Source of the DNA: Pseudomonadota bacterium | GTDB taxonomy: Bacteria; Desulfobacterota; Desulfobulbia; Desulfobulbales; CALZHT01 | Direction: 5' to 3' | Length of the DNA stretch: 54,873 nt | Assembly: GCA_018823135.1 (NCBI GenBank) | Contig: JAHJJF010000084.1 | Coordinates: 1-54,873 of the forward strand | Part shown: positions 1-54,873 of the stretch, in pieces | Position numbering within the stretch: position 1 is the stretch's first letter | How the letters are laid out: every line of letters starts with the position of its first letter | Made by a program: the position numbers and the translations under genes | The notes under the pieces: model-generated | Database searches by the model: none | Told to the model about the DNA's origin: nothing | The model's input: only the letters and a program-made list of their open reading frames with translations

Positions 1-556
1 AGGGGATTTCTCGGACCAGCCGCATAAGGCGGTAATTCAACCCTCCGAGGTGATTGAAGTTGCAGGAGAAATCCTTGATCGGATCAGTATCAGGCATTAC
101 GGTTATGACCCGACCATGGCGCCCAATGGCAAATCAGTGCTGATCATAACCTTCAAGGCATCCTATGATTACTGGAAAAAACTCCGTGGCAACCGCGTTG
201 GGTATAATAAGGAGAAAAAGCAAGTTGCAGATCAGATTATCAAGGAACTTGCAAATCGCTTTCCCGGGATTGCTGAAAAGATTGAAGCGATTGATGTTGC
301 AACACCTGTGACCTACGAACGATATACCGCTAACTGGAAGGGGGCCATCGAGGGCTGGCTGGTTACTCCTGATACCATTGGAATGGCAATGGCGGACGGC
401 ATGGGCAAGACGCTTCCCGGACTCAAGAATTTCTATATGGCCGGGCAATGGGTGGAACCGGGCGGCGGCATCCCGCCGGCCGCGATTTCCGGCAAAAAAG
501 TCATTGAGATGATCTGCAAACAGGACGGCAAACCATTTAAGGCGCTAAAGTCATAG
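1..556 (+). CDS. FAD-dependent oxidoreductase, CrtI/phytoene-desaturase-like (5' truncated by window edge)
   Basis: The reading frame is open from base 2 of the window, so only the C-terminal part (about 185 residues) of a larger protein is present; the internal GTG at 50 is not a credible start. The signature is the C-terminal flavin-binding segment FYMAGQWVEPGGGIPPAAIS, which closes the FAD site in the amine-oxidase/phytoene-desaturase/carotenoid-isomerase superfamily of NAD(P)/FAD oxidoreductases. Such enzymes desaturate, saturate or isomerise polyene or long-chain substrates. It ends 13 bp before the sulfotransferase gene on the same strand, so the two may be co-transcribed. The substrate cannot be read from this fragment. 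Its proximity to a lipid/polyketide synthase makes a role on an unsaturated acyl or isoprenoid chain conceivable, but that is inference. Confidence 0.85.
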   Translation, partial: GDFSDQPHKAVIQPSEVIEVAGEILDRISIRHYGYDPTMAPNGKSVLIITFKASYDYWKKLRGNRVGYNKEKKQVADQIIKELANRFPGIAEKIEAIDVATPVTYERYTANWKGAIEGWLVTPDTIGMAMADGMGKTLPGLKNFYMAGQWVEPGGGIPPAAISGKKVIEMICKQDGKPFKALKS

Positions 557-569
557 CTGGTATTTTTTC

Positions 570-1475
570 ATGGACCCTGTGAAATTCATCATACTCGGCA
601 ACGCCCGAACCGGTTCGAATCTCCTGGTAGACCAGCTCAAGGCCTGCCCTGAAGTCCGCGTGCTCGGCGAATTATTTAATCTCAACAGCTTGAAAAAAGT
701 GCTTCAGATTCGGTTTCTTGATAATCCGCTGCAATACCTTGAGGATCAACTGGCTCTCGCTGCTAATGATTCCATCAAAACCATCGGATTCAAGATTTTC
801 TACTATCATGCCACCACGGGGCAACTCTTGCCGGGAAATTATCCGGACAAAAACATTGAATATGCCCCGCCGCATCTGAAAAAAAGGATCAACCGACTCC
901 ATGATCTTCTCCGGGAAAAATATAATCTGGAAGAACTTGGCCCCAAAATCCAGGGAGTTTGGGCGTATCTCAAAAATGATCCCGAACTCAAAGTGATTCA
1001 TCTGAAAAGAAAGAATAAGCTTGCGACGTTTTTATCGCTCAGGCGCGCCTTTATGACCGATGAGTGGACAAAACCCAAAGGGGTAAAAGCACGGGCCATC
1101 AAAGCGATTAAAGACATACCAAGAAAGATTTCCGGGGCGGGGGAGATTAATAGCGGCAAATCATCCCGAGAGCCGGTATATCTCTCATATGAGGATTGCC
1201 TTGAGGCCTTTGAAAGGAGCACCGCCTGGGAACAGGAGTATGACGAGTTTTTCAAGGATCATGCCAAAACAGATATTCTTTACGAAAATATCAAATCAGA
1301 TCCCAGGGTGGAGATGGAAAAGATTTATTCATTGCTTGGGCTTGAAGGCGAGGTGGAACTATCCGATTCTCTTGCAAAACAGAACCGTAAGCCCCTGTCG
1401 GAATCCATTGCCAATTATCAGGAACTCAAAAACCGATTTGCACAGACCCCTTGGCAGGAGTTTTTTATTGATTAG
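570..1475 (+). CDS. P-loop sulfotransferase (NodH/Stf0-like)
   Basis: A 301-residue cytosolic protein that should transfer sulfate from PAPS to a hydroxyl or amino group. The 5'-phosphosulfate-binding loop is at residues 10-19 (GNARTGSNLL), right at the N terminus as in NodH and Stf0 sulfotransferases, and a 3'-phosphate-binding type segment follows near residues 143-162 (HLKRKNKLATFLSLRRAF). Length fits the family. The start ATG at 570 is followed immediately by the conserved N-terminal strand, although no good Shine-Dalgarno precedes it, so translation may be coupled to the flavoprotein ending at 556. It converges with the secreted beta-helix gene on the other strand (20 bp between stops). 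In bacteria such enzymes sulfate trehalose lipids, Nod factors or LPS sugars; the acceptor here is unknown, and the neighbouring glycan operon is a natural candidate. Confidence 0.85.
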   Translation: MDPVKFIILGNARTGSNLLVDQLKACPEVRVLGELFNLNSLKKVLQIRFLDNPLQYLEDQLALAANDSIKTIGFKIFYYHATTGQLLPGNYPDKNIEYAPPHLKKRINRLHDLLREKYNLEELGPKIQGVWAYLKNDPELKVIHLKRKNKLATFLSLRRAFMTDEWTKPKGVKARAIKAIKDIPRKISGAGEINSGKSSREPVYLSYEDCLEAFERSTAWEQEYDEFFKDHAKTDILYENIKSDPRVEMEKIYSLLGLEGEVELSDSLAKQNRKPLSESIANYQELKNRFAQTPWQEFFID

Positions 1476-1495
1476 CGAGGTCTGGTGCTTGATCT

Positions 1496-3124
1496 TCAAT
1501 CAACCTTGATTTTGGATTTACCTTTAAGCTCTGCCCCGGTCAAATCCGCAGGATTGGTATATTTTCCGCCCCATTTATAGAAATATTGGCCGCCTTTTGT
1601 GGTAATTGAATTTTCCTTAATTGTGATTCCCTGATTGTCATTCCATTGCTCTGTTTCATCGGAGACATAAACCTGAGACAGCTGGGAATCATGGATGGAA
1701 TTTTTTTCGATAGCCGGTTTGACGGCAGCCTCGAGAAGCACGCCAACCTTGCAGTTTTCTATGGTATTCGAAGTCATCATCGTCTCAATGGGGGCATTGT
1801 CTTTACCCTGTCTGGAATTTACCGTCCCTATCTTTATTCCTGCACCGGATTCTTTGACCGTGTTGTTTTCGACTTTTACATAATTGGATTTATTTTCGAC
1901 AAATATCCCGGCCTTGCCCACTCGTGAAATAGTGTTGTTTGCAATTATACCATGGGAGGAGCCGACATCGAACCAGATGCCGTTGATATTCTCAGCATAA
2001 TCAACTATACAGTTTTCGACTTTAGCGCCGCGGGTGGCCATGATCTTGATGGCAGCGGATCGAGATCCACCGCCGCCCTGGATCGGCGGATAGTGGTTGT
2101 ACATCCATTTGAAAGTGGTATCGGTTATGTGGATATCGTCGTTTTTCCCTTCAATCAAATCCTGTTTGTTGCCTCGGTAGGCGGCGATTCCCTGATCAAA
2201 GCATTCGATAAATCGGCAATTGGATATTGTTACGTAATCAATCTGTACGAGCACCACCGGTCTGTAGCATTTTTCAAATGTGCAGTTTTTAATTTGAATT
2301 TGTGAACGGAAATATTGATTTTTCGTGTCCCATTGAGCAAAAAAGATGCCGCCGCCGGCCTCGACCTTGTCGAGTTCAACAAACGAAACCCCGGTGTAAC
2401 CGTAAAAATGCAATCCGTCGATGATAATTCCCCTGAAGACCTTTGAGCCGCTCTCAATAATTGCCGTTGCCAAAACCCCGACTTCAAATGTGTAATTATT
2501 TGCATCAAAGCCTTTATTATCAATATCTCTGGGAAAAACAGAGAGAGTGCCGTGTTGTGAATCAAAAAACCATTCTCCCGGTTCATTTACTTCCGATAAG
2601 GAAATTTCCTGGTGCGGCGGTATGGGGGTTGCCCCTATGGGATCGGCTTTGAGGAAATCCCCCATTTCTTGGCCATTGCTGTTCTGGATCAGGATACGAG
2701 GCTGGAATCTGTTTTTGTTGCTTTTTTTTTTGGAAAAGTTTTTAGCATCATCCCATATATTTCTTTGCCAGAGGGTCTTGCCGTTATTGTCATATTTCTG
2801 CCAGCCGCCGTTGATCGCAACGGTTCCGGTAAGCACTACTTTTTCGTCTTTGTAATTTCTGATGGTGATCGGCTGTTCATGGCTGCCGGTGATTTTGAGT
2901 CTTACGGATTCACGATACACTCCTTCACGGATATTCAAGATGTCCCCTGGACGGAGTTTCTTGACACCTTTGGATATTGTCTTCCATGGATGGATTATGG
3001 TGCCGGCTCCGGCCTTATCGTTTCCCTGGGGGGATACGAAAAATTCCTGTGCAAAAGCTTGTGCGCTGAACAGCAGGAAAATTATGATGAGCAGTAGTAA
3101 TAATGGTATTTTGATCAGCTTCAT
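1496..3124 (-). CDS. secreted right-handed parallel beta-helix protein (DUF1565/pectate-lyase-like fold)
   Basis: I place the start at the ATG at 3124, not at an ATG 102 bp further upstream, because it gives a clean signal peptide (MKLIKIPLLLLLIIIFLLFSAQ, cleavage after AFAQ) and its ATG overlaps the TGA of the upstream glycosyltransferase. The mature N terminus (FVSPQGNDKAGAGT...PWKTI, then PGDILNIREGVYRESV) is the typical opening of DUF1565/NosD-like right-handed beta-helix proteins. Many repeated I-x-N / N-x-I rungs follow (residues about 200-480). The protein is 542 residues and predicted to be exported to the periplasm or surface. Family members include polysaccharide lyases, C5-epimerases and non-catalytic glycan-binding proteins; no specific catalytic set is evident. 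As the last gene of a glycosyltransferase operon it probably processes or binds the polymer made there. Confidence 0.8.
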   Translation of the reverse strand: MKLIKIPLLLLLIIIFLLFSAQAFAQEFFVSPQGNDKAGAGTIIHPWKTISKGVKKLRPGDILNIREGVYRESVRLKITGSHEQPITIRNYKDEKVVLTGTVAINGGWQKYDNNGKTLWQRNIWDDAKNFSKKKSNKNRFQPRILIQNSNGQEMGDFLKADPIGATPIPPHQEISLSEVNEPGEWFFDSQHGTLSVFPRDIDNKGFDANNYTFEVGVLATAIIESGSKVFRGIIIDGLHFYGYTGVSFVELDKVEAGGGIFFAQWDTKNQYFRSQIQIKNCTFEKCYRPVVLVQIDYVTISNCRFIECFDQGIAAYRGNKQDLIEGKNDDIHITDTTFKWMYNHYPPIQGGGGSRSAAIKIMATRGAKVENCIVDYAENINGIWFDVGSSHGIIANNTISRVGKAGIFVENKSNYVKVENNTVKESGAGIKIGTVNSRQGKDNAPIETMMTSNTIENCKVGVLLEAAVKPAIEKNSIHDSQLSQVYVSDETEQWNDNQGITIKENSITTKGGQYFYKWGGKYTNPADLTGAELKGKSKIKVD

Positions 3125-3876
3125 GGTGTTAATCGTTCCCGCAAGACTCTTAAAATGAATACTGTGTTTCCGACCACATAGCGCTTGAACATTCTTTTCG
3201 GTTCCTGAAGAAGGCGATAGAGCCATTCAAGGCCGGCATCTCCCATCCATTTTGGACATCTTTGTTTGGTGCCTGATAAATATTCAAATGCCGCGCCGCA
3301 GGTTAGTATTATTTTTACATTTAGACGGTCCTCGTTTTCAAGTATCCATTTTTCCTGAAGCGGCATGCCAAGTCCAACAACGAGGATATCCGGGGTCGCC
3401 TGGTTGATTTGTTCCAGTATAGCATGGTTTTCATCTCCCTGTTTTGCAAAATATCCGTGATGCGTGCCGACTATGTTTATTGAGGGATTTTTCTGGCGGA
3501 AGATTTCCGCAGTCATTTGCGCAGCGCCATGAGGCCCGCCTAAAAGAAAAAGGCTGTACCCTTTATCGGTGATGAACTTGGCGAGAGGCAGGCCCCAATC
3601 GGCCCAGGTAAGTCTAGGCGGTATGGCATGCCCGAGGATTCTCGCACCCAGCACCAGGCCTGCGCCGTCCACACGGACAATGTCGGCGCGGTTGAAAAAA
3701 TCCTTGAGCCACGGAAGTTTTGCGGCAAGATTCATGCTGTGGACGTTGCCGGACAAGACAAACCCTTTGTCGTTTCTGGCAATGATTTCGGCGATTCCGG
3801 CGTGAAGTTCACTAAGGGTGGCCGGGGTTATCGAACTTCCTGCAATATCGACTTTTTTGAGGGGCGAAGGGTTCAT
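3121..3876 (-). CDS. WecG/TagA/CpsF-family glycosyltransferase (GT26)
   Basis: A 251-residue GT26 enzyme that adds a ManNAc-type sugar to an undecaprenyl-linked acceptor at the inner face of the membrane. Diagnostic segments are the N-terminal GNVHSMNLA strand, VRVDGAGLVL (residues about 68-77, containing the conserved Asp proposed as catalytic base in TagA), the LFLLGG loop, the PDILVVGLGMPLQEKW segment and the GAAFEYLSGTKQRCPKWM motif near residue 200, ending with the basic C-terminal tail (EPKRMFKRY) that anchors these enzymes to the membrane. Translation is coupled on both sides: its ATG overlaps the TAA of the upstream beta-propeller gene by one base, and its TGA overlaps the ATG of the beta-helix gene. 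This identifies the operon as making a polymer or glycolipid on a lipid carrier. Exact donor sugar is unknown. Confidence 0.92.
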   Translation of the reverse strand: MNPSPLKKVDIAGSSITPATLSELHAGIAEIIARNDKGFVLSGNVHSMNLAAKLPWLKDFFNRADIVRVDGAGLVLGARILGHAIPPRLTWADWGLPLAKFITDKGYSLFLLGGPHGAAQMTAEIFRQKNPSINIVGTHHGYFAKQGDENHAILEQINQATPDILVVGLGMPLQEKWILENEDRLNVKIILTCGAAFEYLSGTKQRCPKWMGDAGLEWLYRLLQEPKRMFKRYVVGNTVFILRVLRERLTP

Positions 3877-5174
3877 TATCCGATTGAATCCAGAAATTCT
3901 TTCATGGAGAGGACATAACTTTGCCGTTTGCCGCTGTGGGTCGAGTCGATGGAAATGAAGTTGTTGTCCTGGCTCCAGCGGGGATGGAGGTCGCAGCGGT
4001 TGTACTCATAATAGTTCCACGGAGTAAAAAAAGTGCCTACAAGATGCGATTTATTTTTTTCCAGATCATAAATTACCAATCGCTGATTCCTTGCTTTATC
4101 CGGATAGGTGTCGGTGAGCAGGAACCGGCCGTCAGTGGAAACCGAGCAATGGCCGTCACCGAAGTGTTCGAGAACATTTTCGCCGATAATTGATATATCC
4201 CCATTGGTTGCATTGACCCGGTAATATTTGTCGCCATGCTCATGGGTTCTTGCCCAGGCGACGAGAGTATCATCATCCAGCCAGTGATAATGGGAAACCA
4301 TGCGGGCGTTCAACAATAGTTTGAGGCAGCTACCGTCATTATTTGCCGCATACAGCCTTGAGAAACGGCCTTGGGGGTTATAATACCGATGCAGGAAAAC
4401 AAATCTCTCGCCATTGGAGGAATAGATCAGGTGATTCACCTTGTGGTCGGCTTCGAACATCTCGGGAACCGGATGGAGCCCCATAAGTTGCTTTAATGAA
4501 ATGATCAGATGACCGATGCCGGTCTTGAGATTTATCCGCCATACACCGTCTTTTTCAGCATCCATTTTTCCTGTAAAATTATTTACTTCAGGGGCATATC
4601 CATAACAATCCCGGATCAGAAAGAGGCGTTTGTAATTGATGGACAGGGCTTCGGGTTTCCGGGGACTGAGCGCCTGAATCGGCCAGGGGATGAACTGCTC
4701 GTAAGTTGAACCTGGACGGATGATTTTCATTCCCAGGATGCCTTCGTTGATCACGTTGAACACCACGCACTGTTCCTGTTCCTGGTCGATTGTTGCCCAT
4801 TGCGCCATTGCCCCTTGCTGCCAGTTCCAGGAAAGAGTGGTTCCCAGTTTTGCTGGGGCAGCCTTACCCTTTTCAAGAACTATAACTTCCAGTTTGCCTT
4901 TCTGCCAATGGTGGAGAAGCATTTTTTGCATATCGTCCGACCAGGGGGATTTGTCGTAATAGCCGTAGAAATATTCACCGGGGATTGGTTCGATTCTCGC
5001 CCACTCAAAGGCTGATTGTAACTTCACCAGCGGCTGCAGCCTGAATTGGAAGCCTCTTTTTCGATAAAAAACGTAGGTGAGGCGTTTATAGGATTCTTTT
5101 ACAACAATGCGAAGCAATGGAAAATTCTCCAGCACTTTTGCAATTATCCTTTCGATTTTTGAATAGCCGCCCAT
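3876..5174 (-). CDS. beta-propeller protein of unknown function in glycan operon
   Basis: I do not recognise a named family for this 432-residue protein. There is no clear signal peptide. An N-terminal basic amphipathic segment (residues about 5-45) is followed by repeated blade-like elements of the TolB/WD40-like kind, for example YSSNGERFVFLH, VSTDGRFLLTD and the C-terminal HPRWSQDNNFISIDS, each a strand-turn-strand with polar turn, typical of six- or seven-bladed propellers. Similar standalone propellers occur in O-antigen and exopolysaccharide loci. The start at 5174 has an upstream AAGGA about 9 nt away. It is the first gene after the MITE-like element at 5212-5354, so its transcription relative to the upstream glycosyltransferases could be modulated by that insert. 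Possible roles are glycan binding or a lyase-like activity (oligogalacturonate lyases are propellers), with no catalytic residues identified. Confidence 0.7.
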   Translation of the reverse strand: MGGYSKIERIIAKVLENFPLLRIVVKESYKRLTYVFYRKRGFQFRLQPLVKLQSAFEWARIEPIPGEYFYGYYDKSPWSDDMQKMLLHHWQKGKLEVIVLEKGKAAPAKLGTTLSWNWQQGAMAQWATIDQEQEQCVVFNVINEGILGMKIIRPGSTYEQFIPWPIQALSPRKPEALSINYKRLFLIRDCYGYAPEVNNFTGKMDAEKDGVWRINLKTGIGHLIISLKQLMGLHPVPEMFEADHKVNHLIYSSNGERFVFLHRYYNPQGRFSRLYAANNDGSCLKLLLNARMVSHYHWLDDDTLVAWARTHEHGDKYYRVNATNGDISIIGENVLEHFGDGHCSVSTDGRFLLTDTYPDKARNQRLVIYDLEKNKSHLVGTFFTPWNYYEYNRCDLHPRWSQDNNFISIDSTHSGKRQSYVLSMKEFLDSIG

Positions 5175-5210
5175 AAGCCAGCGTCCTTCTGATTTTTGAG
5201 GCTGATTAAC

Positions 5211-5355
5211 TAGTGTCTGTCCCTAAACGGTCTTTTTTCCCGATCTCTGTGTTATACGAAAAAAATAATGCTCGGAATATCCTACATATGCCTGTGCTTA
5301 TTTTTTTCGTATGCCTTAATCTCGAACAAGAATCCTCGTTTATGGACAGACACTA
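5211..5355. mobile_element. MITE-like non-autonomous element with TA target duplication
   Basis: A 143-bp block (5212-5354) has terminal inverted repeats AGTGTCTGTCC(C/A)TAAACG, 17 of 18 bases matching (5212-5229 against 5337-5354). Nested inside is a second, perfect 15-bp inverted repeat, 5254-5268 against 5298-5312, built on ATACG followed by seven A. If the outer TA on each side (5211-5212 and 5354-5355) is the target duplication, the element proper is GTGTCTGTCC...GGACAGACAC, which is how IS630/Tc1-mariner type elements insert. No transposase fits inside. It sits between the stop of the GT2 gene and the start of the propeller gene, without breaking either. A folded transcript through it would make a long hairpin. 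Family assignment is inference. Confidence 0.75.
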
Positions 5356-5356
5356 A

Positions 5357-6238
5357 CTACTCATCTTTTGTCCGAAACTGGGCGATTTCTGAAATCAGTT
5401 TTCCCGCAACAAGAAGGGAGAGAAACGATAACCGCCGGAAGATATTTCTTTTTTTTGTTGCTGCCCAGGCGGTTTTCAGGGTTTTTGCCAATCCCCATTT
5501 TCTTGTTTCCGTATTAAACGACCCCTTCTCGAATTTCTGTTTCAAGAGCCCTCTGGCAACGCCCGCCTTCCAGCGCACCCCAATATACCCTTTGAGGGTT
5601 TGGGGCCAGTGATGATAGTTTAGCGCATCTTCGGCATAGATAATCAACATATTATTGCGCAGCAGCTGGTGGCCGAAGTTACGGTCTTCCCCCCTTGTCA
5701 GGGATGTATCAAAAAAAATTCCATGGTTTTTTACCGGATTCATTTTGAAGGCAAGATTCATGCTGCAGATCATTGAGGGCGACTTGACGACATTGCCGTC
5801 TCTATCGCGAAGTTTGGGCATATCCTGGCTGATGAATTGCACGAGAGAAGCATACAGATTTTCAGGAAATAAATTATCTGTTCTGCCTTGAACTGCAACA
5901 GCTTGAGGATTTCTCAGGAAAGTTTGGTCAATTGTGTTGAGCCAGTGGGGATCTGCCACGGCATCATCATCAATAAATGCCAGTATTTCCCCCTTGCACT
6001 CTGTCAAAGCGGCGTTTCTGGCAGAGCTGATGCCGATTTTATCTTCAAAAACGTATTGTATGGGAAAATGTTGCGCCATCTGCTCGACTACTTTTTGGGT
6101 ATCATCAGTCGATGCATTATCGATGATGAGGATTTCATCGGCCGGGCGTGTCTGGGCGGCAAGACTGTCCAGGGCTTTTTTCAGCAATGGCGCCCGGTTT
6201 CGGGTTATGATGGCAACGGTGATGGAACTTTTGTTCAT
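5357..6238 (-). CDS. family 2 glycosyltransferase
   Basis: A 293-residue inverting GT-A enzyme. The N terminus (ITVAIITRNRAPLLKKALDSL) and the first Asp region (DEILIIDNASTDDT, residues 35-47) bind the nucleotide sugar; the metal-binding DxD-type triplet is AFIDDDA (Asp 90-92). The C-terminal half contains TRGEDRNFGHQL, corresponding to the (Q/R)xxRW/ED acceptor-side base region of GT2 enzymes, and a basic amphipathic tail (KKRNIFRRL) that could sit on the membrane. The ATG overlaps the TGA of the GT4 gene (ATGA), so the two glycosyltransferases are translationally coupled. Its TAG lies two bases from the MITE-like element. Sugar donor and acceptor are unknown; probable function is extending a lipid-linked oligosaccharide. 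Confidence 0.93.
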   Translation of the reverse strand: MNKSSITVAIITRNRAPLLKKALDSLAAQTRPADEILIIDNASTDDTQKVVEQMAQHFPIQYVFEDKIGISSARNAALTECKGEILAFIDDDAVADPHWLNTIDQTFLRNPQAVAVQGRTDNLFPENLYASLVQFISQDMPKLRDRDGNVVKSPSMICSMNLAFKMNPVKNHGIFFDTSLTRGEDRNFGHQLLRNNMLIIYAEDALNYHHWPQTLKGYIGVRWKAGVARGLLKQKFEKGSFNTETRKWGLAKTLKTAWAATKKRNIFRRLSFLSLLVAGKLISEIAQFRTKDE

Positions 6239-7365
6239 TTTTTGTGTTTCTTGATCTGTTCCTTATACGTATCTTCAAGGATTTTTGTCTGTTTTTTCAG
6301 GTCGAATAATTCTAAGGCCCTTTTTCTGCCGATGACGCTCAATCTCTGCCACAGATCATTATTATCAAAGAGCCGCATGATTTTTTCTGCAAGTTCATGA
6401 CTGTTTTTTGGTTTTGCAAGGCAATCGGCCAAATCTTCACCCAATGCTTCCCGGACAGGAGCTACATCGAATAAAGCCATGGGAAGCCCCATGGCCATTG
6501 CTTCCTGCACAAAGGTCGGTAAACCTTCCCACAGGCTCGGAACGCTCAGGACGGTTGCTTTATTCATCCATTCTTTTACCACATCATGGGGTTGTGTTCC
6601 CAGAAATTCGATGTTTTTCAGAGAGATCTGCGTCTGTTTCTCGAGAGTTTGACGATACGGTCCGTCACCGATCACCACAAGTCGAATGTCCGGCCTGAGT
6701 TTCTGGATTTCCGCCATGGCTTCAATCAAATACTGGCAGCCTTTGAATTCTTCCAGGCGGCTCACAAAAAGGACAACGGGTTCCCGCTGGATGGTCTGAT
6801 CGGGTTTGAATTGGTCAAGATCGATGCCGATATAATGGACAAGGATTTTTCCTTCGGGATATCCCTGAGCCAGAAGCCCTTGTTTCACGGAGTTTGATAC
6901 AGCAATGAAAAGGTCGGCGGTATGGATGAGTCTGGCACGTCTCCGAAGGTATATTTTAAAGGTGATTCTTTTCTGCTTTCTTTTCCACTCATCCGAAGTG
7001 TATGCGTCGGTGCCGTGAAAGGTGACGATCAGCGGGATTCTTTTGTTTTTATGGAGCGGCAGATAGAGGGTTGCGTCCTTTCCCATATGCACATGAACAA
7101 GGCGGGGATTTATTTCATTGATTTTTTTTTCAAGATACGGCGCAAAACCAAAAAGCTTATACATTGCCTCGCGGATAAGGCCCAGAGCTGTGCCGTTATT
7201 TAATAAAAAAACTTGATTATTTGGCAGCTCCAACCCGGGTACTCGCCGGGAGCCTATAAAATACGGCGTGAATTTCCTGAGCGTTCCGGCCTGGTTTCTG
7301 ATGAAGGTTTCGGATGGTGGGAGGATAAGATCCCTGTAAATGATGATGGATTCCAGCGCAGTCAT
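6235..7365 (-). CDS. family 4 glycosyltransferase (GT-B)
   Basis: A 376-residue retaining glycosyltransferase. The N-terminal Rossmann half contains LVHVHMG (residues 89-95) and VTFHGTDAY (114-122); the C-terminal donor-binding half starts at VVLFVSRLEEFKGCQYLIEAM and contains VIGDGP (231-236) and the EX7E motif PSLWEGLPTFVQEAM with Glu280 and Glu288. These are the standard GT4 donor-sugar contacts. The gene starts 4 bp after the stop of the upstream deacetylase-like gene and overlaps the following GT2 gene by 4 bp, so the block behaves as one transcription unit. The N-terminal YRDLILPPSETFIRNQ sequence is typical of colanic-acid/exopolysaccharide GT4 enzymes. Substrate specificity cannot be read from sequence. 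Confidence 0.94.
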   Translation of the reverse strand: MTALESIIIYRDLILPPSETFIRNQAGTLRKFTPYFIGSRRVPGLELPNNQVFLLNNGTALGLIREAMYKLFGFAPYLEKKINEINPRLVHVHMGKDATLYLPLHKNKRIPLIVTFHGTDAYTSDEWKRKQKRITFKIYLRRRARLIHTADLFIAVSNSVKQGLLAQGYPEGKILVHYIGIDLDQFKPDQTIQREPVVLFVSRLEEFKGCQYLIEAMAEIQKLRPDIRLVVIGDGPYRQTLEKQTQISLKNIEFLGTQPHDVVKEWMNKATVLSVPSLWEGLPTFVQEAMAMGLPMALFDVAPVREALGEDLADCLAKPKNSHELAEKIMRLFDNNDLWQRLSVIGRKRALELFDLKKQTKILEDTYKEQIKKHKK

Positions 7366-7369
7366 ATCT

Positions 7370-8653
7370 TCAGTTATCTACCAGATCGGTTCTTGGAGCA
7401 GGGGGGATGTTGAAGCCGATCACCCCGGAGCCATTATTATCATTATTAAAGATCATGGCGTTAAGGGCTTTCCCCTGCATGTGAATAATTGTTTCCGCCG
7501 GTGACGGAGTATTAAAGCATACCCCGGCCAGTTCATTTACATCCGGAATCCTTGGGCCGGTGACCGGGTCATTAACCTGCCTGATATCAATAACTATCTT
7601 AGTACCTTTCTGCTGTACATTCCAATCAAGGTAATTCTGCATCAATCTGAAATTGAGAATCTGGGCGGTAGTCCCAACCCAGATCGATCCTTTTTGATAG
7701 AAGTCGGCAAGCATCTTCAAGGCTTTCGCATCTTCCGGCGGAAAAAGTTCATCCTCCAGCGCCGGCGGTTTTGCCAGATGCGTATAAATTATCATATAGC
7801 CTTGATTTTTCACCAGGTCTGAAAGCACTGATTTGTCGAGGCTGTATCGCAGACTATGGCGGGTAGGGTCCCAGAGTTTTTGACGATCCGGATGTCTGGC
7901 AAATCGATTAAAGGCGAGCATCGGGCTGCCATCGCGGAGAAATGTTTCGTGTGTAAGATCAAGAAGTTGTTGTGAAGTTCTAATCCGGGATGACCTGCGG
8001 AGCATCTGTTTGGCAGTATTTTTTAAAAGGTTTACCGCGATTCGTTTTAAGTTTTTAGATTTTACCCCGGGATGATTTGTGGATAAAGGCCAGGGTGAGA
8101 GTTCCGAGTTCCAGTAATATTTGATTCCCAATTCTTTGATAAACGGCATGGTGAAATAAGGTGATGTCGGGTTATCGCCTTGATATTCCGGCCAGAGTCT
8201 GGCATGTAAGTTCTGATAGTTATTGGGGGAGCCGTGATTGATCCAGATTGGAATCTGTAGGTTGGCGTGTGCAAAATCTGAATTGAGATTTTTGGCGATG
8301 GTTTGCAGAAATTCAGGTTTTGGGGGCCCATGATTAAAATCACCCCAGGCATGGAGCGAATCGATAAGCCCGTCACGAACCGCCTGAATGATAAACTCCG
8401 CTTCCTTGGGGCGATTCGAGCCGTCCGGGTTAAAAAAAGCCAGGTGGCGAGGATCATTGGCCACGGCGAAGAATGAATCGGCAACCGGCAGCCCCAAACC
8501 GTGTTTTGTGGAGTTGATAAATTTGTGAATTTCAATAAAGGTTTGAAGATCGCAATTATCAATATCCGAACACAAGGCCAGGCAGGCCTTGAAGGGATAT
8601 GGCATGGGCCTCAGAGTTATTGATGTAGTTGGCTTTGTGTTTGCGAGAAGCAT
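7370..8653 (-). CDS. putative polysaccharide deacetylase-like protein
   Basis: A 427-residue protein without an obvious signal peptide. The N-terminal region resembles a NodB-like (CE4) barrel: a first strand ending in CLALCSDIDNCD replaces the usual TFDDG motif, and further down GLIDSLHAWGDFNHG and IPIWINHGSPNNYQN supply Asp and His residues where metal ligands would lie; later IIYTHLAKP provides another His. This is a fold-level resemblance rather than a confident family match. Two starts are possible: ATG 8653, chosen here, or ATG 8605 (MPYPFKACLALCSD), which begins right at the first strand. It lies 41 bp behind the ACP gene and 4 bp ahead of the GT4 gene. N- or O-deacetylation of an intermediate in the glycan pathway is the best guess; a non-catalytic role is possible. 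Confidence 0.6.
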   Translation of the reverse strand: MLLANTKPTTSITLRPMPYPFKACLALCSDIDNCDLQTFIEIHKFINSTKHGLGLPVADSFFAVANDPRHLAFFNPDGSNRPKEAEFIIQAVRDGLIDSLHAWGDFNHGPPKPEFLQTIAKNLNSDFAHANLQIPIWINHGSPNNYQNLHARLWPEYQGDNPTSPYFTMPFIKELGIKYYWNSELSPWPLSTNHPGVKSKNLKRIAVNLLKNTAKQMLRRSSRIRTSQQLLDLTHETFLRDGSPMLAFNRFARHPDRQKLWDPTRHSLRYSLDKSVLSDLVKNQGYMIIYTHLAKPPALEDELFPPEDAKALKMLADFYQKGSIWVGTTAQILNFRLMQNYLDWNVQQKGTKIVIDIRQVNDPVTGPRIPDVNELAGVCFNTPSPAETIIHMQGKALNAMIFNNDNNGSGVIGFNIPPAPRTDLVDN

Positions 8654-8694
8654 TTGATCTTTGGCGGATGTTGACGAGGTTTAAGCAAATAGTA

Positions 8695-8973
8695 TCATAA
8701 ATGTCTGGAAAGAAAATCAGCAACATATCGTACTTGAATGTCTTCCAGAATTGAGCCGTCTTCAGCAATGAAGAGCTCCTGAAAGGGGATATCATGCCGG
8801 CCGAAATGTTGATTGATTGCACCGACCAGTCGGATAAAATCAAGAGATCGGAGCTGGAGATCGCCCCCCAGATACGTATCAGCAGTAATATTGTGAACAG
8901 GCTGGCCGGATTGGCTCGCCATCTCAGTTATAATTGTAATGAGTTCATTGGTAATATCGTTGCTGGCAGTCAT
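8695..8973 (-). CDS. acyl carrier protein, stand-alone
   Basis: A 92-residue four-helix carrier protein, first gene of the minus-strand glycan operon. The phosphopantetheine site is GGDLQLRSLDFIRLV with Ser43; the usual Asp before the Ser (DSL) is Arg42 here, an uncommon substitution. The rest follows the ACP pattern: helix 1 (residues 6-20), the loop with ADTYLGGDL, helix 2 after the Ser, and helix 3/4 (ILEDIQVRYVADFL). Start ATG 8973 is preceded by AAGGAACC. The gene is divergent from the KS-AT-ACP-ACP-KR-DH synthase, separated by about 430 bp. It is an obvious candidate to serve in trans for the downstream KS-AT protein, which has no ACP of its own, or to deliver an acyl chain to the glycan. 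A role in general fatty-acid synthesis is less likely given the context. Confidence 0.9.
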   Translation of the reverse strand: MTASNDITNELITIITEMASQSGQPVHNITADTYLGGDLQLRSLDFIRLVGAINQHFGRHDIPFQELFIAEDGSILEDIQVRYVADFLSRHL

Positions 8974-9404
8974 TTTGGTTCCTTTATAATCGGTAAAAAT
9001 CAGAGTCAGAGTTAATCGAAACGTCAGCCAGGATATATGCCGGATAGATTTTATCTGCAGGATCTTTCGTCATATTTCAAGCAATATGCGGGTGTTGTCC
9101 TGGATATTTACCAAATTAACGGGTTTATTTGGCTTGACATTTCGACTGTTTTTTTATCATTAATGACGCATATGATTAGTTAAATCGTTCGTGAATTGGA
9201 AGTCAAATCCAAGGATAATGTAACAGTTTTTTCCCTTATAATTTCTGCATTTTCTATACTGAAAGGAAAACGTTAGGAAGTTACACTGAACAGAAAGAAT
9301 ATCAATAGAAATTTATTAATGATTTGTTGATTTGTTTTACTGGCACTACGAATGATATGAAAGCGGCAAGAGGATTTTTTTTACTTTGAGTGCATGGAGT
9401 TACA
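8974..9404. other. divergent intergenic region, ACP operon / lipid synthase
   Basis: About 430 bp, AT-rich, without a credible gene: short minus-strand ORFs here have no SD or family features. Transcription must start in both directions from it. The only decent sigma70-like element I see is listed separately. A TGGCAC at about 9342 lacks the downstream TTGC element of a sigma54 promoter. Its length leaves room for a regulator or a long 5' leader. Confidence 0.6.
9134..9160 (+). promoter_or_regulatory. possible sigma70 promoter for the lipid synthase genes
   Basis: TTGACA at 9134-9139 and TATCAT at 9155-9160, with a 15-bp spacer that is shorter than ideal. It would give an untranslated leader of about 240 nt before the ATG at 9405. 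Low confidence because the spacer is short and AT-rich sequence offers many partial matches. Confidence 0.3.
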
Positions 9405-12400
9405 ATGACTGAAAAGAAACAGATAGAATTATCAGAAAAATTGAACAGCAAACCTTCTGATATCGCAATCATCGGCATGTCCTGCCTCTTGCCCAACGCT
9501 GCCGATCTGCCTCAGTATTGGGATAATATCATTTACAAGGTAAACAGTCTTCGTGAGATCCCCGCCGACCGCTGGGATTGGCGGGAATTTTACAATGCTG
9601 ATTCTGGAGACGAGCACTCGATCAATTCAAAATGGGGCGGTTTTATTGATCCGCAGCCTTTTGACCCGGCCGAATTCGGCATGCCGCCAAACAGTGTCCA
9701 GTCGGTGGAACCCCTGCAATTACTCACCCTGGCCACTGCGCAAGCGGCCCTTAAAGATGCCGGATATCTTGATAAAACGTTTCCCCGGGAGACAACCTCG
9801 GTGATACTGGGTATTGGCAGCGGTATTGCCGATCTTGCCCTGCAATATAGTTTCAAAGCCCATGCCCGTATGTTTTTCAAGGATGTTTCGGGGATCGACC
9901 AGAATCTGCCGAAATGGACCGAGGATTCCTATCCAGGCATATTGCCCAATGTGACTGCCGGTCGTATTGCAAATCGTCTGGATCTTGGTGGGGTGAATTT
10001 TGTAGTGGATGCCGCCTGCGGATCATCCCTCGGGGCGATTTATCAGGGAGTAAAGGAGCTTGAGACCGGCACCAGCGACATGGTGATTACCGGCGGTGCT
10101 GAAGGGAGTCAGAACCCGTTTGCTTATTTCTGTTTCAGTAAAACCCATGCCCTGTCTTCAACCGGCGAATGTCGGGTCTTTGATCAGGGCGCAGACGGCA
10201 CGGTTTTGAGCGAAGGAATTGTCATTGTCATCCTCAAACGGCTTGACGATGCTGTCCGTGATCATGATCGAATCTACGCCGTGATAAAATCCGTTGCCGG
10301 ATCCAGCGACGGCAAGGATAGGGGCTTGACGGCTCCCCGTCCCGAAGGTCAGCACCGGGCGTTGGAACGGGCTTACGCTAAATCCGGCGTTGATCCCGAT
10401 GATATCGGTCTGATTGAAGCACACGGCACCGGTACGGTGGTTGGTGATCGCATTGAAATAGAATCCCTCAGCCGGATATTTACCCAAAAGGAGAATCAAC
10501 CGCCGAAACATGCCATCGGCTCGGTCAAATCCCAGATCGGTCACTCCAAGGGGGCGGCCGGTGCGGCCGGACTGGTCAAGGCGGCCCTGGCGCTTTATCA
10601 CAAAGTGCTGCCGCCCACCGCCAATGTGAAGTCGCCAAACCGGGCCCTTGAAAATACCTCCCTCTACGTCAATTCTCAAACCAGGCCATGGATTCATTCC
10701 AGGGATACGGTGGGACGTTGCGCCTCGGTCAGCGCATTCGGGTTCGGCGGCACGAATTTTCATGCAGTTCTTGAGGAATTTACTGCTGCTGAGAATTTCA
10801 AAGAGGCGCCGGTAAACAGGTGGCCGGAGGAGTTGTTTGTCTGGCGGGGTGAGAATCCTGCTGCAATACAAAAGAAGCTGCAGGGGTATGTGATAACGCT
10901 GCAGAATGCCGGGCCGCCAAGCCTGCTTGAACTTTCCTGTAAATTATGGGATGAGGCAAGGGCTTTTTCCGGAAAAACCCTGGCGATTGTTGCATCATCC
11001 AAAGAAGACCTCAGGAACAAGATTCTTAAATTCATCCGTAAAGCCGATGAGGCCGGCACCGGGAATCCTCTGGCCATCAATGACAGCCTTGGGATTTTTT
11101 ATAACGATGAACCGCTTCTCGATACAGGAAAAGTCGCGTATCTGTTTCCCGGGCAGGGCGCGCAATATCCCGGCATGCTTAATGATCTTGCCGTGCATTT
11201 TTCTGAGGTGCGTATAGGTTTTGAGATTGCTGACCGGATACTTTCCGGGAAATATGATCAACCTTTGAGCGCCACAATATTTCCGCCGCCTTTTTTTACT
11301 CCCGGGCAGGAGGAGGCAGCTAAAAAGCAACTCAGCCGGACCCATACAACCCAGCCAGCGGTGGGTGCCGCAAGCCTGGGAATCTGCAATTTACTTGATT
11401 CCCTGGGTATCCGGCCGGAGCTTGTCTGCGGCCACAGCTATGGCGAACTTTCAGCGTTGCGGCAGGCAGGGGCCATAACTGTGGAAGATTTTTTTACCCT
11501 TTCCGAAATACGCGGCAGGTTGCTTGCCGAGGCAGGGAAAGAGAATCCCGGCGCCATGGCGGCAATTGATACGGAAGAAGAAATTGTTAAACCGATGCTT
11601 AGCGAGTACGTCGAATTATGGATTGCAAACTGTAATTCGCCAAAACAGACGGTTGTTTCCGGCAATATCGGAGAAATAGAAGCATTTGTCGAAAAAGCAA
11701 GGGCCGCAGGCTTTCGCGCCACCCGTCTTCCGGTTTCAGGTGCATTTCACACGCCCTTTCTCTCCACAGTTAAGGAGGCGTTTTCCGCAGTTTTACAGGA
11801 TACTGATTTTTCCACAGGCACGGTCCCGGTCTACTCAAATACCAGAGCTGAACAATATCCCGGAGACCCTGCTGCAATGCGTGAGGTGCTTGCCGGGCAG
11901 ATCATCAATCCGGTGCGCTTCATTGAGGAGATTCGGGCCATGTATGAGGCCGGGGCACGGGTATTTATCGAGGCAGGACCCCGCAATATTCTCGGCACAC
12001 TTGTTACGCAGATTTTAGCGGATTTTCCCCATGCGGTAATCACCCTGGATAATCCCGGCGAACACGGGGTACGGCAATTATTGCTCGGTCTCGGGAGTCT
12101 GGCCGCCCAGGGAGTGAATGTCAACTTTGATCGATTATTTGCGGGAAGGATCCCAGTAGGGGAAAAGGATGGAAGAGCCACATCCTCTGTAAAGAAGAAA
12201 GCCAGTTCCACCAAAATCATGCTGAAGCTGGGGAAGACCTGGCCATCAGCCGAGTCGCGCAGCAGTGTAGCAAACAAGGCTGCGCAATCTGCTCTTGAAA
12301 GAATCCAAAAGAATCCTGCCATGGAAATGTTTGCAGCAGGCCGCGGGGCAGCACATATCGGCGACGGAGATATGGACGGAGTGATCATCCAGTATCAGAA

Positions 12401-15400
12401 GAGCATGCAGCGCTTTCTCGACATGCAGCGCGAAATAATGCTCACTTACCTGGAAGGCGCTCCCCCTGAGGGGGCGGCAAAATCTCAGGCCCTTAAACAG
12501 AATGGTGCGGGGGCAAATATTGTTGTGCCTTCTCCGGAACCAGTCCCGAAAGCACCGCAACCATTGACAGTCGGGCTTAATGCCGAGGTTTTGAAAGAGA
12601 AGATCCTTGCCCTGGTCAGCGACCGTACCGGGTATCCCCGTGATATGCTTGACCCGGATGCTGACATGGAAGCGGATATGGGGATTGATTCCATCAAGCG
12701 TGTGGAGATCCTGGGGGCCATTCAAAAGGAACATCTTTCCCAATACGATGAGCCCAATGCCCGGCAGACTCAGGATTTGGCCGAACGAAAAACCCTGCAG
12801 GGGATTATTGACTGGCTCATCGATTTTATCAGTTCCCAACAGGGGGTGGCGGAAGTTTCTCAACCAGTTCAGCAAAAAGCCGCCGGCCCTGACGTGAAAT
12901 CCCGGATTCTCAATATTGTCAGTGATCGGACCGGGTATCCCCTTGATATGCTTGATCCGGCTGCGGACATGGAAGCGGACATGGGGATTGACTCCATCAA
13001 GCGCGTGGAAATTCTTGGGGCGCTGCAAAAGGAACTCCTCTCGCAATACGATGAGCCAAATGCCGGGCAGACCCAGGATTTGGGCGGCCGGAAAACCCTG
13101 CAGGGCATAGTTGACTGGGTGGTGGAATTTACCGGGGCAATCCAGCCTGGGGCAGGCGAGCCGGTAATCCCTCAACACACGAAAATCCTACAACCGGAAA
13201 AACTTGAAGTTCCTTTGCAGGCAGAGGATCTCATCTTGCCGCGCTACGAGGTGCGGATCTCTGAAATGCCTTTTCAGGAGGACGCGAAAGAGGTTCTGCC
13301 GGCAAAAGGGGTGGTTGTCATAACCGACGATGAGCAGGGCCTGGCAAGGGAAATCCAGGGAATTCTACAAAACAAAGGTTTGAGCACGGTGCTTCTTCGA
13401 CTGAGTGAAGCCGAGGAAAGCAGCGCTGAAAATGAGCTTTGCTGCCGTTTTGATTCCTTTGAAGGGGCAAGCAAAGCAATTGGCACCATCCGTAAAAAAT
13501 ACGGACCGATCAGCGGCTTAATCCACCTTGCAGGGTTGCGGGAGATGATGCCCTACGATAAGTTGACCCTGAGCGAATGGCAGAAGAGGCTCAGGGAGGA
13601 TGTGAAAAGTCTCTTCTATCTTATCAAGGCATCGGCTGCTGACCTGCAGGTCCAAGCGGAAACCGACCGGGCATGGATTGCCGGGATCACCAATCTTGGC
13701 GGTACGTTTACCCTTGAAGACCTGATCAGCGAATCGACCTTTAATCCCGGTCACGGCGGAATTGCCGGAATGCTAAAAGCCCTTCAGCGGGAATGGCCGG
13801 TTGCCACCTGCAAGGCCATTGATTTTGATCCGGTTCTCGACCAATCTTTTGTCGCCCAACAGATTGTCCGTGAGCTTACTTCGCTGGAATGGGATGTGGA
13901 GGTGGGATTCAGGGAAGAAAAAAGGCTTGTGGTGCGGGTTATTCCCACTCCGTTGATGGATGATCCTGAGAAACCAGCTCCACTTGCCAAGGATGATATT
14001 GTCGTGATAACCGGCGGCGCCCGGGGGATTACCGCGGAAATCGCCATTGAAATCGCTGAGCAGTATCAGTCGACCCTCTTGCTTCTCGGACGCTCTGCCC
14101 CCATTGAGCCGGAATCAGAGGATACGGTGGATTTATCCGATCACAAAGAGATCCGTGCCGCTCTATTTAAGAAAATGCAGGTAAAGGATAGTTCTGTAAA
14201 ACCAGCGGATGTGGAAAGGGTCTTTAAGCAGATTCTAAGAACTCGAGAGATGTCGGCAAATTTCAGGGCCATGGAAAAAGCGGGCTCCATCGTGCGATAT
14301 TTTCAGGCGGATGCCTGCGATGAACCGGCAATGACCCGGACCCTTGAGAAGATTTACAACGAATACGGCAGGATTGATGCATTTGTCCACGGCGCGGGAA
14401 TTATCGAGGATGCATTTATTGAGTCCAAGTCGCCGGAGTCCTTCGAGCGGGTGTTTGATACCAAGGCGGAGAGTATTTTTATATTGGAAAGATTGCTCCG
14501 CGGCGAGACTCTGAAACTCATGGTGCTTTTTGCCTCGGTGGTCGGTCGTTTCGGGAATGCCGGACAATTGGATTATGCGGCCACCAATGAGGTAATGAAC
14601 AAGGTTGCCTGCCGTCTGAACCGAAGATGGCCGGGAAGGATTCTCTCCATTGACTGGGGGCCGTGGGCCGATGCCGGCATGGCTTCCCCTGAAGTTCAGG
14701 CGCAGCTCAGAGAGCGTGGCATCAAACTCGTTGATCCGCCAAGAGGCCGGTACATGTTTGAGCGGGAAATCCGCCTGGGCCGCAAAGAGGATGTTGAAAT
14801 TGTCATCGGCGGCGGACTCTGGGGTTCAAAGGACGAAGAAATCAGGCTCACCGACCAGGACGTTCTGCCATTGCTTGATGGCGATCCTCCCGGACTTGTC
14901 GGTCATGAAGTCTGGCACTATAACGAGATCATTGATCTGCCTCGGCATCCCTATCTCCTTTCCCATCTCATGGCGAGCAAACCGGTGATCCCGGTGGCAA
15001 TCATCATAGAATTGATGGCGGAGATCATTAAATACGGCTGGAATGATTGGATTGTCACCGGCCTTGAAGACCTGCGGATCATCAAGGGAATCATTATTTA
15101 TCCGGGGCGGACCGGCATCAGAATTACCGTGTATCCCACTGAATCACAGGCGTTGAAAGCCGGAACAAGAGTAGTGGAAGCCAGAGCCTTTCAGGCGGAC
15201 AATCCCAAGTTCCCGACCCATATGGCGAAATTCACCCTGGCGCATCAATTGCCGGATTCGCCGCGCTATGATCCTGAAACACTGGGTGAATTGGAAGCTT
15301 ATCCGCTTTCCATTGAAGACTGCTACGACCAGCTGCTTTTTCATGGCCCGAAACTTCAGCATGTCGAGGAAGTCCTGGGAATCGGTGAAAATGCCATTCG

Positions 15401-15779
15401 CAGCCGCATGAGAATTTCAGATCCTAAAGAATTTCTTGACCGATTCGTGGAACACGGCTGGATAATCGATCCGGTAATCATTGATTGCCTTTCCCAGCAG
15501 ATTAACTTCTGGACCAGGGCGAAGCTGGGCTCTTCAAGCTTTCCCACGAACCTTGGCAGTTGCCGTCTGTTTAATGCGTCGCCGGCTGAACAGCTTTTTT
15601 GCGATACGCGAATCACCAGAGTCAGCAGCGGCGGCAGTCTGGTTGTGGCGGATATCCGGTTGTGGAACGATAAGCACGAGACCGTGATGCTTGTCGAAAA
15701 CATGGAGTTTTCAAGCAGTGAGAAATTGAATTACCTGCACAAGGAAGAATTGAGATCGGAGATGATTCTAGATGATTGA
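9405..15779 (+). CDS. PfaA/HglE-type iterative lipid (polyketide) synthase, KS-AT-ACP-ACP-KR-DH
   Basis: A 2124-residue multidomain synthase. ATG 9405 is preferred over GTG 9390 because GGAG (9396-9399) lies 5 nt upstream. Domains: ketosynthase (about 20-475) with Cys205 in DAACGSS, EAHGTGT and GHSKGAAG; acyltransferase (about 575-870) with Ser678 in GHSYGE, Arg703, and His782 in GAFHTPF, consistent with malonyl loading; a helical segment MQRFLDMQREIMLTYL; two ACPs with LGIDSIKRVEI-type sites (MGIDSIKRVEI, Ser1096 and Ser1197); ketoreductase with VITGGARGIT and Tyr1724 in GQLDYAATN; C-terminal dehydratase with His1854 in LSHLMASKPVIP and Asp2027 in DPVIID. This order is that of PfaA of polyunsaturated fatty-acid synthases and of HglE-type glycolipid synthases. 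No enoyl reductase or phosphopantetheinyl transferase is seen in the window. Product is probably a long hydroxylated or unsaturated acyl chain. Confidence 0.93.
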   Translation: MTEKKQIELSEKLNSKPSDIAIIGMSCLLPNAADLPQYWDNIIYKVNSLREIPADRWDWREFYNADSGDEHSINSKWGGFIDPQPFDPAEFGMPPNSVQSVEPLQLLTLATAQAALKDAGYLDKTFPRETTSVILGIGSGIADLALQYSFKAHARMFFKDVSGIDQNLPKWTEDSYPGILPNVTAGRIANRLDLGGVNFVVDAACGSSLGAIYQGVKELETGTSDMVITGGAEGSQNPFAYFCFSKTHALSSTGECRVFDQGADGTVLSEGIVIVILKRLDDAVRDHDRIYAVIKSVAGSSDGKDRGLTAPRPEGQHRALERAYAKSGVDPDDIGLIEAHGTGTVVGDRIEIESLSRIFTQKENQPPKHAIGSVKSQIGHSKGAAGAAGLVKAALALYHKVLPPTANVKSPNRALENTSLYVNSQTRPWIHSRDTVGRCASVSAFGFGGTNFHAVLEEFTAAENFKEAPVNRWPEELFVWRGENPAAIQKKLQGYVITLQNAGPPSLLELSCKLWDEARAFSGKTLAIVASSKEDLRNKILKFIRKADEAGTGNPLAINDSLGIFYNDEPLLDTGKVAYLFPGQGAQYPGMLNDLAVHFSEVRIGFEIADRILSGKYDQPLSATIFPPPFFTPGQEEAAKKQLSRTHTTQPAVGAASLGICNLLDSLGIRPELVCGHSYGELSALRQAGAITVEDFFTLSEIRGRLLAEAGKENPGAMAAIDTEEEIVKPMLSEYVELWIANCNSPKQTVVSGNIGEIEAFVEKARAAGFRATRLPVSGAFHTPFLSTVKEAFSAVLQDTDFSTGTVPVYSNTRAEQYPGDPAAMREVLAGQIINPVRFIEEIRAMYEAGARVFIEAGPRNILGTLVTQILADFPHAVITLDNPGEHGVRQLLLGLGSLAAQGVNVNFDRLFAGRIPVGEKDGRATSSVKKKASSTKIMLKLGKTWPSAESRSSVANKAAQSALERIQKNPAMEMFAAGRGAAHIGDGDMDGVIIQYQKSMQRFLDMQREIMLTYLEGAPPEGAAKSQALKQNGAGANIVVPSPEPVPKAPQPLTVGLNAEVLKEKILALVSDRTGYPRDMLDPDADMEADMGIDSIKRVEILGAIQKEHLSQYDEPNARQTQDLAERKTLQGIIDWLIDFISSQQGVAEVSQPVQQKAAGPDVKSRILNIVSDRTGYPLDMLDPAADMEADMGIDSIKRVEILGALQKELLSQYDEPNAGQTQDLGGRKTLQGIVDWVVEFTGAIQPGAGEPVIPQHTKILQPEKLEVPLQAEDLILPRYEVRISEMPFQEDAKEVLPAKGVVVITDDEQGLAREIQGILQNKGLSTVLLRLSEAEESSAENELCCRFDSFEGASKAIGTIRKKYGPISGLIHLAGLREMMPYDKLTLSEWQKRLREDVKSLFYLIKASAADLQVQAETDRAWIAGITNLGGTFTLEDLISESTFNPGHGGIAGMLKALQREWPVATCKAIDFDPVLDQSFVAQQIVRELTSLEWDVEVGFREEKRLVVRVIPTPLMDDPEKPAPLAKDDIVVITGGARGITAEIAIEIAEQYQSTLLLLGRSAPIEPESEDTVDLSDHKEIRAALFKKMQVKDSSVKPADVERVFKQILRTREMSANFRAMEKAGSIVRYFQADACDEPAMTRTLEKIYNEYGRIDAFVHGAGIIEDAFIESKSPESFERVFDTKAESIFILERLLRGETLKLMVLFASVVGRFGNAGQLDYAATNEVMNKVACRLNRRWPGRILSIDWGPWADAGMASPEVQAQLRERGIKLVDPPRGRYMFEREIRLGRKEDVEIVIGGGLWGSKDEEIRLTDQDVLPLLDGDPPGLVGHEVWHYNEIIDLPRHPYLLSHLMASKPVIPVAIIIELMAEIIKYGWNDWIVTGLEDLRIIKGIIIYPGRTGIRITVYPTESQALKAGTRVVEARAFQADNPKFPTHMAKFTLAHQLPDSPRYDPETLGELEAYPLSIEDCYDQLLFHGPKLQHVEEVLGIGENAIRSRMRISDPKEFLDRFVEHGWIIDPVIIDCLSQQINFWTRAKLGSSSFPTNLGSCRLFNASPAEQLFCDTRITRVSSGGSLVVADIRLWNDKHETVMLVENMEFSSSEKLNYLHKEELRSEMILDD
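12603..13110 (+). repeat. tandem duplication encoding two ACP domains
   Basis: Two copies offset by exactly 303 bp within the synthase gene (around 12603-12807 and 12906-13110). The block around the pantetheine site is strongly conserved at DNA level (for example GACATGGAAGCGGA in both copies, differing mainly at third positions), which indicates a fairly recent duplication or ongoing gene conversion. Tandem ACPs raise flux in PUFA-type synthases. Confidence 0.75.
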
Positions 15780-18700
15780 GCCGCAAGATATAGCAATAAT
15801 CGGCGCAGCCGGTGTTTATCCGAAAGCAGGGAACTTCAGGCAATTCTGGCGCAATATCCTCAACAAGGTGGATGCGATCACCGATGCCCCGGAAGAGTGG
15901 TTGCGGGAAGACCTCTATGATCCGAATTCAAGCGAGTTTCATCATGTGTATACGATTCGCGGCGGCTTCATCAACGATTATACCGATTTTGATCCAACCG
16001 AGTTCGGGGTGCTGCCCAACTCCCTGGAAGGGACTGATCCGGAACAGTTTCTGCCCTTAAACGTTGCCAAGGCGGCGCTGATCGATGCCGGATATTTTGA
16101 ACGGGATTTCAACCGCGCACGCACCGGGGTGATATTAGGCCGTCAGACCCTTTTTCACCGGGCCAACTGCACCTATCTTCAGCAGGCCCATGGGGTGGGG
16201 CAAACCATTAAGGTTATTAAAGCGCTGCTCCCGGAAACCCCGGACTCGCTTCTTAATACTCTGGAACAGAAATTACGCGCCAGCATTCCGAAGGTCACCC
16301 CTGATAACTGCAGTATTGCCGCCCCCAGTCTGATCACCGGGCGCATTGCCAACCGCCTTGATCTGCAGGGCCCTAATTACGGGATTGACGCGGCCTGCGC
16401 CTCGTCGCTCATTGCAATGGATCAGGCAATCCTTGAACTTCAACGCAACCGCTGCGATATGGTGATCAGCGGCGGTCTCCAGGCCAGCAGTCCGTATGCG
16501 GTTTTTATCGTTTTCTGCCAGCTGAGCGCTTTGACGAGAAAAGCTTCGCTGCGTCCCTTCGGGGTTGGCGCGGACGGGACGCTGCTTGGCGAAGGCATGG
16601 GCATGGTGGTTCTTAAAAGACTGAGCGATGCGGAGCGGGACCATGACCATATCTATGCAGTGATAAAAAGTGTGGGCTCGTCAAGCGACGGCAAAGGCTT
16701 GGGTGTGCTGGTGCCACGCTTTGAAGGACAGCTCCTGTCCCTTGAACGGGCTTATGAGTCACCGGACCTTGATCCGCAAACCGTCGGGCTTATCGAAGCA
16801 CATGGAACCGGCACTCCGGTTGGAGACGAAACAGAAATCCGCACGCTCAAACATTTTTTCGGGGAAAGAAAAGGCGAAATGCCTCATATGGCGCTTGGCT
16901 CTGTGAAATCGATGATCGGCCATAGTATGGCCGCGGCAGGCGCCGCCAGTGTGATCAAAAGCATGATGGCCCTGTATCATAAAGTTTTGCCGCCAACGTT
17001 GTGTGACGAGCCCGATGCAAAATTTGAATTTCCAAAAAGCACGATGTATGTGAACACTCAGGTCCGACCCTGGATTCACGGATTGGAAACTCCAAGACGA
17101 GCCGGAATCAATGCCTTCGGGTTCGGTGGAATCAATGCCCACCTGGTGCTTGAGGAATACCTGGGAAATTCCAATAACGATAAGCAGATTCCCATTCCCT
17201 TGGAATGGCCATCGGAACTGGTTTGCCTTAAGGCATCAAGCCGTGATCAATTACTGAAAGATATTGAGCGGTTGCTCGTGTATCTTATTGAAAATAATGA
17301 TAAAAGTCTTGCTGATATTTCCTATACAATGAACTGCGATCAGTCTGGAACAGGAGATAAAATCCTTTCTGTTATTGCTCCAACGATTGATGGACTTCTC
17401 GATAAACTGACTTCAGCAAAGGAACAACTCGAACAATCAGATAAAACCATTTATGATCCGCGCGGCATTTTTTATTTTGCCGACCCTCTGGGGAAAAAGG
17501 GCAAGATTGCAATACTCTTTCCCGGGCAGGGCGCCTCTTACGTCAACATGCTTTCCGAGCTCTGTATGCATTTTCCGCCGGTCAGGGAATACTTTGACAA
17601 GGCGGATCGGATATATGTAAAGCACGGGTTTAGTACACCGTTGAGTCGGGTTCTGTACCCGCCGCCAGCGCATTCCATTGAAGATAAAGAAGCGCCGGGG
17701 CGTTTGATGTTTTTGCGGCATTACAATAATTCCGCCCTGTGGAGCGCTAACTCCGCATACTATTATCTAACAACAAAACTGGGTATTACAGCTGAGCTTT
17801 TTGCCGGGCACAGCACCGGGGATTTTAACGCTCTGATTGCCGCAGGCGCAATTCCTCCTGAAGCGGAAAACTTTATCGTTGATTTGGAACTGGACTTTAA
17901 TGACCACGTGAAGGCATACGCTGAAAAACTTCCAAAGGTGAAAACGCTCACTGTCGGAGGGATTCTGCCGGAAGAAATCATAAAAGTGGCAAAAGAATCC
18001 AAGGGAGAAGTCCAGGTGGCCCTTGACAATTGCCCCAACCAGATTTTTCTCTGCGGCAGTGCGTCCGGGATTGTCCGCGCGCAGGAAAAACTTGTATCCA
18101 AGGGGGCGATCTGTCTGCCGGTGGCAATTAATCAACCATTTCATACAAGCTGGTACGAACCGCTTTTTAAACCATTACGCGAAAAATTTTCAGATATCCC
18201 CACTCAGAAAGCTCATGCAAAGATTTATTCAAGCGCCCTTGCATCAGACTATCCTGCAGATCCCGAAGAGATCCGCGATCTTTTCTTAAAACAGTGGATG
18301 ATGCCGGTGCGGTTCCGTGAAACCATTGAAAAGATGTATGCCGATGGTGCACGGGTATTCCTGGAAGTTGGGCCGAACAGCAATTTATGCGGTTTTGTCC
18401 GGGACACGTTGGGAAAAGCCGAACATATTGCCGTACCACTTAATATGCAGGGTAAAAGCGATCTCAATCAGCTTAATCTTGCTTTGGGAACCTTGGCCGC
18501 CCACGGGATAGACTTGGATTTGGCTTATCTCTATGAGGGAAGGGAGGCAAAGGCTTTGCCGATCTTTCGTGAAATACAAACAGGTCAAGATACTGCTCTA
18601 CCTAAAAAGAGCCGGGCGGTGAAATTAAATCAGGGGCTTCCCGTACTCAACCTGGATGAGGAAACAGTGCAACTCTTCAGGAGAACAATTCGAGCATCTT

Positions 18701-18840
18701 CAAGCGGTGTTGGGGATGAACTTCCCTCAGGAAAAAAGGAGGACGCAATGTCTTCATTCATGCAGACCATGGACCAATTTCTTTCCCAGCAGCATGAAGT
18801 CATGACCCGCTATCTTGCAAAGAAAAAATCGAAGCCTTAA
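15772..18840 (+). CDS. PfaB/PfaC/HglC-like ketosynthase-acyltransferase, KS-AT
   Basis: A 1022-residue partner subunit whose ATG lies 8 nt inside the previous gene (ATGATTGA), so the two are made together. The KS (about 1-465) is complete: Cys209 in DAACASS, EAHGTGT and GHSMAAAG, so it is not a chain-length-factor type dead KS. The AT (about 580-900) has the nucleophile Ser681 in GHSTGD and catalytic His791 in QPFHTSW, but the Arg that binds the malonyl carboxylate in AT domains is missing (Glu706 at the aligned position; no Arg nearby). It may therefore load a non-carboxylated acyl group or a starter. The protein ends with FMQTMDQFLSQQHEVMTRYL, the same post-AT helix that precedes the ACPs in the partner, and has no ACP. 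It should act with the partner's ACPs or the ACP encoded at 8695-8973. Confidence 0.9.
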   Translation: MIEPQDIAIIGAAGVYPKAGNFRQFWRNILNKVDAITDAPEEWLREDLYDPNSSEFHHVYTIRGGFINDYTDFDPTEFGVLPNSLEGTDPEQFLPLNVAKAALIDAGYFERDFNRARTGVILGRQTLFHRANCTYLQQAHGVGQTIKVIKALLPETPDSLLNTLEQKLRASIPKVTPDNCSIAAPSLITGRIANRLDLQGPNYGIDAACASSLIAMDQAILELQRNRCDMVISGGLQASSPYAVFIVFCQLSALTRKASLRPFGVGADGTLLGEGMGMVVLKRLSDAERDHDHIYAVIKSVGSSSDGKGLGVLVPRFEGQLLSLERAYESPDLDPQTVGLIEAHGTGTPVGDETEIRTLKHFFGERKGEMPHMALGSVKSMIGHSMAAAGAASVIKSMMALYHKVLPPTLCDEPDAKFEFPKSTMYVNTQVRPWIHGLETPRRAGINAFGFGGINAHLVLEEYLGNSNNDKQIPIPLEWPSELVCLKASSRDQLLKDIERLLVYLIENNDKSLADISYTMNCDQSGTGDKILSVIAPTIDGLLDKLTSAKEQLEQSDKTIYDPRGIFYFADPLGKKGKIAILFPGQGASYVNMLSELCMHFPPVREYFDKADRIYVKHGFSTPLSRVLYPPPAHSIEDKEAPGRLMFLRHYNNSALWSANSAYYYLTTKLGITAELFAGHSTGDFNALIAAGAIPPEAENFIVDLELDFNDHVKAYAEKLPKVKTLTVGGILPEEIIKVAKESKGEVQVALDNCPNQIFLCGSASGIVRAQEKLVSKGAICLPVAINQPFHTSWYEPLFKPLREKFSDIPTQKAHAKIYSSALASDYPADPEEIRDLFLKQWMMPVRFRETIEKMYADGARVFLEVGPNSNLCGFVRDTLGKAEHIAVPLNMQGKSDLNQLNLALGTLAAHGIDLDLAYLYEGREAKALPIFREIQTGQDTALPKKSRAVKLNQGLPVLNLDEETVQLFRRTIRASSSGVGDELPSGKKEDAMSSFMQTMDQFLSQQHEVMTRYLAKKKSKP

Positions 18841-18886
18841 TGCCAAATCTTCAAGTACGGTTGTGGGCCACAAACCCCAAAATAAG

Positions 18887-18912
18887 GGCTCTGAACATGA
18901 ACATTCAGAGCC
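18887..18912 (+). terminator. hairpin after KS-AT gene, possible terminator
   Basis: Perfect 9-bp stem GGCTCTGAA / TTCAGAGCC with an 8-nt loop, 46 bp behind the KS-AT stop codon. There is no U-tract, so it may be a Rho-type or mRNA-stabilising hairpin rather than an intrinsic terminator. Confidence 0.45.
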
Positions 18913-18932
18913 TCCGCCGTTGCTCGAAGTCC

Positions 18933-19067
18933 AGGAGCCTGTCGGCGAATTCCGAATCTACTGCAGGGAGCGTAGACTCCGAAAACGATAAAATCGGTCC
19001 ATATTTCCGAAAATCTGGTCTCGATTTCTCAATTTTTCGTACTATCTTAATTCTCCGACAGGCTCCT
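18933..19067. mobile_element. MITE-like inverted-repeat element
   Basis: A 135-bp block bounded by inverted repeats beginning AGGAGCCTGTCGG, 13 bases perfect (18933-18945 against 19055-19067), extending to about 20 of 23 when GAATT and GA further in are counted. There is no coding capacity, and no clear target duplication is visible. It is unrelated in sequence to the element at 5212. The size and ends suggest a non-autonomous transposon remnant. Confidence 0.5.
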
Positions 19068-19082
19068 ACTAGCGTTTATCTG

Positions 19083-19113
19083 GCCATAATGTTTAACTGT
19101 CAAACATTATGGC
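19083..19113. repeat. perfect 12-bp hairpin
   Basis: GCCATAATGTTT (19083-19094) and AAACATTATGGC (19102-19113) with a 7-nt loop. It is not followed by a T-run on either strand. It could be an operator, a transposon end remnant or a weak terminator. Confidence 0.5.
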
Positions 19114-19322
19114 TAGAGCCGGGATTTTAATTGCTCACCTTGGATGAAGAAACAGTTAGCTAGTCCATTGGCAATGGCAATGCTTTTTAGGGTAACATCC
19201 TTAAATCAAGTCGGCTGCATCAGTTGGTTGACAAAATGATCAAGTAGCGCCATTAAGCAATTAACCTTCGGCTTCGCTCTTCTGGCTATCATGTCGGAAA
19301 AGAAAGGATCAGACGGATTCCA

Positions 19323-20117
19323 ATGGTAAAGAACATAACTCATTTTATTGATAATTTGGGGAAAACCGGCATCGGAATTATTGATATGCTGGGATCTGTT
19401 CTGTTGTTTTTTCTGCGAGCCGTTATTTCTGTTTTTCAGCGTAAGCAGTTGGCGAGCATTGTAAAACAGATCTATTTTATCGGCACCAAGTCAATCCTCA
19501 TCGTCCTGCTGGTGGGAATATTCACCGGGATGGTCCTGGGGTTGCAGCTTTATCATACTCTGGTCAAATTTGGCGCCGGCGGCGTTTTAGGCTCTGCCGT
19601 GGGTCTTTCCCTGATCAGGGAATTGGGGCCGGTGTTGACCGCCATGATGATTACCGCCCGGGCTGGCTCTTCCATGACCACCGAAATCGGCATCCAGCGG
19701 ATTACCGAACAGATTGATGCCCTTTCCACCATGGGCGTCGATCCCATGGGTTACATCGTCAGCCCCCGGATTATTGCGGCGGTTATCAGTTTCCCCCTGC
19801 TGACAACATTTTTTGACCTGATCGGCATATTTGGCGGTTATATATCCGGAGTGCAGCTGCTCGGACTTGATTCCGGGGCATATTTTTTCAGGATTCAGTC
19901 AAGTGTTGAAATGGAGGACATAACCAGCGGTTTTTTCAAGGCAGTGACCTTCGCCCTCATCGTCTCGACAATCTGCTGTTATCAAGGATATTTCTGCCAT
20001 CTTCAGAAAGACAGTCATGGCGCCAAGGCAGTGGGGAATGCGACGACAACCGCGGTCGTTACCTCCTGCGTGCTCATTCTCATTGCCGATTATGTGGTGA
20101 CTTCATTGCTGTTTTAG
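19323..20117 (+). CDS. mlaE: MlaE/YrbE-family phospholipid ABC transporter permease
   Basis: A 264-residue inner-membrane permease of the MCE/Mla lipid-transport system. The N-terminal interfacial helix, then hydrophobic segments and the central conserved region IRELGPVLTAMMITARAGSSMTTEIG...ITEQIDALSTMGVDPMGYIVSPRIIA are the family signature; the EQIDAL stretch is the coupling helix that contacts the ATPase. Length matches MlaE. It is followed by the ATPase gene (54 bp gap), the MCE protein and the periplasmic carrier in the standard mlaEFDC order. The complex moves phospholipids between inner and outer membranes; the direction is debated for the family. Start at ATG 19323 is the first Met of the conserved helix, with only a distant GGA upstream. 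Confidence 0.95.
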   Translation: MVKNITHFIDNLGKTGIGIIDMLGSVLLFFLRAVISVFQRKQLASIVKQIYFIGTKSILIVLLVGIFTGMVLGLQLYHTLVKFGAGGVLGSAVGLSLIRELGPVLTAMMITARAGSSMTTEIGIQRITEQIDALSTMGVDPMGYIVSPRIIAAVISFPLLTTFFDLIGIFGGYISGVQLLGLDSGAYFFRIQSSVEMEDITSGFFKAVTFALIVSTICCYQGYFCHLQKDSHGAKAVGNATTTAVVTSCVLILIADYVVTSLLF

Positions 20118-20171
20118 CAGGCAAAAAAAAGCCGACAAAGGGCACTAAACAGGCTCCCGGGTTAGATATTT

Positions 20172-21413
20172 ATGGATATTCCTTTGATTGAGTTCAGAAA
20201 TGTTACCAAACGATTCAACGGTCTGACCGTTCTCGACGGTGTCAATCTGCAGATCAACCAGGGAGAAGTAACGACCATCATTGGCAAGAGCGGCAGCGGC
20301 AAGAGTGTGCTTCTCAAGCATATCGTCGGCCTGATGATTCAGGATGAGGGGAGTATTCTGTATAAAGGGCAGGATATTGCACAATTTTCCCCAAAGGAAA
20401 AAAAATCCTATTTCATGCAGATAAGCTACATGTTTCAGAATAATGCCTTGTTTGACTCCATGACGGTTTATGAAAATATTGCTTTTCCCCTGCAGTACAC
20501 CACAAAATTGAGCGCCGGTGAGATCAGTGACAAGGTGAAAGTCAAGCTGGAGCAGACCGAACTTGTCGATATGGCGGGCAAGTATCCTGCGGAACTGTCC
20601 GGCGGCACCCAGAAACGGGTTGCTCTCAGTCGCGCACTGGTAACCGAACCCCAGTTGGTGTTGTTTGATGAGCCCACCACCGGGCAGGATATTGTGCGGC
20701 GGAACGCTATTCTCAGTATGGTTTCAGAGTATCGGAAGAAATTTGGATTTACCGCCGTAATTATCAGCCATGACATCCCTGATATTTTTTTTATTTCCGA
20801 TCGAATTCTGGTGCTTCATGACGGAAAGATCGTCTTTCAGGGCACCCCGGAAGAGCTTGATGATTTCCAGCACCCGTTTGTGGACGAGTTTATTGAGAGT
20901 CTTGAGGGGTTTGAGGAACGTCTTACCGGGCTCTATTCCAAACGTGCATTCAAGATGCGCTATCAGAATGAGCTGAAGAAAAATGATTCAAGCGAAACAT
21001 TTATTATAATCGCCTTCTCGGTCAAAAGTTTTGGATCGTATTGTGAAAAGGTCGGCTATACAGCCGGTCAGAAAATGATCAGGGCTCTGGGCCAGTATAT
21101 GAACAAGCATTTCAGTGCGGTGGGTGGGTTTTCTGTAAGGCAGAAACTGAATCAGTTCATCACTGTTCTGCCTTTTTCAGATTATAATGAAGCCCGTGAG
21201 CTTGTCGAAGAATTTTCCCGGGATCTGGCCAGTGACGGGTTGGAAGAACTGAAGCTGCAAATACCGGAATGCGAGTGTGCCGAACTGAGTGTTCTGGTAA
21301 ATTTTGCAGAGGGTAAATCCGGACAGGATGAGATACTGGATATTTTCAAGAAGGCCCGGAATAATCAAAAAGAGATTTTAAGAATACAAATCGGAAAGGG
21401 CAGTGCATCATGA
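20172..21413 (+). CDS. mlaF: MlaF-type ABC transporter ATPase with C-terminal GGDEF-like extension
   Basis: Residues 1-255 are a complete ABC ATPase: Walker A GKSGSGKS (38-45), Q-loop FQNNALF, signature LSGGTQKR (142-149), Walker B LVLFDEP (162-168) and switch His200. MlaF proteins are normally about 260-270 residues; this one is 413. The extra 150 residues (about 270-410) look like a degenerate GGDEF/cyclase-fold domain: FIIIAFSVKSFGSYCEKVGYTAGQ aligns by eye with the DxFKxxNDxxGHxxGD helix of diguanylate cyclases, and GGFSVRQKLNQF occupies the position of the R-GGDEF loop but lacks its catalytic residues. It could be a regulatory domain controlling lipid transport. The gene overlaps mlaD by 4 bp (ATGA). 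No frameshift is needed for the fusion. Confidence 0.93.
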   Translation: MDIPLIEFRNVTKRFNGLTVLDGVNLQINQGEVTTIIGKSGSGKSVLLKHIVGLMIQDEGSILYKGQDIAQFSPKEKKSYFMQISYMFQNNALFDSMTVYENIAFPLQYTTKLSAGEISDKVKVKLEQTELVDMAGKYPAELSGGTQKRVALSRALVTEPQLVLFDEPTTGQDIVRRNAILSMVSEYRKKFGFTAVIISHDIPDIFFISDRILVLHDGKIVFQGTPEELDDFQHPFVDEFIESLEGFEERLTGLYSKRAFKMRYQNELKKNDSSETFIIIAFSVKSFGSYCEKVGYTAGQKMIRALGQYMNKHFSAVGGFSVRQKLNQFITVLPFSDYNEARELVEEFSRDLASDGLEELKLQIPECECAELSVLVNFAEGKSGQDEILDIFKKARNNQKEILRIQIGKGSAS

Positions 21414-21880
21414 AAAAATATTCCCAAGAGACAATGGCTGGAATTTTTGTGCTGGCAGGTTTAATCGCTATCGGAATCCTGACGGTAAAGGTGGGAAGCC
21501 TGACCCTGCTCGGCCAGGACACCTATTCTCTGTTTGCAAGATTCAAGACAGTTGCCGGACTGAACAGCGGAAATACCATTGAAATGTTCGGCATAGAAGT
21601 GGGCAAGGTCGCAGGGTTTACCCTGGATCAGGACAAACAGCTGGCCGTAGCGGAACTGAAGATCAGAAAAGGGGTAAAGATTTATGATGACGCCCTTGCT
21701 TCAATCAAGACCTCCGGATTGCTGGGGGATAAATATATCAGTATCGATCCAGGCGGCGGGTCTGACAAACTTTTGCGCCCCGGGGATTTTATCATTGATA
21801 CCGTGCATCCCATGGATTTGCAGGATATGATCGGTAAATTCGCTTTCGGCAGTGTGCAGGAAGGCAAACCAGACAAATAA
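21410..21880 (+). CDS. mlaD: MlaD-type MCE-domain protein
   Basis: A 156-residue single-MCE protein with an N-terminal transmembrane helix (about residues 9-27) and a periplasmic MCE domain: SLFARFKTVAGLNSGNTIEMFGIEVGKVAGF is the conserved MCE core, and TSGLLGDKYISIDPGG is the family's C-terminal beta strand with the pore-loop region preceding it. It is expected to form a hexameric ring on the MlaEF permease through which lipid passes to the periplasmic carrier. ATG overlaps the end of mlaF (ATGA), implying coupled translation and fixed stoichiometry. Length is typical. mlaC follows 10 bp downstream. Confidence 0.95.
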   Translation: MKKYSQETMAGIFVLAGLIAIGILTVKVGSLTLLGQDTYSLFARFKTVAGLNSGNTIEMFGIEVGKVAGFTLDQDKQLAVAELKIRKGVKIYDDALASIKTSGLLGDKYISIDPGGGSDKLLRPGDFIIDTVHPMDLQDMIGKFAFGSVQEGKPDK

Positions 21881-21890
21881 AGGAACATTG

Positions 21891-22487
21891 ATGAAAATAA
21901 TAATGGCTGTAATCCTGCTGGTTTTGATCCCTTCGGCACTGCTTGCCGCCTCGCCGATTGATTCCGTCAAGGTCAACGTGGATGAGGTTTTGCAGATCCT
22001 GCAGGATCCAGCTCTCAAAGGCGAGGAGCATAAAACCGCTGCAAAGGCCAGAATATGGGCGGTGGTTGACCGGGTTTTTGATTTCAGCGCCCTTTCGCAG
22101 CGAACCCTTGGCAGGAACTGGAACGCTATCTCTGCTGAGGAAAAGGAGACCTTCATTCGTTATTACCGGCTGTTCCTTGGCCAGATATATCTGGACAGGG
22201 TCATGGAATTTACCGGTGAAAAAGTTGAGTATGTCAAGGAGGTCATGCTGAGCGCCGAGAATTCGGAAGTGCAGACCAAACTCATATCGAACACTCAGGA
22301 GATTGAGGTCGACTACCGGTTGCTGAGATTCCAGGATGATTGGAAGGTGTATGATGTGGTGATCGAGGGGGTCAGCATGGTCCAGAATTATCGCAGTCAG
22401 TTCAATCAGATCCTGGCCAGGCAAAGCATGAAAGAACTCCTTGATATCTTGATTGAAAAAGTCGATAAAAAGCAGCAAAACAGATGA
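21891..22487 (+). CDS. mlaC: MlaC/Ttg2D-family periplasmic phospholipid-binding protein (copy 1)
   Basis: A 198-residue exported protein. ATG 21891 is chosen because AAGGA sits 6 nt upstream and it gives a signal peptide (MKIIMAVILLVLIPSALLAA); an in-frame upstream ATG at 21852 would bury it. The mature domain shows the MlaC pattern: VNVDEVLQILQDP near the start, DRVFDFSALSQRTLGRNW, then the beta-sheet part with VDYRLLRFQDDWKVYDVVIEGVSMVQNYRSQFNQIL, which forms the lipid-binding cavity. It ferries phospholipid between MlaD and the outer-membrane MlaA. It completes the mlaEFDC operon; mlaA is not here but at 48265-49077 with a second mlaC. A convergent gene starts 72 bp beyond the stop. Confidence 0.93.
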   Translation: MKIIMAVILLVLIPSALLAASPIDSVKVNVDEVLQILQDPALKGEEHKTAAKARIWAVVDRVFDFSALSQRTLGRNWNAISAEEKETFIRYYRLFLGQIYLDRVMEFTGEKVEYVKEVMLSAENSEVQTKLISNTQEIEVDYRLLRFQDDWKVYDVVIEGVSMVQNYRSQFNQILARQSMKELLDILIEKVDKKQQNR

Positions 22488-22559
22488 ATTCCTGCTTGAT
22501 ATATCTTCCGGTGCAGAAGCTGTCTGTCTGAAGCGTTCTTCGCATGTCTTCCCGGATTT

Positions 22560-23270
22560 TTATTCAGGGGTTCTGGTGGCGGCCGTCAGGTCCCTGGATT
22601 CGGAAGGCGGGGCTGCCGGCTGGACGGCAATCCCTTGGCCCTTATCCGGCGGAACGACCATGCCGCCGGAAATGATCAACTTGAAGGCCTCGTCAGTAGT
22701 CATGTCCAGAGAGACCATCTCTTCTTCCGGCACCAGAATATAGAATCCCGAAGTGGGGTTGGGGGTGGTTGGCAGAAAGACGTTGATGACCTTTTTGTCC
22801 GTGATCCGCTGCACCTCACCCTTGGTGATCCCGGTGACAAAGCCGATGGCCCAGATGCCGCGGCGGGGATACTCGATGAGGACAACCTTGCGGAAGCCCT
22901 TTCTCTCCTGACCGAAAGTTGTGTCCGCCACCTGTTTGAACAGGGTATAAATGCTCTTGATCAGCGGGATTCTGTACATGAACCGTTCGAACATGCCCAC
23001 GGCCAGGCGGCCGATAAAATTTGCGGTGAGCATGCCGGTGAGGATGATAAGCAGAATGCTGATGATAATCCCCAGGCCTGGTATTTTAAAGCCCAGCAAT
23101 CTTTCCGGCTGCAGAAACGGCGGGATGATTTTATAGAAGAGAATGTCTACTCTGCTCACCACGGCATGGACGACCATGATGGTCAAGCCGATGGGACCAA
23201 CCACGAGCAGGCCGGTGATGAAATAGGTTTTCAGCTTCTGTTCTAAAAAATGATTCAACTTGTTTTTCAT
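22560..23270 (-). CDS. DUF502-family membrane protein
   Basis: A 236-residue inner-membrane protein of the DUF502 family, whose function is not established. It has two transmembrane segments: residues about 15-38 (TYFITGLLVVGPIGLTIMVVHAV) and about 66-90 (LGIIISILLIILTGMLTANFIG). After these come the family motifs RIPLIKSIYTLFKQVADT, VVLIEYPRRGIWAIGFVTG and VFLPTTPNPTSGFYILVPEEE. The last 20 residues are a variable polar tail. ATG 23270 has AGGA upstream (reading CAGGAATTGCC on the coding strand). It converges with mlaC, and is divergent from the EEP-family gene. Some family members sit near lipid or envelope genes; no more can be inferred here. Confidence 0.92.
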   Translation of the reverse strand: MKNKLNHFLEQKLKTYFITGLLVVGPIGLTIMVVHAVVSRVDILFYKIIPPFLQPERLLGFKIPGLGIIISILLIILTGMLTANFIGRLAVGMFERFMYRIPLIKSIYTLFKQVADTTFGQERKGFRKVVLIEYPRRGIWAIGFVTGITKGEVQRITDKKVINVFLPTTPNPTSGFYILVPEEEMVSLDMTTDEAFKLIISGGMVVPPDKGQGIAVQPAAPPSESRDLTAATRTPE

Positions 23271-23597
23271 GGCAATTCCTGGTCAACCTGAACTAGAACT
23301 TTTTAAATTGTATGTTTTCTGTCTTCTTTTATACTTAATAAATGCGGCAGGCTTTTTTCTCCCAGGATTTTTTTTTCGGATTATCCATGTTTCCCTATTG
23401 TCTGGGAAGAGGAAAAAGGTATCATTGAGACATCAATTTATCGATATTTCTGATATACCATTGTCAGTACACCGGGGGCAAATACTATAATCCGGTTTTA
23501 TTTCCGGGTTGATAAACAATCCGGTTCCGTTGATGATCAGCGTTCCATGGGTTCATTAATCTTTTGAAGCAAAGATGTTGAGGGGAATTGCTGGCGG
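23271..23597. other. divergent intergenic region without recognised elements
   Basis: About 330 AT-rich bp between DUF502 and the EEP-family gene. It must contain promoters for one or both. I see no clear -35/-10 pair, stable hairpin or small gene. Confidence 0.5.
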
Positions 23598-24401
23598 ATG
23601 GAATTCAGGATTCTGAGTTATAACATGCATCGGGCCATCGGCCTTGACCGGCGTTTCCGTCCGGAGCGCATCGCCAGTATTCTGGCCCATCATGATGCCG
23701 ATATCATACTGCTGCAGGAAGTTGATGTGGGGGTTCCGCGGTCGCGGATGCTGGACCTTGCCCGGGAAATGGCCGACCGTCTGGAATTTAGTCATGTTGC
23801 TGTCGGCCTTAATGTCAAATTGCGTAAAGGCATGTATGGCAATGCGACTTTGAGTCGTTTCCCTATCCTTCAGGAAAGAAATATTGATCTGACCATCGGC
23901 GCCCTCAAGGCCCGTGGCTGCCTGTTCACGAATCTGGAGCTGCCGGGAGATGTGACAGGAGAGATGCCTTTAGGCCTTGCCGTCTTCAATCTGCACCTTG
24001 GCCTGTCGGCCAGGGAAAGGACACAGCAGCTGGGGCGTCTGGTCCGGTCTGCCGAGTTCAGCCGACTTTCATCCCAGGATCTCTGTCTGGTTGCCGGAGA
24101 TTTTAATGACTGGCGGACATTGCTGACCCCGATCCTTACCGAATTCTATGGTTTTACCTGCGCCACCGACCACGGGATCGTCACCCGCAAACCCTTGTTG
24201 ACCTATCCATCCTTTGCTCCGGCCGGGGGCTTGGATAAAATATTTTGTCGCGGCAGGATAAATGTTCTCAACAGCCGCCGCTGCCGCCTGATGACCTCAA
24301 AAGTGGCAAGTGATCATCTGCCGGTTCTGGTAGATTTTCAGGTTCAGGATGCCGATGAGCATATTTCAGGGAAAACCACAGCGAGCAGGAATGCCGGTTG
24401 A
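23598..24401 (+). CDS. endonuclease/exonuclease/phosphatase (EEP) family protein
   Basis: A 267-residue Mg-dependent hydrolase of the EEP superfamily (DNase I, exonuclease III, inositol-phosphatase and sphingomyelinase relatives). Visible active-site motifs: SYNMHRAIG (Asn9), DIILLQEVD (Glu41), VAGDFNDWR (Asp and Asn of the phosphate site), and the C-terminal SDHLPVLVDF with the catalytic Asp-His pair. No signal peptide is seen, so it should be cytoplasmic. Sub-group resembles the YbhP-like proteins often encoded next to cardiolipin synthase; here a cardiolipin synthase gene indeed follows about 770 bp downstream, with one gene between them on the other strand. A phospholipid- or headgroup-related phosphodiesterase role is therefore plausible, but nuclease activity cannot be excluded. 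Confidence 0.9.
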   Translation: MEFRILSYNMHRAIGLDRRFRPERIASILAHHDADIILLQEVDVGVPRSRMLDLAREMADRLEFSHVAVGLNVKLRKGMYGNATLSRFPILQERNIDLTIGALKARGCLFTNLELPGDVTGEMPLGLAVFNLHLGLSARERTQQLGRLVRSAEFSRLSSQDLCLVAGDFNDWRTLLTPILTEFYGFTCATDHGIVTRKPLLTYPSFAPAGGLDKIFCRGRINVLNSRRCRLMTSKVASDHLPVLVDFQVQDADEHISGKTTASRNAG

Positions 24402-24875
24402 TTACTTGAATTTTGACAATACTTTCTGGGCGCCCTTTTTCAGTTCCTCCCAGGAGCTGTCGATTCCTTTCCTGACGGATTGCCATGCATCTTCACCGGC
24501 CTCGGAGAGGTCCTGCAGTTTTTCCTTGATCTCTTTTTCACTCTTTTCTTCCAGCCGTTTAATTTCTGTCAGGGCTTCCTCTTTGGTCTTGCCGATCATT
24601 TTCCCGGTGCTTTTTTTAAGGTCTTTCAGCTTGGCATTGAAGTCATCAAGTTCCGCCTTGATTTTATCTTTATACGATTCTTTCTGGCCGGAGTCTGCCG
24701 GCATACAGTCGCTTCTCCAGCAGCAGGCGTACTGATCGCAAGTAATCAGCCCGGTCTGAAAACAGGCGATATTGCCTTCCTTGATCTGGATGGCATGGAT
24801 CAGGTCGGCCTTTTTCATTTTACCCGCGGAAATTCCCAATTCTTTTGCCCGTTTTTTAATTTGAACCATCTGCAT
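24402..24875 (-). CDS. SAP/Rho-N-domain protein with coiled-coil tail
   Basis: A 157-residue protein. The start is set at ATG 24875 because GGAGGC lies 6 nt upstream, better than an upstream in-frame ATG at 24974. Residues about 3-30 (VQIKKRAKELGISAGKMKKADLIHAIQ) form a Rho-N/SAP-type helix-extended-helix associated with nucleic-acid binding. A Cys-rich segment follows (TCDQYACCWRSDC), then a long Lys/Glu-rich coiled coil (about 65-150) with heptad-like DFNAKLKDLKKSTGKMIGKTKEEALTEIKRLEEK. Comparable small proteins occur in Geobacter-type bacteria, without known function. Its stop abuts the stop of the EEP-family gene (convergent, no gap). The Cys cluster could bind metal. Function unknown; DNA or RNA binding is inferred from the N-terminal motif only. 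Confidence 0.8.
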   Translation of the reverse strand: MQMVQIKKRAKELGISAGKMKKADLIHAIQIKEGNIACFQTGLITCDQYACCWRSDCMPADSGQKESYKDKIKAELDDFNAKLKDLKKSTGKMIGKTKEEALTEIKRLEEKSEKEIKEKLQDLSEAGEDAWQSVRKGIDSSWEELKKGAQKVLSKFK

Positions 24876-25168
24876 GAATGAGCCTCCTTCAATGTTTAGA
24901 GTCAGTTTGTAATAGACCGTGATATTTTCTCTTGGTTTTATGGAATCCGTATATTTTGATTGTAGCTTGAGCATAATAGAACTCTGCAGAAAACAGTGGG
25001 CTTAAGTCAAGGAAAAAACACGGGCAATCTCGGCAAGTACCGGAAAAGATATAATCCTTGCATTGCAGGCTATTTTCTGAAGATCATAAGATACCCGTCA
25101 AGTGCGGAACTGATCATGGCGGTGGGCGGAGATTTCTGTCCCGATGCTAAGTGAATATACAGGAAACA

Positions 25169-26629
25169 ATGGATACTTATTTACAATTCATTTTTGATTT
25201 CTGGCCGCATTTTGTAACGGCGGCCACCATCCTGTTCACGGTCTTGACCGCAGTGCATGTCATCATGCTGAAGCGTGATCCCCGGGCAGCCATCGGCTGG
25301 CTGGGTCTGGTCTGGTTCGCTCCGGTGCTGGGGGTCTGTATGTACTGGCTGTTCGGCATCAATAGAATAAAGCGGCGTGCCAGAACAAAATTCGCGGGCC
25401 GGGAAGCGGTTTATTTTCCCAGACAGGAAGTCGCTGTTTCTCCTGAACAGGTTGAGAATTTGTTCGGGCGGACCAATTCCGGGATGCAAGCCCTCTGTCG
25501 TCTGACGGACCAGGTGACCATGAAACCGCTACTGGGCGGCAACAGGATTGTTCCTCTGATAAACGGCGATCAGGCCTATCCGGCAATGCTTTCGGCAATT
25601 GAGGAAGCCTGTATTTCAATCTCATTGTCCACCTATATTTTTGACAATGATTCCTGGGGCCGGAAGTTCAGGACGGCCCTGCGTGAAGCTGTCCGGCGGG
25701 GAGTCGAGGTCCGGGTTCTGGTTGATGCGGTGGGTGCCCGTTATTCATTCCCATCGATAGTCGGCGGGTTGACCAGCGATGGGGTACTGGTATCCAGATT
25801 TATGAAAACTCTGCTGCCATGGCGTTTCAGATATGTGAATCTGAGGAATCACCGGAAAATAATGGTGACGGATGGAAAGACTGGATTCACCGGGGGAATG
25901 AATATCAGGGGGGGCCATGTTCCGGAGGGCAAGGCCGATTATCCGCTGCAGGATATCCACTTCAAGATTCAGGGTCCGGTGGTGGCTGGACTGCAGCAGG
26001 TCTTTGCCGAGGATTGGCTCTTCAATACCGGGGAAAAGCTTGAGGGGCCAGCCTGGTTTCCGGTTCTTGAACCATGTGGAGAGATAATCGCCCGCGGGAT
26101 ATCGGACGGACCGGATGAGGACTTTGACAAGCTTCGGTTTGTGATGATGGGGGCGATTGCCGCGGCCAGGACTTCCATAAGGATCTCGACCCCATATTTT
26201 GTGCCTGACAACGACCTCATCACCGCGCTGCAGGTTGCCGCTCTGCGGGGGGTGCAGGTCCAGATTCTGCTTCCTGCCACAACCAATCTCCGCATGGTCA
26301 AGTGGGCATCTGATGCCTCACTTGAGGATTTGGTCCGATCCGGTTGCATGATCCTTTATTCGACAGCGCCGTTCGATCACTCAAAACTGATGGTGGTTGA
26401 TGGGGAATGGGTGCTCCTTGGTTCCGCCAACTGGGATGCAAGAAGCCTGTCGCTTAATTTCGAATTCAATGTGGAATGTTACGACAGAAGATTTGCCCGG
26501 ATCGTGGAAGATATTCTCGACCGCAAGGTGGGGAATTCAAGGGAGCTGATCTTAATGGACCTGATCTCAAAGAATATTGCGGTGCGATTCAGAAATCGAT
26601 TTTTCCGATTGTTTTCACCGTATCTGTAA
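25169..26629 (+). CDS. cls: cardiolipin synthase (phospholipase D superfamily)
   Basis: A membrane enzyme condensing two phosphatidylglycerols, or PG with another donor, to cardiolipin. Two N-terminal hydrophobic helices (FVTAATILFTVLTAVHVIML and AIGWLGLVWFAPVLGVCMYWLFG) anchor it, followed by two PLD domains, each with an HKD motif: NHRKIMVTDGKTGFTGGMN in the first half and DHSKLMVVDGEWVLLGSANWDARS in the second. Length (486 residues from ATG 25169, or 492 from GTG 25151) is typical for Cls. AGGA lies 4 nt upstream of ATG 25169, slightly close; GTG 25151 has no SD, so I prefer the ATG. The gene stands alone, with pyruvate kinase 166 bp downstream on the same strand. Confidence 0.93.
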   Translation: MDTYLQFIFDFWPHFVTAATILFTVLTAVHVIMLKRDPRAAIGWLGLVWFAPVLGVCMYWLFGINRIKRRARTKFAGREAVYFPRQEVAVSPEQVENLFGRTNSGMQALCRLTDQVTMKPLLGGNRIVPLINGDQAYPAMLSAIEEACISISLSTYIFDNDSWGRKFRTALREAVRRGVEVRVLVDAVGARYSFPSIVGGLTSDGVLVSRFMKTLLPWRFRYVNLRNHRKIMVTDGKTGFTGGMNIRGGHVPEGKADYPLQDIHFKIQGPVVAGLQQVFAEDWLFNTGEKLEGPAWFPVLEPCGEIIARGISDGPDEDFDKLRFVMMGAIAAARTSIRISTPYFVPDNDLITALQVAALRGVQVQILLPATTNLRMVKWASDASLEDLVRSGCMILYSTAPFDHSKLMVVDGEWVLLGSANWDARSLSLNFEFNVECYDRRFARIVEDILDRKVGNSRELILMDLISKNIAVRFRNRFFRLFSPYL

Positions 26630-26795
26630 GGGATAATTGTTTTTATTCCAAATTGAACAGGCAAGGCGAAACATTTAACAATCCCCCTGTGGGATGAAAA
26701 CACTACCCTTTTGGGGCAGTCCCCAGTGCCGGGAGTCCTTGTTCCTGCCACCGGGCGCTACAAATATTGAAGATAAATTCAGGAGATAGTATTTC

Positions 26796-28229
26796 ATGCT
26801 AAGACGGACAAAAATTGTGGCCACAGTGGGTCCGGCGACTGCAACGCCGGAACAGCTCGAAAGGCTATGGAGGGAAGGTGTTGATATCTTCCGGCTTAAT
26901 TTTTCCCATGGTAATCTTGAGGAAAAGCGCCGGATATTAGCGGATATCCGTTCTCTTCCCCCCTTGACTGGACGTGAAGCGGCTGTTCTTGCTGATCTGC
27001 AGGGGCCGAGAATTCGTGTGGGCCGACTCCTTGATGGTGGGATCCTCCTTGAAGAAAACAGTGAAGTCATCATGACAACCCGGGATGTAATCGGCCATGG
27101 AAATCTTATCCCGACGGATTACTCCAGGCTTCCCGACGATGTGTGTCCCGGCAGCAGAATCCTGCTTGATGAAGGGCAACTTGAAATTGAAGTGATTGAG
27201 TCTGTGAGGACTGAAATACGTTGCTGGGTGGTGATCGGCGGATTCCTGAAGGAGCGTAAGGGGATCAATCTCCCGGGAATAAATATTTCCGCGCCGATTC
27301 TTTCCGCGCGGGACATGGAGGACCTTCAATTCTGTATGGAAAACGGTGTTGACCTTGTGGGGCTGTCTTTTGTCCGGTCCGCAGCTGAGGTGGTGCAGGT
27401 CAAGGAGATCATCAGCCGAGGTGGTGCTGGTTGCCGGGTTATCTCTAAGATTGAAAGACAGGAAGCCATAGAGGATTTTGACGCGATACTTCAGGAATCG
27501 GACGGGGTGATGATCGCTCGGGGGGATCTCGGGGTCGAACTCGGACCCGAACGAGTGCCGCTTATCCAGAAAGATATTATCAGAAGGTGTAACCGGGCTG
27601 GGAAACCGGTGATCACCGCCACCCAGATGCTTGAAAGTATGATGAGGAGTTCAATCCCCACCAGGGCCGAGACCTCTGATGTGGCCAATGCAATTCTCGA
27701 TGGAACCGACGCAGTGATGCTCTCCGGAGAAACAGCGATAGGGAAATACCCCATACAGGCCGTCCAGGTTCTCAAGCGGGTTTCCCTTGATGTTGAGAAT
27801 ACCGTTCATGATAAGTGGCTGAAGGATGAAAGGAAGAGCACAGGAAAAGATCTGCTTCCGGCGGACGCCATTGCCCAGGCGGCCTGCAGTCTGGCGAAGA
27901 TTGTAGGGGCAAAGGCTGTTCTGGCTTTTACCCGCAGTGGAAGAACTGCCATGCTCATATCAAAATACCGCCCTGTTCTTACGGTGCTGGCCTTCACGCC
28001 TTCAATTGAAGTGCAGCGCTATCTGAGCCTGATGAACGGCGTATATTCCTTTCAAGTGACGTTGAAGGGGAGCGTTGAGGATCAGCTCCGCTCGGTTGAG
28101 AGTGTGATTTTTTCCTCAGGAATTATGAGGCAGGGGGAAAAGGTGGTCATAGCCATGGGCTGCCCGGTGAAAATTGAAAGTGAGACCAATCTCCTCAAGG
28201 TGCACCGCCTTGGGGAAGAGCATCTGTAA
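26796..28229 (+). CDS. pyk: pyruvate kinase
   Basis: A 477-residue glycolytic enzyme converting phosphoenolpyruvate and ADP to pyruvate and ATP in the cytosol. It is complete: N-terminal RRTKIVATVGPAT, substrate-binding VDIFRLNFSHGN (residues 28-39), the B-domain linker ADLQGPRIRVG, the catalytic-loop region SKIERQEAIEDFDAI with the active-site Lys, the metal-binding MIARGDLGVELG, and ATQMLESM. The C-terminal regulatory domain (about 345-477) includes VGAKAVLAFTRSGRTAMLISKYRP. All key residues are present and length is normal. Start ATG 26796 is preceded by AGGAGATAGTATTTC, with AGGAG 10 nt upstream. No operon partner: the next gene begins 116 bp downstream. Confidence 0.97.
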   Translation: MLRRTKIVATVGPATATPEQLERLWREGVDIFRLNFSHGNLEEKRRILADIRSLPPLTGREAAVLADLQGPRIRVGRLLDGGILLEENSEVIMTTRDVIGHGNLIPTDYSRLPDDVCPGSRILLDEGQLEIEVIESVRTEIRCWVVIGGFLKERKGINLPGINISAPILSARDMEDLQFCMENGVDLVGLSFVRSAAEVVQVKEIISRGGAGCRVISKIERQEAIEDFDAILQESDGVMIARGDLGVELGPERVPLIQKDIIRRCNRAGKPVITATQMLESMMRSSIPTRAETSDVANAILDGTDAVMLSGETAIGKYPIQAVQVLKRVSLDVENTVHDKWLKDERKSTGKDLLPADAIAQAACSLAKIVGAKAVLAFTRSGRTAMLISKYRPVLTVLAFTPSIEVQRYLSLMNGVYSFQVTLKGSVEDQLRSVESVIFSSGIMRQGEKVVIAMGCPVKIESETNLLKVHRLGEEHL

Positions 28230-28345
28230 ACAAATTGATGAATGAGCGGAATGTTCAAATGAGCCTAGGCATTATCTGATCTTCATCTGTCCACTTTAGG
28301 CGTTTATCACAGTTGAGCAGTCATTGACAAAACACAGGAGGCAAT

Positions 28346-28771
28346 ATGGCAAAAACAGCGCACACCATGATGAAAAAAATTGGTATCTGGATCGATCACC
28401 GGGAGGCAATTCTGGTCTTCCTGAAAGGCGACCAGGCAACAGTTGAGCGTATCGAGTCAAACGCCGAAAGCCACTTCAATCCATCGGGCGGATGGAAGGC
28501 AGGTGGCACCTCCGTGGCCCAGGCAATATCAAAGGAGCAAAAAGCGGATGAGCGTCGCATGCACCAGTTTCATAACTTTTATCAGGAGGTAATCAAGAAG
28601 GCCGGTCAAGACTACAAAATCTACATCTTTGGCCCCGGTGAGGCTAAGCTGGAATTGGTAAAGGAAATTGAGAAAATAAAAGACCGGCAGGACAGGATTG
28701 CAGCAGTGGAAACCAGTGACAGGTTAACCGAAAACCAAATAGTTGCAAAGGTGAAAGCATTTTTTTCATAG
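28346..28771 (+). CDS. small eRF1/baeRF-like (release-factor-fold) protein
   Basis: A 141-residue cytosolic protein preceded by an excellent SD (AGGAGG, 6 nt before ATG 28346). The sequence GIWIDHREAILVFLKG at residues 12-27, IYIFGPGEAKLELVKEI in the second half and the terminal TENQIVAKVKAFF resemble the single-domain bacterial/archaeal eRF1-like or host-attachment-like proteins, which share a ribosome-associated release-factor fold. No GGQ motif is present. This is a fold-level opinion, not a firm match; the family has no agreed function, though roles in ribosome rescue or stress have been proposed for larger members. It is flanked by a candidate intrinsic terminator at 28842-28873, so it is probably monocistronic. 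Confidence 0.65.
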   Translation: MAKTAHTMMKKIGIWIDHREAILVFLKGDQATVERIESNAESHFNPSGGWKAGGTSVAQAISKEQKADERRMHQFHNFYQEVIKKAGQDYKIYIFGPGEAKLELVKEIEKIKDRQDRIAAVETSDRLTENQIVAKVKAFFS

Positions 28772-29142
28772 TCAGGGAATCGGCAGATACCAATGGCTGC
28801 TGAACCATGAAATCTTGAATCGACCGGTCGGGGCGACATCTGGGGGTATCCTTTAGGGGGCCCCCTTTTTTTTCGGCTGGGATTGGGAAGAATAAATTCC
28901 CTGTGGGCGTTTTCATTGGAATGATGTTGTTTTGTTGATTGACAAACAATTTTTCAGAGGTAGATTTTTTTTGGAGAATTGATCAATCTTCAGGAATTAT
29001 CCGGTTTCCGGATAAAATGAATTATTACTGAGTTGTCCGGTGAGAACAAGTGCAACACCATAGATCAATACAATAAAGACAGCTATTTGAATTGGAGTTT
29101 ATCCAGAAACGATTTAATTATTTGTTATGTGAAGGAAAAAGA
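28772..29142. other. intergenic region
   Basis: About 370 bp. The first 100 bp contain the candidate terminator at 28842-28873. The remainder is AT-rich and should carry the promoter of the DUF486 gene; no convincing -35/-10 pair or hairpin was identified. Confidence 0.5.
28842..28873 (+). terminator. candidate intrinsic terminator
   Basis: GGGGG (28842-28846) can pair with CCCCC (28861-28865), immediately followed by eight T. A second G5 run adjacent to the C-run may compete. It lies 71 bp after the stop of the release-factor-like gene. Confidence 0.5.
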
Positions 29143-29499
29143 ATGCGCGCCTATATCATATCCGCAGGACTGCTGTGTTGCAGTAATATATTCATGACCT
29201 TTGCATGGTACGGTCACCTGAAAAACCTTTCAAGCAAGCCATGGATAATTGCCGCTCTGGTCAGCTGGGGCATCGCTCTCTTCGAGTATTTATTACAAGT
29301 TCCGGCAAACAGGATTGGCTTCCAGGTGATGAATCTCGGGCAGCTTAAAATTCTTCAGGAAGTAATAACCCTCCTGATTTTTGTCCCTTTTTCAGTATTC
29401 TTCATGGAAGAAGAAGTCCGATTGGATTTTTTATGGGCAGGGCTCTGTATTCTGGGAGCTGTGTTTTTCATCTTCAGACAAAAAATATTTTGTGCATAA
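29143..29499 (+). CDS. DUF486-family four-helix membrane protein
   Basis: A 118-residue inner-membrane protein. ATG 29143 is chosen because AAGGA is 6 nt upstream and translation begins at the first helix; the in-frame TTG at 29092 upstream has no support. Four hydrophobic segments are visible: YIISAGLLCCSNIFMTFAWYG, WIIAALVSWGIALFEYLLQ, LGQLKILQEVITLLIFVPFSVFFM and FLWAGLCILGAVFFIF. The pattern FEYLLQVPANRIG...LKILQEVITLLIF is characteristic of DUF486 proteins, related to small multidrug/DMT-type transporters. Substrate unknown. It is followed 73 bp downstream by a flavoprotein gene on the same strand, without obvious functional link. Confidence 0.88.
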   Translation: MRAYIISAGLLCCSNIFMTFAWYGHLKNLSSKPWIIAALVSWGIALFEYLLQVPANRIGFQVMNLGQLKILQEVITLLIFVPFSVFFMEEEVRLDFLWAGLCILGAVFFIFRQKIFCA

Positions 29500-29572
29500 C
29501 ACTTAAGCGGGCTTCCGGTTGTCAAGACTTGTTACCAGGCAACAAAAGAGGAACAGCAATCATAGGGTATAG

Positions 29573-31222
29573 ATGACGGATTTCGATGCGGATACAATTG
29601 TTATAGGCTCCGGTTCAGGAGGGTTGAGCGCAGCGCTTGCTCTGGCGCGCGCCGGGCAAAAGGTTCTGGTTTTAGAGCAGCACTATGTCCCTGGCGGCTG
29701 GTGCCACAATTTCAGCAGGGGGGGATTTTCTTTCAGTCCAGGGGTGCATTATATCGGTGGATTGGGACCTGGCGGTGGAACCAGGGAAATTTATGAAGGT
29801 CTTGGCGCGGCCAATGACCTTGTGTTTTTTGAACAGAATCCTGAACACTACGAGCATTGCCATATTGCTGGAGTAAAATTTGATTACCATGCTCATCTTC
29901 CCACGATGACTGATCGTCTTCTGCAGAGGTTTCCTAAGGAGCAAAAGGGTATTGGAGCGTATATGGAGCTTCTGCAGAATCTTGTGCGCCAGCTTCCCCT
30001 GATATTTGAGATCAACGGCATTAAAGATATCCTGCTGATGCCATATCGTACCAGGCATATCGGCCGCTACGGACTCTACAGCCTGAAACGGATTCTTGAG
30101 GATCGGATTGCCGATCCGGTTGCCCGTGGGATTCTTTCGATTCAGTGTGGTGATCAGGGCTTGCCGCCATCGAAGACCATGATGCTGCTGCATGCCGGGA
30201 TGGCCAGGCATTACGAGCAGGGTGGGTATTATCCGCATGGCGGTGGCGGAGCCATTGCTCAGGCACTGGTCAAGGCGATTCGGAGTGCGGGAGGCGTTGT
30301 CAAGATGCGAGCCGGTGTGGACAAAATACTTACTGAAGCAAACGGCAGAAGGCGCAGAGTGGTAGGTGTTAGACTTGCCGATGGAAAAGAACTGCGTGCT
30401 GCACATGTCATCTCAAATGCTGATCCGCACAAGACTTTTTATGGCATGGTGGGTGAAGAAAACTTGAGTTCGAAGTTGAAAAAGCGCCTGAATAAAACCC
30501 GTTATTCGTTAACTTCGCTGCTGTTGTTTTTAGCGGTTGATATGGATATGAAAGCCGCAGGGCTTGATTCCGGAAATATCTGGTATTTTGCAGAAACGGA
30601 TTTTGATAGAGTTTTTATTAATGCTCAGGATCCCAGGCTTTATGAAAAAGATGCCTTTGAAGCATTGTTTATTTCAGCTCCGACCCAAAAAGATCCAACC
30701 CGCTATAACGGCAGGGGCCATACCATAGAAGTTGTCACCTATGTCGGGTATGAGGCGTTTCGGAAATTTGAAGGAACTGAATCCGGTTCCAGAACAAAAG
30801 AATATGAAATTCTCAAACAAAAAATCATTACAATGTTTTTCAAGACTCTGGAGCGGGCTGTTCCAGGGATTACTGAGCATGTTGTGTTTTGCGAACTGGG
30901 AACCCCGATGACCAATTCGCATTACATACATTCCACCGATGGCTGTGCCTATGGAACAGAAAAAAATTACTCACAGATTGGTCCAATGGCATATCGGGTC
31001 AGAACTGAAATTAAGGGTTTGAGATTAGCTGGTGCCAGTACGGTATCTCATGGGGTTTCCGGGGCGGCTGTATCCGGATTACACGCCGCAGCGTCTATCG
31101 TCGATTGCAAGTGGCCGGAGCTGCTTAATCCTGAAGGGCAACAATTAAGGACCTATCCGTCTGAGGATCAAAGCGACTGGCCCCAATGGCTTAAGGAAAA
31201 AATTCGATTACCGCGTGGGTAA
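29573..31222 (+). CDS. NAD(P)/FAD oxidoreductase, retinol-saturase/CrtI-like
   Basis: A 549-residue flavoprotein. The Rossmann dinucleotide-binding motif VIGSGSGGLSAALALARAG (about 10-28) and VLVLEQHYVPGGWCHNF follow the amine-oxidase/CrtI superfamily, and SFSPGVHYIGG is a feature of all-trans-retinol 13,14-reductase-like members, which saturate conjugated polyenes. The middle domain has HGGGGAIAQALVKAIRSAGG, and the C terminus LRLAGASTVSHGVSGAAVSGLHAA closes the FAD site. Length fits the family. ATG 29573 gives the canonical short N terminus before the Rossmann motif. Substrate unknown; carotenoid or long polyene acyl chains are typical. It is the second protein of this superfamily in the window (the other is cut at the left edge), with clearly different C-terminal motifs, so they are not recent duplicates. 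Confidence 0.88.
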   Translation: MTDFDADTIVIGSGSGGLSAALALARAGQKVLVLEQHYVPGGWCHNFSRGGFSFSPGVHYIGGLGPGGGTREIYEGLGAANDLVFFEQNPEHYEHCHIAGVKFDYHAHLPTMTDRLLQRFPKEQKGIGAYMELLQNLVRQLPLIFEINGIKDILLMPYRTRHIGRYGLYSLKRILEDRIADPVARGILSIQCGDQGLPPSKTMMLLHAGMARHYEQGGYYPHGGGGAIAQALVKAIRSAGGVVKMRAGVDKILTEANGRRRRVVGVRLADGKELRAAHVISNADPHKTFYGMVGEENLSSKLKKRLNKTRYSLTSLLLFLAVDMDMKAAGLDSGNIWYFAETDFDRVFINAQDPRLYEKDAFEALFISAPTQKDPTRYNGRGHTIEVVTYVGYEAFRKFEGTESGSRTKEYEILKQKIITMFFKTLERAVPGITEHVVFCELGTPMTNSHYIHSTDGCAYGTEKNYSQIGPMAYRVRTEIKGLRLAGASTVSHGVSGAAVSGLHAAASIVDCKWPELLNPEGQQLRTYPSEDQSDWPQWLKEKIRLPRG

Positions 31223-31461
31223 GAGTAGATGAAGTACAGTATCAGCGCGATTTGCCTTCATTCTGATCATATCAAGTTTCCCTCTCTGAATCAGGAATAA
31301 GCTCCAGGCTTGACATAAATCCCCATTCCATGTGACTATTAACGATAAGATTGGTATGGAAATTAAAGATATCTTCTATCTGACGTTGAGAAAAACGGCT
31401 GAAGATAAATGGTGTTTATTAATTTTATTCAAGATTGATCAATAAGATCGTTGGCAGGTAT

Positions 31462-34400
31462 ATGACAGAAGCTAATTGTACAAGAAACTATCTCTCAGAC
31501 AATCTATTGCCAATATTCTATTTTTCCCTGGTTTTTACATTCCTGAGTATTTCCCTGTCTGAAGCCACAGAGAGCTTTGCTTCCATCCAGAAACCTGATC
31601 AGGTCACTCTTCAGCTTAAATGGACCCATCAGTTTAATTTTGCCGGTTACTATGCAGCTGTCGAAAAAGGATTTTATAAAGAGGCCGGACTGGAAGTAAC
31701 GATCAGGGAAGGTAAGCCCGGCATGGATTTTGTTAACGAAGTAGTCTCCGGGCGCGCCAATTACGGTGTGGAGATGCCGGAGCTTTTGATCGCCCGCAAT
31801 AACCGAAGACCGGTGGTCGTTCTGGCCGCTATATTTCAACACTCCCCGCAGATCATTCTTGCACGGGCCGATTCCGGCATCAGATCACCGCATGATTTAA
31901 TCGGGAAAAAAGTTATGTGGCGATTTGACAGTGCCGCAGAACTTCGAGCCATGCTCAAAGATGAAAATGTCCCTCTCGAACAGATCGAGTTTATGGAGTT
32001 GTCATGGGATATTAACGACCTGATCGATGGAAATGTCGATGCCCTGCATGCGTATGTCACTGATCAGCCATTGATGTTAGAGCAGGCCGGTATAGAGAGC
32101 GTAAAGCTTTACCCGATACAATACGGGATTGATTTTTATGGTGACTGTCTCTTTACGTCGGAAAAAGAAATATCTGTTCATCCGGAGAGAGTAAGAGCTT
32201 TTCGAGAAGCGTCCCTGCGCGGCTGGGCCTACGCGATGAATAACCCGGCAGAAATAATGGATAGTATCCAGAAAAAGTACGGGACGAAAAGCTCAATGGA
32301 GTTCATGCAGCACGAATTTGAACACATCAATCAGCTGATGCTTCCGCAGCTTGTTGAAATTGGCCATATGAACCCGGGCCGGTGGAAGCACATCGGCGAT
32401 ACGTTCGTGAAACTCGGAATGCTTAACCCTAATTATTCTCTGGCCGGTTTTCTTTATGACCCGGATCCTCAACCTGACTCTGCAAAGGTTATGAGAATTC
32501 TTTGGATTCTGTTGAGTGCGATAACGATCATTACCCTCAGCGGAATAATTTTGTTTGTTTTTAATCGGAAGTTAAAAAGAAAGGTCCTGGAAAGGACCAG
32601 ACATCTTACAGCTGAAATTGCTGAAAGAAAGCAAGCCGAAGAGGCCTTGTATGAGAACCAGATTATTTTCCAATCCTTTCTTGAAAACAGTCCGGTATAT
32701 ATTTTTTTTAAAAACCATGAAATCCGTTCTTTGAAGTTGAGCAGAAACTATGAACAGATGCTTGGCATGCCCCTTAAAGACCTCATTGGCAAAACAATGG
32801 ATGACCTTTTTCCTTCTGATCTGGCAAAAAGCATGATTGAGGATGACAAACGAATCCTGCGTGAGGGGAAAAATATAACTGTGGTTGAGGAATTTGGTGG
32901 CAGAACTTACGAAACTACAAAATTTCCAATATCCTTTGATCAAAAGCCAACCATGCTTGCCGGTTTTACACTGGACATCACTCGTCGCAAAAAGGCCGAG
33001 GATGATCTGCTTGAAAGAACCAATTTCCTTGATAAGATCATCGACAGTTCAGCCCTGAGCATGTGGATTTCTGATGAAAAAGGAACCGCCATCAGGACCA
33101 ACCCTGCCTGCCTGGAGTTCTTCGGAGCTACAGAGGAGGAGGTCATCGGCAAGTACAATCTCTTCCATGATGCTGTCATAGAGAAGAATGGGTTCATGCC
33201 GGTTATTAAAGCTGTGTTTGAAAAGGGGGAAGCTGCCAGTATCATACTGGACTACGATTTCGGCGCCGTTGGCCATGTTGCTGTTAAAAAGCCCACCCAC
33301 AAGATCGTAAAATCAGTCTTTACGCCGGTTCTGGATAACCATGGCACGGTTTCCAACGTCATAGTCCAGGCAATAGACCTCACAGATATAAAAAAGCAGG
33401 AAGAGGCATTACGCAAGAGTGAAGAACGCTACCGTCTTCTGTATGCCAAGACCCCGGCCATGTTGCATTCCATTGACCGGAATGGTCAGCTGATCGATGT
33501 CAGTGAGACCTGGCTTGAAAAACTCGGATATCAGAAAGATGAAGTGATTGGCCGCAAATCCATCGATTTTCTTACTGAAGAATCAAGGCGTTACGCTTCT
33601 GAAAAAGTGCTGCCGGAATTTTTGCAGAAAGGGCACTTAAATGATATTACATTTACCTTCGTGAAAAAAAATGGGGAGGAGATGGATGTTCTTCTTTCAG
33701 CAGCGGCTGAAAGGGATGAAGAAGGAAATATAGTTCGTTCCCTTGCCGTGTTGGAGGACGTTACAGAAAAAAATCGTCTTGAAGCTCAACTCCGTCATAC
33801 GCAAAAAATGGAAGCCATCGGCACATTGTCCGGGGGGATAGCGCACGATTTTAACAATATTCTTGCGGCAATCCTTGGCTACACTGAGATGGCTCGTGAT
33901 GACATTCCAGAGTGGAGTCCGGCAAAATTTCAGATTGAAGAGGTTTTAAAAGCTGGTAATCGTGCGAAAGACCTGGTGAAACAGATATTAGCCTTCAGCC
34001 GTAAAGCCGAACAAAACCGAATCCCCGTACAAATTCCTCTATTAATTCAAGAGACTTTGAATTTCCTGCGGGCCTCAATCCCAACGACTATTGAGATCAA
34101 GCTCAACGTTGATCCTGATTGTGGATCAATATTAGCTGATCCGACTCAAATTCATCAGGTTCTCATGAACCTCTGTACTAACGCCGCCCATGCCATGGAA
34201 AAAGACGGAGGAATTTTAACTCTTGATTTGCGTGAAGTTGATCTGACTATTGCTGATCTGGGAAATGATATAAACCATAGGCCTGGGTCTTACATTTTGC
34301 TGGAAGTCAGGGATACTGGTTCCGGCATTGAAAAAGAACTTCTTGATCGAATATTTGATCCATACTTTACAACAAAAGAGGTCGGCAAAGGATCAGGCAT

Positions 34401-34926
34401 GGGCTTGGCTGTAGTGCATGGAATTGTTCGCAGCCATGAAGGGTTGATTACTGTTGAGAGTACTCCTGGGCAAGGAACTGCATTTAAGCTGTTTTTCCCG
34501 AAAATTATGGATGAAGTTGAGGCCATTGCCCCTGATACCAGCCCTCTTCCCGTGGGCAAGGAGCATATTCTTATTGTTGATGATGAACCCAGCATTTCGA
34601 CGCTTACCCAGAAACGATTAGAAATGTTGGGGTATCAGACGACTGCAATGACAAGCAGCGTTGAAACTCTCGAGCTTTTCCGGTCTGCCCCCAATGCCTA
34701 TGATCTTGTTATCACAGATCAAACCATGCCCTACATGACAGGCGAAAAACTGGCAAAGGAATTACTGAAAATAAGGCCGAACCTCCCGATTATAATGTGT
34801 ACTGGTTATAGTTCAAAAATAGATGCAGACAAGGCAAATACTCTCGGCATCAGCGCATTTATCATGAAACCGGTGGACAACAAGGAATTGGCAAGAACGG
34901 TGCGACAGGCTTTGGATGCTTCGTGA
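31462..34926 (+). CDS. hybrid histidine kinase with THI5-like periplasmic sensor, three PAS domains and receiver
   Basis: A 1154-residue membrane sensor. I prefer ATG 31462 to TTG 31435. N-terminal signal/anchor (about 18-40), then a periplasmic NMT1/THI5-like substrate-binding domain (about 50-330: VTLQLKWTHQFNFAGYYAA...KGFYKEAGLEV), a transmembrane helix (about 350-372), three PAS domains (about 400-520, 525-650, 655-780), HisKA with His795 in GGIAHDFNN, HATPase with N-box NLCTNAAHAM, G1 DTGSGI and G2 GKGSGMGLAV, and a C-terminal receiver with phospho-acceptor Asp1086 in LVITDQTMP. It is a single-protein phosphorelay with no adjacent response regulator or output protein. THI5-like domains bind pyrimidine- or nitrogen-containing small molecules or alkylsulfonates; the ligand is unknown. 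Confidence 0.93.
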   Translation: MTEANCTRNYLSDNLLPIFYFSLVFTFLSISLSEATESFASIQKPDQVTLQLKWTHQFNFAGYYAAVEKGFYKEAGLEVTIREGKPGMDFVNEVVSGRANYGVEMPELLIARNNRRPVVVLAAIFQHSPQIILARADSGIRSPHDLIGKKVMWRFDSAAELRAMLKDENVPLEQIEFMELSWDINDLIDGNVDALHAYVTDQPLMLEQAGIESVKLYPIQYGIDFYGDCLFTSEKEISVHPERVRAFREASLRGWAYAMNNPAEIMDSIQKKYGTKSSMEFMQHEFEHINQLMLPQLVEIGHMNPGRWKHIGDTFVKLGMLNPNYSLAGFLYDPDPQPDSAKVMRILWILLSAITIITLSGIILFVFNRKLKRKVLERTRHLTAEIAERKQAEEALYENQIIFQSFLENSPVYIFFKNHEIRSLKLSRNYEQMLGMPLKDLIGKTMDDLFPSDLAKSMIEDDKRILREGKNITVVEEFGGRTYETTKFPISFDQKPTMLAGFTLDITRRKKAEDDLLERTNFLDKIIDSSALSMWISDEKGTAIRTNPACLEFFGATEEEVIGKYNLFHDAVIEKNGFMPVIKAVFEKGEAASIILDYDFGAVGHVAVKKPTHKIVKSVFTPVLDNHGTVSNVIVQAIDLTDIKKQEEALRKSEERYRLLYAKTPAMLHSIDRNGQLIDVSETWLEKLGYQKDEVIGRKSIDFLTEESRRYASEKVLPEFLQKGHLNDITFTFVKKNGEEMDVLLSAAAERDEEGNIVRSLAVLEDVTEKNRLEAQLRHTQKMEAIGTLSGGIAHDFNNILAAILGYTEMARDDIPEWSPAKFQIEEVLKAGNRAKDLVKQILAFSRKAEQNRIPVQIPLLIQETLNFLRASIPTTIEIKLNVDPDCGSILADPTQIHQVLMNLCTNAAHAMEKDGGILTLDLREVDLTIADLGNDINHRPGSYILLEVRDTGSGIEKELLDRIFDPYFTTKEVGKGSGMGLAVVHGIVRSHEGLITVESTPGQGTAFKLFFPKIMDEVEAIAPDTSPLPVGKEHILIVDDEPSISTLTQKRLEMLGYQTTAMTSSVETLELFRSAPNAYDLVITDQTMPYMTGEKLAKELLKIRPNLPIIMCTGYSSKIDADKANTLGISAFIMKPVDNKELARTVRQALDAS

Positions 34927-35124
34927 TGTACGCATTTTCAAGAAAATTGCCGACGTCCAATATTTATGTGGTTCCCGGAAGATTCAATTTGGTTCCTATG
35001 ATTTCATCTGGGATTTTTGCCGGACTTCCACGATCCATATCACAAAAGTCAAGCTGGGCCCTTGGAAAACTCCTTAACGGAGCTTGAAAGATTTGCAGCA
35101 ATTATTTCTCCCCAAATTAATTCT

Positions 35125-35152
35125 TTGACTAAGAGATATAACCGGTTAAATA
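35125..35152 (+). promoter_or_regulatory. possible promoter of the AT-rich lipoprotein pair
   Basis: TTGACT at 35125-35130 with a 16-bp spacer to TAAATA at 35147-35152, about 60 bp ahead of the ATG at 35213. The surrounding sequence is very AT-rich, so chance matches are likely. Confidence 0.3.
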
Positions 35153-35212
35153 TATATTGTCTAATGGGCTGCTCGTTGTCAGCACCTATCAATTGTAACG
35201 GATGAGGAATGG

Positions 35213-36403
35213 ATGAAAAGATTTATTGTTTTAATGGTACTGATATTTATGGGGAATGGTTGTTCTTTAATCCATCAAAGCAAACAGCCCGAAAGATCCG
35301 GGAAAGAAAGTATTGTTAATTATAAGGATAAGGATAATTTGTTTTCACTGACAGCAAAAGAAACTGAAATTTTTAGAAATCTTCCTGATGATAGTGACCA
35401 GAAATGGATTATACCTAATATAAGTATTAATAGTGTTAATAATAGCATATATGTACAGTTGATACATAATGATATACCAATAAAAACTGGAGATATTGTA
35501 TTAAGATTAACAGATAATATGAAATCGTTTGCAGTAGCAATTACATCATTATCTGGATATTCCCATTGTGGAATCATATTAGAGGAAGATGGAAATCTGT
35601 TTGTTGTTGATATTCATCCGGATGATGATAAAGAGAAAAATTCAATCAGGAAATCAGCTTTAAAAGATTGGGTAAAAGATGATGATACTACAAAAATTAT
35701 TCATGCTCTTGTATTAAGACCAAAAGAAAAAATTGATAAATCCACGATGACTTTAAAGTTAAATGATTATTTATCGCGAAATATAGAATTCGATTATGAC
35801 TTTCAATTTAATAATAATAAAAAAGATAAAAACTTATATTATTGTGCTGAACTGATATATGAAATTTTGCAGGAAGTTTCTGAAACTAAATGGGAAACCT
35901 TGCAAGCTGAGGAAATTGTAAGAACAGTTGGCAGCAAAGTTGTCGACATTGTTAATATACGAGCAAATCAATCAGATTTAAGAATTAATAAATTCAGAAA
36001 TTTGCTGGTGAGCTATGGCGGTAATAATGATAAAACAAAAAAAGGCTTGATTACGCCAGCAAGTTTTGCTTTCTCCTCAAATTTAGAAAGAATTGGCTAT
36101 GTAACAAGTAAATATATTAACAACTATTCAAAATCAATGTATTTATATAAGAGAACAGAAAAGAAGTATTTAGCACTGATGTCATTGCATGCAAAAAGTA
36201 CATCCATCCCGGATGAGACCATTAAAGAAAGTTTTTTAAATAAAGGACTTTCAGAAAAAGATTTAAATCAAATCATGTATGTCATTAAATCATATAAGGG
36301 TGAGTTTTATAACTCAGATACCTTAATTTATAACATGATGAAATTATACGCTGAAAACGATATGACATATGAATATATATATTATTGCCTGCAAGAAATA
36401 TGA
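35213..36403 (+). CDS. YiiX/YebB-like permuted papain-fold (NlpC/P60-type) lipoprotein
   Basis: A 396-residue predicted lipoprotein: MKRFIVLMVLIFMGNGC ends in a lipobox-like GNGC with Cys17. The catalytic domain (about 90-250) has KTGDIVLRL, SGYSHCGIILEEDG with the putative catalytic His, FVVDIHP, and LYYCAELIYEI with the putative catalytic Cys, in the circularly permuted order of YiiX/YebB proteins (His before Cys). Such enzymes hydrolyse amide or thioester/ester bonds in lipids or peptides. A helical C-terminal domain (about 260-396) is unassigned. GAGGA lies just upstream of ATG 35213. Base composition is strikingly AT-rich (many AAA, ATA, TTA codons) compared with genes on both sides, indicating recent transfer. 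It is followed 28 bp downstream by an SGNH-hydrolase lipoprotein of the same composition. Confidence 0.8.
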   Translation: MKRFIVLMVLIFMGNGCSLIHQSKQPERSGKESIVNYKDKDNLFSLTAKETEIFRNLPDDSDQKWIIPNISINSVNNSIYVQLIHNDIPIKTGDIVLRLTDNMKSFAVAITSLSGYSHCGIILEEDGNLFVVDIHPDDDKEKNSIRKSALKDWVKDDDTTKIIHALVLRPKEKIDKSTMTLKLNDYLSRNIEFDYDFQFNNNKKDKNLYYCAELIYEILQEVSETKWETLQAEEIVRTVGSKVVDIVNIRANQSDLRINKFRNLLVSYGGNNDKTKKGLITPASFAFSSNLERIGYVTSKYINNYSKSMYLYKRTEKKYLALMSLHAKSTSIPDETIKESFLNKGLSEKDLNQIMYVIKSYKGEFYNSDTLIYNMMKLYAENDMTYEYIYYCLQEI

Positions 36404-36431
36404 AATAAGCGATAATTTTTTTAAATTAACA

Positions 36432-37307
36432 ATGAGTATTATGTCAGTAGCAATATTTTTCTTGTTATTGAACGGATGTACTCTTACTCAATCATTATTC
36501 AGTAAAGAATCTGATAATTCAGTAAAAGACAGTTTTATATATGTTGCTCTCGGCGATAGTATTCTTATCGACAAATGGGCCGGTGGTGAAGATTGTAACT
36601 GTGGTGCATCTTCTTTATTGTTAGAAAACTTAAATGATAAATTTCCTTATTATTTTGGTAAGGATTTGCTCACTCTTTTTGCTGATGCGAAGTTGATATC
36701 ATTAGCAAAAGATGCGGCTCTTTTTGAAGGATTTTTAGATGATCAAATCGATGAATTCAAATCAAAAAAAATTATTCCTGATTTAGTTACTATCAGTATT
36801 GGCGGAAATGATTTAGTTCAGTTTTTGAAAACAAAGTTACATGAGTCAAATAAACCAGAATTAAATATCTTTATTGCTAATTTTGAACAAAATCTTCTAG
36901 AACTTGAAAAGTTTATCACCTATCTCAACAGCCAGAATGAAGATATCATAATTTTTCTTCTGAACATCTATGACCCGACTGATGGCCTGGGTTTTGATTT
37001 CACACGAAATGAATTTCTGAGTCGATCCAACAATTTAAAAATGTATTTTCTGCTTAATCAGTTGAACACAAAACTCGCTGTATTTTCTGCAAAAAACAAC
37101 CTGCAACTTATTGATATTCACTCACATTTTCTAGGGCATGGATTATCCGCCGTCAAATACAAAGACATTAACCCTTTCTATGACCCGGGAAATGATACAT
37201 TCTGGTATCATCCGCAAGTAATAATTGATGTCAATGGTCTGGGAGCTCATGAGATACGCAAGCTGTTGTATGACGCGCTGAATACCCAATTGGACAAAAT
37301 GGATTGA
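36432..37307 (+). CDS. SGNH/GDSL-like hydrolase lipoprotein
   Basis: A 291-residue predicted lipoprotein. ATG 36432 is preferred over ATG 36369 because it gives a short signal peptide ending in a lipobox (FFLLLNGC). Neither start has a strong SD. SGNH blocks: block I VALGDSILID (nucleophile Ser), block III SIGGNDLVQF (Gly and Asn of the oxyanion hole), and a C-terminal DVNGLGAHEIRKL that supplies a His; an Asp five residues before it replaces the usual DxxH spacing, so the catalytic His/Asp assignment is tentative. Esterase or lipase action on lipids, glycans or peptidoglycan acetyl groups is typical. AT-rich like the upstream gene, with which it appears to form a two-gene acquired unit. It converges with the universal stress protein gene. 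Confidence 0.85.
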   Translation: MSIMSVAIFFLLLNGCTLTQSLFSKESDNSVKDSFIYVALGDSILIDKWAGGEDCNCGASSLLLENLNDKFPYYFGKDLLTLFADAKLISLAKDAALFEGFLDDQIDEFKSKKIIPDLVTISIGGNDLVQFLKTKLHESNKPELNIFIANFEQNLLELEKFITYLNSQNEDIIIFLLNIYDPTDGLGFDFTRNEFLSRSNNLKMYFLLNQLNTKLAVFSAKNNLQLIDIHSHFLGHGLSAVKYKDINPFYDPGNDTFWYHPQVIIDVNGLGAHEIRKLLYDALNTQLDKMD

Positions 37308-37308
37308 A

Positions 37309-37350
37309 TACTTTTTTCGATTTTCATCTAAGCCAATTGAGAAAAAAGTA
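37309..37350. terminator. AT-rich inverted repeat between convergent genes
   Basis: TACTTTTTTC (37309-37318) and GAAAAAAGTA (37341-37350) are a perfect 10-bp inverted repeat around a 22-nt loop, starting 2 bp after the SGNH gene stop and 50 bp from the stop of the convergent stress-protein gene. Possible bidirectional terminator, weak because the stem lacks G/C. Confidence 0.35.
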
Positions 37351-37400
37351 CCGGGCAGCCCCATTAATTCCAAAGAGTCCATTAGATTGAGTCGGTGATT

Positions 37401-37889
37401 TTATTCCACTACCATGACCGCACAGTTTTTTGCATGATGCAGGATCTTGTTGGAGGTGGAGCCGAAAACGAACTCCTCATTGTGAGTCAGTCCTCGCCTT
37501 CCAACCACCACAATGCAACATCGGAGTTTGGCCTGTTCTTCGAGGATGGCGTCGCCGATGGATACGCACTGTCGGACCGAGAGCCTGGTTTCGAGCTGAT
37601 TTTCCTTAAAGCCTGCGTCGGTGAGGATTTCCTTGTAGCCGGTCATGATTTTTTCCATTTTTTTCTTTTTGTCTTTTAACCACTTGGCACGCTCGGCTTC
37701 GCTGTTGAAATAATCTTCGGAAGGCTGCGGGATGATGGAAAGCAGAGTGATAAAGACGTCTTTATTGTCCCCGAAAAAATCGGCCAGATACATCACCGCC
37801 CGTTTGGAATTGTCAGACTCATCGACTGCCACCAGCAGGTGGCGTTCGGTATCCCGGCGCGCAAGATCACTGAAGGTTTGTTTGTTCAT
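37401..37889 (-). CDS. universal stress protein (UspA family)
   Basis: A 162-residue cytosolic Usp domain. N-terminal strand HLLVAVDESDNSKRAVMYLADFF contains the conserved Asp for nucleotide binding, and the C-terminal ATP-loop VVVGRRGLTHNEEFVFGSTSNKILHHAKNCAVMVV matches G-2x-G-9x-G-S/T, so ATP binding is expected. A charged insertion (KWLKDKKKKMEKIM) is notable. A good SD (GGGAGGAAATC) lies inside the end of the upstream gene and the ATG overlaps that gene's stop by 4 bp, so the two proteins are made together. The partner is a kinase-fold protein, which suggests a shared stress or signalling role; that is inference. Start ATG 37889 is well supported. Confidence 0.93.
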   Translation of the reverse strand: MNKQTFSDLARRDTERHLLVAVDESDNSKRAVMYLADFFGDNKDVFITLLSIIPQPSEDYFNSEAERAKWLKDKKKKMEKIMTGYKEILTDAGFKENQLETRLSVRQCVSIGDAILEEQAKLRCCIVVVGRRGLTHNEEFVFGSTSNKILHHAKNCAVMVVE

Positions 37890-38899
37890 GATTTCCTCCC
37901 TGAAATTTTACTTACATCTTCCCGGGCCTTGGCCAGATCGTCCAGCATCTGGCCCGTGGTCTCGTAAAATATTTTTGCCCCAATGGAAAAATGAAGCAGA
38001 ATTCTGTTTAATGAGTCAGGTATATATGGGTAGATTTTTTTGAGATTTGCCACCCTGTTTTTATACGAGATGTTGAGATCTTCGCCCCAGAGGCTGTCAA
38101 AGAGGTCCCGCTGGTTGTTATACAGGTCCGGCACCAGGACGTCGCCGCGGCCGGTCAGGAAGATAATAATATTGCCCAGCCCCTGCAGGTCGAATCCCCA
38201 CATGGATTCACCGTGCATGTAGTTGTAGTCGAAGTCGATCCAGCGGTTAGTCTTGAGTTCCCTGTCATGGATGATATGATCGCGCCGGATGTCGCCGTGC
38301 TTCTCGCCATGATCGTGGAGGAACTTAATGGCCGTGACCAGTTCGATATATTGGTCCAGGACCTCCAGAAAATAATTATGAAAATAATCCTCATGGTCGG
38401 CGCCGTAGTCGGCAATGATCTGCTCATACGTTTGGCCGGGAATGAACTCCAGAATGCGCACGATATTATCGGCCGAGTCCAGGACCCAGTGGCCGTGCAT
38501 GAAGTTCTTGTGCTTGGCCACCAGATCGAGGATGCGCGCCTCCTTTCTGGGGCTGCGAAAGCATCTGATCATGACCTCGCCGACTTTTGTCTCAAACTCT
38601 TCATGGAAGACCAGTTTCAGAATCTTGGTTGAGCCGTCGTTGAGATCAATGGCTCGCCTTACCCAGTATTTCGGCTCATCATCCAGGCCGAAGCGGCCTT
38701 CCTTTTCATAGCGCTTGACCCAGTAAAGGGTTGCGCCGAGGACAATCACATCGTCATATTCGACTTGGAAGAAGTCGCTGGTGTCGGTGATGATCTTAAA
38801 CTTCTTCGGTACACGCTCCGGCCCCATGCTATGGGCAATCAGGGCTTCGGCAGCCTCCCGGGACAGGGGATTTGATTTCTGCATCGATTTGCTTTCCAT
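37886..38899 (-). CDS. protein kinase-fold / aminoglycoside-phosphotransferase-like protein
   Basis: A 337-residue cytosolic protein with a kinase-like core. Visible elements: ATP-lysine region KILKLVF (Lys95), a helix Glu in RKEARIL (Glu120), the hinge region VRILEFIPG, catalytic loop HGEKHGDIRRDHIIHD with HGD at 201-203, and a DFG-equivalent WIDFDYN with Asp222. The usual metal-binding Asn of the catalytic loop is replaced by His208, so activity is uncertain. It could be a small-molecule or protein kinase, or a pseudokinase regulator. It overlaps the universal stress protein gene (ATGA). ATG 38899 has no clear SD; ATG 38884, 15 bp inside, is an alternative preceded by GGAAAG. No membrane segments are seen. 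Confidence 0.75.
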   Translation of the reverse strand: MESKSMQKSNPLSREAAEALIAHSMGPERVPKKFKIITDTSDFFQVEYDDVIVLGATLYWVKRYEKEGRFGLDDEPKYWVRRAIDLNDGSTKILKLVFHEEFETKVGEVMIRCFRSPRKEARILDLVAKHKNFMHGHWVLDSADNIVRILEFIPGQTYEQIIADYGADHEDYFHNYFLEVLDQYIELVTAIKFLHDHGEKHGDIRRDHIIHDRELKTNRWIDFDYNYMHGESMWGFDLQGLGNIIIFLTGRGDVLVPDLYNNQRDLFDSLWGEDLNISYKNRVANLKKIYPYIPDSLNRILLHFSIGAKIFYETTGQMLDDLAKAREDVSKISGRKS

Positions 38900-38975
38900 A
38901 TTTTATGGTAGCACTCAACAGAGGGGGAAATGCAAAGATTTTTTGCAAAGAAATGCGGGCTGGAGGTAATTCTGC

Positions 38976-40976
38976 TTATTTTTTCTGCAGGGCCTTGTGG
39001 AAATGATCAAAACTCAAAGGGGCCGAACCATTTTTCTTCGGTTGTAATGCCTCGGTGAGATACCGGTTCATGAAGGCCTGCTCCCGCCTCCGGCAATCTT
39101 TCAGAGAGAATTTCAGGTGAAGCGGCGACGAACCGTCTTTGCAGCGTTTTTCCGGGGCAGGTTGTTGCCAGGGATGGGCAAAAACCCTCGGGCCGGAATG
39201 CAGCAGACAGAGAAAGGAGTGATGGGTGGAGATCGCCCCTGCCCAGGGGTAATGGTCAAGATGGTAGCGTTGGGAGATGGTGTCGATTTTTTCTTCAAGC
39301 AGATCGTGGTCCGGCGACTGAGAGTTGTTTCCGGCCATGCGGAAAAGGGGGAAAAGCCGGAAGATATCACCTTGCGCATGGTAAACAGAAGCGATGCCGT
39401 ATTGTTCCGGATGGCAGGAAATAAGTGAGCCGGGGGTGAGGTTGAACTCACCGGCAATGAATTGGTCGACCATCCCGCTTTGCTCATCGATAAGGGCAAG
39501 GGTCTCAGCCGCTTCCAGCTCCGTTTCGCCGGGATGATTGAGAAAGGTCATCCAGCTTGTAGAAATCCCGGCCTGATGAAAATTACGATTAATCCGGCGG
39601 ATCAGGCCTGTATCGATGCCTTTGTTCATCAGACGCAGGACCCGATCAGAACCGCTTTCGATGCCGAAGGCAACGGCCCGAAGTCCGGCCTGGTAAAGCA
39701 GACGGCAGCGTTCCGGGGTATAGGATGATTCGATGCGAAGGTCGGTTGACCAGCGGATATCAAGGCCCTGGTCGATGATCCTCTGGGCCAGGGCCAGGGC
39801 ATAGGCCGGAGAAAGGACATCGGCGGAGAGATAAAAATTCGTTACGCCGAATTTTTCCTGCAGAATCTGCAGGTCGGCAACCGCCCGTTCCACTGGAATT
39901 TCACGGTAGCTGTGGCGGCCTGATTGATTAAAACCATAGCTGCAGAATGAGCATTTGTTCCAGTAGCAGCCCCTGGTCGGGCTGTACAACAGCATCCGGT
40001 CAGGAGCGAGATAACGGTCAGGTTCAAGGTCGGCATAGTCGGGGGTTGCCGCATCGGCAAGGTCAAAGGTCAAGGCGGGGCTGCGGATAAGGGTTCCAGG
40101 AGCCCTTCCTTTCATCATAAGATTTGGGATGGCGGCGAAACATTCCGCCTCCTGACTTTCAGCGTCCAACAGCGGCAGGAGCTGTTCCAGGGTTTTCTCC
40201 CCTTCCTGCATGCCAACGGCGTCCACATAATCGAAGATCCGGTTGACTGTTTTCGTGTCGCTGTTGCCCACAATCTGATCAATGCATGGACCGCCCAGCA
40301 TCAGGAAACAAGCAGGGAACTGTTCCTTGATTAACCGGCAGAGGTAAAAGGTCTCGGGGATCTGGGAGACAAAGGTGAGGGAAATGCCGATAAACCGGGG
40401 ATTGCCAAGGTTGCTCAGTTGCCGCCGATAAAATTGGTCAAAGGGACTGCGCTTCTCCGCAATATAATCCTCTAGGAGATTGAAATCCCAGGGAGCCACC
40501 AGGTGGTCGGCCCGGTTGAAGCTGAACCGGAAGGGGAAACAGACCGCTTCCATCACCTGAAAAAGTTCTTCAAAACCGTCACGGGCCCGGAGATAGGTTT
40601 TTTTATGATAGAATTGCTGAGGGTCCTTCATGACGGAGAGGCACTGGGATAAATCCCGGCAAAGGGGAAGTGCCTCGGCAACGCGCCGATACTCCATCTG
40701 TTCATATAAAGTCAGGCGTTTGCGGCTGTTTAACTCATGAAATCGGGCCGTCAGCTTCTGTTGCCAGCCCTCCATGGTTTCAGCGGCCAGGAGAAAGTAA
40801 AGGCCCTCAATATTATAATCCCGTAACGCAACGCTGATCCCACGTTGGCGCAGATATCCTTTGAGAGTCGGTAGTCCCACATACGTCCAGGTGGGATCGG
40901 CAAAGGGCGGAAAGATCAGAAAAGAGGAGTTTGTCTGGTCTGTGGTCTGCGTGTTGGTTTGCGAGTCGATAATCAT
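38976..40976 (-). CDS. B12-binding-domain radical SAM protein
   Basis: A 666-residue enzyme. The N-terminal cobalamin-type Rossmann half (about 17-265) begins FLIFPPFADPTWTYVGLPTLKGYLRQRGI and contains FIGISLTFVSQIPETFYLCRLIKEQFPACFLMLGGP. The radical SAM core follows, with the iron-sulfur cluster motif RGCYWNKCSFCSYG (Cys337, Cys342, Cys345: Cx4Cx2C rather than Cx3Cx2C), a spacing seen in one branch of these proteins, and VAFGIESGSDRVLRLMNKG. The DxHxxG cobalamin motif is not evident, so B12 binding is uncertain. It starts 9 bp after the stop of the FAD dehydrogenase gene on the same strand, so they are probably co-transcribed. Methyl transfer or rearrangement of a complex substrate is typical; none is identifiable here. 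Confidence 0.85.
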   Translation of the reverse strand: MIIDSQTNTQTTDQTNSSFLIFPPFADPTWTYVGLPTLKGYLRQRGISVALRDYNIEGLYFLLAAETMEGWQQKLTARFHELNSRKRLTLYEQMEYRRVAEALPLCRDLSQCLSVMKDPQQFYHKKTYLRARDGFEELFQVMEAVCFPFRFSFNRADHLVAPWDFNLLEDYIAEKRSPFDQFYRRQLSNLGNPRFIGISLTFVSQIPETFYLCRLIKEQFPACFLMLGGPCIDQIVGNSDTKTVNRIFDYVDAVGMQEGEKTLEQLLPLLDAESQEAECFAAIPNLMMKGRAPGTLIRSPALTFDLADAATPDYADLEPDRYLAPDRMLLYSPTRGCYWNKCSFCSYGFNQSGRHSYREIPVERAVADLQILQEKFGVTNFYLSADVLSPAYALALAQRIIDQGLDIRWSTDLRIESSYTPERCRLLYQAGLRAVAFGIESGSDRVLRLMNKGIDTGLIRRINRNFHQAGISTSWMTFLNHPGETELEAAETLALIDEQSGMVDQFIAGEFNLTPGSLISCHPEQYGIASVYHAQGDIFRLFPLFRMAGNNSQSPDHDLLEEKIDTISQRYHLDHYPWAGAISTHHSFLCLLHSGPRVFAHPWQQPAPEKRCKDGSSPLHLKFSLKDCRRREQAFMNRYLTEALQPKKNGSAPLSFDHFHKALQKK

Positions 40977-40985
40977 TTATGCAGG

Positions 40986-42617
40986 TTACTCGGTGTGCTC
41001 GTCCTGACCGTAGCAATCCAGCAGGCTTATGGCCACGGCTTCGGCAACCTTGATGCCGTCCACGGCCGAGGAGAGGATGCCCCCGGCATAGCCTGCGCCT
41101 TCGCCGGTGGGATACAACCCTTTGGTGTTGATGCTCTGTAGATCAGCGGCGTTACGGGTGAGGCGGACCGGTGACGAGGTGCGCGTTTCCACCCCGGTGA
41201 GTACGGCATCAGCCAGATCAAAGCCTTCAATTTGTTTGGCAAAGGCGGGCAGGGCCTCGCGGATGGCCTCGATGGCGTAATCCGGCAAAGCGGCACTGAG
41301 GTCGCAGAGGTGGATACCGGGGGTATAGGAGGGCTGCACCGAGCCAAGCTGGGTGGAAGGACGGCCGGCCAGAAAATCGCCCACCAGCTGTGCCGGAGCC
41401 TGATAGTTGCTGCCGCCCAGTTCAAAGGCCCGCGATTCCCAGAAGCGTTGAAACTCCATACCGGCAAGTGGACCGCCAGGATAGTCAGCCGGAGAAATGC
41501 CCACCACGATGCCGCTGTTGGCGTTTCGCTCCTTGCGCGAATATTCGCTCATGCCGTTGGTCACCACTCGACCGGGTTCGGAAGTGGCGGCAACTACAGT
41601 GCCGCCCGGACACATGCAGAAGCTGTATACCGACCGGCCATTGCCGGCGTGATGGACCAGTTTGTAGTCTGCGGCGCCGAGTAGCGGGTTGTCGGCATTT
41701 TTCCCGTGGCGGCTGCGGTCGATGAGTGATTGCGGGTGCTCGATGCGAAAGCCGATGGAAAATGGCTTCGCCTCCATGGATATGCCGCGCCTGTGGAGCA
41801 TCTCAAAGGTGTCACGGGCACTGTGGCCGATGGCGAGAACAAGATGACTGGTGGCGAGGTGTTCGCCGCTTGCCAACACGATACCGCGCACCTGGCCGTT
41901 TTCGATATCGATATCATCCATCCGGCTCTGGAAGCGAAATTCTCCTCCCAGCGCCTGGATGGTGGCACGCATCTGTTCGACAATGCCCACCAGCCGGTAA
42001 GTGCCGATGTGCGGCTTGCTGACATAGAGAATTTCCGGCGTCGCCCCGGCCTGGACAAATTCTTCCAGGACTTTTCTGCCGTAATGCTTGGGATCTTTGA
42101 TCTGGGTGTGCAGCTTGCCATCGGAAAATGTCCCGGCCCCGCCTTCGCCGAACTGCACATTTGATTCCGGATCAAGGATGCCTTTGCGCCACAGACCGAA
42201 GGTGTCCTTGGTGCGTTCCCGCACCGCCTTGCCTCTCTCCAGAAGCAGCGGCCGGAATCCGGACTGGGCAAGGACCAGCCCGGCAAAAAGGCCGGATGGT
42301 CCCATGCCGATGATTACCGGCCGGGTCGGGAGCGCATCCCTGGGAGCACGGGCGACAAAATGATAGGTGGTGTCCGGTGCCTGCCTGAGATGCGGGTCGC
42401 CCTCGAATCGCGTCAGGATGTCGGCCTCATTGGCCACCTCAACATCAAGGGTGAATATGAAGACGATGGCGTGAGATTTTCGCGCATCAACGCCGCGACG
42501 GAAAATCTTATAGCTGATGAGATCGTCTGGCTGGATGCCAAGCCGCATGGTGATTGCCTTCCTGAGGTCGGCATCACTATGGTCAAGGGGAAGTTTGAGT
42601 TCTGTCAGTCTCAGCAT
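40986..42617 (-). CDS. FAD-dependent dehydrogenase (COG2509 type)
   Basis: A 543-residue cytosolic flavoprotein. The start is placed at ATG 42617, since MLRLTELKLPLDHSDADLRKA is the characteristic N terminus of this family; an in-frame GTG/ATG upstream at 42794 adds 59 residues without homology features. An N-terminal small domain (about 1-95, ferredoxin-like fold, RLGIQPDDLISYKIFRRGVDARK) precedes the Rossmann motif PVIIGMGPSGLFAGLVLAQSG (about 107-127), then NVQFGEGGAGTFSDGKLHTQIKDP and the C-terminal LYPTGEGAGYAGGILSSAVDGIKVAEAV that closes the FAD site. Physiological substrate is unknown; widespread in anaerobes. A possible sigma70 promoter lies at 42760-42788. The radical SAM gene follows. 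Confidence 0.92.
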   Translation of the reverse strand: MLRLTELKLPLDHSDADLRKAITMRLGIQPDDLISYKIFRRGVDARKSHAIVFIFTLDVEVANEADILTRFEGDPHLRQAPDTTYHFVARAPRDALPTRPVIIGMGPSGLFAGLVLAQSGFRPLLLERGKAVRERTKDTFGLWRKGILDPESNVQFGEGGAGTFSDGKLHTQIKDPKHYGRKVLEEFVQAGATPEILYVSKPHIGTYRLVGIVEQMRATIQALGGEFRFQSRMDDIDIENGQVRGIVLASGEHLATSHLVLAIGHSARDTFEMLHRRGISMEAKPFSIGFRIEHPQSLIDRSRHGKNADNPLLGAADYKLVHHAGNGRSVYSFCMCPGGTVVAATSEPGRVVTNGMSEYSRKERNANSGIVVGISPADYPGGPLAGMEFQRFWESRAFELGGSNYQAPAQLVGDFLAGRPSTQLGSVQPSYTPGIHLCDLSAALPDYAIEAIREALPAFAKQIEGFDLADAVLTGVETRTSSPVRLTRNAADLQSINTKGLYPTGEGAGYAGGILSSAVDGIKVAEAVAISLLDCYGQDEHTE

Positions 42618-43238
42618 GGTATGAATCGGGCCTGGTGGCCAACGTTGATCAGGAACGGTTGCATGGCGGTGGCTATGGACAACCCGGCGCCGGAATTGTT
42701 GGTTTTCAATGAAATCATTCAGGGCGCGTGTTGGCGAACTGCCTGTTTCCTTTAGTGACTTATTATCGATTATATTGAGGACTGTCAACCTCAAACTTGA
42801 TCATGCTGGGAAGGCGCCTCATGCGCATTTGCAAGTCATCTGGAACCCAGTCAAATATGACAGAAATCATCCATTCCGGAGGCACAATCAATCTCTGACG
42901 CCCAATTGCATTTGATGGAAAATTTGCAGTCCTGAGAATGTGGAGGTGTTGATATGGAATCCATTGACAAACCTGTCGCGCCGAGCTATTTTCTCGCAAT
43001 CATCACAAATAATTGCAATAAACATTGTAATAAACTTTTTTTGCTGATGAAATACTTACACTTGTTCGAGGGTGAGTTTCACAAGTTTCCTTAAATTCTC
43101 TAAACCAGCTGATACCGTGTTCATGGCGATTTGACTTTAATGTCACCTGCCGTGGGTTTTGGACGTGGCAGATTTTGCTTTGTATCGGCTTTTAGGGCAG
43201 TTTTCAAACACTTATAATATACTACTGTGAGGAACATT
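42618..43238. other. divergent intergenic region
   Basis: About 620 bp between the FAD dehydrogenase and a cysteine-cluster gene. It includes the promoter candidate at 42760-42788 (minus strand). A TATAAT at 43213-43218, 20 bp before ATG 43239, is a possible -10 for the plus-strand gene, but no matching -35 is convincing. ORFs here are short and lack SD or family features. Confidence 0.55.
42760..42788 (-). promoter_or_regulatory. sigma70-like promoter of the FAD dehydrogenase / radical SAM operon
   Basis: On the minus strand TTGACA (42788-42783) and TAATAA (42765-42760) with a 17-bp spacer, about 140 bp ahead of ATG 42617. An overlapping TTGAGG/CCTCAA inverted repeat across the -35 could be an operator. 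Confidence 0.45.
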
Positions 43239-43730
43239 ATGCGTTTATGTGCGATTTGTGCCGGGCAGGGCAAATCATGCTGTGTCTGCCGCGATATACT
43301 GGTCAGTGATGGGGATCTGCAAAGAATTGCCGCCCATACCGGATCATGGGATTTTTTTGAAACGCGACTCCCGCAGACCGTCGCCTATCTTGACCAGGAC
43401 GACGACCCTAACTGGAACAACTATACACTGCAGTTAAACGGCACCCGAAGAGTTCTGAAATACACCCGGCCCGGTATCTGTTGCTTCCTGACCGATACCG
43501 GTTGCCTGTTGCCGGAACATATCAGGCCACTGGTTTGCCGCCTGCACCCCATGGAGTTCAACGAGGCCAGGCTCACTGGTCTCTCGCCGGAATGCCCGGC
43601 CGAGCATCTGCCGGAAGGAGAGTCGGTGCTTGCCAATCTTGAGATGAATGTTGACCTGGCCGAGAACTGGCGGCAACAGCTTTATACAGAATTGCGCGGC
43701 TCACATCAGCTCCGTCCCAAGGCGGCGTGA
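43239..43730 (+). CDS. YkgJ-family cysteine-cluster protein
   Basis: A 163-residue small cytosolic protein. Start ATG 43239 is taken because GAGGA lies about 7 nt upstream; GTG 43227 would put the SD inside. It opens MRLCAICAGQGKSCCVCRDI, with the paired Cys signature of the UPF0153/YkgJ family (putative zinc- or iron-binding), and continues with GICCFLTDTGCLLPEHIRPLVCRLHPMEF, in which the Cys, His and Pro residues of the second half of the cluster occur. These proteins are believed to chelate Zn or Fe-S; biochemical function is unknown. It converges with a second, clearly different YkgJ-type gene whose stop lies 52 bp away, so the pair may be linked by function rather than by an operon. Confidence 0.82.
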   Translation: MRLCAICAGQGKSCCVCRDILVSDGDLQRIAAHTGSWDFFETRLPQTVAYLDQDDDPNWNNYTLQLNGTRRVLKYTRPGICCFLTDTGCLLPEHIRPLVCRLHPMEFNEARLTGLSPECPAEHLPEGESVLANLEMNVDLAENWRQQLYTELRGSHQLRPKAA

Positions 43731-43782
43731 AGAGTAGTAACGCACCAGGTCTGTCCGGCGGCTCATGATAGAAGCAATTTTT

Positions 43783-44169
43783 TCAGGCGGCGATGGGCAG
43801 GGGGGTCGGGTTGTCGGGTTGCCAGTGGTGTGGTTGAAGAGGGTCCAGATTAAATCTGGCGCGGACTTTGTCACAGTCCGGTTGTGGTCTGCCGTCCTGC
43901 CATGAGGAGATAAAGTTACGGCAGACCGATGAGCGCCGGGAATGGATGGCACAGTGGACCTTTTTACCGATGATCCCCATTAAGGCTTTACAGCGTGGAT
44001 TCTGGCCGTTTGTCCCGAGCATGAAGGCGCGGTGATGCGATAACTGGCCGGTCAGTTCAATTGGTACACAGCTAACGTCCTCTCCTGCCTCAGACCAGTA
44101 AAAAGAGACCCGGTAGGAGGCGCAGCAGGCGCCGCATTCGAGGCAGGGATTATTGCTTGTGCCGATCAT
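43783..44169 (-). CDS. YkgJ-family cysteine-cluster protein (second, shorter)
   Basis: A 128-residue protein. The N-terminal NPCLECGACCASYRVSFYW (residues 7-25) is the classic UPF0153 CxxCxxCC cluster; HCAIHSRRSSVCRNF near residue 80 supplies the remaining Cys/His. Probable zinc or iron-sulfur ligand set, function unknown. The family name YkgJ comes from E. coli. Length is near the family norm. The sequence is not obviously a duplicate of the neighbouring cysteine-cluster gene: the spacing of cysteines and the C-terminal half differ. No SD stands out before ATG 44169, so the exact start is tentative. It is followed on its strand side by no operon partner. Confidence 0.85.
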   Translation of the reverse strand: MIGTSNNPCLECGACCASYRVSFYWSEAGEDVSCVPIELTGQLSHHRAFMLGTNGQNPRCKALMGIIGKKVHCAIHSRRSSVCRNFISSWQDGRPQPDCDKVRARFNLDPLQPHHWQPDNPTPLPIAA

Positions 44170-44473
44170 GCGTAACTTTCTGAAATCAAATAGGAAATTT
44201 GTTTATCTGGCTGTAGCGCGCAAGAATATGCGATAAGTTGAAGGAAAAAGCAATGAAAAAAGATGTCGGAAGGTAAAAGGAGGTCAGATTTTTGACCTTG
44301 CCAAATGGATCATTCAATAAAATTTAAAAGGCTTTCATGAGTATTTACACACCAACTTTCTGTTTTTTTTCAGATTAGAACACCTGGTCCTCCCTGAGTC
44401 TCGTAACTCTCGCGAACCTATCCAGGTCAAGGCCAGTTATTACTCTGTGCCTTCTGGCCCGGTGTCCGGATTT
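44170..44473. other. intergenic region with short inverted repeat
   Basis: About 300 bp. The only structure noted is AGGTCA (44281-44286) / TGACCT (44293-44298), a 6-bp inverted repeat around 6 nt, possible operator or chance. The promoter of the cysteine-cluster gene should be here. Confidence 0.45.
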
Positions 44474-45268
44474 TTACTTCTTCTTACCCTGTTTTTCGTC
44501 TTCTTCCATCAACTGGATAATCATCTCTGCCTGTTTATAGCCGGGGATTACGCGACCATCGGGGTAGATCAATGTCGGGGTTGATTGGACACCGATTTTC
44601 AGCGCCAGGGCAATGTTCTTGTCAATTTCGTCGGTATCACAGTCCGGAGGAGGGATTTCTTTGCCGGCAAGGCTGTCTTCCAGTAATTGTGCAGAGTTTT
44701 TGCAGATGATGGTTTTGGCCTTTTCATACGCCTTTGGGTGAGATTGCAGCGGAAACATTTTAATGAAAAAGGCAATATCAGGGTTTTTCTCAACCACGGC
44801 TTTCATCTCAGAGTGGATTTTCATGCAGTAACTGCATTCCGGATCATCAAACACAATGATTTTTTTTGGTGCATTCGGGTTCCCGATGATTATGGCTTTA
44901 TCCAACGGAACCTGAGTGATGTCAATTTTATTCAGGCGGATGAATCTGTCGCGGGTGACATCTGTTTTGTTGTTCAACCTGAGGATTGATCCGGTGAGTA
45001 TATATTGTTTGGAGAAATCAATATAAATGGGAATGGTCTTGTCCCGCTGCTTGATGTCCACGGCCCATAGTCCGGGCACTTCACTGAAGGTAATGTCCAT
45101 GACCTCAATGGATTTATCGTTGAGAAGCGTTACAGCCTCTTCTTTGGTTAAGTTGTGGCAATCCTTGCATTCTCCTGTGCCGCAGCCGTCCTTGACAAAG
45201 GAGGTTGCTGGGGAGGTCATGATGAACAGTATCGAAAGAAAAATTCCAGTGATTACCAATGGTTTCAT
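44474..45268 (-). CDS. DsbC-like periplasmic thiol-disulfide protein with CxxCH motif
   Basis: A 264-residue exported protein. Signal peptide MKPLVITGIFLSILFIMTSPATS, then a mature N terminus with a C34-K-D-C37-H38 sequence that fits a c-type heme or metal-binding CxxCH. A DsbC/DsbG-like dimerisation domain follows (about 45-115: LLNDKSIEVMDITFSEVPGLWAVDI) and a thioredoxin fold with active site CSYC (145-148) after VFDDPE, plus cis-Pro segment VQSTPTLIYPDGRVIPGYK. DsbC-type proteins isomerise misformed disulfides in the periplasm; the terminal Lys-rich tail (EKQGKKK) is unremarkable. CxxCH before a DsbC-like domain occurs in metal-reducing deltaproteobacteria, where heme maturation is common. 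No operon partner is apparent. The RND exporter gene lies upstream, its stop 130 bp beyond this start. Confidence 0.88.
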   Translation of the reverse strand: MKPLVITGIFLSILFIMTSPATSFVKDGCGTGECKDCHNLTKEEAVTLLNDKSIEVMDITFSEVPGLWAVDIKQRDKTIPIYIDFSKQYILTGSILRLNNKTDVTRDRFIRLNKIDITQVPLDKAIIIGNPNAPKKIIVFDDPECSYCMKIHSEMKAVVEKNPDIAFFIKMFPLQSHPKAYEKAKTIICKNSAQLLEDSLAGKEIPPPDCDTDEIDKNIALALKIGVQSTPTLIYPDGRVIPGYKQAEMIIQLMEEDEKQGKKK

Positions 45269-45398
45269 TTTGTTTTGCGCCTGTTATTTGTTGAAGGTTT
45301 GGTTTGCTGATTCGATAACTTGATATGTGATTAATGAGTGTTTTTCAATAAAATTGTTCCGCAGCAACAGGATTTCTTTCCCGGGAAATTTATTCGGG

Positions 45399-47900
45399 TT
45401 AGGGATTTTCAGTTTTTACCTGTTCCGGGCCAAAGGGTTTCAGGAGGATTATCAGTTGCGGCAACAGGGTAAGTGCCGCAAGCAGGGCCACGACCATGGC
45501 GAATCCGGTAAAGATTCCAAAATAGATGGTCGGGATGAAATTGGACATGATCAGGATGGAAAAGCCGATGATAATCGTCAATGATGTATAGTACATGGCT
45601 TTACCGATACTGCCGTGGCATCGGTAGACCGTAGCCAGATAATTCCGGTCAACGGGAAATTCCGCTTTGAACCGATGTATATAATGGATGGTGTCGTCAA
45701 CCGCGATGCCGATGGTTATCGCGGCAATGGTGATGGTCATCATGTCCAGGGGGATGCCGAACAGGCCCATGGTTCCCAGTACCATTGCAGCGGGCAGCAG
45801 GTTCGGGACTATGGCAATCAGCGCAACCAGCAGCGAGCGGAAAAGCACCATGAACATCAATACGATCCCCAGGAATACCATGCCGATAGTGAGAATCTGT
45901 GAACGGTAGAGGCTTTGCAGCATGTTGTTATAGAGGACGAACATATTGGTGAAATGGATCTGGTCGTCGCTCAAACCCAGCTCTTTTTTTACGAAACCCC
46001 GGATGTTTTCAAGCAGCTCTTTTCTCTGTAGATTTTTGTCGGTCTCGGTTGCCCGCATGGTAATCCGCGCTTGGGGAATGTCTTCTGAGACATAGGGGTC
46101 AATCAGAAGTTTCCGGATGTTTTCAGGGCTTTTCTTGTGCAGCAGAGAGATTTCATAATTTTCAAGAGATGTATTGTCATTGAGGCGTCTGGCGATTTTC
46201 ATTGCAGTGGCGATTGACAAAACCTCGCCGATTTCGGGGAAATCTTCGAGATAATCATGAACTTTTTCGATCTGTTCCATTCGGAAGGATGAGGCGAACC
46301 ATGCGGTTTCGTCGTCCTTATCTCCTAATTCATCAAACGGGTCGATTTCATCAGACTCCTGCTTTGCCGTGACGGCCTTAAAGTCGATTATCAGATCAAG
46401 GGGGGTTGTGCCGCCCAGTTTCTGGTCAATGAGTTTCATTCCCTGATAGATCTCGGTTCTTTCTCGGAAATAATCTATAAAGCGGTTTTCAACTTTGAGT
46501 TTGGAGATGCCGATGCCGCTGACAATCGTAAGGATTATGCTCGCTATAAGAATTTTCCCGCCATGGGCTTCGGTGATTCGTGCAAAAAACAGCGTAAACG
46601 GGGGCCTGGATTTTTTTTTGGTATTTTGGGTTTCCTCGGAGCCTTTGGCGAGAAGCACGGCGGTGGCAGGAAAGAGTACAAAAGAAAGAATAAAGGAAAC
46701 GATCAGTCCGATGGTCATCATCAAGCCGAAATCCATTACCGGGCGGATGTCGCTGACCAGAAGAGATATGAATGCGACAATGGTGGTGAGGGAGGTATAC
46801 AGGCAGGGAATCACTTTGAGGCGTACTGTTTCACGGACCAGGGTTCGCTGGTCGGCATCGGGCATTTGTGCATGGAGTTCGCGATAATGGACGATCAGAT
46901 GAATGGTGAGCGACATGGTGAAAATCAGCATCAGGGAGATGAAATTTGATGAAATAACTGTTACCCGCCAGTCGGCGTAGCCAAGATAACCGATCATCGT
47001 CAGGCCTGCGGCAAGACAGCAAAGCATGGGCAGAATTACCCAGCGCGGTTTGCGGAAGATGATCGCCAGGGTGATGAGCAGGAAGAAGAAAACGCCGATG
47101 CCGAAGACGATAAGGTCGTTTCTGATAAAGGCGGTCATGTCGGTGACGATCATCGGCACCCCCCCGAGAAAGACCTGGGCGTTTGGCCGGTATTTGCCCA
47201 TCACCTGTCGTATGGCGCCGACAAGTTCATTCTGCTTCTTGGTTACTACTGTCAGATGCCGGCGGAACTCTTCAGACACTTCCTGGAGTTGGTTTTCTTC
47301 ATCAGGAGAAATTTGGCTGTCGTATTTTTTTTCGCGGAGCTTGTAACGGGTTTTCAATAAGTTCCGGTATTTTGCATCCGGGAGAAGATTGATCAAAATC
47401 GCTGTGGTCTGTCCGTCCTGGCTCAACAGACGGTTTCGGTACAGCGGACTGTCGCGCAGTTCTAATTTGACGGCATCCATATCAAGGCCCGGATCTTCCA
47501 GAGTCTTGATTTTTTCAGTATCCAGCAGATCTCCCAGGGAAACATCGGAACTGAAAAGCAGCGGGACGTCAAGAATGGTGACCAGCGAGGCGACGCCGTC
47601 AAGTGTCTTCAGTTCATTACGGAATGATTTCAAATCAGCGAGGGAATTTTTACTGAAAAGATCCTGCTTGGGGGAGTAGGTCAGCACCAGGACATCATTT
47701 GTGCCGTAGCGTTCGGTGATCTGGCGATGATATCGCAGGGCAAAATCGTTTTCAAGCACCAGAGAATCAGCAGATGCGTCGAGCTTGAATTCGGGTATCT
47801 TGAAAACAAAAAAGCCGATTATGGCAAGGGTCACCAGAAGAGAAACAACCGGTCGCTCAAGAATGAGTTTATCGTAAATACGTATAAAAAAAGAGCCCAT
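45399..47900 (-). CDS. RND superfamily exporter (MMPL/HpnN-like)
   Basis: An 833-residue inner-membrane protein. ATG 47900 (MGSFFIRIYDKLILERP) is chosen because it begins the conserved first helix; the in-frame ATG at 48017 adds a 39-residue hydrophobic but non-homologous stretch and would intrude on the divergent promoter region. The two RND halves are each a transmembrane helix, a large periplasmic loop and a block of five helices: first half KLILERPVVSLLVTLAIIGF...YGTNDVLVLTYSP, second half KILIASIILTIVSGIGISKLKVENRFIDYF...GTTPLDLIIDFK. The DD motifs in helix 4/10 of proton-coupled RND pumps are not as in AcrB; the family resembles COG1033/HpnN lipid exporters. Divergent to mlaA/mlaC, which points to lipid or sterol-like (hopanoid) trafficking. 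Substrate unproven. Confidence 0.88.
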   Translation of the reverse strand: MGSFFIRIYDKLILERPVVSLLVTLAIIGFFVFKIPEFKLDASADSLVLENDFALRYHRQITERYGTNDVLVLTYSPKQDLFSKNSLADLKSFRNELKTLDGVASLVTILDVPLLFSSDVSLGDLLDTEKIKTLEDPGLDMDAVKLELRDSPLYRNRLLSQDGQTTAILINLLPDAKYRNLLKTRYKLREKKYDSQISPDEENQLQEVSEEFRRHLTVVTKKQNELVGAIRQVMGKYRPNAQVFLGGVPMIVTDMTAFIRNDLIVFGIGVFFFLLITLAIIFRKPRWVILPMLCCLAAGLTMIGYLGYADWRVTVISSNFISLMLIFTMSLTIHLIVHYRELHAQMPDADQRTLVRETVRLKVIPCLYTSLTTIVAFISLLVSDIRPVMDFGLMMTIGLIVSFILSFVLFPATAVLLAKGSEETQNTKKKSRPPFTLFFARITEAHGGKILIASIILTIVSGIGISKLKVENRFIDYFRERTEIYQGMKLIDQKLGGTTPLDLIIDFKAVTAKQESDEIDPFDELGDKDDETAWFASSFRMEQIEKVHDYLEDFPEIGEVLSIATAMKIARRLNDNTSLENYEISLLHKKSPENIRKLLIDPYVSEDIPQARITMRATETDKNLQRKELLENIRGFVKKELGLSDDQIHFTNMFVLYNNMLQSLYRSQILTIGMVFLGIVLMFMVLFRSLLVALIAIVPNLLPAAMVLGTMGLFGIPLDMMTITIAAITIGIAVDDTIHYIHRFKAEFPVDRNYLATVYRCHGSIGKAMYYTSLTIIIGFSILIMSNFIPTIYFGIFTGFAMVVALLAALTLLPQLIILLKPFGPEQVKTENP

Positions 47901-48264
47901 AGGAAATATCTGCAATAATAGTGTTTGATTGAGCCGGATCAGTCGGCATATTGTCTGTAACAATAGCTGGACGGGAAAGAGAAGACAAGGATAAAAAATG
48001 AAAAGATTAGTTGGCAACTTGTTGATATCATTTCAGATGGAGGAATAATCGGCGAAGAGATAAAGAAGACTGGAGCGTAAGAGATCAATATACTGAGAAA
48101 AGAAGGATTGACGAGGGGTATTGATTTAATATATGGATCGGACTCGTAATCGGGAACTATTTCTTGACCCGTCAATATATTACGGGTTATTTTGTTTTCT
48201 GTATACGCTTGTAAAATGGGCTGTTTCTCGATGATAATTTATTCCCACAGGTTTTAATTAGTTA
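47901..48264. other. divergent region between RND exporter and mlaA
   Basis: About 360 bp, AT-rich. The clearest structure is a perfect 6-bp inverted repeat ACCCGT (48167-48172) / ACGGGT (48182-48187), which overlaps a TTGACC at 48164-48169 that could serve as a -35. It may be an operator controlling the divergent lipid-transport genes. Confidence 0.5.
48167..48187. promoter_or_regulatory. inverted repeat, possible operator
   Basis: ACCCGT and ACGGGT separated by 9 nt, overlapping a -35-like TTGACC in the divergent region ahead of mlaA. Candidate regulator site only. Confidence 0.35.
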
Positions 48265-49077
48265 ATGGATTTAAGAATAAGGGGTTGGGGCATAGTTTTT
48301 TTTTGCGGGCTGATTTTTTATGCCGTCATGTTTGTTTCATTGCCTGCTGCATTTGCTGCAGAGGATGAAAGCGTTGATTTGTCAATAAATGAATCGTTAG
48401 GTGAAGAGGATTGGGTCGATCCCTTTGAAGACGAATATAATGATGCAAGTGAAAATGTCCAGGAGAGTCTCTGGGTTGATCCGTTGGAACCGGTCAACCG
48501 GGCGTTTTTTTACTTTAACGATAAGTTTTATTTCTGGTTATTAAAACCCGTATCCCAAGGGTATGCTTTTGTGATGCCGCAGGTCGGCCGGGTCGGCATC
48601 AGTAATGTTTTCCGTAATTTGATGATGCCGGTGCGATTTGCCAACAGTTTTCTCCAGGGGGAATTAGTAGATTCCGGAGTGGAGCTGACCCGTTTTCTGG
48701 TGAATTCAACGGTGGGAATAGTAGGATTTTTTGATCCGGCCAAGGATTGGCTCGGGCTTGAAGAAAGCCAGGAGGATTTTGGCCAGACTCTGGGATTATA
48801 TGGGGTTGGCGATGCTGTTTACTTCTGCTGGCCGATTCTGGGCCCTTCAAATCTGCGCGATACCATCGGCCTGAGCGGCGATTATTTTTTGAACCCCATT
48901 TCTTATCTTGCCTTGTCTGAACCACTGGCGGGCTATGGCGCTGAAAGTGTTAAGAGGATTAACAAGACCTCCTTGAACATCGGCAAATACGAGACGATTA
49001 AAGAAGATTCATTTGATCCATATATTGCTGTTCGAGATGTTTATCTGCAGTATCGCCGCGGGAAGATTACGGAATAA
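48265..49077 (+). CDS. mlaA: MlaA/VacJ-family outer-membrane lipid-transport protein without lipobox
   Basis: A 270-residue exported protein. Signal peptide runs to about residue 31 (SLPAAFA). The conserved MlaA core starts after an acidic linker: WVDPLEPVNRAFFYFNDKFYFWLLKPV (residues about 71-97) and continues with GISNVFRNLMMPVRFANSFLQG, TVGIVGFFDPA, EDFGQTLGLYGVGDAVYFCWPILGPSNLRDTIG. MlaA removes mislocalised phospholipids from the outer leaflet, handing them to MlaC. Canonical MlaA is a lipoprotein, but there is no Cys at a signal-peptidase II site here; Cys14 lies within the hydrophobic segment without a lipobox, so this one is probably soluble or membrane-associated by other means. A second mlaC gene follows 66 bp downstream. 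Confidence 0.94.
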   Translation: MDLRIRGWGIVFFCGLIFYAVMFVSLPAAFAAEDESVDLSINESLGEEDWVDPFEDEYNDASENVQESLWVDPLEPVNRAFFYFNDKFYFWLLKPVSQGYAFVMPQVGRVGISNVFRNLMMPVRFANSFLQGELVDSGVELTRFLVNSTVGIVGFFDPAKDWLGLEESQEDFGQTLGLYGVGDAVYFCWPILGPSNLRDTIGLSGDYFLNPISYLALSEPLAGYGAESVKRINKTSLNIGKYETIKEDSFDPYIAVRDVYLQYRRGKITE

Positions 49078-49143
49078 TTTATAATTTAAGACCTTTGCTG
49101 GCTTTCCGCAGGCCCGCTGACTAATGTATAAAGGAATGTTACA

Positions 49144-49779
49144 ATGAAACACCCGTACAGGAATTGTTGTGTAAAGATTATGAAGATGCTTTTACTGATG
49201 CTCTGCCTTTTCATGTTATTCGGGACAACTGCCCAAGCAAAACAGGAGATACCTCCTTTGGGGCAGATACGATTAACGGTTGATAATATATTGACGGTTC
49301 TCAGGGATGAAACCCTCAAGTCTCCGGATAAGAATCAGGAGCGGCGGGAAAAAATATTGATCGAGGTCGACAAACGTTTTGATTTCGAGGAAATGACGCG
49401 TCTGGCTTTGGGTTCTGAATGGGACAAAAGAAACAAGAAAGAGCAGGAAGAATTTATCGATCTGTTTAAAAAGATCCTTGAAAATCGATATATCGGCAGG
49501 GTTGAAGCCTATTCGGATGAGCAGGTGAATTTTCAGGATGAATTAATCAAGGGCAATAAAGCGCTGGTTTCCAGCGTTTTTTCAAAGAACGGTCAGGAAA
49601 TGTCGGTTGATTATAAACTTAAGAAAAATAGTGACAACTGGCTCGTCTACGACGTTATCATAGAAAAGGTCAGCCTGATTAAAAACTACCGGGCTGAGTT
49701 TGCACAGATTATTGCAAAGGAAGAGTATGCCGGTCTTCTGAAACGGCTTAAAGGAAAAGTCGAACAGATTTCCGAATAA
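49144..49779 (+). CDS. MlaC/Ttg2D-family periplasmic lipid carrier (copy 2)
   Basis: A 211-residue exported protein. A signal peptide is present (MKMLLLMLCLFMLFGTTAQA after an N-terminal extension of 12 residues MKHPYRNCCVKI); ATG 49180 (MKMLLLML) is an alternative start inside the extension. The mature region has the family pattern TVDNILTVLRDETLKSP, RFDFEEMTRLALGSEWDKRN, NRYIGRVEAYSDEQV, and VDYKLKKNSDNWLVYDVIIEKVSLIKNYRAEFAQII, which corresponds closely to the mlaC at 21891-22487 in motif order but differs throughout in sequence. With the adjacent mlaA it forms a lipid-exchange pair. In hopanoid-producing bacteria a similar protein (HpnM) pairs with an RND exporter, as here. It may serve the RND exporter rather than the MlaEFD complex; that is inference. 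Confidence 0.92.
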   Translation: MKHPYRNCCVKIMKMLLLMLCLFMLFGTTAQAKQEIPPLGQIRLTVDNILTVLRDETLKSPDKNQERREKILIEVDKRFDFEEMTRLALGSEWDKRNKKEQEEFIDLFKKILENRYIGRVEAYSDEQVNFQDELIKGNKALVSSVFSKNGQEMSVDYKLKKNSDNWLVYDVIIEKVSLIKNYRAEFAQIIAKEEYAGLLKRLKGKVEQISE

Positions 49780-50148
49780 TTTGATTGCCATATTCGCAGA
49801 TAAGCGAGCTTTGCGACACTCCGAAGCTCGATTGTGATCTGTGTTGAATTGTCTAACATATTGATTTTATTTGGTCTTGTCAAGAAAGGCGAAATTTTGT
49901 CAGATTGCATCAAGTTTGGGTGGCCCCCTCAAGATTTTCATCCCTGTAGAAATACTTCTGCACAAACTCGGAGCGTATTCCACAACAGGTTTTGGGCATT
50001 TTTATTGAAAATTATTACAGATTTCTCGTTTGCTCAATCCAATAGTAATTGCATTGAGCTGTGGGAAATAACTTGACATTGATTTAAAATCTCTTATATT
50101 CCATCGGTTTACAATTTAACAATAACTCCCTGGTCTATGGGTGGATAA
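49780..50148. other. intergenic region with promoter for the rpmF-plsX-fabH operon
   Basis: About 370 bp. CGAGCTT (49805-49811) / AAGCTCG (49824-49830) forms a 7-bp hairpin with 12-nt loop 26 bp after mlaC copy 2, without a T-run. The strongest promoter in the window is at 50073-50100. Nothing else was recognised. Confidence 0.55.
50073..50100 (+). promoter_or_regulatory. sigma70 promoter of the DUF177-rpmF-plsX-fabH operon
   Basis: TTGACA (50073-50078), 16-bp spacer, TATATT (50095-50100), about 50 bp before the GTG start at 50149. It is a near-consensus match located where the first gene of a housekeeping operon would need it. Confidence 0.65.
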
Positions 50149-50664
50149 GTGCTTGTTAAATTTGATGAAATACCCGAAGATGGTTTGCGGATTGAAATTG
50201 AGGACGAGTCCTGGTTCCCGGACCGTGATCTTAAGCGAACCGGTGCGGTCCGTTCATGGATTTTTCTTGAGAGACGTGGCTGTCGCGTTTTTGTATCGGG
50301 TTACATAGACGTTGAATTGCAATTGTCCTGTGACCGTTGTCTTGAAGCTTTTAGTTTCAGACCGATTCCTGATTTTCGTATGGTTGCAGAACTTGTTGCA
50401 AGCAGTTCGACTGGTCAATCCATTGAGGAACATTTGCTGGGTTCAAATGAAATGGATGTCATGTTCCTTGAGAAGCCGGTTATCGACGTATTTGAATTGC
50501 TGGATCAGCAGATTTTGTTGGCTTTACCCGTGAAAAAACTCTGTAATGAAGAATGCAGGGGGATCTGCAGTCAATGCGGATCGAACATCAACGTCCAGGT
50601 CTGCTCATGTGAGAGCAAGGCTAAAATAACACCCTTCACTGTGCTTGCGCAGTTAAAAAAATGA
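50149..50664 (+). CDS. yceD: DUF177 / YceD-family protein
   Basis: A 171-residue cytosolic protein with the family's conserved cysteine pattern in the second half: LSCDRCLEAFSF (about 57-68) and CNEECRGICSQCGSNIN (about 143-159). DUF177 proteins are nearly always encoded immediately before rpmF and have been linked to 23S rRNA accumulation or ribosome biogenesis. The start is the GTG at 50149, the only initiator near the conserved N terminus (LVKFDEIPEDGLRIE); its SD (GGGTGG) is weak. Length is typical. It lies 89 bp before rpmF in the usual order and just downstream of the best promoter in the window. Confidence 0.92.
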   Translation: MLVKFDEIPEDGLRIEIEDESWFPDRDLKRTGAVRSWIFLERRGCRVFVSGYIDVELQLSCDRCLEAFSFRPIPDFRMVAELVASSSTGQSIEEHLLGSNEMDVMFLEKPVIDVFELLDQQILLALPVKKLCNEECRGICSQCGSNINVQVCSCESKAKITPFTVLAQLKK

Positions 50665-50753
50665 ATTAAATCCTGTGGAGAAATATCTCCCGGAAAACCA
50701 ATTAAAATTCTTAAAATTAATGACAAGATATATATCCGAAAGGAGGATTGATA

Positions 50754-50945
50754 ATGGCATTACCAAAAAGAAGACATTCACATTCTAGAACCAGGAAGCG
50801 TCGTGCCAATGACGGCCTTACCGCACCAACTGTTTCATCCTGCCCAGAATGCGGCGAACCTAAATTGCCCCACACACTGTGCTCCGGTTGCGGAACCTAT
50901 AAGGGCAAGTCCATAGTTAAACTCAATGAGGATGACCTGGAATAG
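50754..50945 (+). CDS. rpmF: 50S ribosomal protein L32
   Basis: A 63-residue ribosomal protein. ATG 50754 is the start (MALPKRRHSHSRTRKRRAND) with AGGAGG at 50741-50746, 7 nt upstream; TTG 50748 is not used because it would overlap the SD spacing. The basic N-terminal tail RRHSHSRTRKRR and a four-cysteine zinc ribbon (CPECG and CSGCG) are complete, so it is the zinc-binding C+ form. It precedes plsX by 4 bp, the standard coupling of translation to fatty-acid and phospholipid synthesis. High expression is expected. Confidence 0.97.
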   Translation: MALPKRRHSHSRTRKRRANDGLTAPTVSSCPECGEPKLPHTLCSGCGTYKGKSIVKLNEDDLE

Positions 50946-50949
50946 GTGA

Positions 50950-52005
50950 ATGATGGTGCAAATTGCACTGGACGCCATGGGGGGCGACAGGGGGCCGGAT
51001 GAGCTGGTTGCCGGCGCTGTTCAGGCTGTAAACGAGATGGACCTTGAAGTGACACTTCTAGGTGATGAAAATCTCATTCATGATGCGCTAAAAAAACATC
51101 AGGGAAAGGACTCGGGGATCAGTGTTTTTCATGCCCCTGAAGTCATTTCCATGAATGAATCACCCATTGATGCTGTCCGGAAAAAAAAGAATTCTTCCAT
51201 CGTTCAGGCCTTTAATCTCCAGAAACAGCAGAAAGTCGGGGCGGTTGTCAGTGCTGGGAATTCCGGTGCGACAATGGCTGCCGCTGTCATGCTCTTAGGC
51301 CGTCTTAAAAAAATAAGCAGGCCTGGAATAGCCAGTATTTTCCCCACCCTGAAAGGGCCGGTGGTAATGATGGATGTCGGGGCTAATGTTGACTGTCGAC
51401 CTCAGCATCTTTTCCAGTTTGGCGTCATGGCCGCGGCCTTTTCAAAGATACTGTTCGGAGTTGAAAAACCCCGGATTGGTTTATTGAGTATCGGTGAAGA
51501 AGGGGGCAAGGGAAATATTCTCACCAAGAAATCCCACGAACTTTTTCAAAACAGTTCGCTGAATTATGTCGGCAATGTTGAGGGGCGTGATACCTTTCAG
51601 GGAGATGTCGATGTAATTGTCTGCGACGGGTTTGTCGGTAACGTCTGTCTGAAATTGAGCGAAGGGCTTGCCGAAGCGGTGGTCTCAATGCTCCGGGATG
51701 AAATCAATAAGTCTTTTGCTGCAAAAATGGGATATCTGCTGGCCCGTGGCGCTTTTAAAAATCTGCGAAAAAGAATTGATTACGCGGAATACGGTGGCGC
51801 ACCGCTGCTTGGATTAAACGGCAACGGCATTGTCTGTCATGGAAGATCCAACGCCCTGGCAATAAAGAACGCCATTGGCGTGGCCGCAGAACTCGTGCGC
51901 AATAATGTCAACGACCATATTCTCAATCTTTTGCGGGAAAGCGATTATGGAGAGAAAATATCGTTTGACGATTCAGGCCTTCCCGATGATGGGGGAGTCC
52001 AATGA
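50950..52005 (+). CDS. plsX: phosphate acyltransferase PlsX
   Basis: A 351-residue peripheral membrane enzyme that makes acyl-phosphate from acyl-ACP, feeding PlsY for glycerolipid synthesis. Family motifs: IALDAMGGDRGPDELVAGAVQA at the start, NSGATMAAAVMLLGRLKKISRPGIASIFPTLKGP in the middle, NVEGRDTFQGDVDVIVCDGFVGNVCLKLSEG and GGAPLLGLNGNGIVCHGRSNALAIKNAI toward the C terminus. Length is normal. Two ATG codons are adjacent at 50950 (ATGATGGTG); the first is used. The TGA overlaps the ATG of fabH (ATGA), so the acyl-phosphate and chain-initiation enzymes are translationally coupled. Located four bases after rpmF. Confidence 0.97.
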   Translation: MMVQIALDAMGGDRGPDELVAGAVQAVNEMDLEVTLLGDENLIHDALKKHQGKDSGISVFHAPEVISMNESPIDAVRKKKNSSIVQAFNLQKQQKVGAVVSAGNSGATMAAAVMLLGRLKKISRPGIASIFPTLKGPVVMMDVGANVDCRPQHLFQFGVMAAAFSKILFGVEKPRIGLLSIGEEGGKGNILTKKSHELFQNSSLNYVGNVEGRDTFQGDVDVIVCDGFVGNVCLKLSEGLAEAVVSMLRDEINKSFAAKMGYLLARGAFKNLRKRIDYAEYGGAPLLGLNGNGIVCHGRSNALAIKNAIGVAAELVRNNVNDHILNLLRESDYGEKISFDDSGLPDDGGVQ

Positions 52006-52982
52006 TTTCAAGGGCGGTGATAATCGGCACAGGTTCCGCGCTTCCTAAGAGGGTTCTTTCCAACGTCGACCTGGAAAAGATGGTGGACACTTCCGATGAA
52101 TGGATCACAAGTCGGACCGGCATTAAGGAAAGACGAATTGCCGGCAAAGGCGAGGAGACTTCAAAGCTTGCAGCTGCCGCCGCAAATAAGGCCCTTGAAA
52201 TGGCTGGGCTTGCCGCAGATGAAATTGATCTGATAGTCGTTGCAACCATAACCGCCGAGATGGGCATGCCCTCCTGTGCCTGCCTGGTGCAAAAGGAAAT
52301 CGGCGCATACAATGCCTTTGCTTATGATCTGAACGCCGCCTGCTCCGGTTTTCTCTACGGTCTTGACCTGGCTGATAAGTATATACGATGCACGCCCGAT
52401 ATGAAGATATTGGTCATCGGCGCCGAGAATCTCTCCACCAGGGTTAACTGGAAAGACCGGAATACCTGCATATTATTCGGTGACGGCGCGGGGGCTTGTG
52501 TGGTCACCGGCAATGATCAGGGGCGTGGATTAATTGCCAGCAAACTTTTTTCCGACGGCAGGCTTGCGAATTTATTATATATGGATAGTATTCCTTCTAT
52601 GAATCCGGATCTTCAAAGGGATGATTATGAGGGACCCTATATAAGGATGGTCGGACCCGAAGTTTTTAAAAATGCCATTCGAGCCATGGAAGATTCAGTC
52701 AAGAAGATTCTTGATTCAGAAGGGATTTCCACCGATGATGTGGATATAGTAATTCCGCATCAGGCTAACATGCGGATTTTAAAGGGTTTATCCGACAGGA
52801 TGGGAATATCTTCGGAAAAATTCTACATAAATGTTTATAAATATGGTAATACATCGGCGGCTAGTGTCGCAATTGCAATTGATGAAGCTAACCGGGAGGG
52901 GCGTCTTAAGCAGGGTGATCTCCTCCTTCTTTGTGTTTTCGGCAGCGGTTTTACGTGGGGTTCTTCTATTATCAAGTGGTAA
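52002..52982 (+). CDS. fabH: 3-oxoacyl-ACP synthase III (FabH)
   Basis: A 326-residue condensing enzyme that starts each fatty-acid chain by joining acetyl-CoA to malonyl-ACP. The catalytic triad is in place: Cys114 in DLNAACSGFLYG, His253 in IPHQANMRI and Asn283 in YGNTSAASVA. The N-terminal GTGSALPKRVLSN and DTSDEWITSRTGIKERRIA are diagnostic of type III. Expected to be cytosolic. Overlap with plsX by 4 bp shows operonic coupling. This is the cell's ordinary fatty-acid initiator, distinct from the two modular ketosynthases at 9-19 kb. No ACP, FabD or FabG gene follows here, unlike the canonical fab cluster; instead a gene for an acyl-CoA dehydrogenase comes next. Confidence 0.97.
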   Translation: MISRAVIIGTGSALPKRVLSNVDLEKMVDTSDEWITSRTGIKERRIAGKGEETSKLAAAAANKALEMAGLAADEIDLIVVATITAEMGMPSCACLVQKEIGAYNAFAYDLNAACSGFLYGLDLADKYIRCTPDMKILVIGAENLSTRVNWKDRNTCILFGDGAGACVVTGNDQGRGLIASKLFSDGRLANLLYMDSIPSMNPDLQRDDYEGPYIRMVGPEVFKNAIRAMEDSVKKILDSEGISTDDVDIVIPHQANMRILKGLSDRMGISSEKFYINVYKYGNTSAASVAIAIDEANREGRLKQGDLLLLCVFGSGFTWGSSIIKW

Positions 52983-53141
52983 CGATAGCGGTTAATTCTG
53001 CAGGCGATTCTTTAGCCGGCTTGTATATTTTTGAATTTTGTCGATGAGACTCTGGCGGTTTGTTTTTTTAAATCCATGTGGCGAAAACGTGGTTTATCAT
53101 TAACCATACGGCTGATAACCCTATAACAAAAGGTGAGTAGA

Positions 53142-54302
53142 GTGGATTATTTCTTGAGCGAAGAACAACAGATGATTGTTGATGTAGCTCGTCAGATTAC
53201 TGATGAAATGATTATTCCGCAGCGGGTGGAACTTGATGAAAAAGAGGAGTATCCCAAAGAAATCCTTGGGGCAATAGCCCAGGCAGATCTTTTTGGTCTT
53301 TATATTCCAGAAGAATACGGCGGTTACGGCGGCGGTTGTTTTGACATGGTCCTTGCCCTGGAGCAGTTCGGCAGGGGGTGCGTCGGTATCGCCACAAGCT
53401 TTGCCGCCAGCGCCTTGGGTGTTTATCCTATTTTGATTTCCGGCAGCGATGAGATGAAACAGAAATATCTCCCTGATGTTGCCACGGGCAAAAAAAGTGG
53501 CGCTTTTGGTCTCACCGAAGCAAATGCCGGCAGTGATGCTTCAGGTATTCAGACTACTGCGGTGCTGGATGGCGATGAATGGGTTATCAACGGCACGAAA
53601 CAATGGATTACCAACGGCGGGGAGGCGCAGATTTATTCGATTATTGCGATTACCGACCGAACCAAGGGGCCACGTGGTGCCAGCATGTTCGTTCTTGAAG
53701 ATACTGATCCGGGATTTACTTACGGCCCGAAAGAAAAGAAACTCGGCATCCGCGCTTCATCCACCCGTGAACTGATTTTTAAAGATTGCCGAATTCCCAA
53801 GGACCGGCTGATCGGCAAGGTTGGTTCCGGTTTCATTACAGTTATGAGAACCCTGGATCTTTCAAGACCCGGCATTGCCGCTCTTGGTGTCGGTCTGGGA
53901 CAGGCTGCGCTTGATGAAGCGGTGACTTATGCTAAACAGCGGGTCCAGTTCGGTAAACCGATTATTTCGTTTCAGGCAGTACAGCACATGCTCGCCGATA
54001 TGGCCATTCAGGTCGAGGCGTCACGGGCACTGGTTTATGGTACCGCAAAGCATATTGATGCGCACAAGACCGGCGTATCCAAAGTATCGTCAATGTGTAA
54101 GGTTTTTGCAACGGATATGGCCATGAAGGTTTCAGTGGATGCTGTCCAGATATTGGCCGGTTATGGGTACATGCGTGACTATCCCGTTGAAAAGATGATG
54201 CGCGATGCGAAAATTCTGCAGATTTATGAAGGAACGAACCAGATTCAGCGGAATGTAATCGGCCAGGAATTGAATAAGGAATATACCAGGAAGAACGGTT
54301 AA
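53142..54302 (+). CDS. acyl-CoA dehydrogenase (short/branched-chain or butyryl type)
   Basis: A 386-residue FAD enzyme oxidising an acyl-CoA to the 2-enoyl-CoA. I use the GTG at 53142 (MDYFLSEEQQMIVD) because AGGTGA at 53131-53136 is 5 nt upstream; GTG 53133 would remove that spacing. Key motifs: FAD-binding FGLTEANAGSDASG, GTKQWITNGG, the C-terminal flavin/substrate domain RVQFGKPIISFQAVQHMLADM, and the catalytic base in LQIYEGTNQIQRNVIG (Glu about 363), located as in short-chain and butyryl-CoA dehydrogenases. Length is standard. The start of etfB follows about 230 bp downstream on the same strand, consistent with direct electron transfer to ETF. Chain length specificity is not evident from the sequence. 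Confidence 0.95.
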   Translation: MDYFLSEEQQMIVDVARQITDEMIIPQRVELDEKEEYPKEILGAIAQADLFGLYIPEEYGGYGGGCFDMVLALEQFGRGCVGIATSFAASALGVYPILISGSDEMKQKYLPDVATGKKSGAFGLTEANAGSDASGIQTTAVLDGDEWVINGTKQWITNGGEAQIYSIIAITDRTKGPRGASMFVLEDTDPGFTYGPKEKKLGIRASSTRELIFKDCRIPKDRLIGKVGSGFITVMRTLDLSRPGIAALGVGLGQAALDEAVTYAKQRVQFGKPIISFQAVQHMLADMAIQVEASRALVYGTAKHIDAHKTGVSKVSSMCKVFATDMAMKVSVDAVQILAGYGYMRDYPVEKMMRDAKILQIYEGTNQIQRNVIGQELNKEYTRKNG

Positions 54303-54535
54303 GTTTTCCTGTTCGGGAAAAAGTTTTTCAGCTGTGTTGAAAAAAACGTTTTTTCGGCGAAAAATCAGTGTATCTTTTATCCCAAAGAGTTAAATCAAGA
54401 CCTGCGGATATAAAGTCATAAATTCTGAAAGTCAAAGGTATCGAAAAAAAACTCGGACTGATTGTAGATGCGTAAACTATAACTGTCTCGTAATAATCAA
54501 ACGCGACTGGAAAGCGAACAGCAGCCAATACAATT

Positions 54536-54873
54536 ATGAAAATCGTTGTTTGTGTAAAACAGGTTCCTGATGCCAAGGATGTCAGGCTTGACCCGAAGAC
54601 CAACACCCTGGCCCGCGAAGGGGTTCAAAGTATAATGAATCCCTATGACCGCCATGCCTTGGAAGAAGGTGTCAGGCTTAAGGAAAGATTCGGCGGTACG
54701 GTAACCGTGATAACCATGGGGCCGCCTCAGGCTGCGGAAGTTTTGCGGGATGCAGTGGCCTGCGGCGCTGATGAGGCTGTGCTTGTATCAGACCGGGCAT
54801 TTGCCGGGGCAGATACCTGGGCAACCACGTATACGTTGTCGCGGGCTATCAAGAAACTTGGCGGGTTTGACCT
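54536..54873 (+). CDS. etfB: electron transfer flavoprotein subunit beta (3' truncated by window edge)
   Basis: The frame opens at ATG 54536 and runs off the right end, giving about 112 residues. It begins MKIVVCVKQVPDAKDVRLDP, and has INxxDxxALEE-like MNPYDRHALEEGVRLKE, then VTVITMGPPQAAEVLRDAVACGADEAVLVSDRAFAGADTWATTYTLSRAI, all conserved in EtfB. ETF carries electrons from acyl-CoA dehydrogenases to the quinone pool or, in anaerobes, takes part in electron confurcation or bifurcation. It lies behind the acyl-CoA dehydrogenase gene; etfA probably follows outside the window. No strong SD precedes the ATG. About 230 bp separates it from the dehydrogenase, with an AT-rich near-palindrome (AAAAAACGTTTTTT around 54340-54354). 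Confidence 0.95.
   Translation, partial: MKIVVCVKQVPDAKDVRLDPKTNTLAREGVQSIMNPYDRHALEEGVRLKERFGGTVTVITMGPPQAAEVLRDAVACGADEAVLVSDRAFAGADTWATTYTLSRAIKKLGGFD

Follow-up and report, generated by a model that had tools for sequence, protein, structure and literature searches.

A Pfa-type two-KS lipid synthase whose stand-alone ACP heads a glycan gene run

The window analysed here is a stretch of 54,873 nucleotides (contig JAHJJF010000084.1) from a genome that is ~95% complete, with ~5% missing, and whose host belongs very probably to the order Desulfobulbales. It carries a KS-AT-ACP-ACP-KR-DH gene and a KS-AT gene, divergent from a run of seven genes that opens with a stand-alone ACP, and searches with Pfam and NCBIfam models bear out these open reading frames and domains as they had been placed in an earlier note made from the sequence alone. 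The features concerned are:

1–556, plus strand: CrtI-like FAD enzyme, C-terminal fragment cut by the contig start (partial matches to TIGR02733/TIGR02734)
570–1475, plus strand: sulfotransferase-like gene, transcribed towards the glycan run (Sulfotransfer_3, 37.7 bits)
1496–3226, minus strand: predicted exported right-handed beta-helix protein (PF13229; sequence reading)
3121–3876, minus strand: WecG/TagA/CpsF-type glycosyltransferase (PF03808, 197.7 bits)
3876–5174, minus strand: prop432, beta-propeller protein (fold)
5357–6238, minus strand: GT2-type glycosyltransferase (Pfam, NCBIfam)
6235–7365, minus strand: GT4-type glycosyltransferase (Pfam, NCBIfam)
7370–8653, minus strand: dac427, deacetylase-fold protein (fold match to polysaccharide deacetylases)
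8695–8973, minus strand: stand-alone ACP, synthase partner, first gene of the glycan run (Pfam; comparison with the ACPs of relatives)
8974–9389: intergenic region shared by the divergently transcribed acp and PfaA-like genes (33% GC)
9390–15779, plus strand: PfaA-like synthase, KS-AT-ACP-ACP-KR-DH, 2129 aa, without a fused ER (Pfam, NCBIfam, motifs)
15772–18840, plus strand: ks2, second synthase protein, KS-AT, 1022 aa (Pfam, NCBIfam, motifs, clade in trees)
19323–22487, plus strand: MlaE, ABC ATPase (GGDEF-like tail), MlaD and MlaC, lipid transport, neighbours of the synthase

The minus-strand run reads from 8973 to 1496 in the order acp, dac427, GT4, GT2, prop432, WecG and beta-helix. Only 41 nt separate acp from dac427, and the remaining genes mostly overlap or are divided by short gaps, with one gap of 182 nt. 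The beta-helix gene, judged by its sequence, probably starts at an ATG further inside the reading frame, closer to the signal peptide. Base composition is uninformative (GC of 50-52% in the synthase genes, 44-50% in the glycan run and 47% in the rest of the window), and scans for sigma-70 sites and terminators returned numbers not above those in shuffled sequences. The call of a propeller for prop432 proved right, its nearest fold being that of a PL22 oligogalacturonate lyase. For dac427, no Pfam or NCBIfam model gave a match, deacetylase family models included; the best structural alignment of its AlphaFold model, which is of moderate confidence, is with polysaccharide deacetylases (VIA-align Z 13.2), and Foldseek alone returned no match under E 0.001. 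In the glycan operon no acyltransferase was recognised that could load a chain onto a sugar.

At the far end of this run, the sulfotransferase gene is placed outside the glycan operon because it is oriented head-on to it and runs in the same direction as the CrtI-like gene. The earlier note had counted the sulfotransferase as a candidate member of the system; this is not supported, as the gene belongs to a separate transcription unit and no similar gene occurs near related synthases. The CrtI-like gene is present as claimed, but only as a C-terminal fragment at 1-556, outside the 570-18840 interval in which it had been included.

Downstream of the synthase, the MlaE-ABC-MlaD-MlaC genes, which the earlier note did not mention, lie on the same strand as the synthase and nearly 500 nt away from it. 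Mla genes are generally housekeeping genes of lipid transport. As a conserved part of the locus they were rejected, no such set being found beside related synthases. One explanation would nevertheless have the chain bound for the membrane or outer membrane through this Mla-type transporter, with the glycan unrelated; the shared strand is what favours it, and given the intervening distance and the lack of such a set beside relatives it is considered highly improbable.

The domain make-up and motifs of the synthase are shown by its sequence. In the PfaA-like protein, the KS occupies residues 24-413, the AT 584-876, the KR 1538-1761 and the DH approximately 1841-2112, with two ACPs marked by GIDSIK at 1098 and 1199. 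Motif reading indicates that the catalytic motifs of both KS domains, the first AT, both ACPs, the KR and the DH are intact, the Cys-His-His triad being present in the KS of the PfaA-like protein and in that of ks2. Searches of ks2 with Pfam and NCBIfam models did not find a CLF, ACP or DH. Its AT domain (AT2) is without the malonyl-binding Arg/Gln, as are those of six relatives. PfaB has been reported to have lost Arg/Gln as well; that protein was demonstrated to act as a terminal acyltransferase, and it has been suggested to off-load chains onto a soluble ACP (PMC12895367). Because the same residues are missing from AT2, the sequence suggests that it too is a terminal acyltransferase.

The PfaA-like protein scores 1159.7 bits against the TIGR02813 PfaA model, above the cut-off of 1010.1, which could point to a Pfa system of the EPA/DHA type that is incomplete or in decay. 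This explanation deserves hardly any weight: the window contains no PfaC-type KS-CLF-DH-DH protein, the motifs are intact, and in the KS1 tree the KS of the PfaA-like protein groups with ER-fused two-KS synthases, although its closest relatives are not resolved there. Across the genome, at its ~95% completeness, no match to PfaD (TIGR02814) was obtained and no fused-type ER was found (best E 0.0055 over 198 aa); there is one PPTase, and KS matches elsewhere fall in open frames of at most 472 aa, with no other large KS protein. With PfaD and the fused-type ER both missing, the idea of a complete EPA/DHA system in another part of the genome was rejected. The earlier description of a Pfa-like secondary lipid synthase distinct from a complete EPA/DHA system, drawn from the window, thus holds genome-wide.

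As in the related loci collected (L041-L120), a PfaA-like KS-AT-ACP-KR(-DH) protein here adjoins a second KS-AT protein, and the sequence places the window pair in a two-KS branch of the Pfa-type secondary lipid synthases that is widespread. Most related pairs have the form [ER-KS-AT-ACPn-KR-DH]+[KS-AT-DH-PPTase], whereas the window copy has neither ER nor DH-PPTase. Neither feature is universal in the family: the N-terminal fused ER is also missing from L046/L162 and is present in G188 and L042, and the DH-PPTase on or after KS2 is missing from G188 and L042 and kept in G010. The identity of ks2 to its relatives is ~33-43%. In the KS2 tree, the window falls in a clade with three genomes, with supports (SH-like 98, SH-aLRT 99) that come from a quick tree.

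The stand-alone ACP shares this history. Of the 54 relatives with enough flanking sequence, at least 34 have a stand-alone ACP close to KS2, 25 of them within 350 nt, and in the ACP tree the window ACP groups with the same three genomes as KS2 does (support 96/88). Because ACPs recur near KS2, and because separate trees join ACP and KS2 to the same genomes, these sequence comparisons identify the ACP at the head of the glycan operon as the partner that belongs to the synthase; the trans ACP had been assigned to the synthase in the earlier note, and the assignment stands. Its usual place in relatives is just after KS2, while in the window it stands at the head of the glycan run. This kinship, together with that position, is at the level of sequence the strongest link between lipid and glycan, and the place of this carrier at the head of a sugar-polymer operon suggests that the unusual long lipid chain which the enzyme pair probably makes ends up on a surface sugar.

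The distribution of the glycan genes bears on this reading in both directions. In the sister genome G188, a glycosyltransferase-like gene, KS2, ACP and a GT4 gene are co-directional, so that KS2-ACP lies between glycosyltransferase genes; G188 also holds a dac427 homologue (55%) adjoining a WecG gene, on a different contig from KS2. In L042, PfaA is followed in turn by ACP, a GNAT-type gene, two further proteins (one a PMT-type glycosyltransferase) and KS2. Glycosyltransferases of the window's families lie within ~10 kb of the synthase in only three of the relatives, and nearly all other synthases of the family have no glycan module beside them. Conversely, dac427-GT4-GT2-prop432-WecG is syntenic in G098, beside a WbaP-like sugar transferase, in a genome without a two-KS synthase; with G098, ten other genomes have dac427 and no such synthase. 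Partial modules occur in G146, G303, G602 and G410, and homologues of dac427, GT4, GT2 and WecG sit in what look like Wzx/Wzy/Wza-type loci of G303, G410 and further genomes that lack the synthase. At a threshold of E 1e-10, prop432 had no match outside the window in 77 genomes, which comprised the window's own genome and those of relatives. At class level, where the homologue search used a joined acp+dac427+prop432 query, the synthase occurs in two of five dac427-positive genomes with the window itself counted, a co-occurrence that is no more than suggestive.

That dac427 occurs elsewhere without the synthase, and most synthases without the glycan module, is evidence against one obligate system. 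Such separability fits an explanation in which synthase and ACP form one unit and the glycan genes an independent exopolysaccharide module that happens to lie beside the ACP, lipid and glycan never being joined. This scenario is possible, if somewhat doubtful, since the ACP is embedded in the run, close to dac427, rather than in its usual place, and since G188 and L042, of the same small clade, also mix ACP and KS2 with glycosyltransferase-type genes. The earlier proposal that the lipid is joined to a glycan consequently survives in part: it is strengthened by G188 and weakened by the separable module of G098 and nine further genomes. The same note had regarded synthase pairs lacking the glycan operon elsewhere as evidence against it, and this is mostly the situation in the family, but not in G188.

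The reading preferred here, in which a cassette of lipid synthase and ACP was recruited for the acylation or anchoring of a glycan, is given an even chance of being correct. For the chain chemistry, the transfer of the chain to the ACP and its transfer to sugar, we infer the following scheme. Both synthase genes would form a single lipid-making unit with the stand-alone ACP, in which the PfaA-like protein would assemble the chain from malonyl units in iterative rounds, using the two ACPs that it carries itself. Because there is ketoreduction and dehydration without dedicated enoyl reduction, the chain would probably be unsaturated or partly hydroxylated. KS2-AT2 would finish the chain and hand it to the stand-alone ACP, after which it would be put on a polysaccharide-type glycan, or a lipid-linked precursor of that glycan, the acceptor possibly being an amino group that the deacetylase-like enzyme has exposed. 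The recurring trans ACP offers a concrete handle on where the finished chain exits the synthase. Should the link to the glycan hold, there would be a route for Pfa-type chains onto surface sugars in anaerobic bacteria, adding to the examples of heterocyst glycolipids and phenolic lipids.

Among known systems, membership of the Hgl, EPA/DHA or Nod pathways is not supported. The window resembles the PfaABCD synthases of EPA/DHA in its PfaA architecture and in the Arg/Gln loss of AT2, but lacks a KS-CLF protein and, genome-wide, PfaD; moreover, PfaB has a pseudo-KS whereas the window's second KS keeps its active-site residues. When secondary lipid synthases were classified, most types lacked a known product, with 14 additional cluster types whose products were uncharacterised (Shulse and Allen 2011, PMC3098273). 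The window family, with KS-AT-ACPn-KR-DH followed by KS-AT and a stand-alone ACP nearby, is possibly the Type O of that classification, which includes the Dinoroseobacter, Parvularcula and Gloeobacter clusters. Members of the family occur in Parvularculaceae, Rhodobacterales-type genera and Gloeobacterales, the groups listed for Type O, and the equation is based on these organism names rather than on compared sequences; the window copy differs in having the glycan operon and no fused ER or DH-PPTase tail.

The Hgl synthases share the idea of a secondary lipid chain with a glycosyltransferase and belong to the same broad superfamily; the synthesis of heterocyst glycolipids ends with a glycosyltransferase, HglT (PMC11804610). 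A pathway of this kind, with the chain reduced to a fatty alcohol and then glycosylated, is very unlikely here: ks2 has one KS and one AT, no HglC-type KS-CLF-AT protein or chain-releasing reductase is seen in the window, and WecG and the deacetylase-like protein are of polysaccharide types. Homologues of dac427, GT4, GT2 and WecG also liken the run to Wzx/Wzy-type exopolysaccharide loci, but no Wzx or Wzy gene was recognised in the window. Acyl-ACP-dependent acylation is performed for lipid A by AcpXL/LpxXL. In Vi antigen synthesis, too, an ACP-bound special fatty acid is put on a sugar, by VexE (PMC9597891); no homologue of VexE or LpxXL was recognised in the glycan operon.

The Nod factor pathway (NodC/B/A, NodE/F, NodH; PMC5080398) likewise pairs a specialised ACP and KS with a GT2 and a sulfotransferase, and dac427 is a candidate for the NodB fold, although its match is at fold level only, through a model of moderate confidence, and deacetylase family models miss it. 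No NodA family match was found among the window proteins scanned, the synthase is of the iterative type I rather than NodE/F, and the sulfotransferase lies outside the operon. It is unlikely, but conceivable, that a Nod-like lipo-oligosaccharide pathway has been built in Desulfobulbales on a type I secondary lipid synthase, with a polyene or hydroxylated chain, made without enoyl reduction, passed by a PfaB-like AT to the ACP and then attached by N- or O-acylation to a deacetylated amino sugar of a surface glycan. The likeness to Nod includes this logic, in which an ACP-bound unsaturated chain would be placed on a deacetylated sugar.

Open reading frames and domains, where placed, bear out the gene list of the earlier note, and the features that concern us here are:

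1-556, CrtI-like gene, a fragment truncated by the contig start
3876-5174 (-), prop432, a beta-propeller protein
7370-8653 (-), dac427, a deacetylase-fold protein
8695-8973 (-), stand-alone ACP
9390-15779 (+), PfaA-like synthase, KS-AT-ACP-ACP-KR-DH (PfaA model, 1159.7 bits against a cut-off of 1010.1)
15772-18840 (+), second synthase protein (KS2-AT2), KS-AT only
19323-22487, MlaE, ABC ATPase, MlaD and MlaC

The window opens contig C84. Seven minus-strand genes make up the glycan run: the ACP in first place, then dac427, GT4, GT2, prop432, WecG and an exported beta-helix protein. By motif reading, the KS domains of both synthase proteins carry Cys-His-His, and the PfaA-like protein possesses GHSYGE and the malonyl-binding Gln and Arg in its AT (AT1), GIDSIK in both ACPs, and KR and DH motifs. 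The MlaF-type ABC ATPase (20172-21413) has a C-terminal GGDEF match (residues 250-352, 33.8 bits against a cut-off of 23.8), an odd fusion adjoining MlaE, MlaD and MlaC. A second lipid-transport set, composed of an HAE3/HpnN-like MMPL transporter, MlaA and MlaC, lies at 45399-49779.

Relatives of the synthase were found in four genomes of the same order (very probably Desulfobulbales) and, across several phyla, in many of 80 named loci, their domains being assigned by BLAST against Pfam-anchored reference pieces. Their common plan is ER-KS-AT-ACPn-KR-DH followed by KS-AT, sometimes ACP, and DH-PPTase. The window synthase is without the ER, which is retained in the sister genome G188 and locus L042, and without the DH-PPTase tail, which is also absent from KS2 in G188 and L042 and retained in the related genome G010. 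The window's own genome (~95% complete) contains one PPTase, on contig C13; searches of it found no TIGR02814 match for PfaD and no fused-type ER. The view that this is not a standard EPA/DHA cluster thus holds genome-wide, and membership of such a system is unsupported. G010 harbours two copies of the two-KS synthase (contigs C13 and C155/C221; L035, L034, L151), of which C155 and C221 appear to be a single KS2-DH-PPTase-ACP locus split by assembly. Contig C105 of the window's own genome (L004, L006-L008, L184, L185, L190) bears several KS and small ACP genes, a second, type-II-like cluster. Some two-KS synthases (L030, L044, L112, L062, L149, L150), from Scalindua, Desulfobulbaceae and other organisms, are followed by a set of genes that appears conserved: ACP, PF01663 phosphodiesterase-like protein, alpha/beta hydrolase, class III CoA-transferases, methyltransferase and sometimes a B12 radical SAM protein. 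This looks like a distinct pathway, and we met no published description of it in the limited literature consulted.

The stand-alone ACP (92 aa) opens the glycan run, with 41 nt between it and dac427. A profile search of KS2-type loci with at least 1.5 kb downstream (n=54) found such an ACP in at least 34; in 25 of these loci it lies no more than 350 nt from KS2. A profile built from 45 of these ACPs scores the window ACP at 78 bits but four other small ACPs from the same genome at only 27-38, and a profile made from those four gives the window ACP 15 bits. In the ACP tree, where two rows of the group have long branches, it clusters with the ACPs of L042, G188 (L043) and G010 (support 96/88; inner three 98/96), and the KS2 tree unites the same members (SH-like 98; SH-aLRT 99 in a second tree). 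Because two separate alignments select the same four genomes, there is good evidence that this ACP goes with the synthase. Profile scores and concordant trees thereby uphold the proposed role of a trans ACP as synthase partner, and that the two form one unit is well supported and highly probable.

AT1 keeps the malonyl-binding Gln and Arg in the window, in G188 and in G010; AT2 of the window and of six relatives lacks them. PfaB, which shows the same loss, is a demonstrated terminal acyltransferase, for which off-loading to a soluble ACP was suggested as one possible role (PMC12895367). By this analogy, we infer that AT2 would handle the finished chain.

Among the glycan genes, dac427 has no Pfam match, and its predicted structure (pLDDT 67, pTM 0.73) finds its best alignments among polysaccharide deacetylases (3rxz at Z 13.2, followed by 4dwe and PdaC; chitin deacetylases lower), so that a deacetylase is plausible at fold level only. 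The nearest fold to the prop432 propeller (model pLDDT 65) is a PL22 lyase (E 1.1e-11, TM 0.60-0.68). The order dac427-GT4-GT2-prop432-WecG is kept in genome G098 at 43-66% identity, with dac427 cut short where the contig ends, and the neighbouring sugar transferase is WbaP-like by sequence reading. Partial modules occur elsewhere, several of them next to genes that by eye resemble Wzx, O-antigen polymerase or Wza.

The earlier note joined synthase, glycan operon, sulfotransferase and CrtI-like flavoprotein in one locus. The last is only the fragment cut at the contig start; a full-length CrtI/carotenoid-isomerase-like FAD enzyme, distinct from it, lies at 29573-31222. The sulfotransferase (37.7 bits) belongs to a different transcription unit, because it starts 13 nt after the fragment and converges on the glycan run from the opposite direction. 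Lipid-glycan coupling fared better in part. In G188, a 7-kb contig carries GT-like, KS2, ACP and GT4 genes in one direction, and the genome also has dac427 and a WecG gene, on another contig. Locus L042 shows a co-directional series that leads from PfaA and ACP through a GNAT-type gene and two further proteins (one PMT-type) to KS2. However, only two of 12 genomes with dac427 or clear homologues, the window's and G188, have a two-KS synthase (the KS match of G300 falls in another KS group by tree and was not counted). Similarly, GTs of the window's families occur near only three other synthases, including that of G188. Class-level co-occurrence (2/5 against a guessed 6-14 synthase-positive among 213 genomes) gives a nominal 0.006-0.036, which counts the window itself on a guessed background and is not a test. 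That the synthase-ACP unit is coupled to the glycan is a reasonable working hypothesis, with the odds about even.

From its domain content, the PfaA-like protein would most likely build a chain iteratively without dedicated enoyl reduction, although a type II enoyl reductase could act in trans. Given the AT2 residues and ACP kinship, KS2-AT2 would then finish the chain and pass it to the stand-alone ACP; from gene position alone, the chain might finally be moved onto a sugar that the operon makes. This scheme lacks an enzyme for the acyl-to-sugar step. Membership of the Hgl or Nod systems is unsupported, and the organisms that carry such synthases overlap those listed by Shulse and Allen for Type O (PMC3098273). 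Acylation of a sugar from ACP has precedents in Nod factors (PMC5080398) and in the Vi antigen anchor (PMC9597891).
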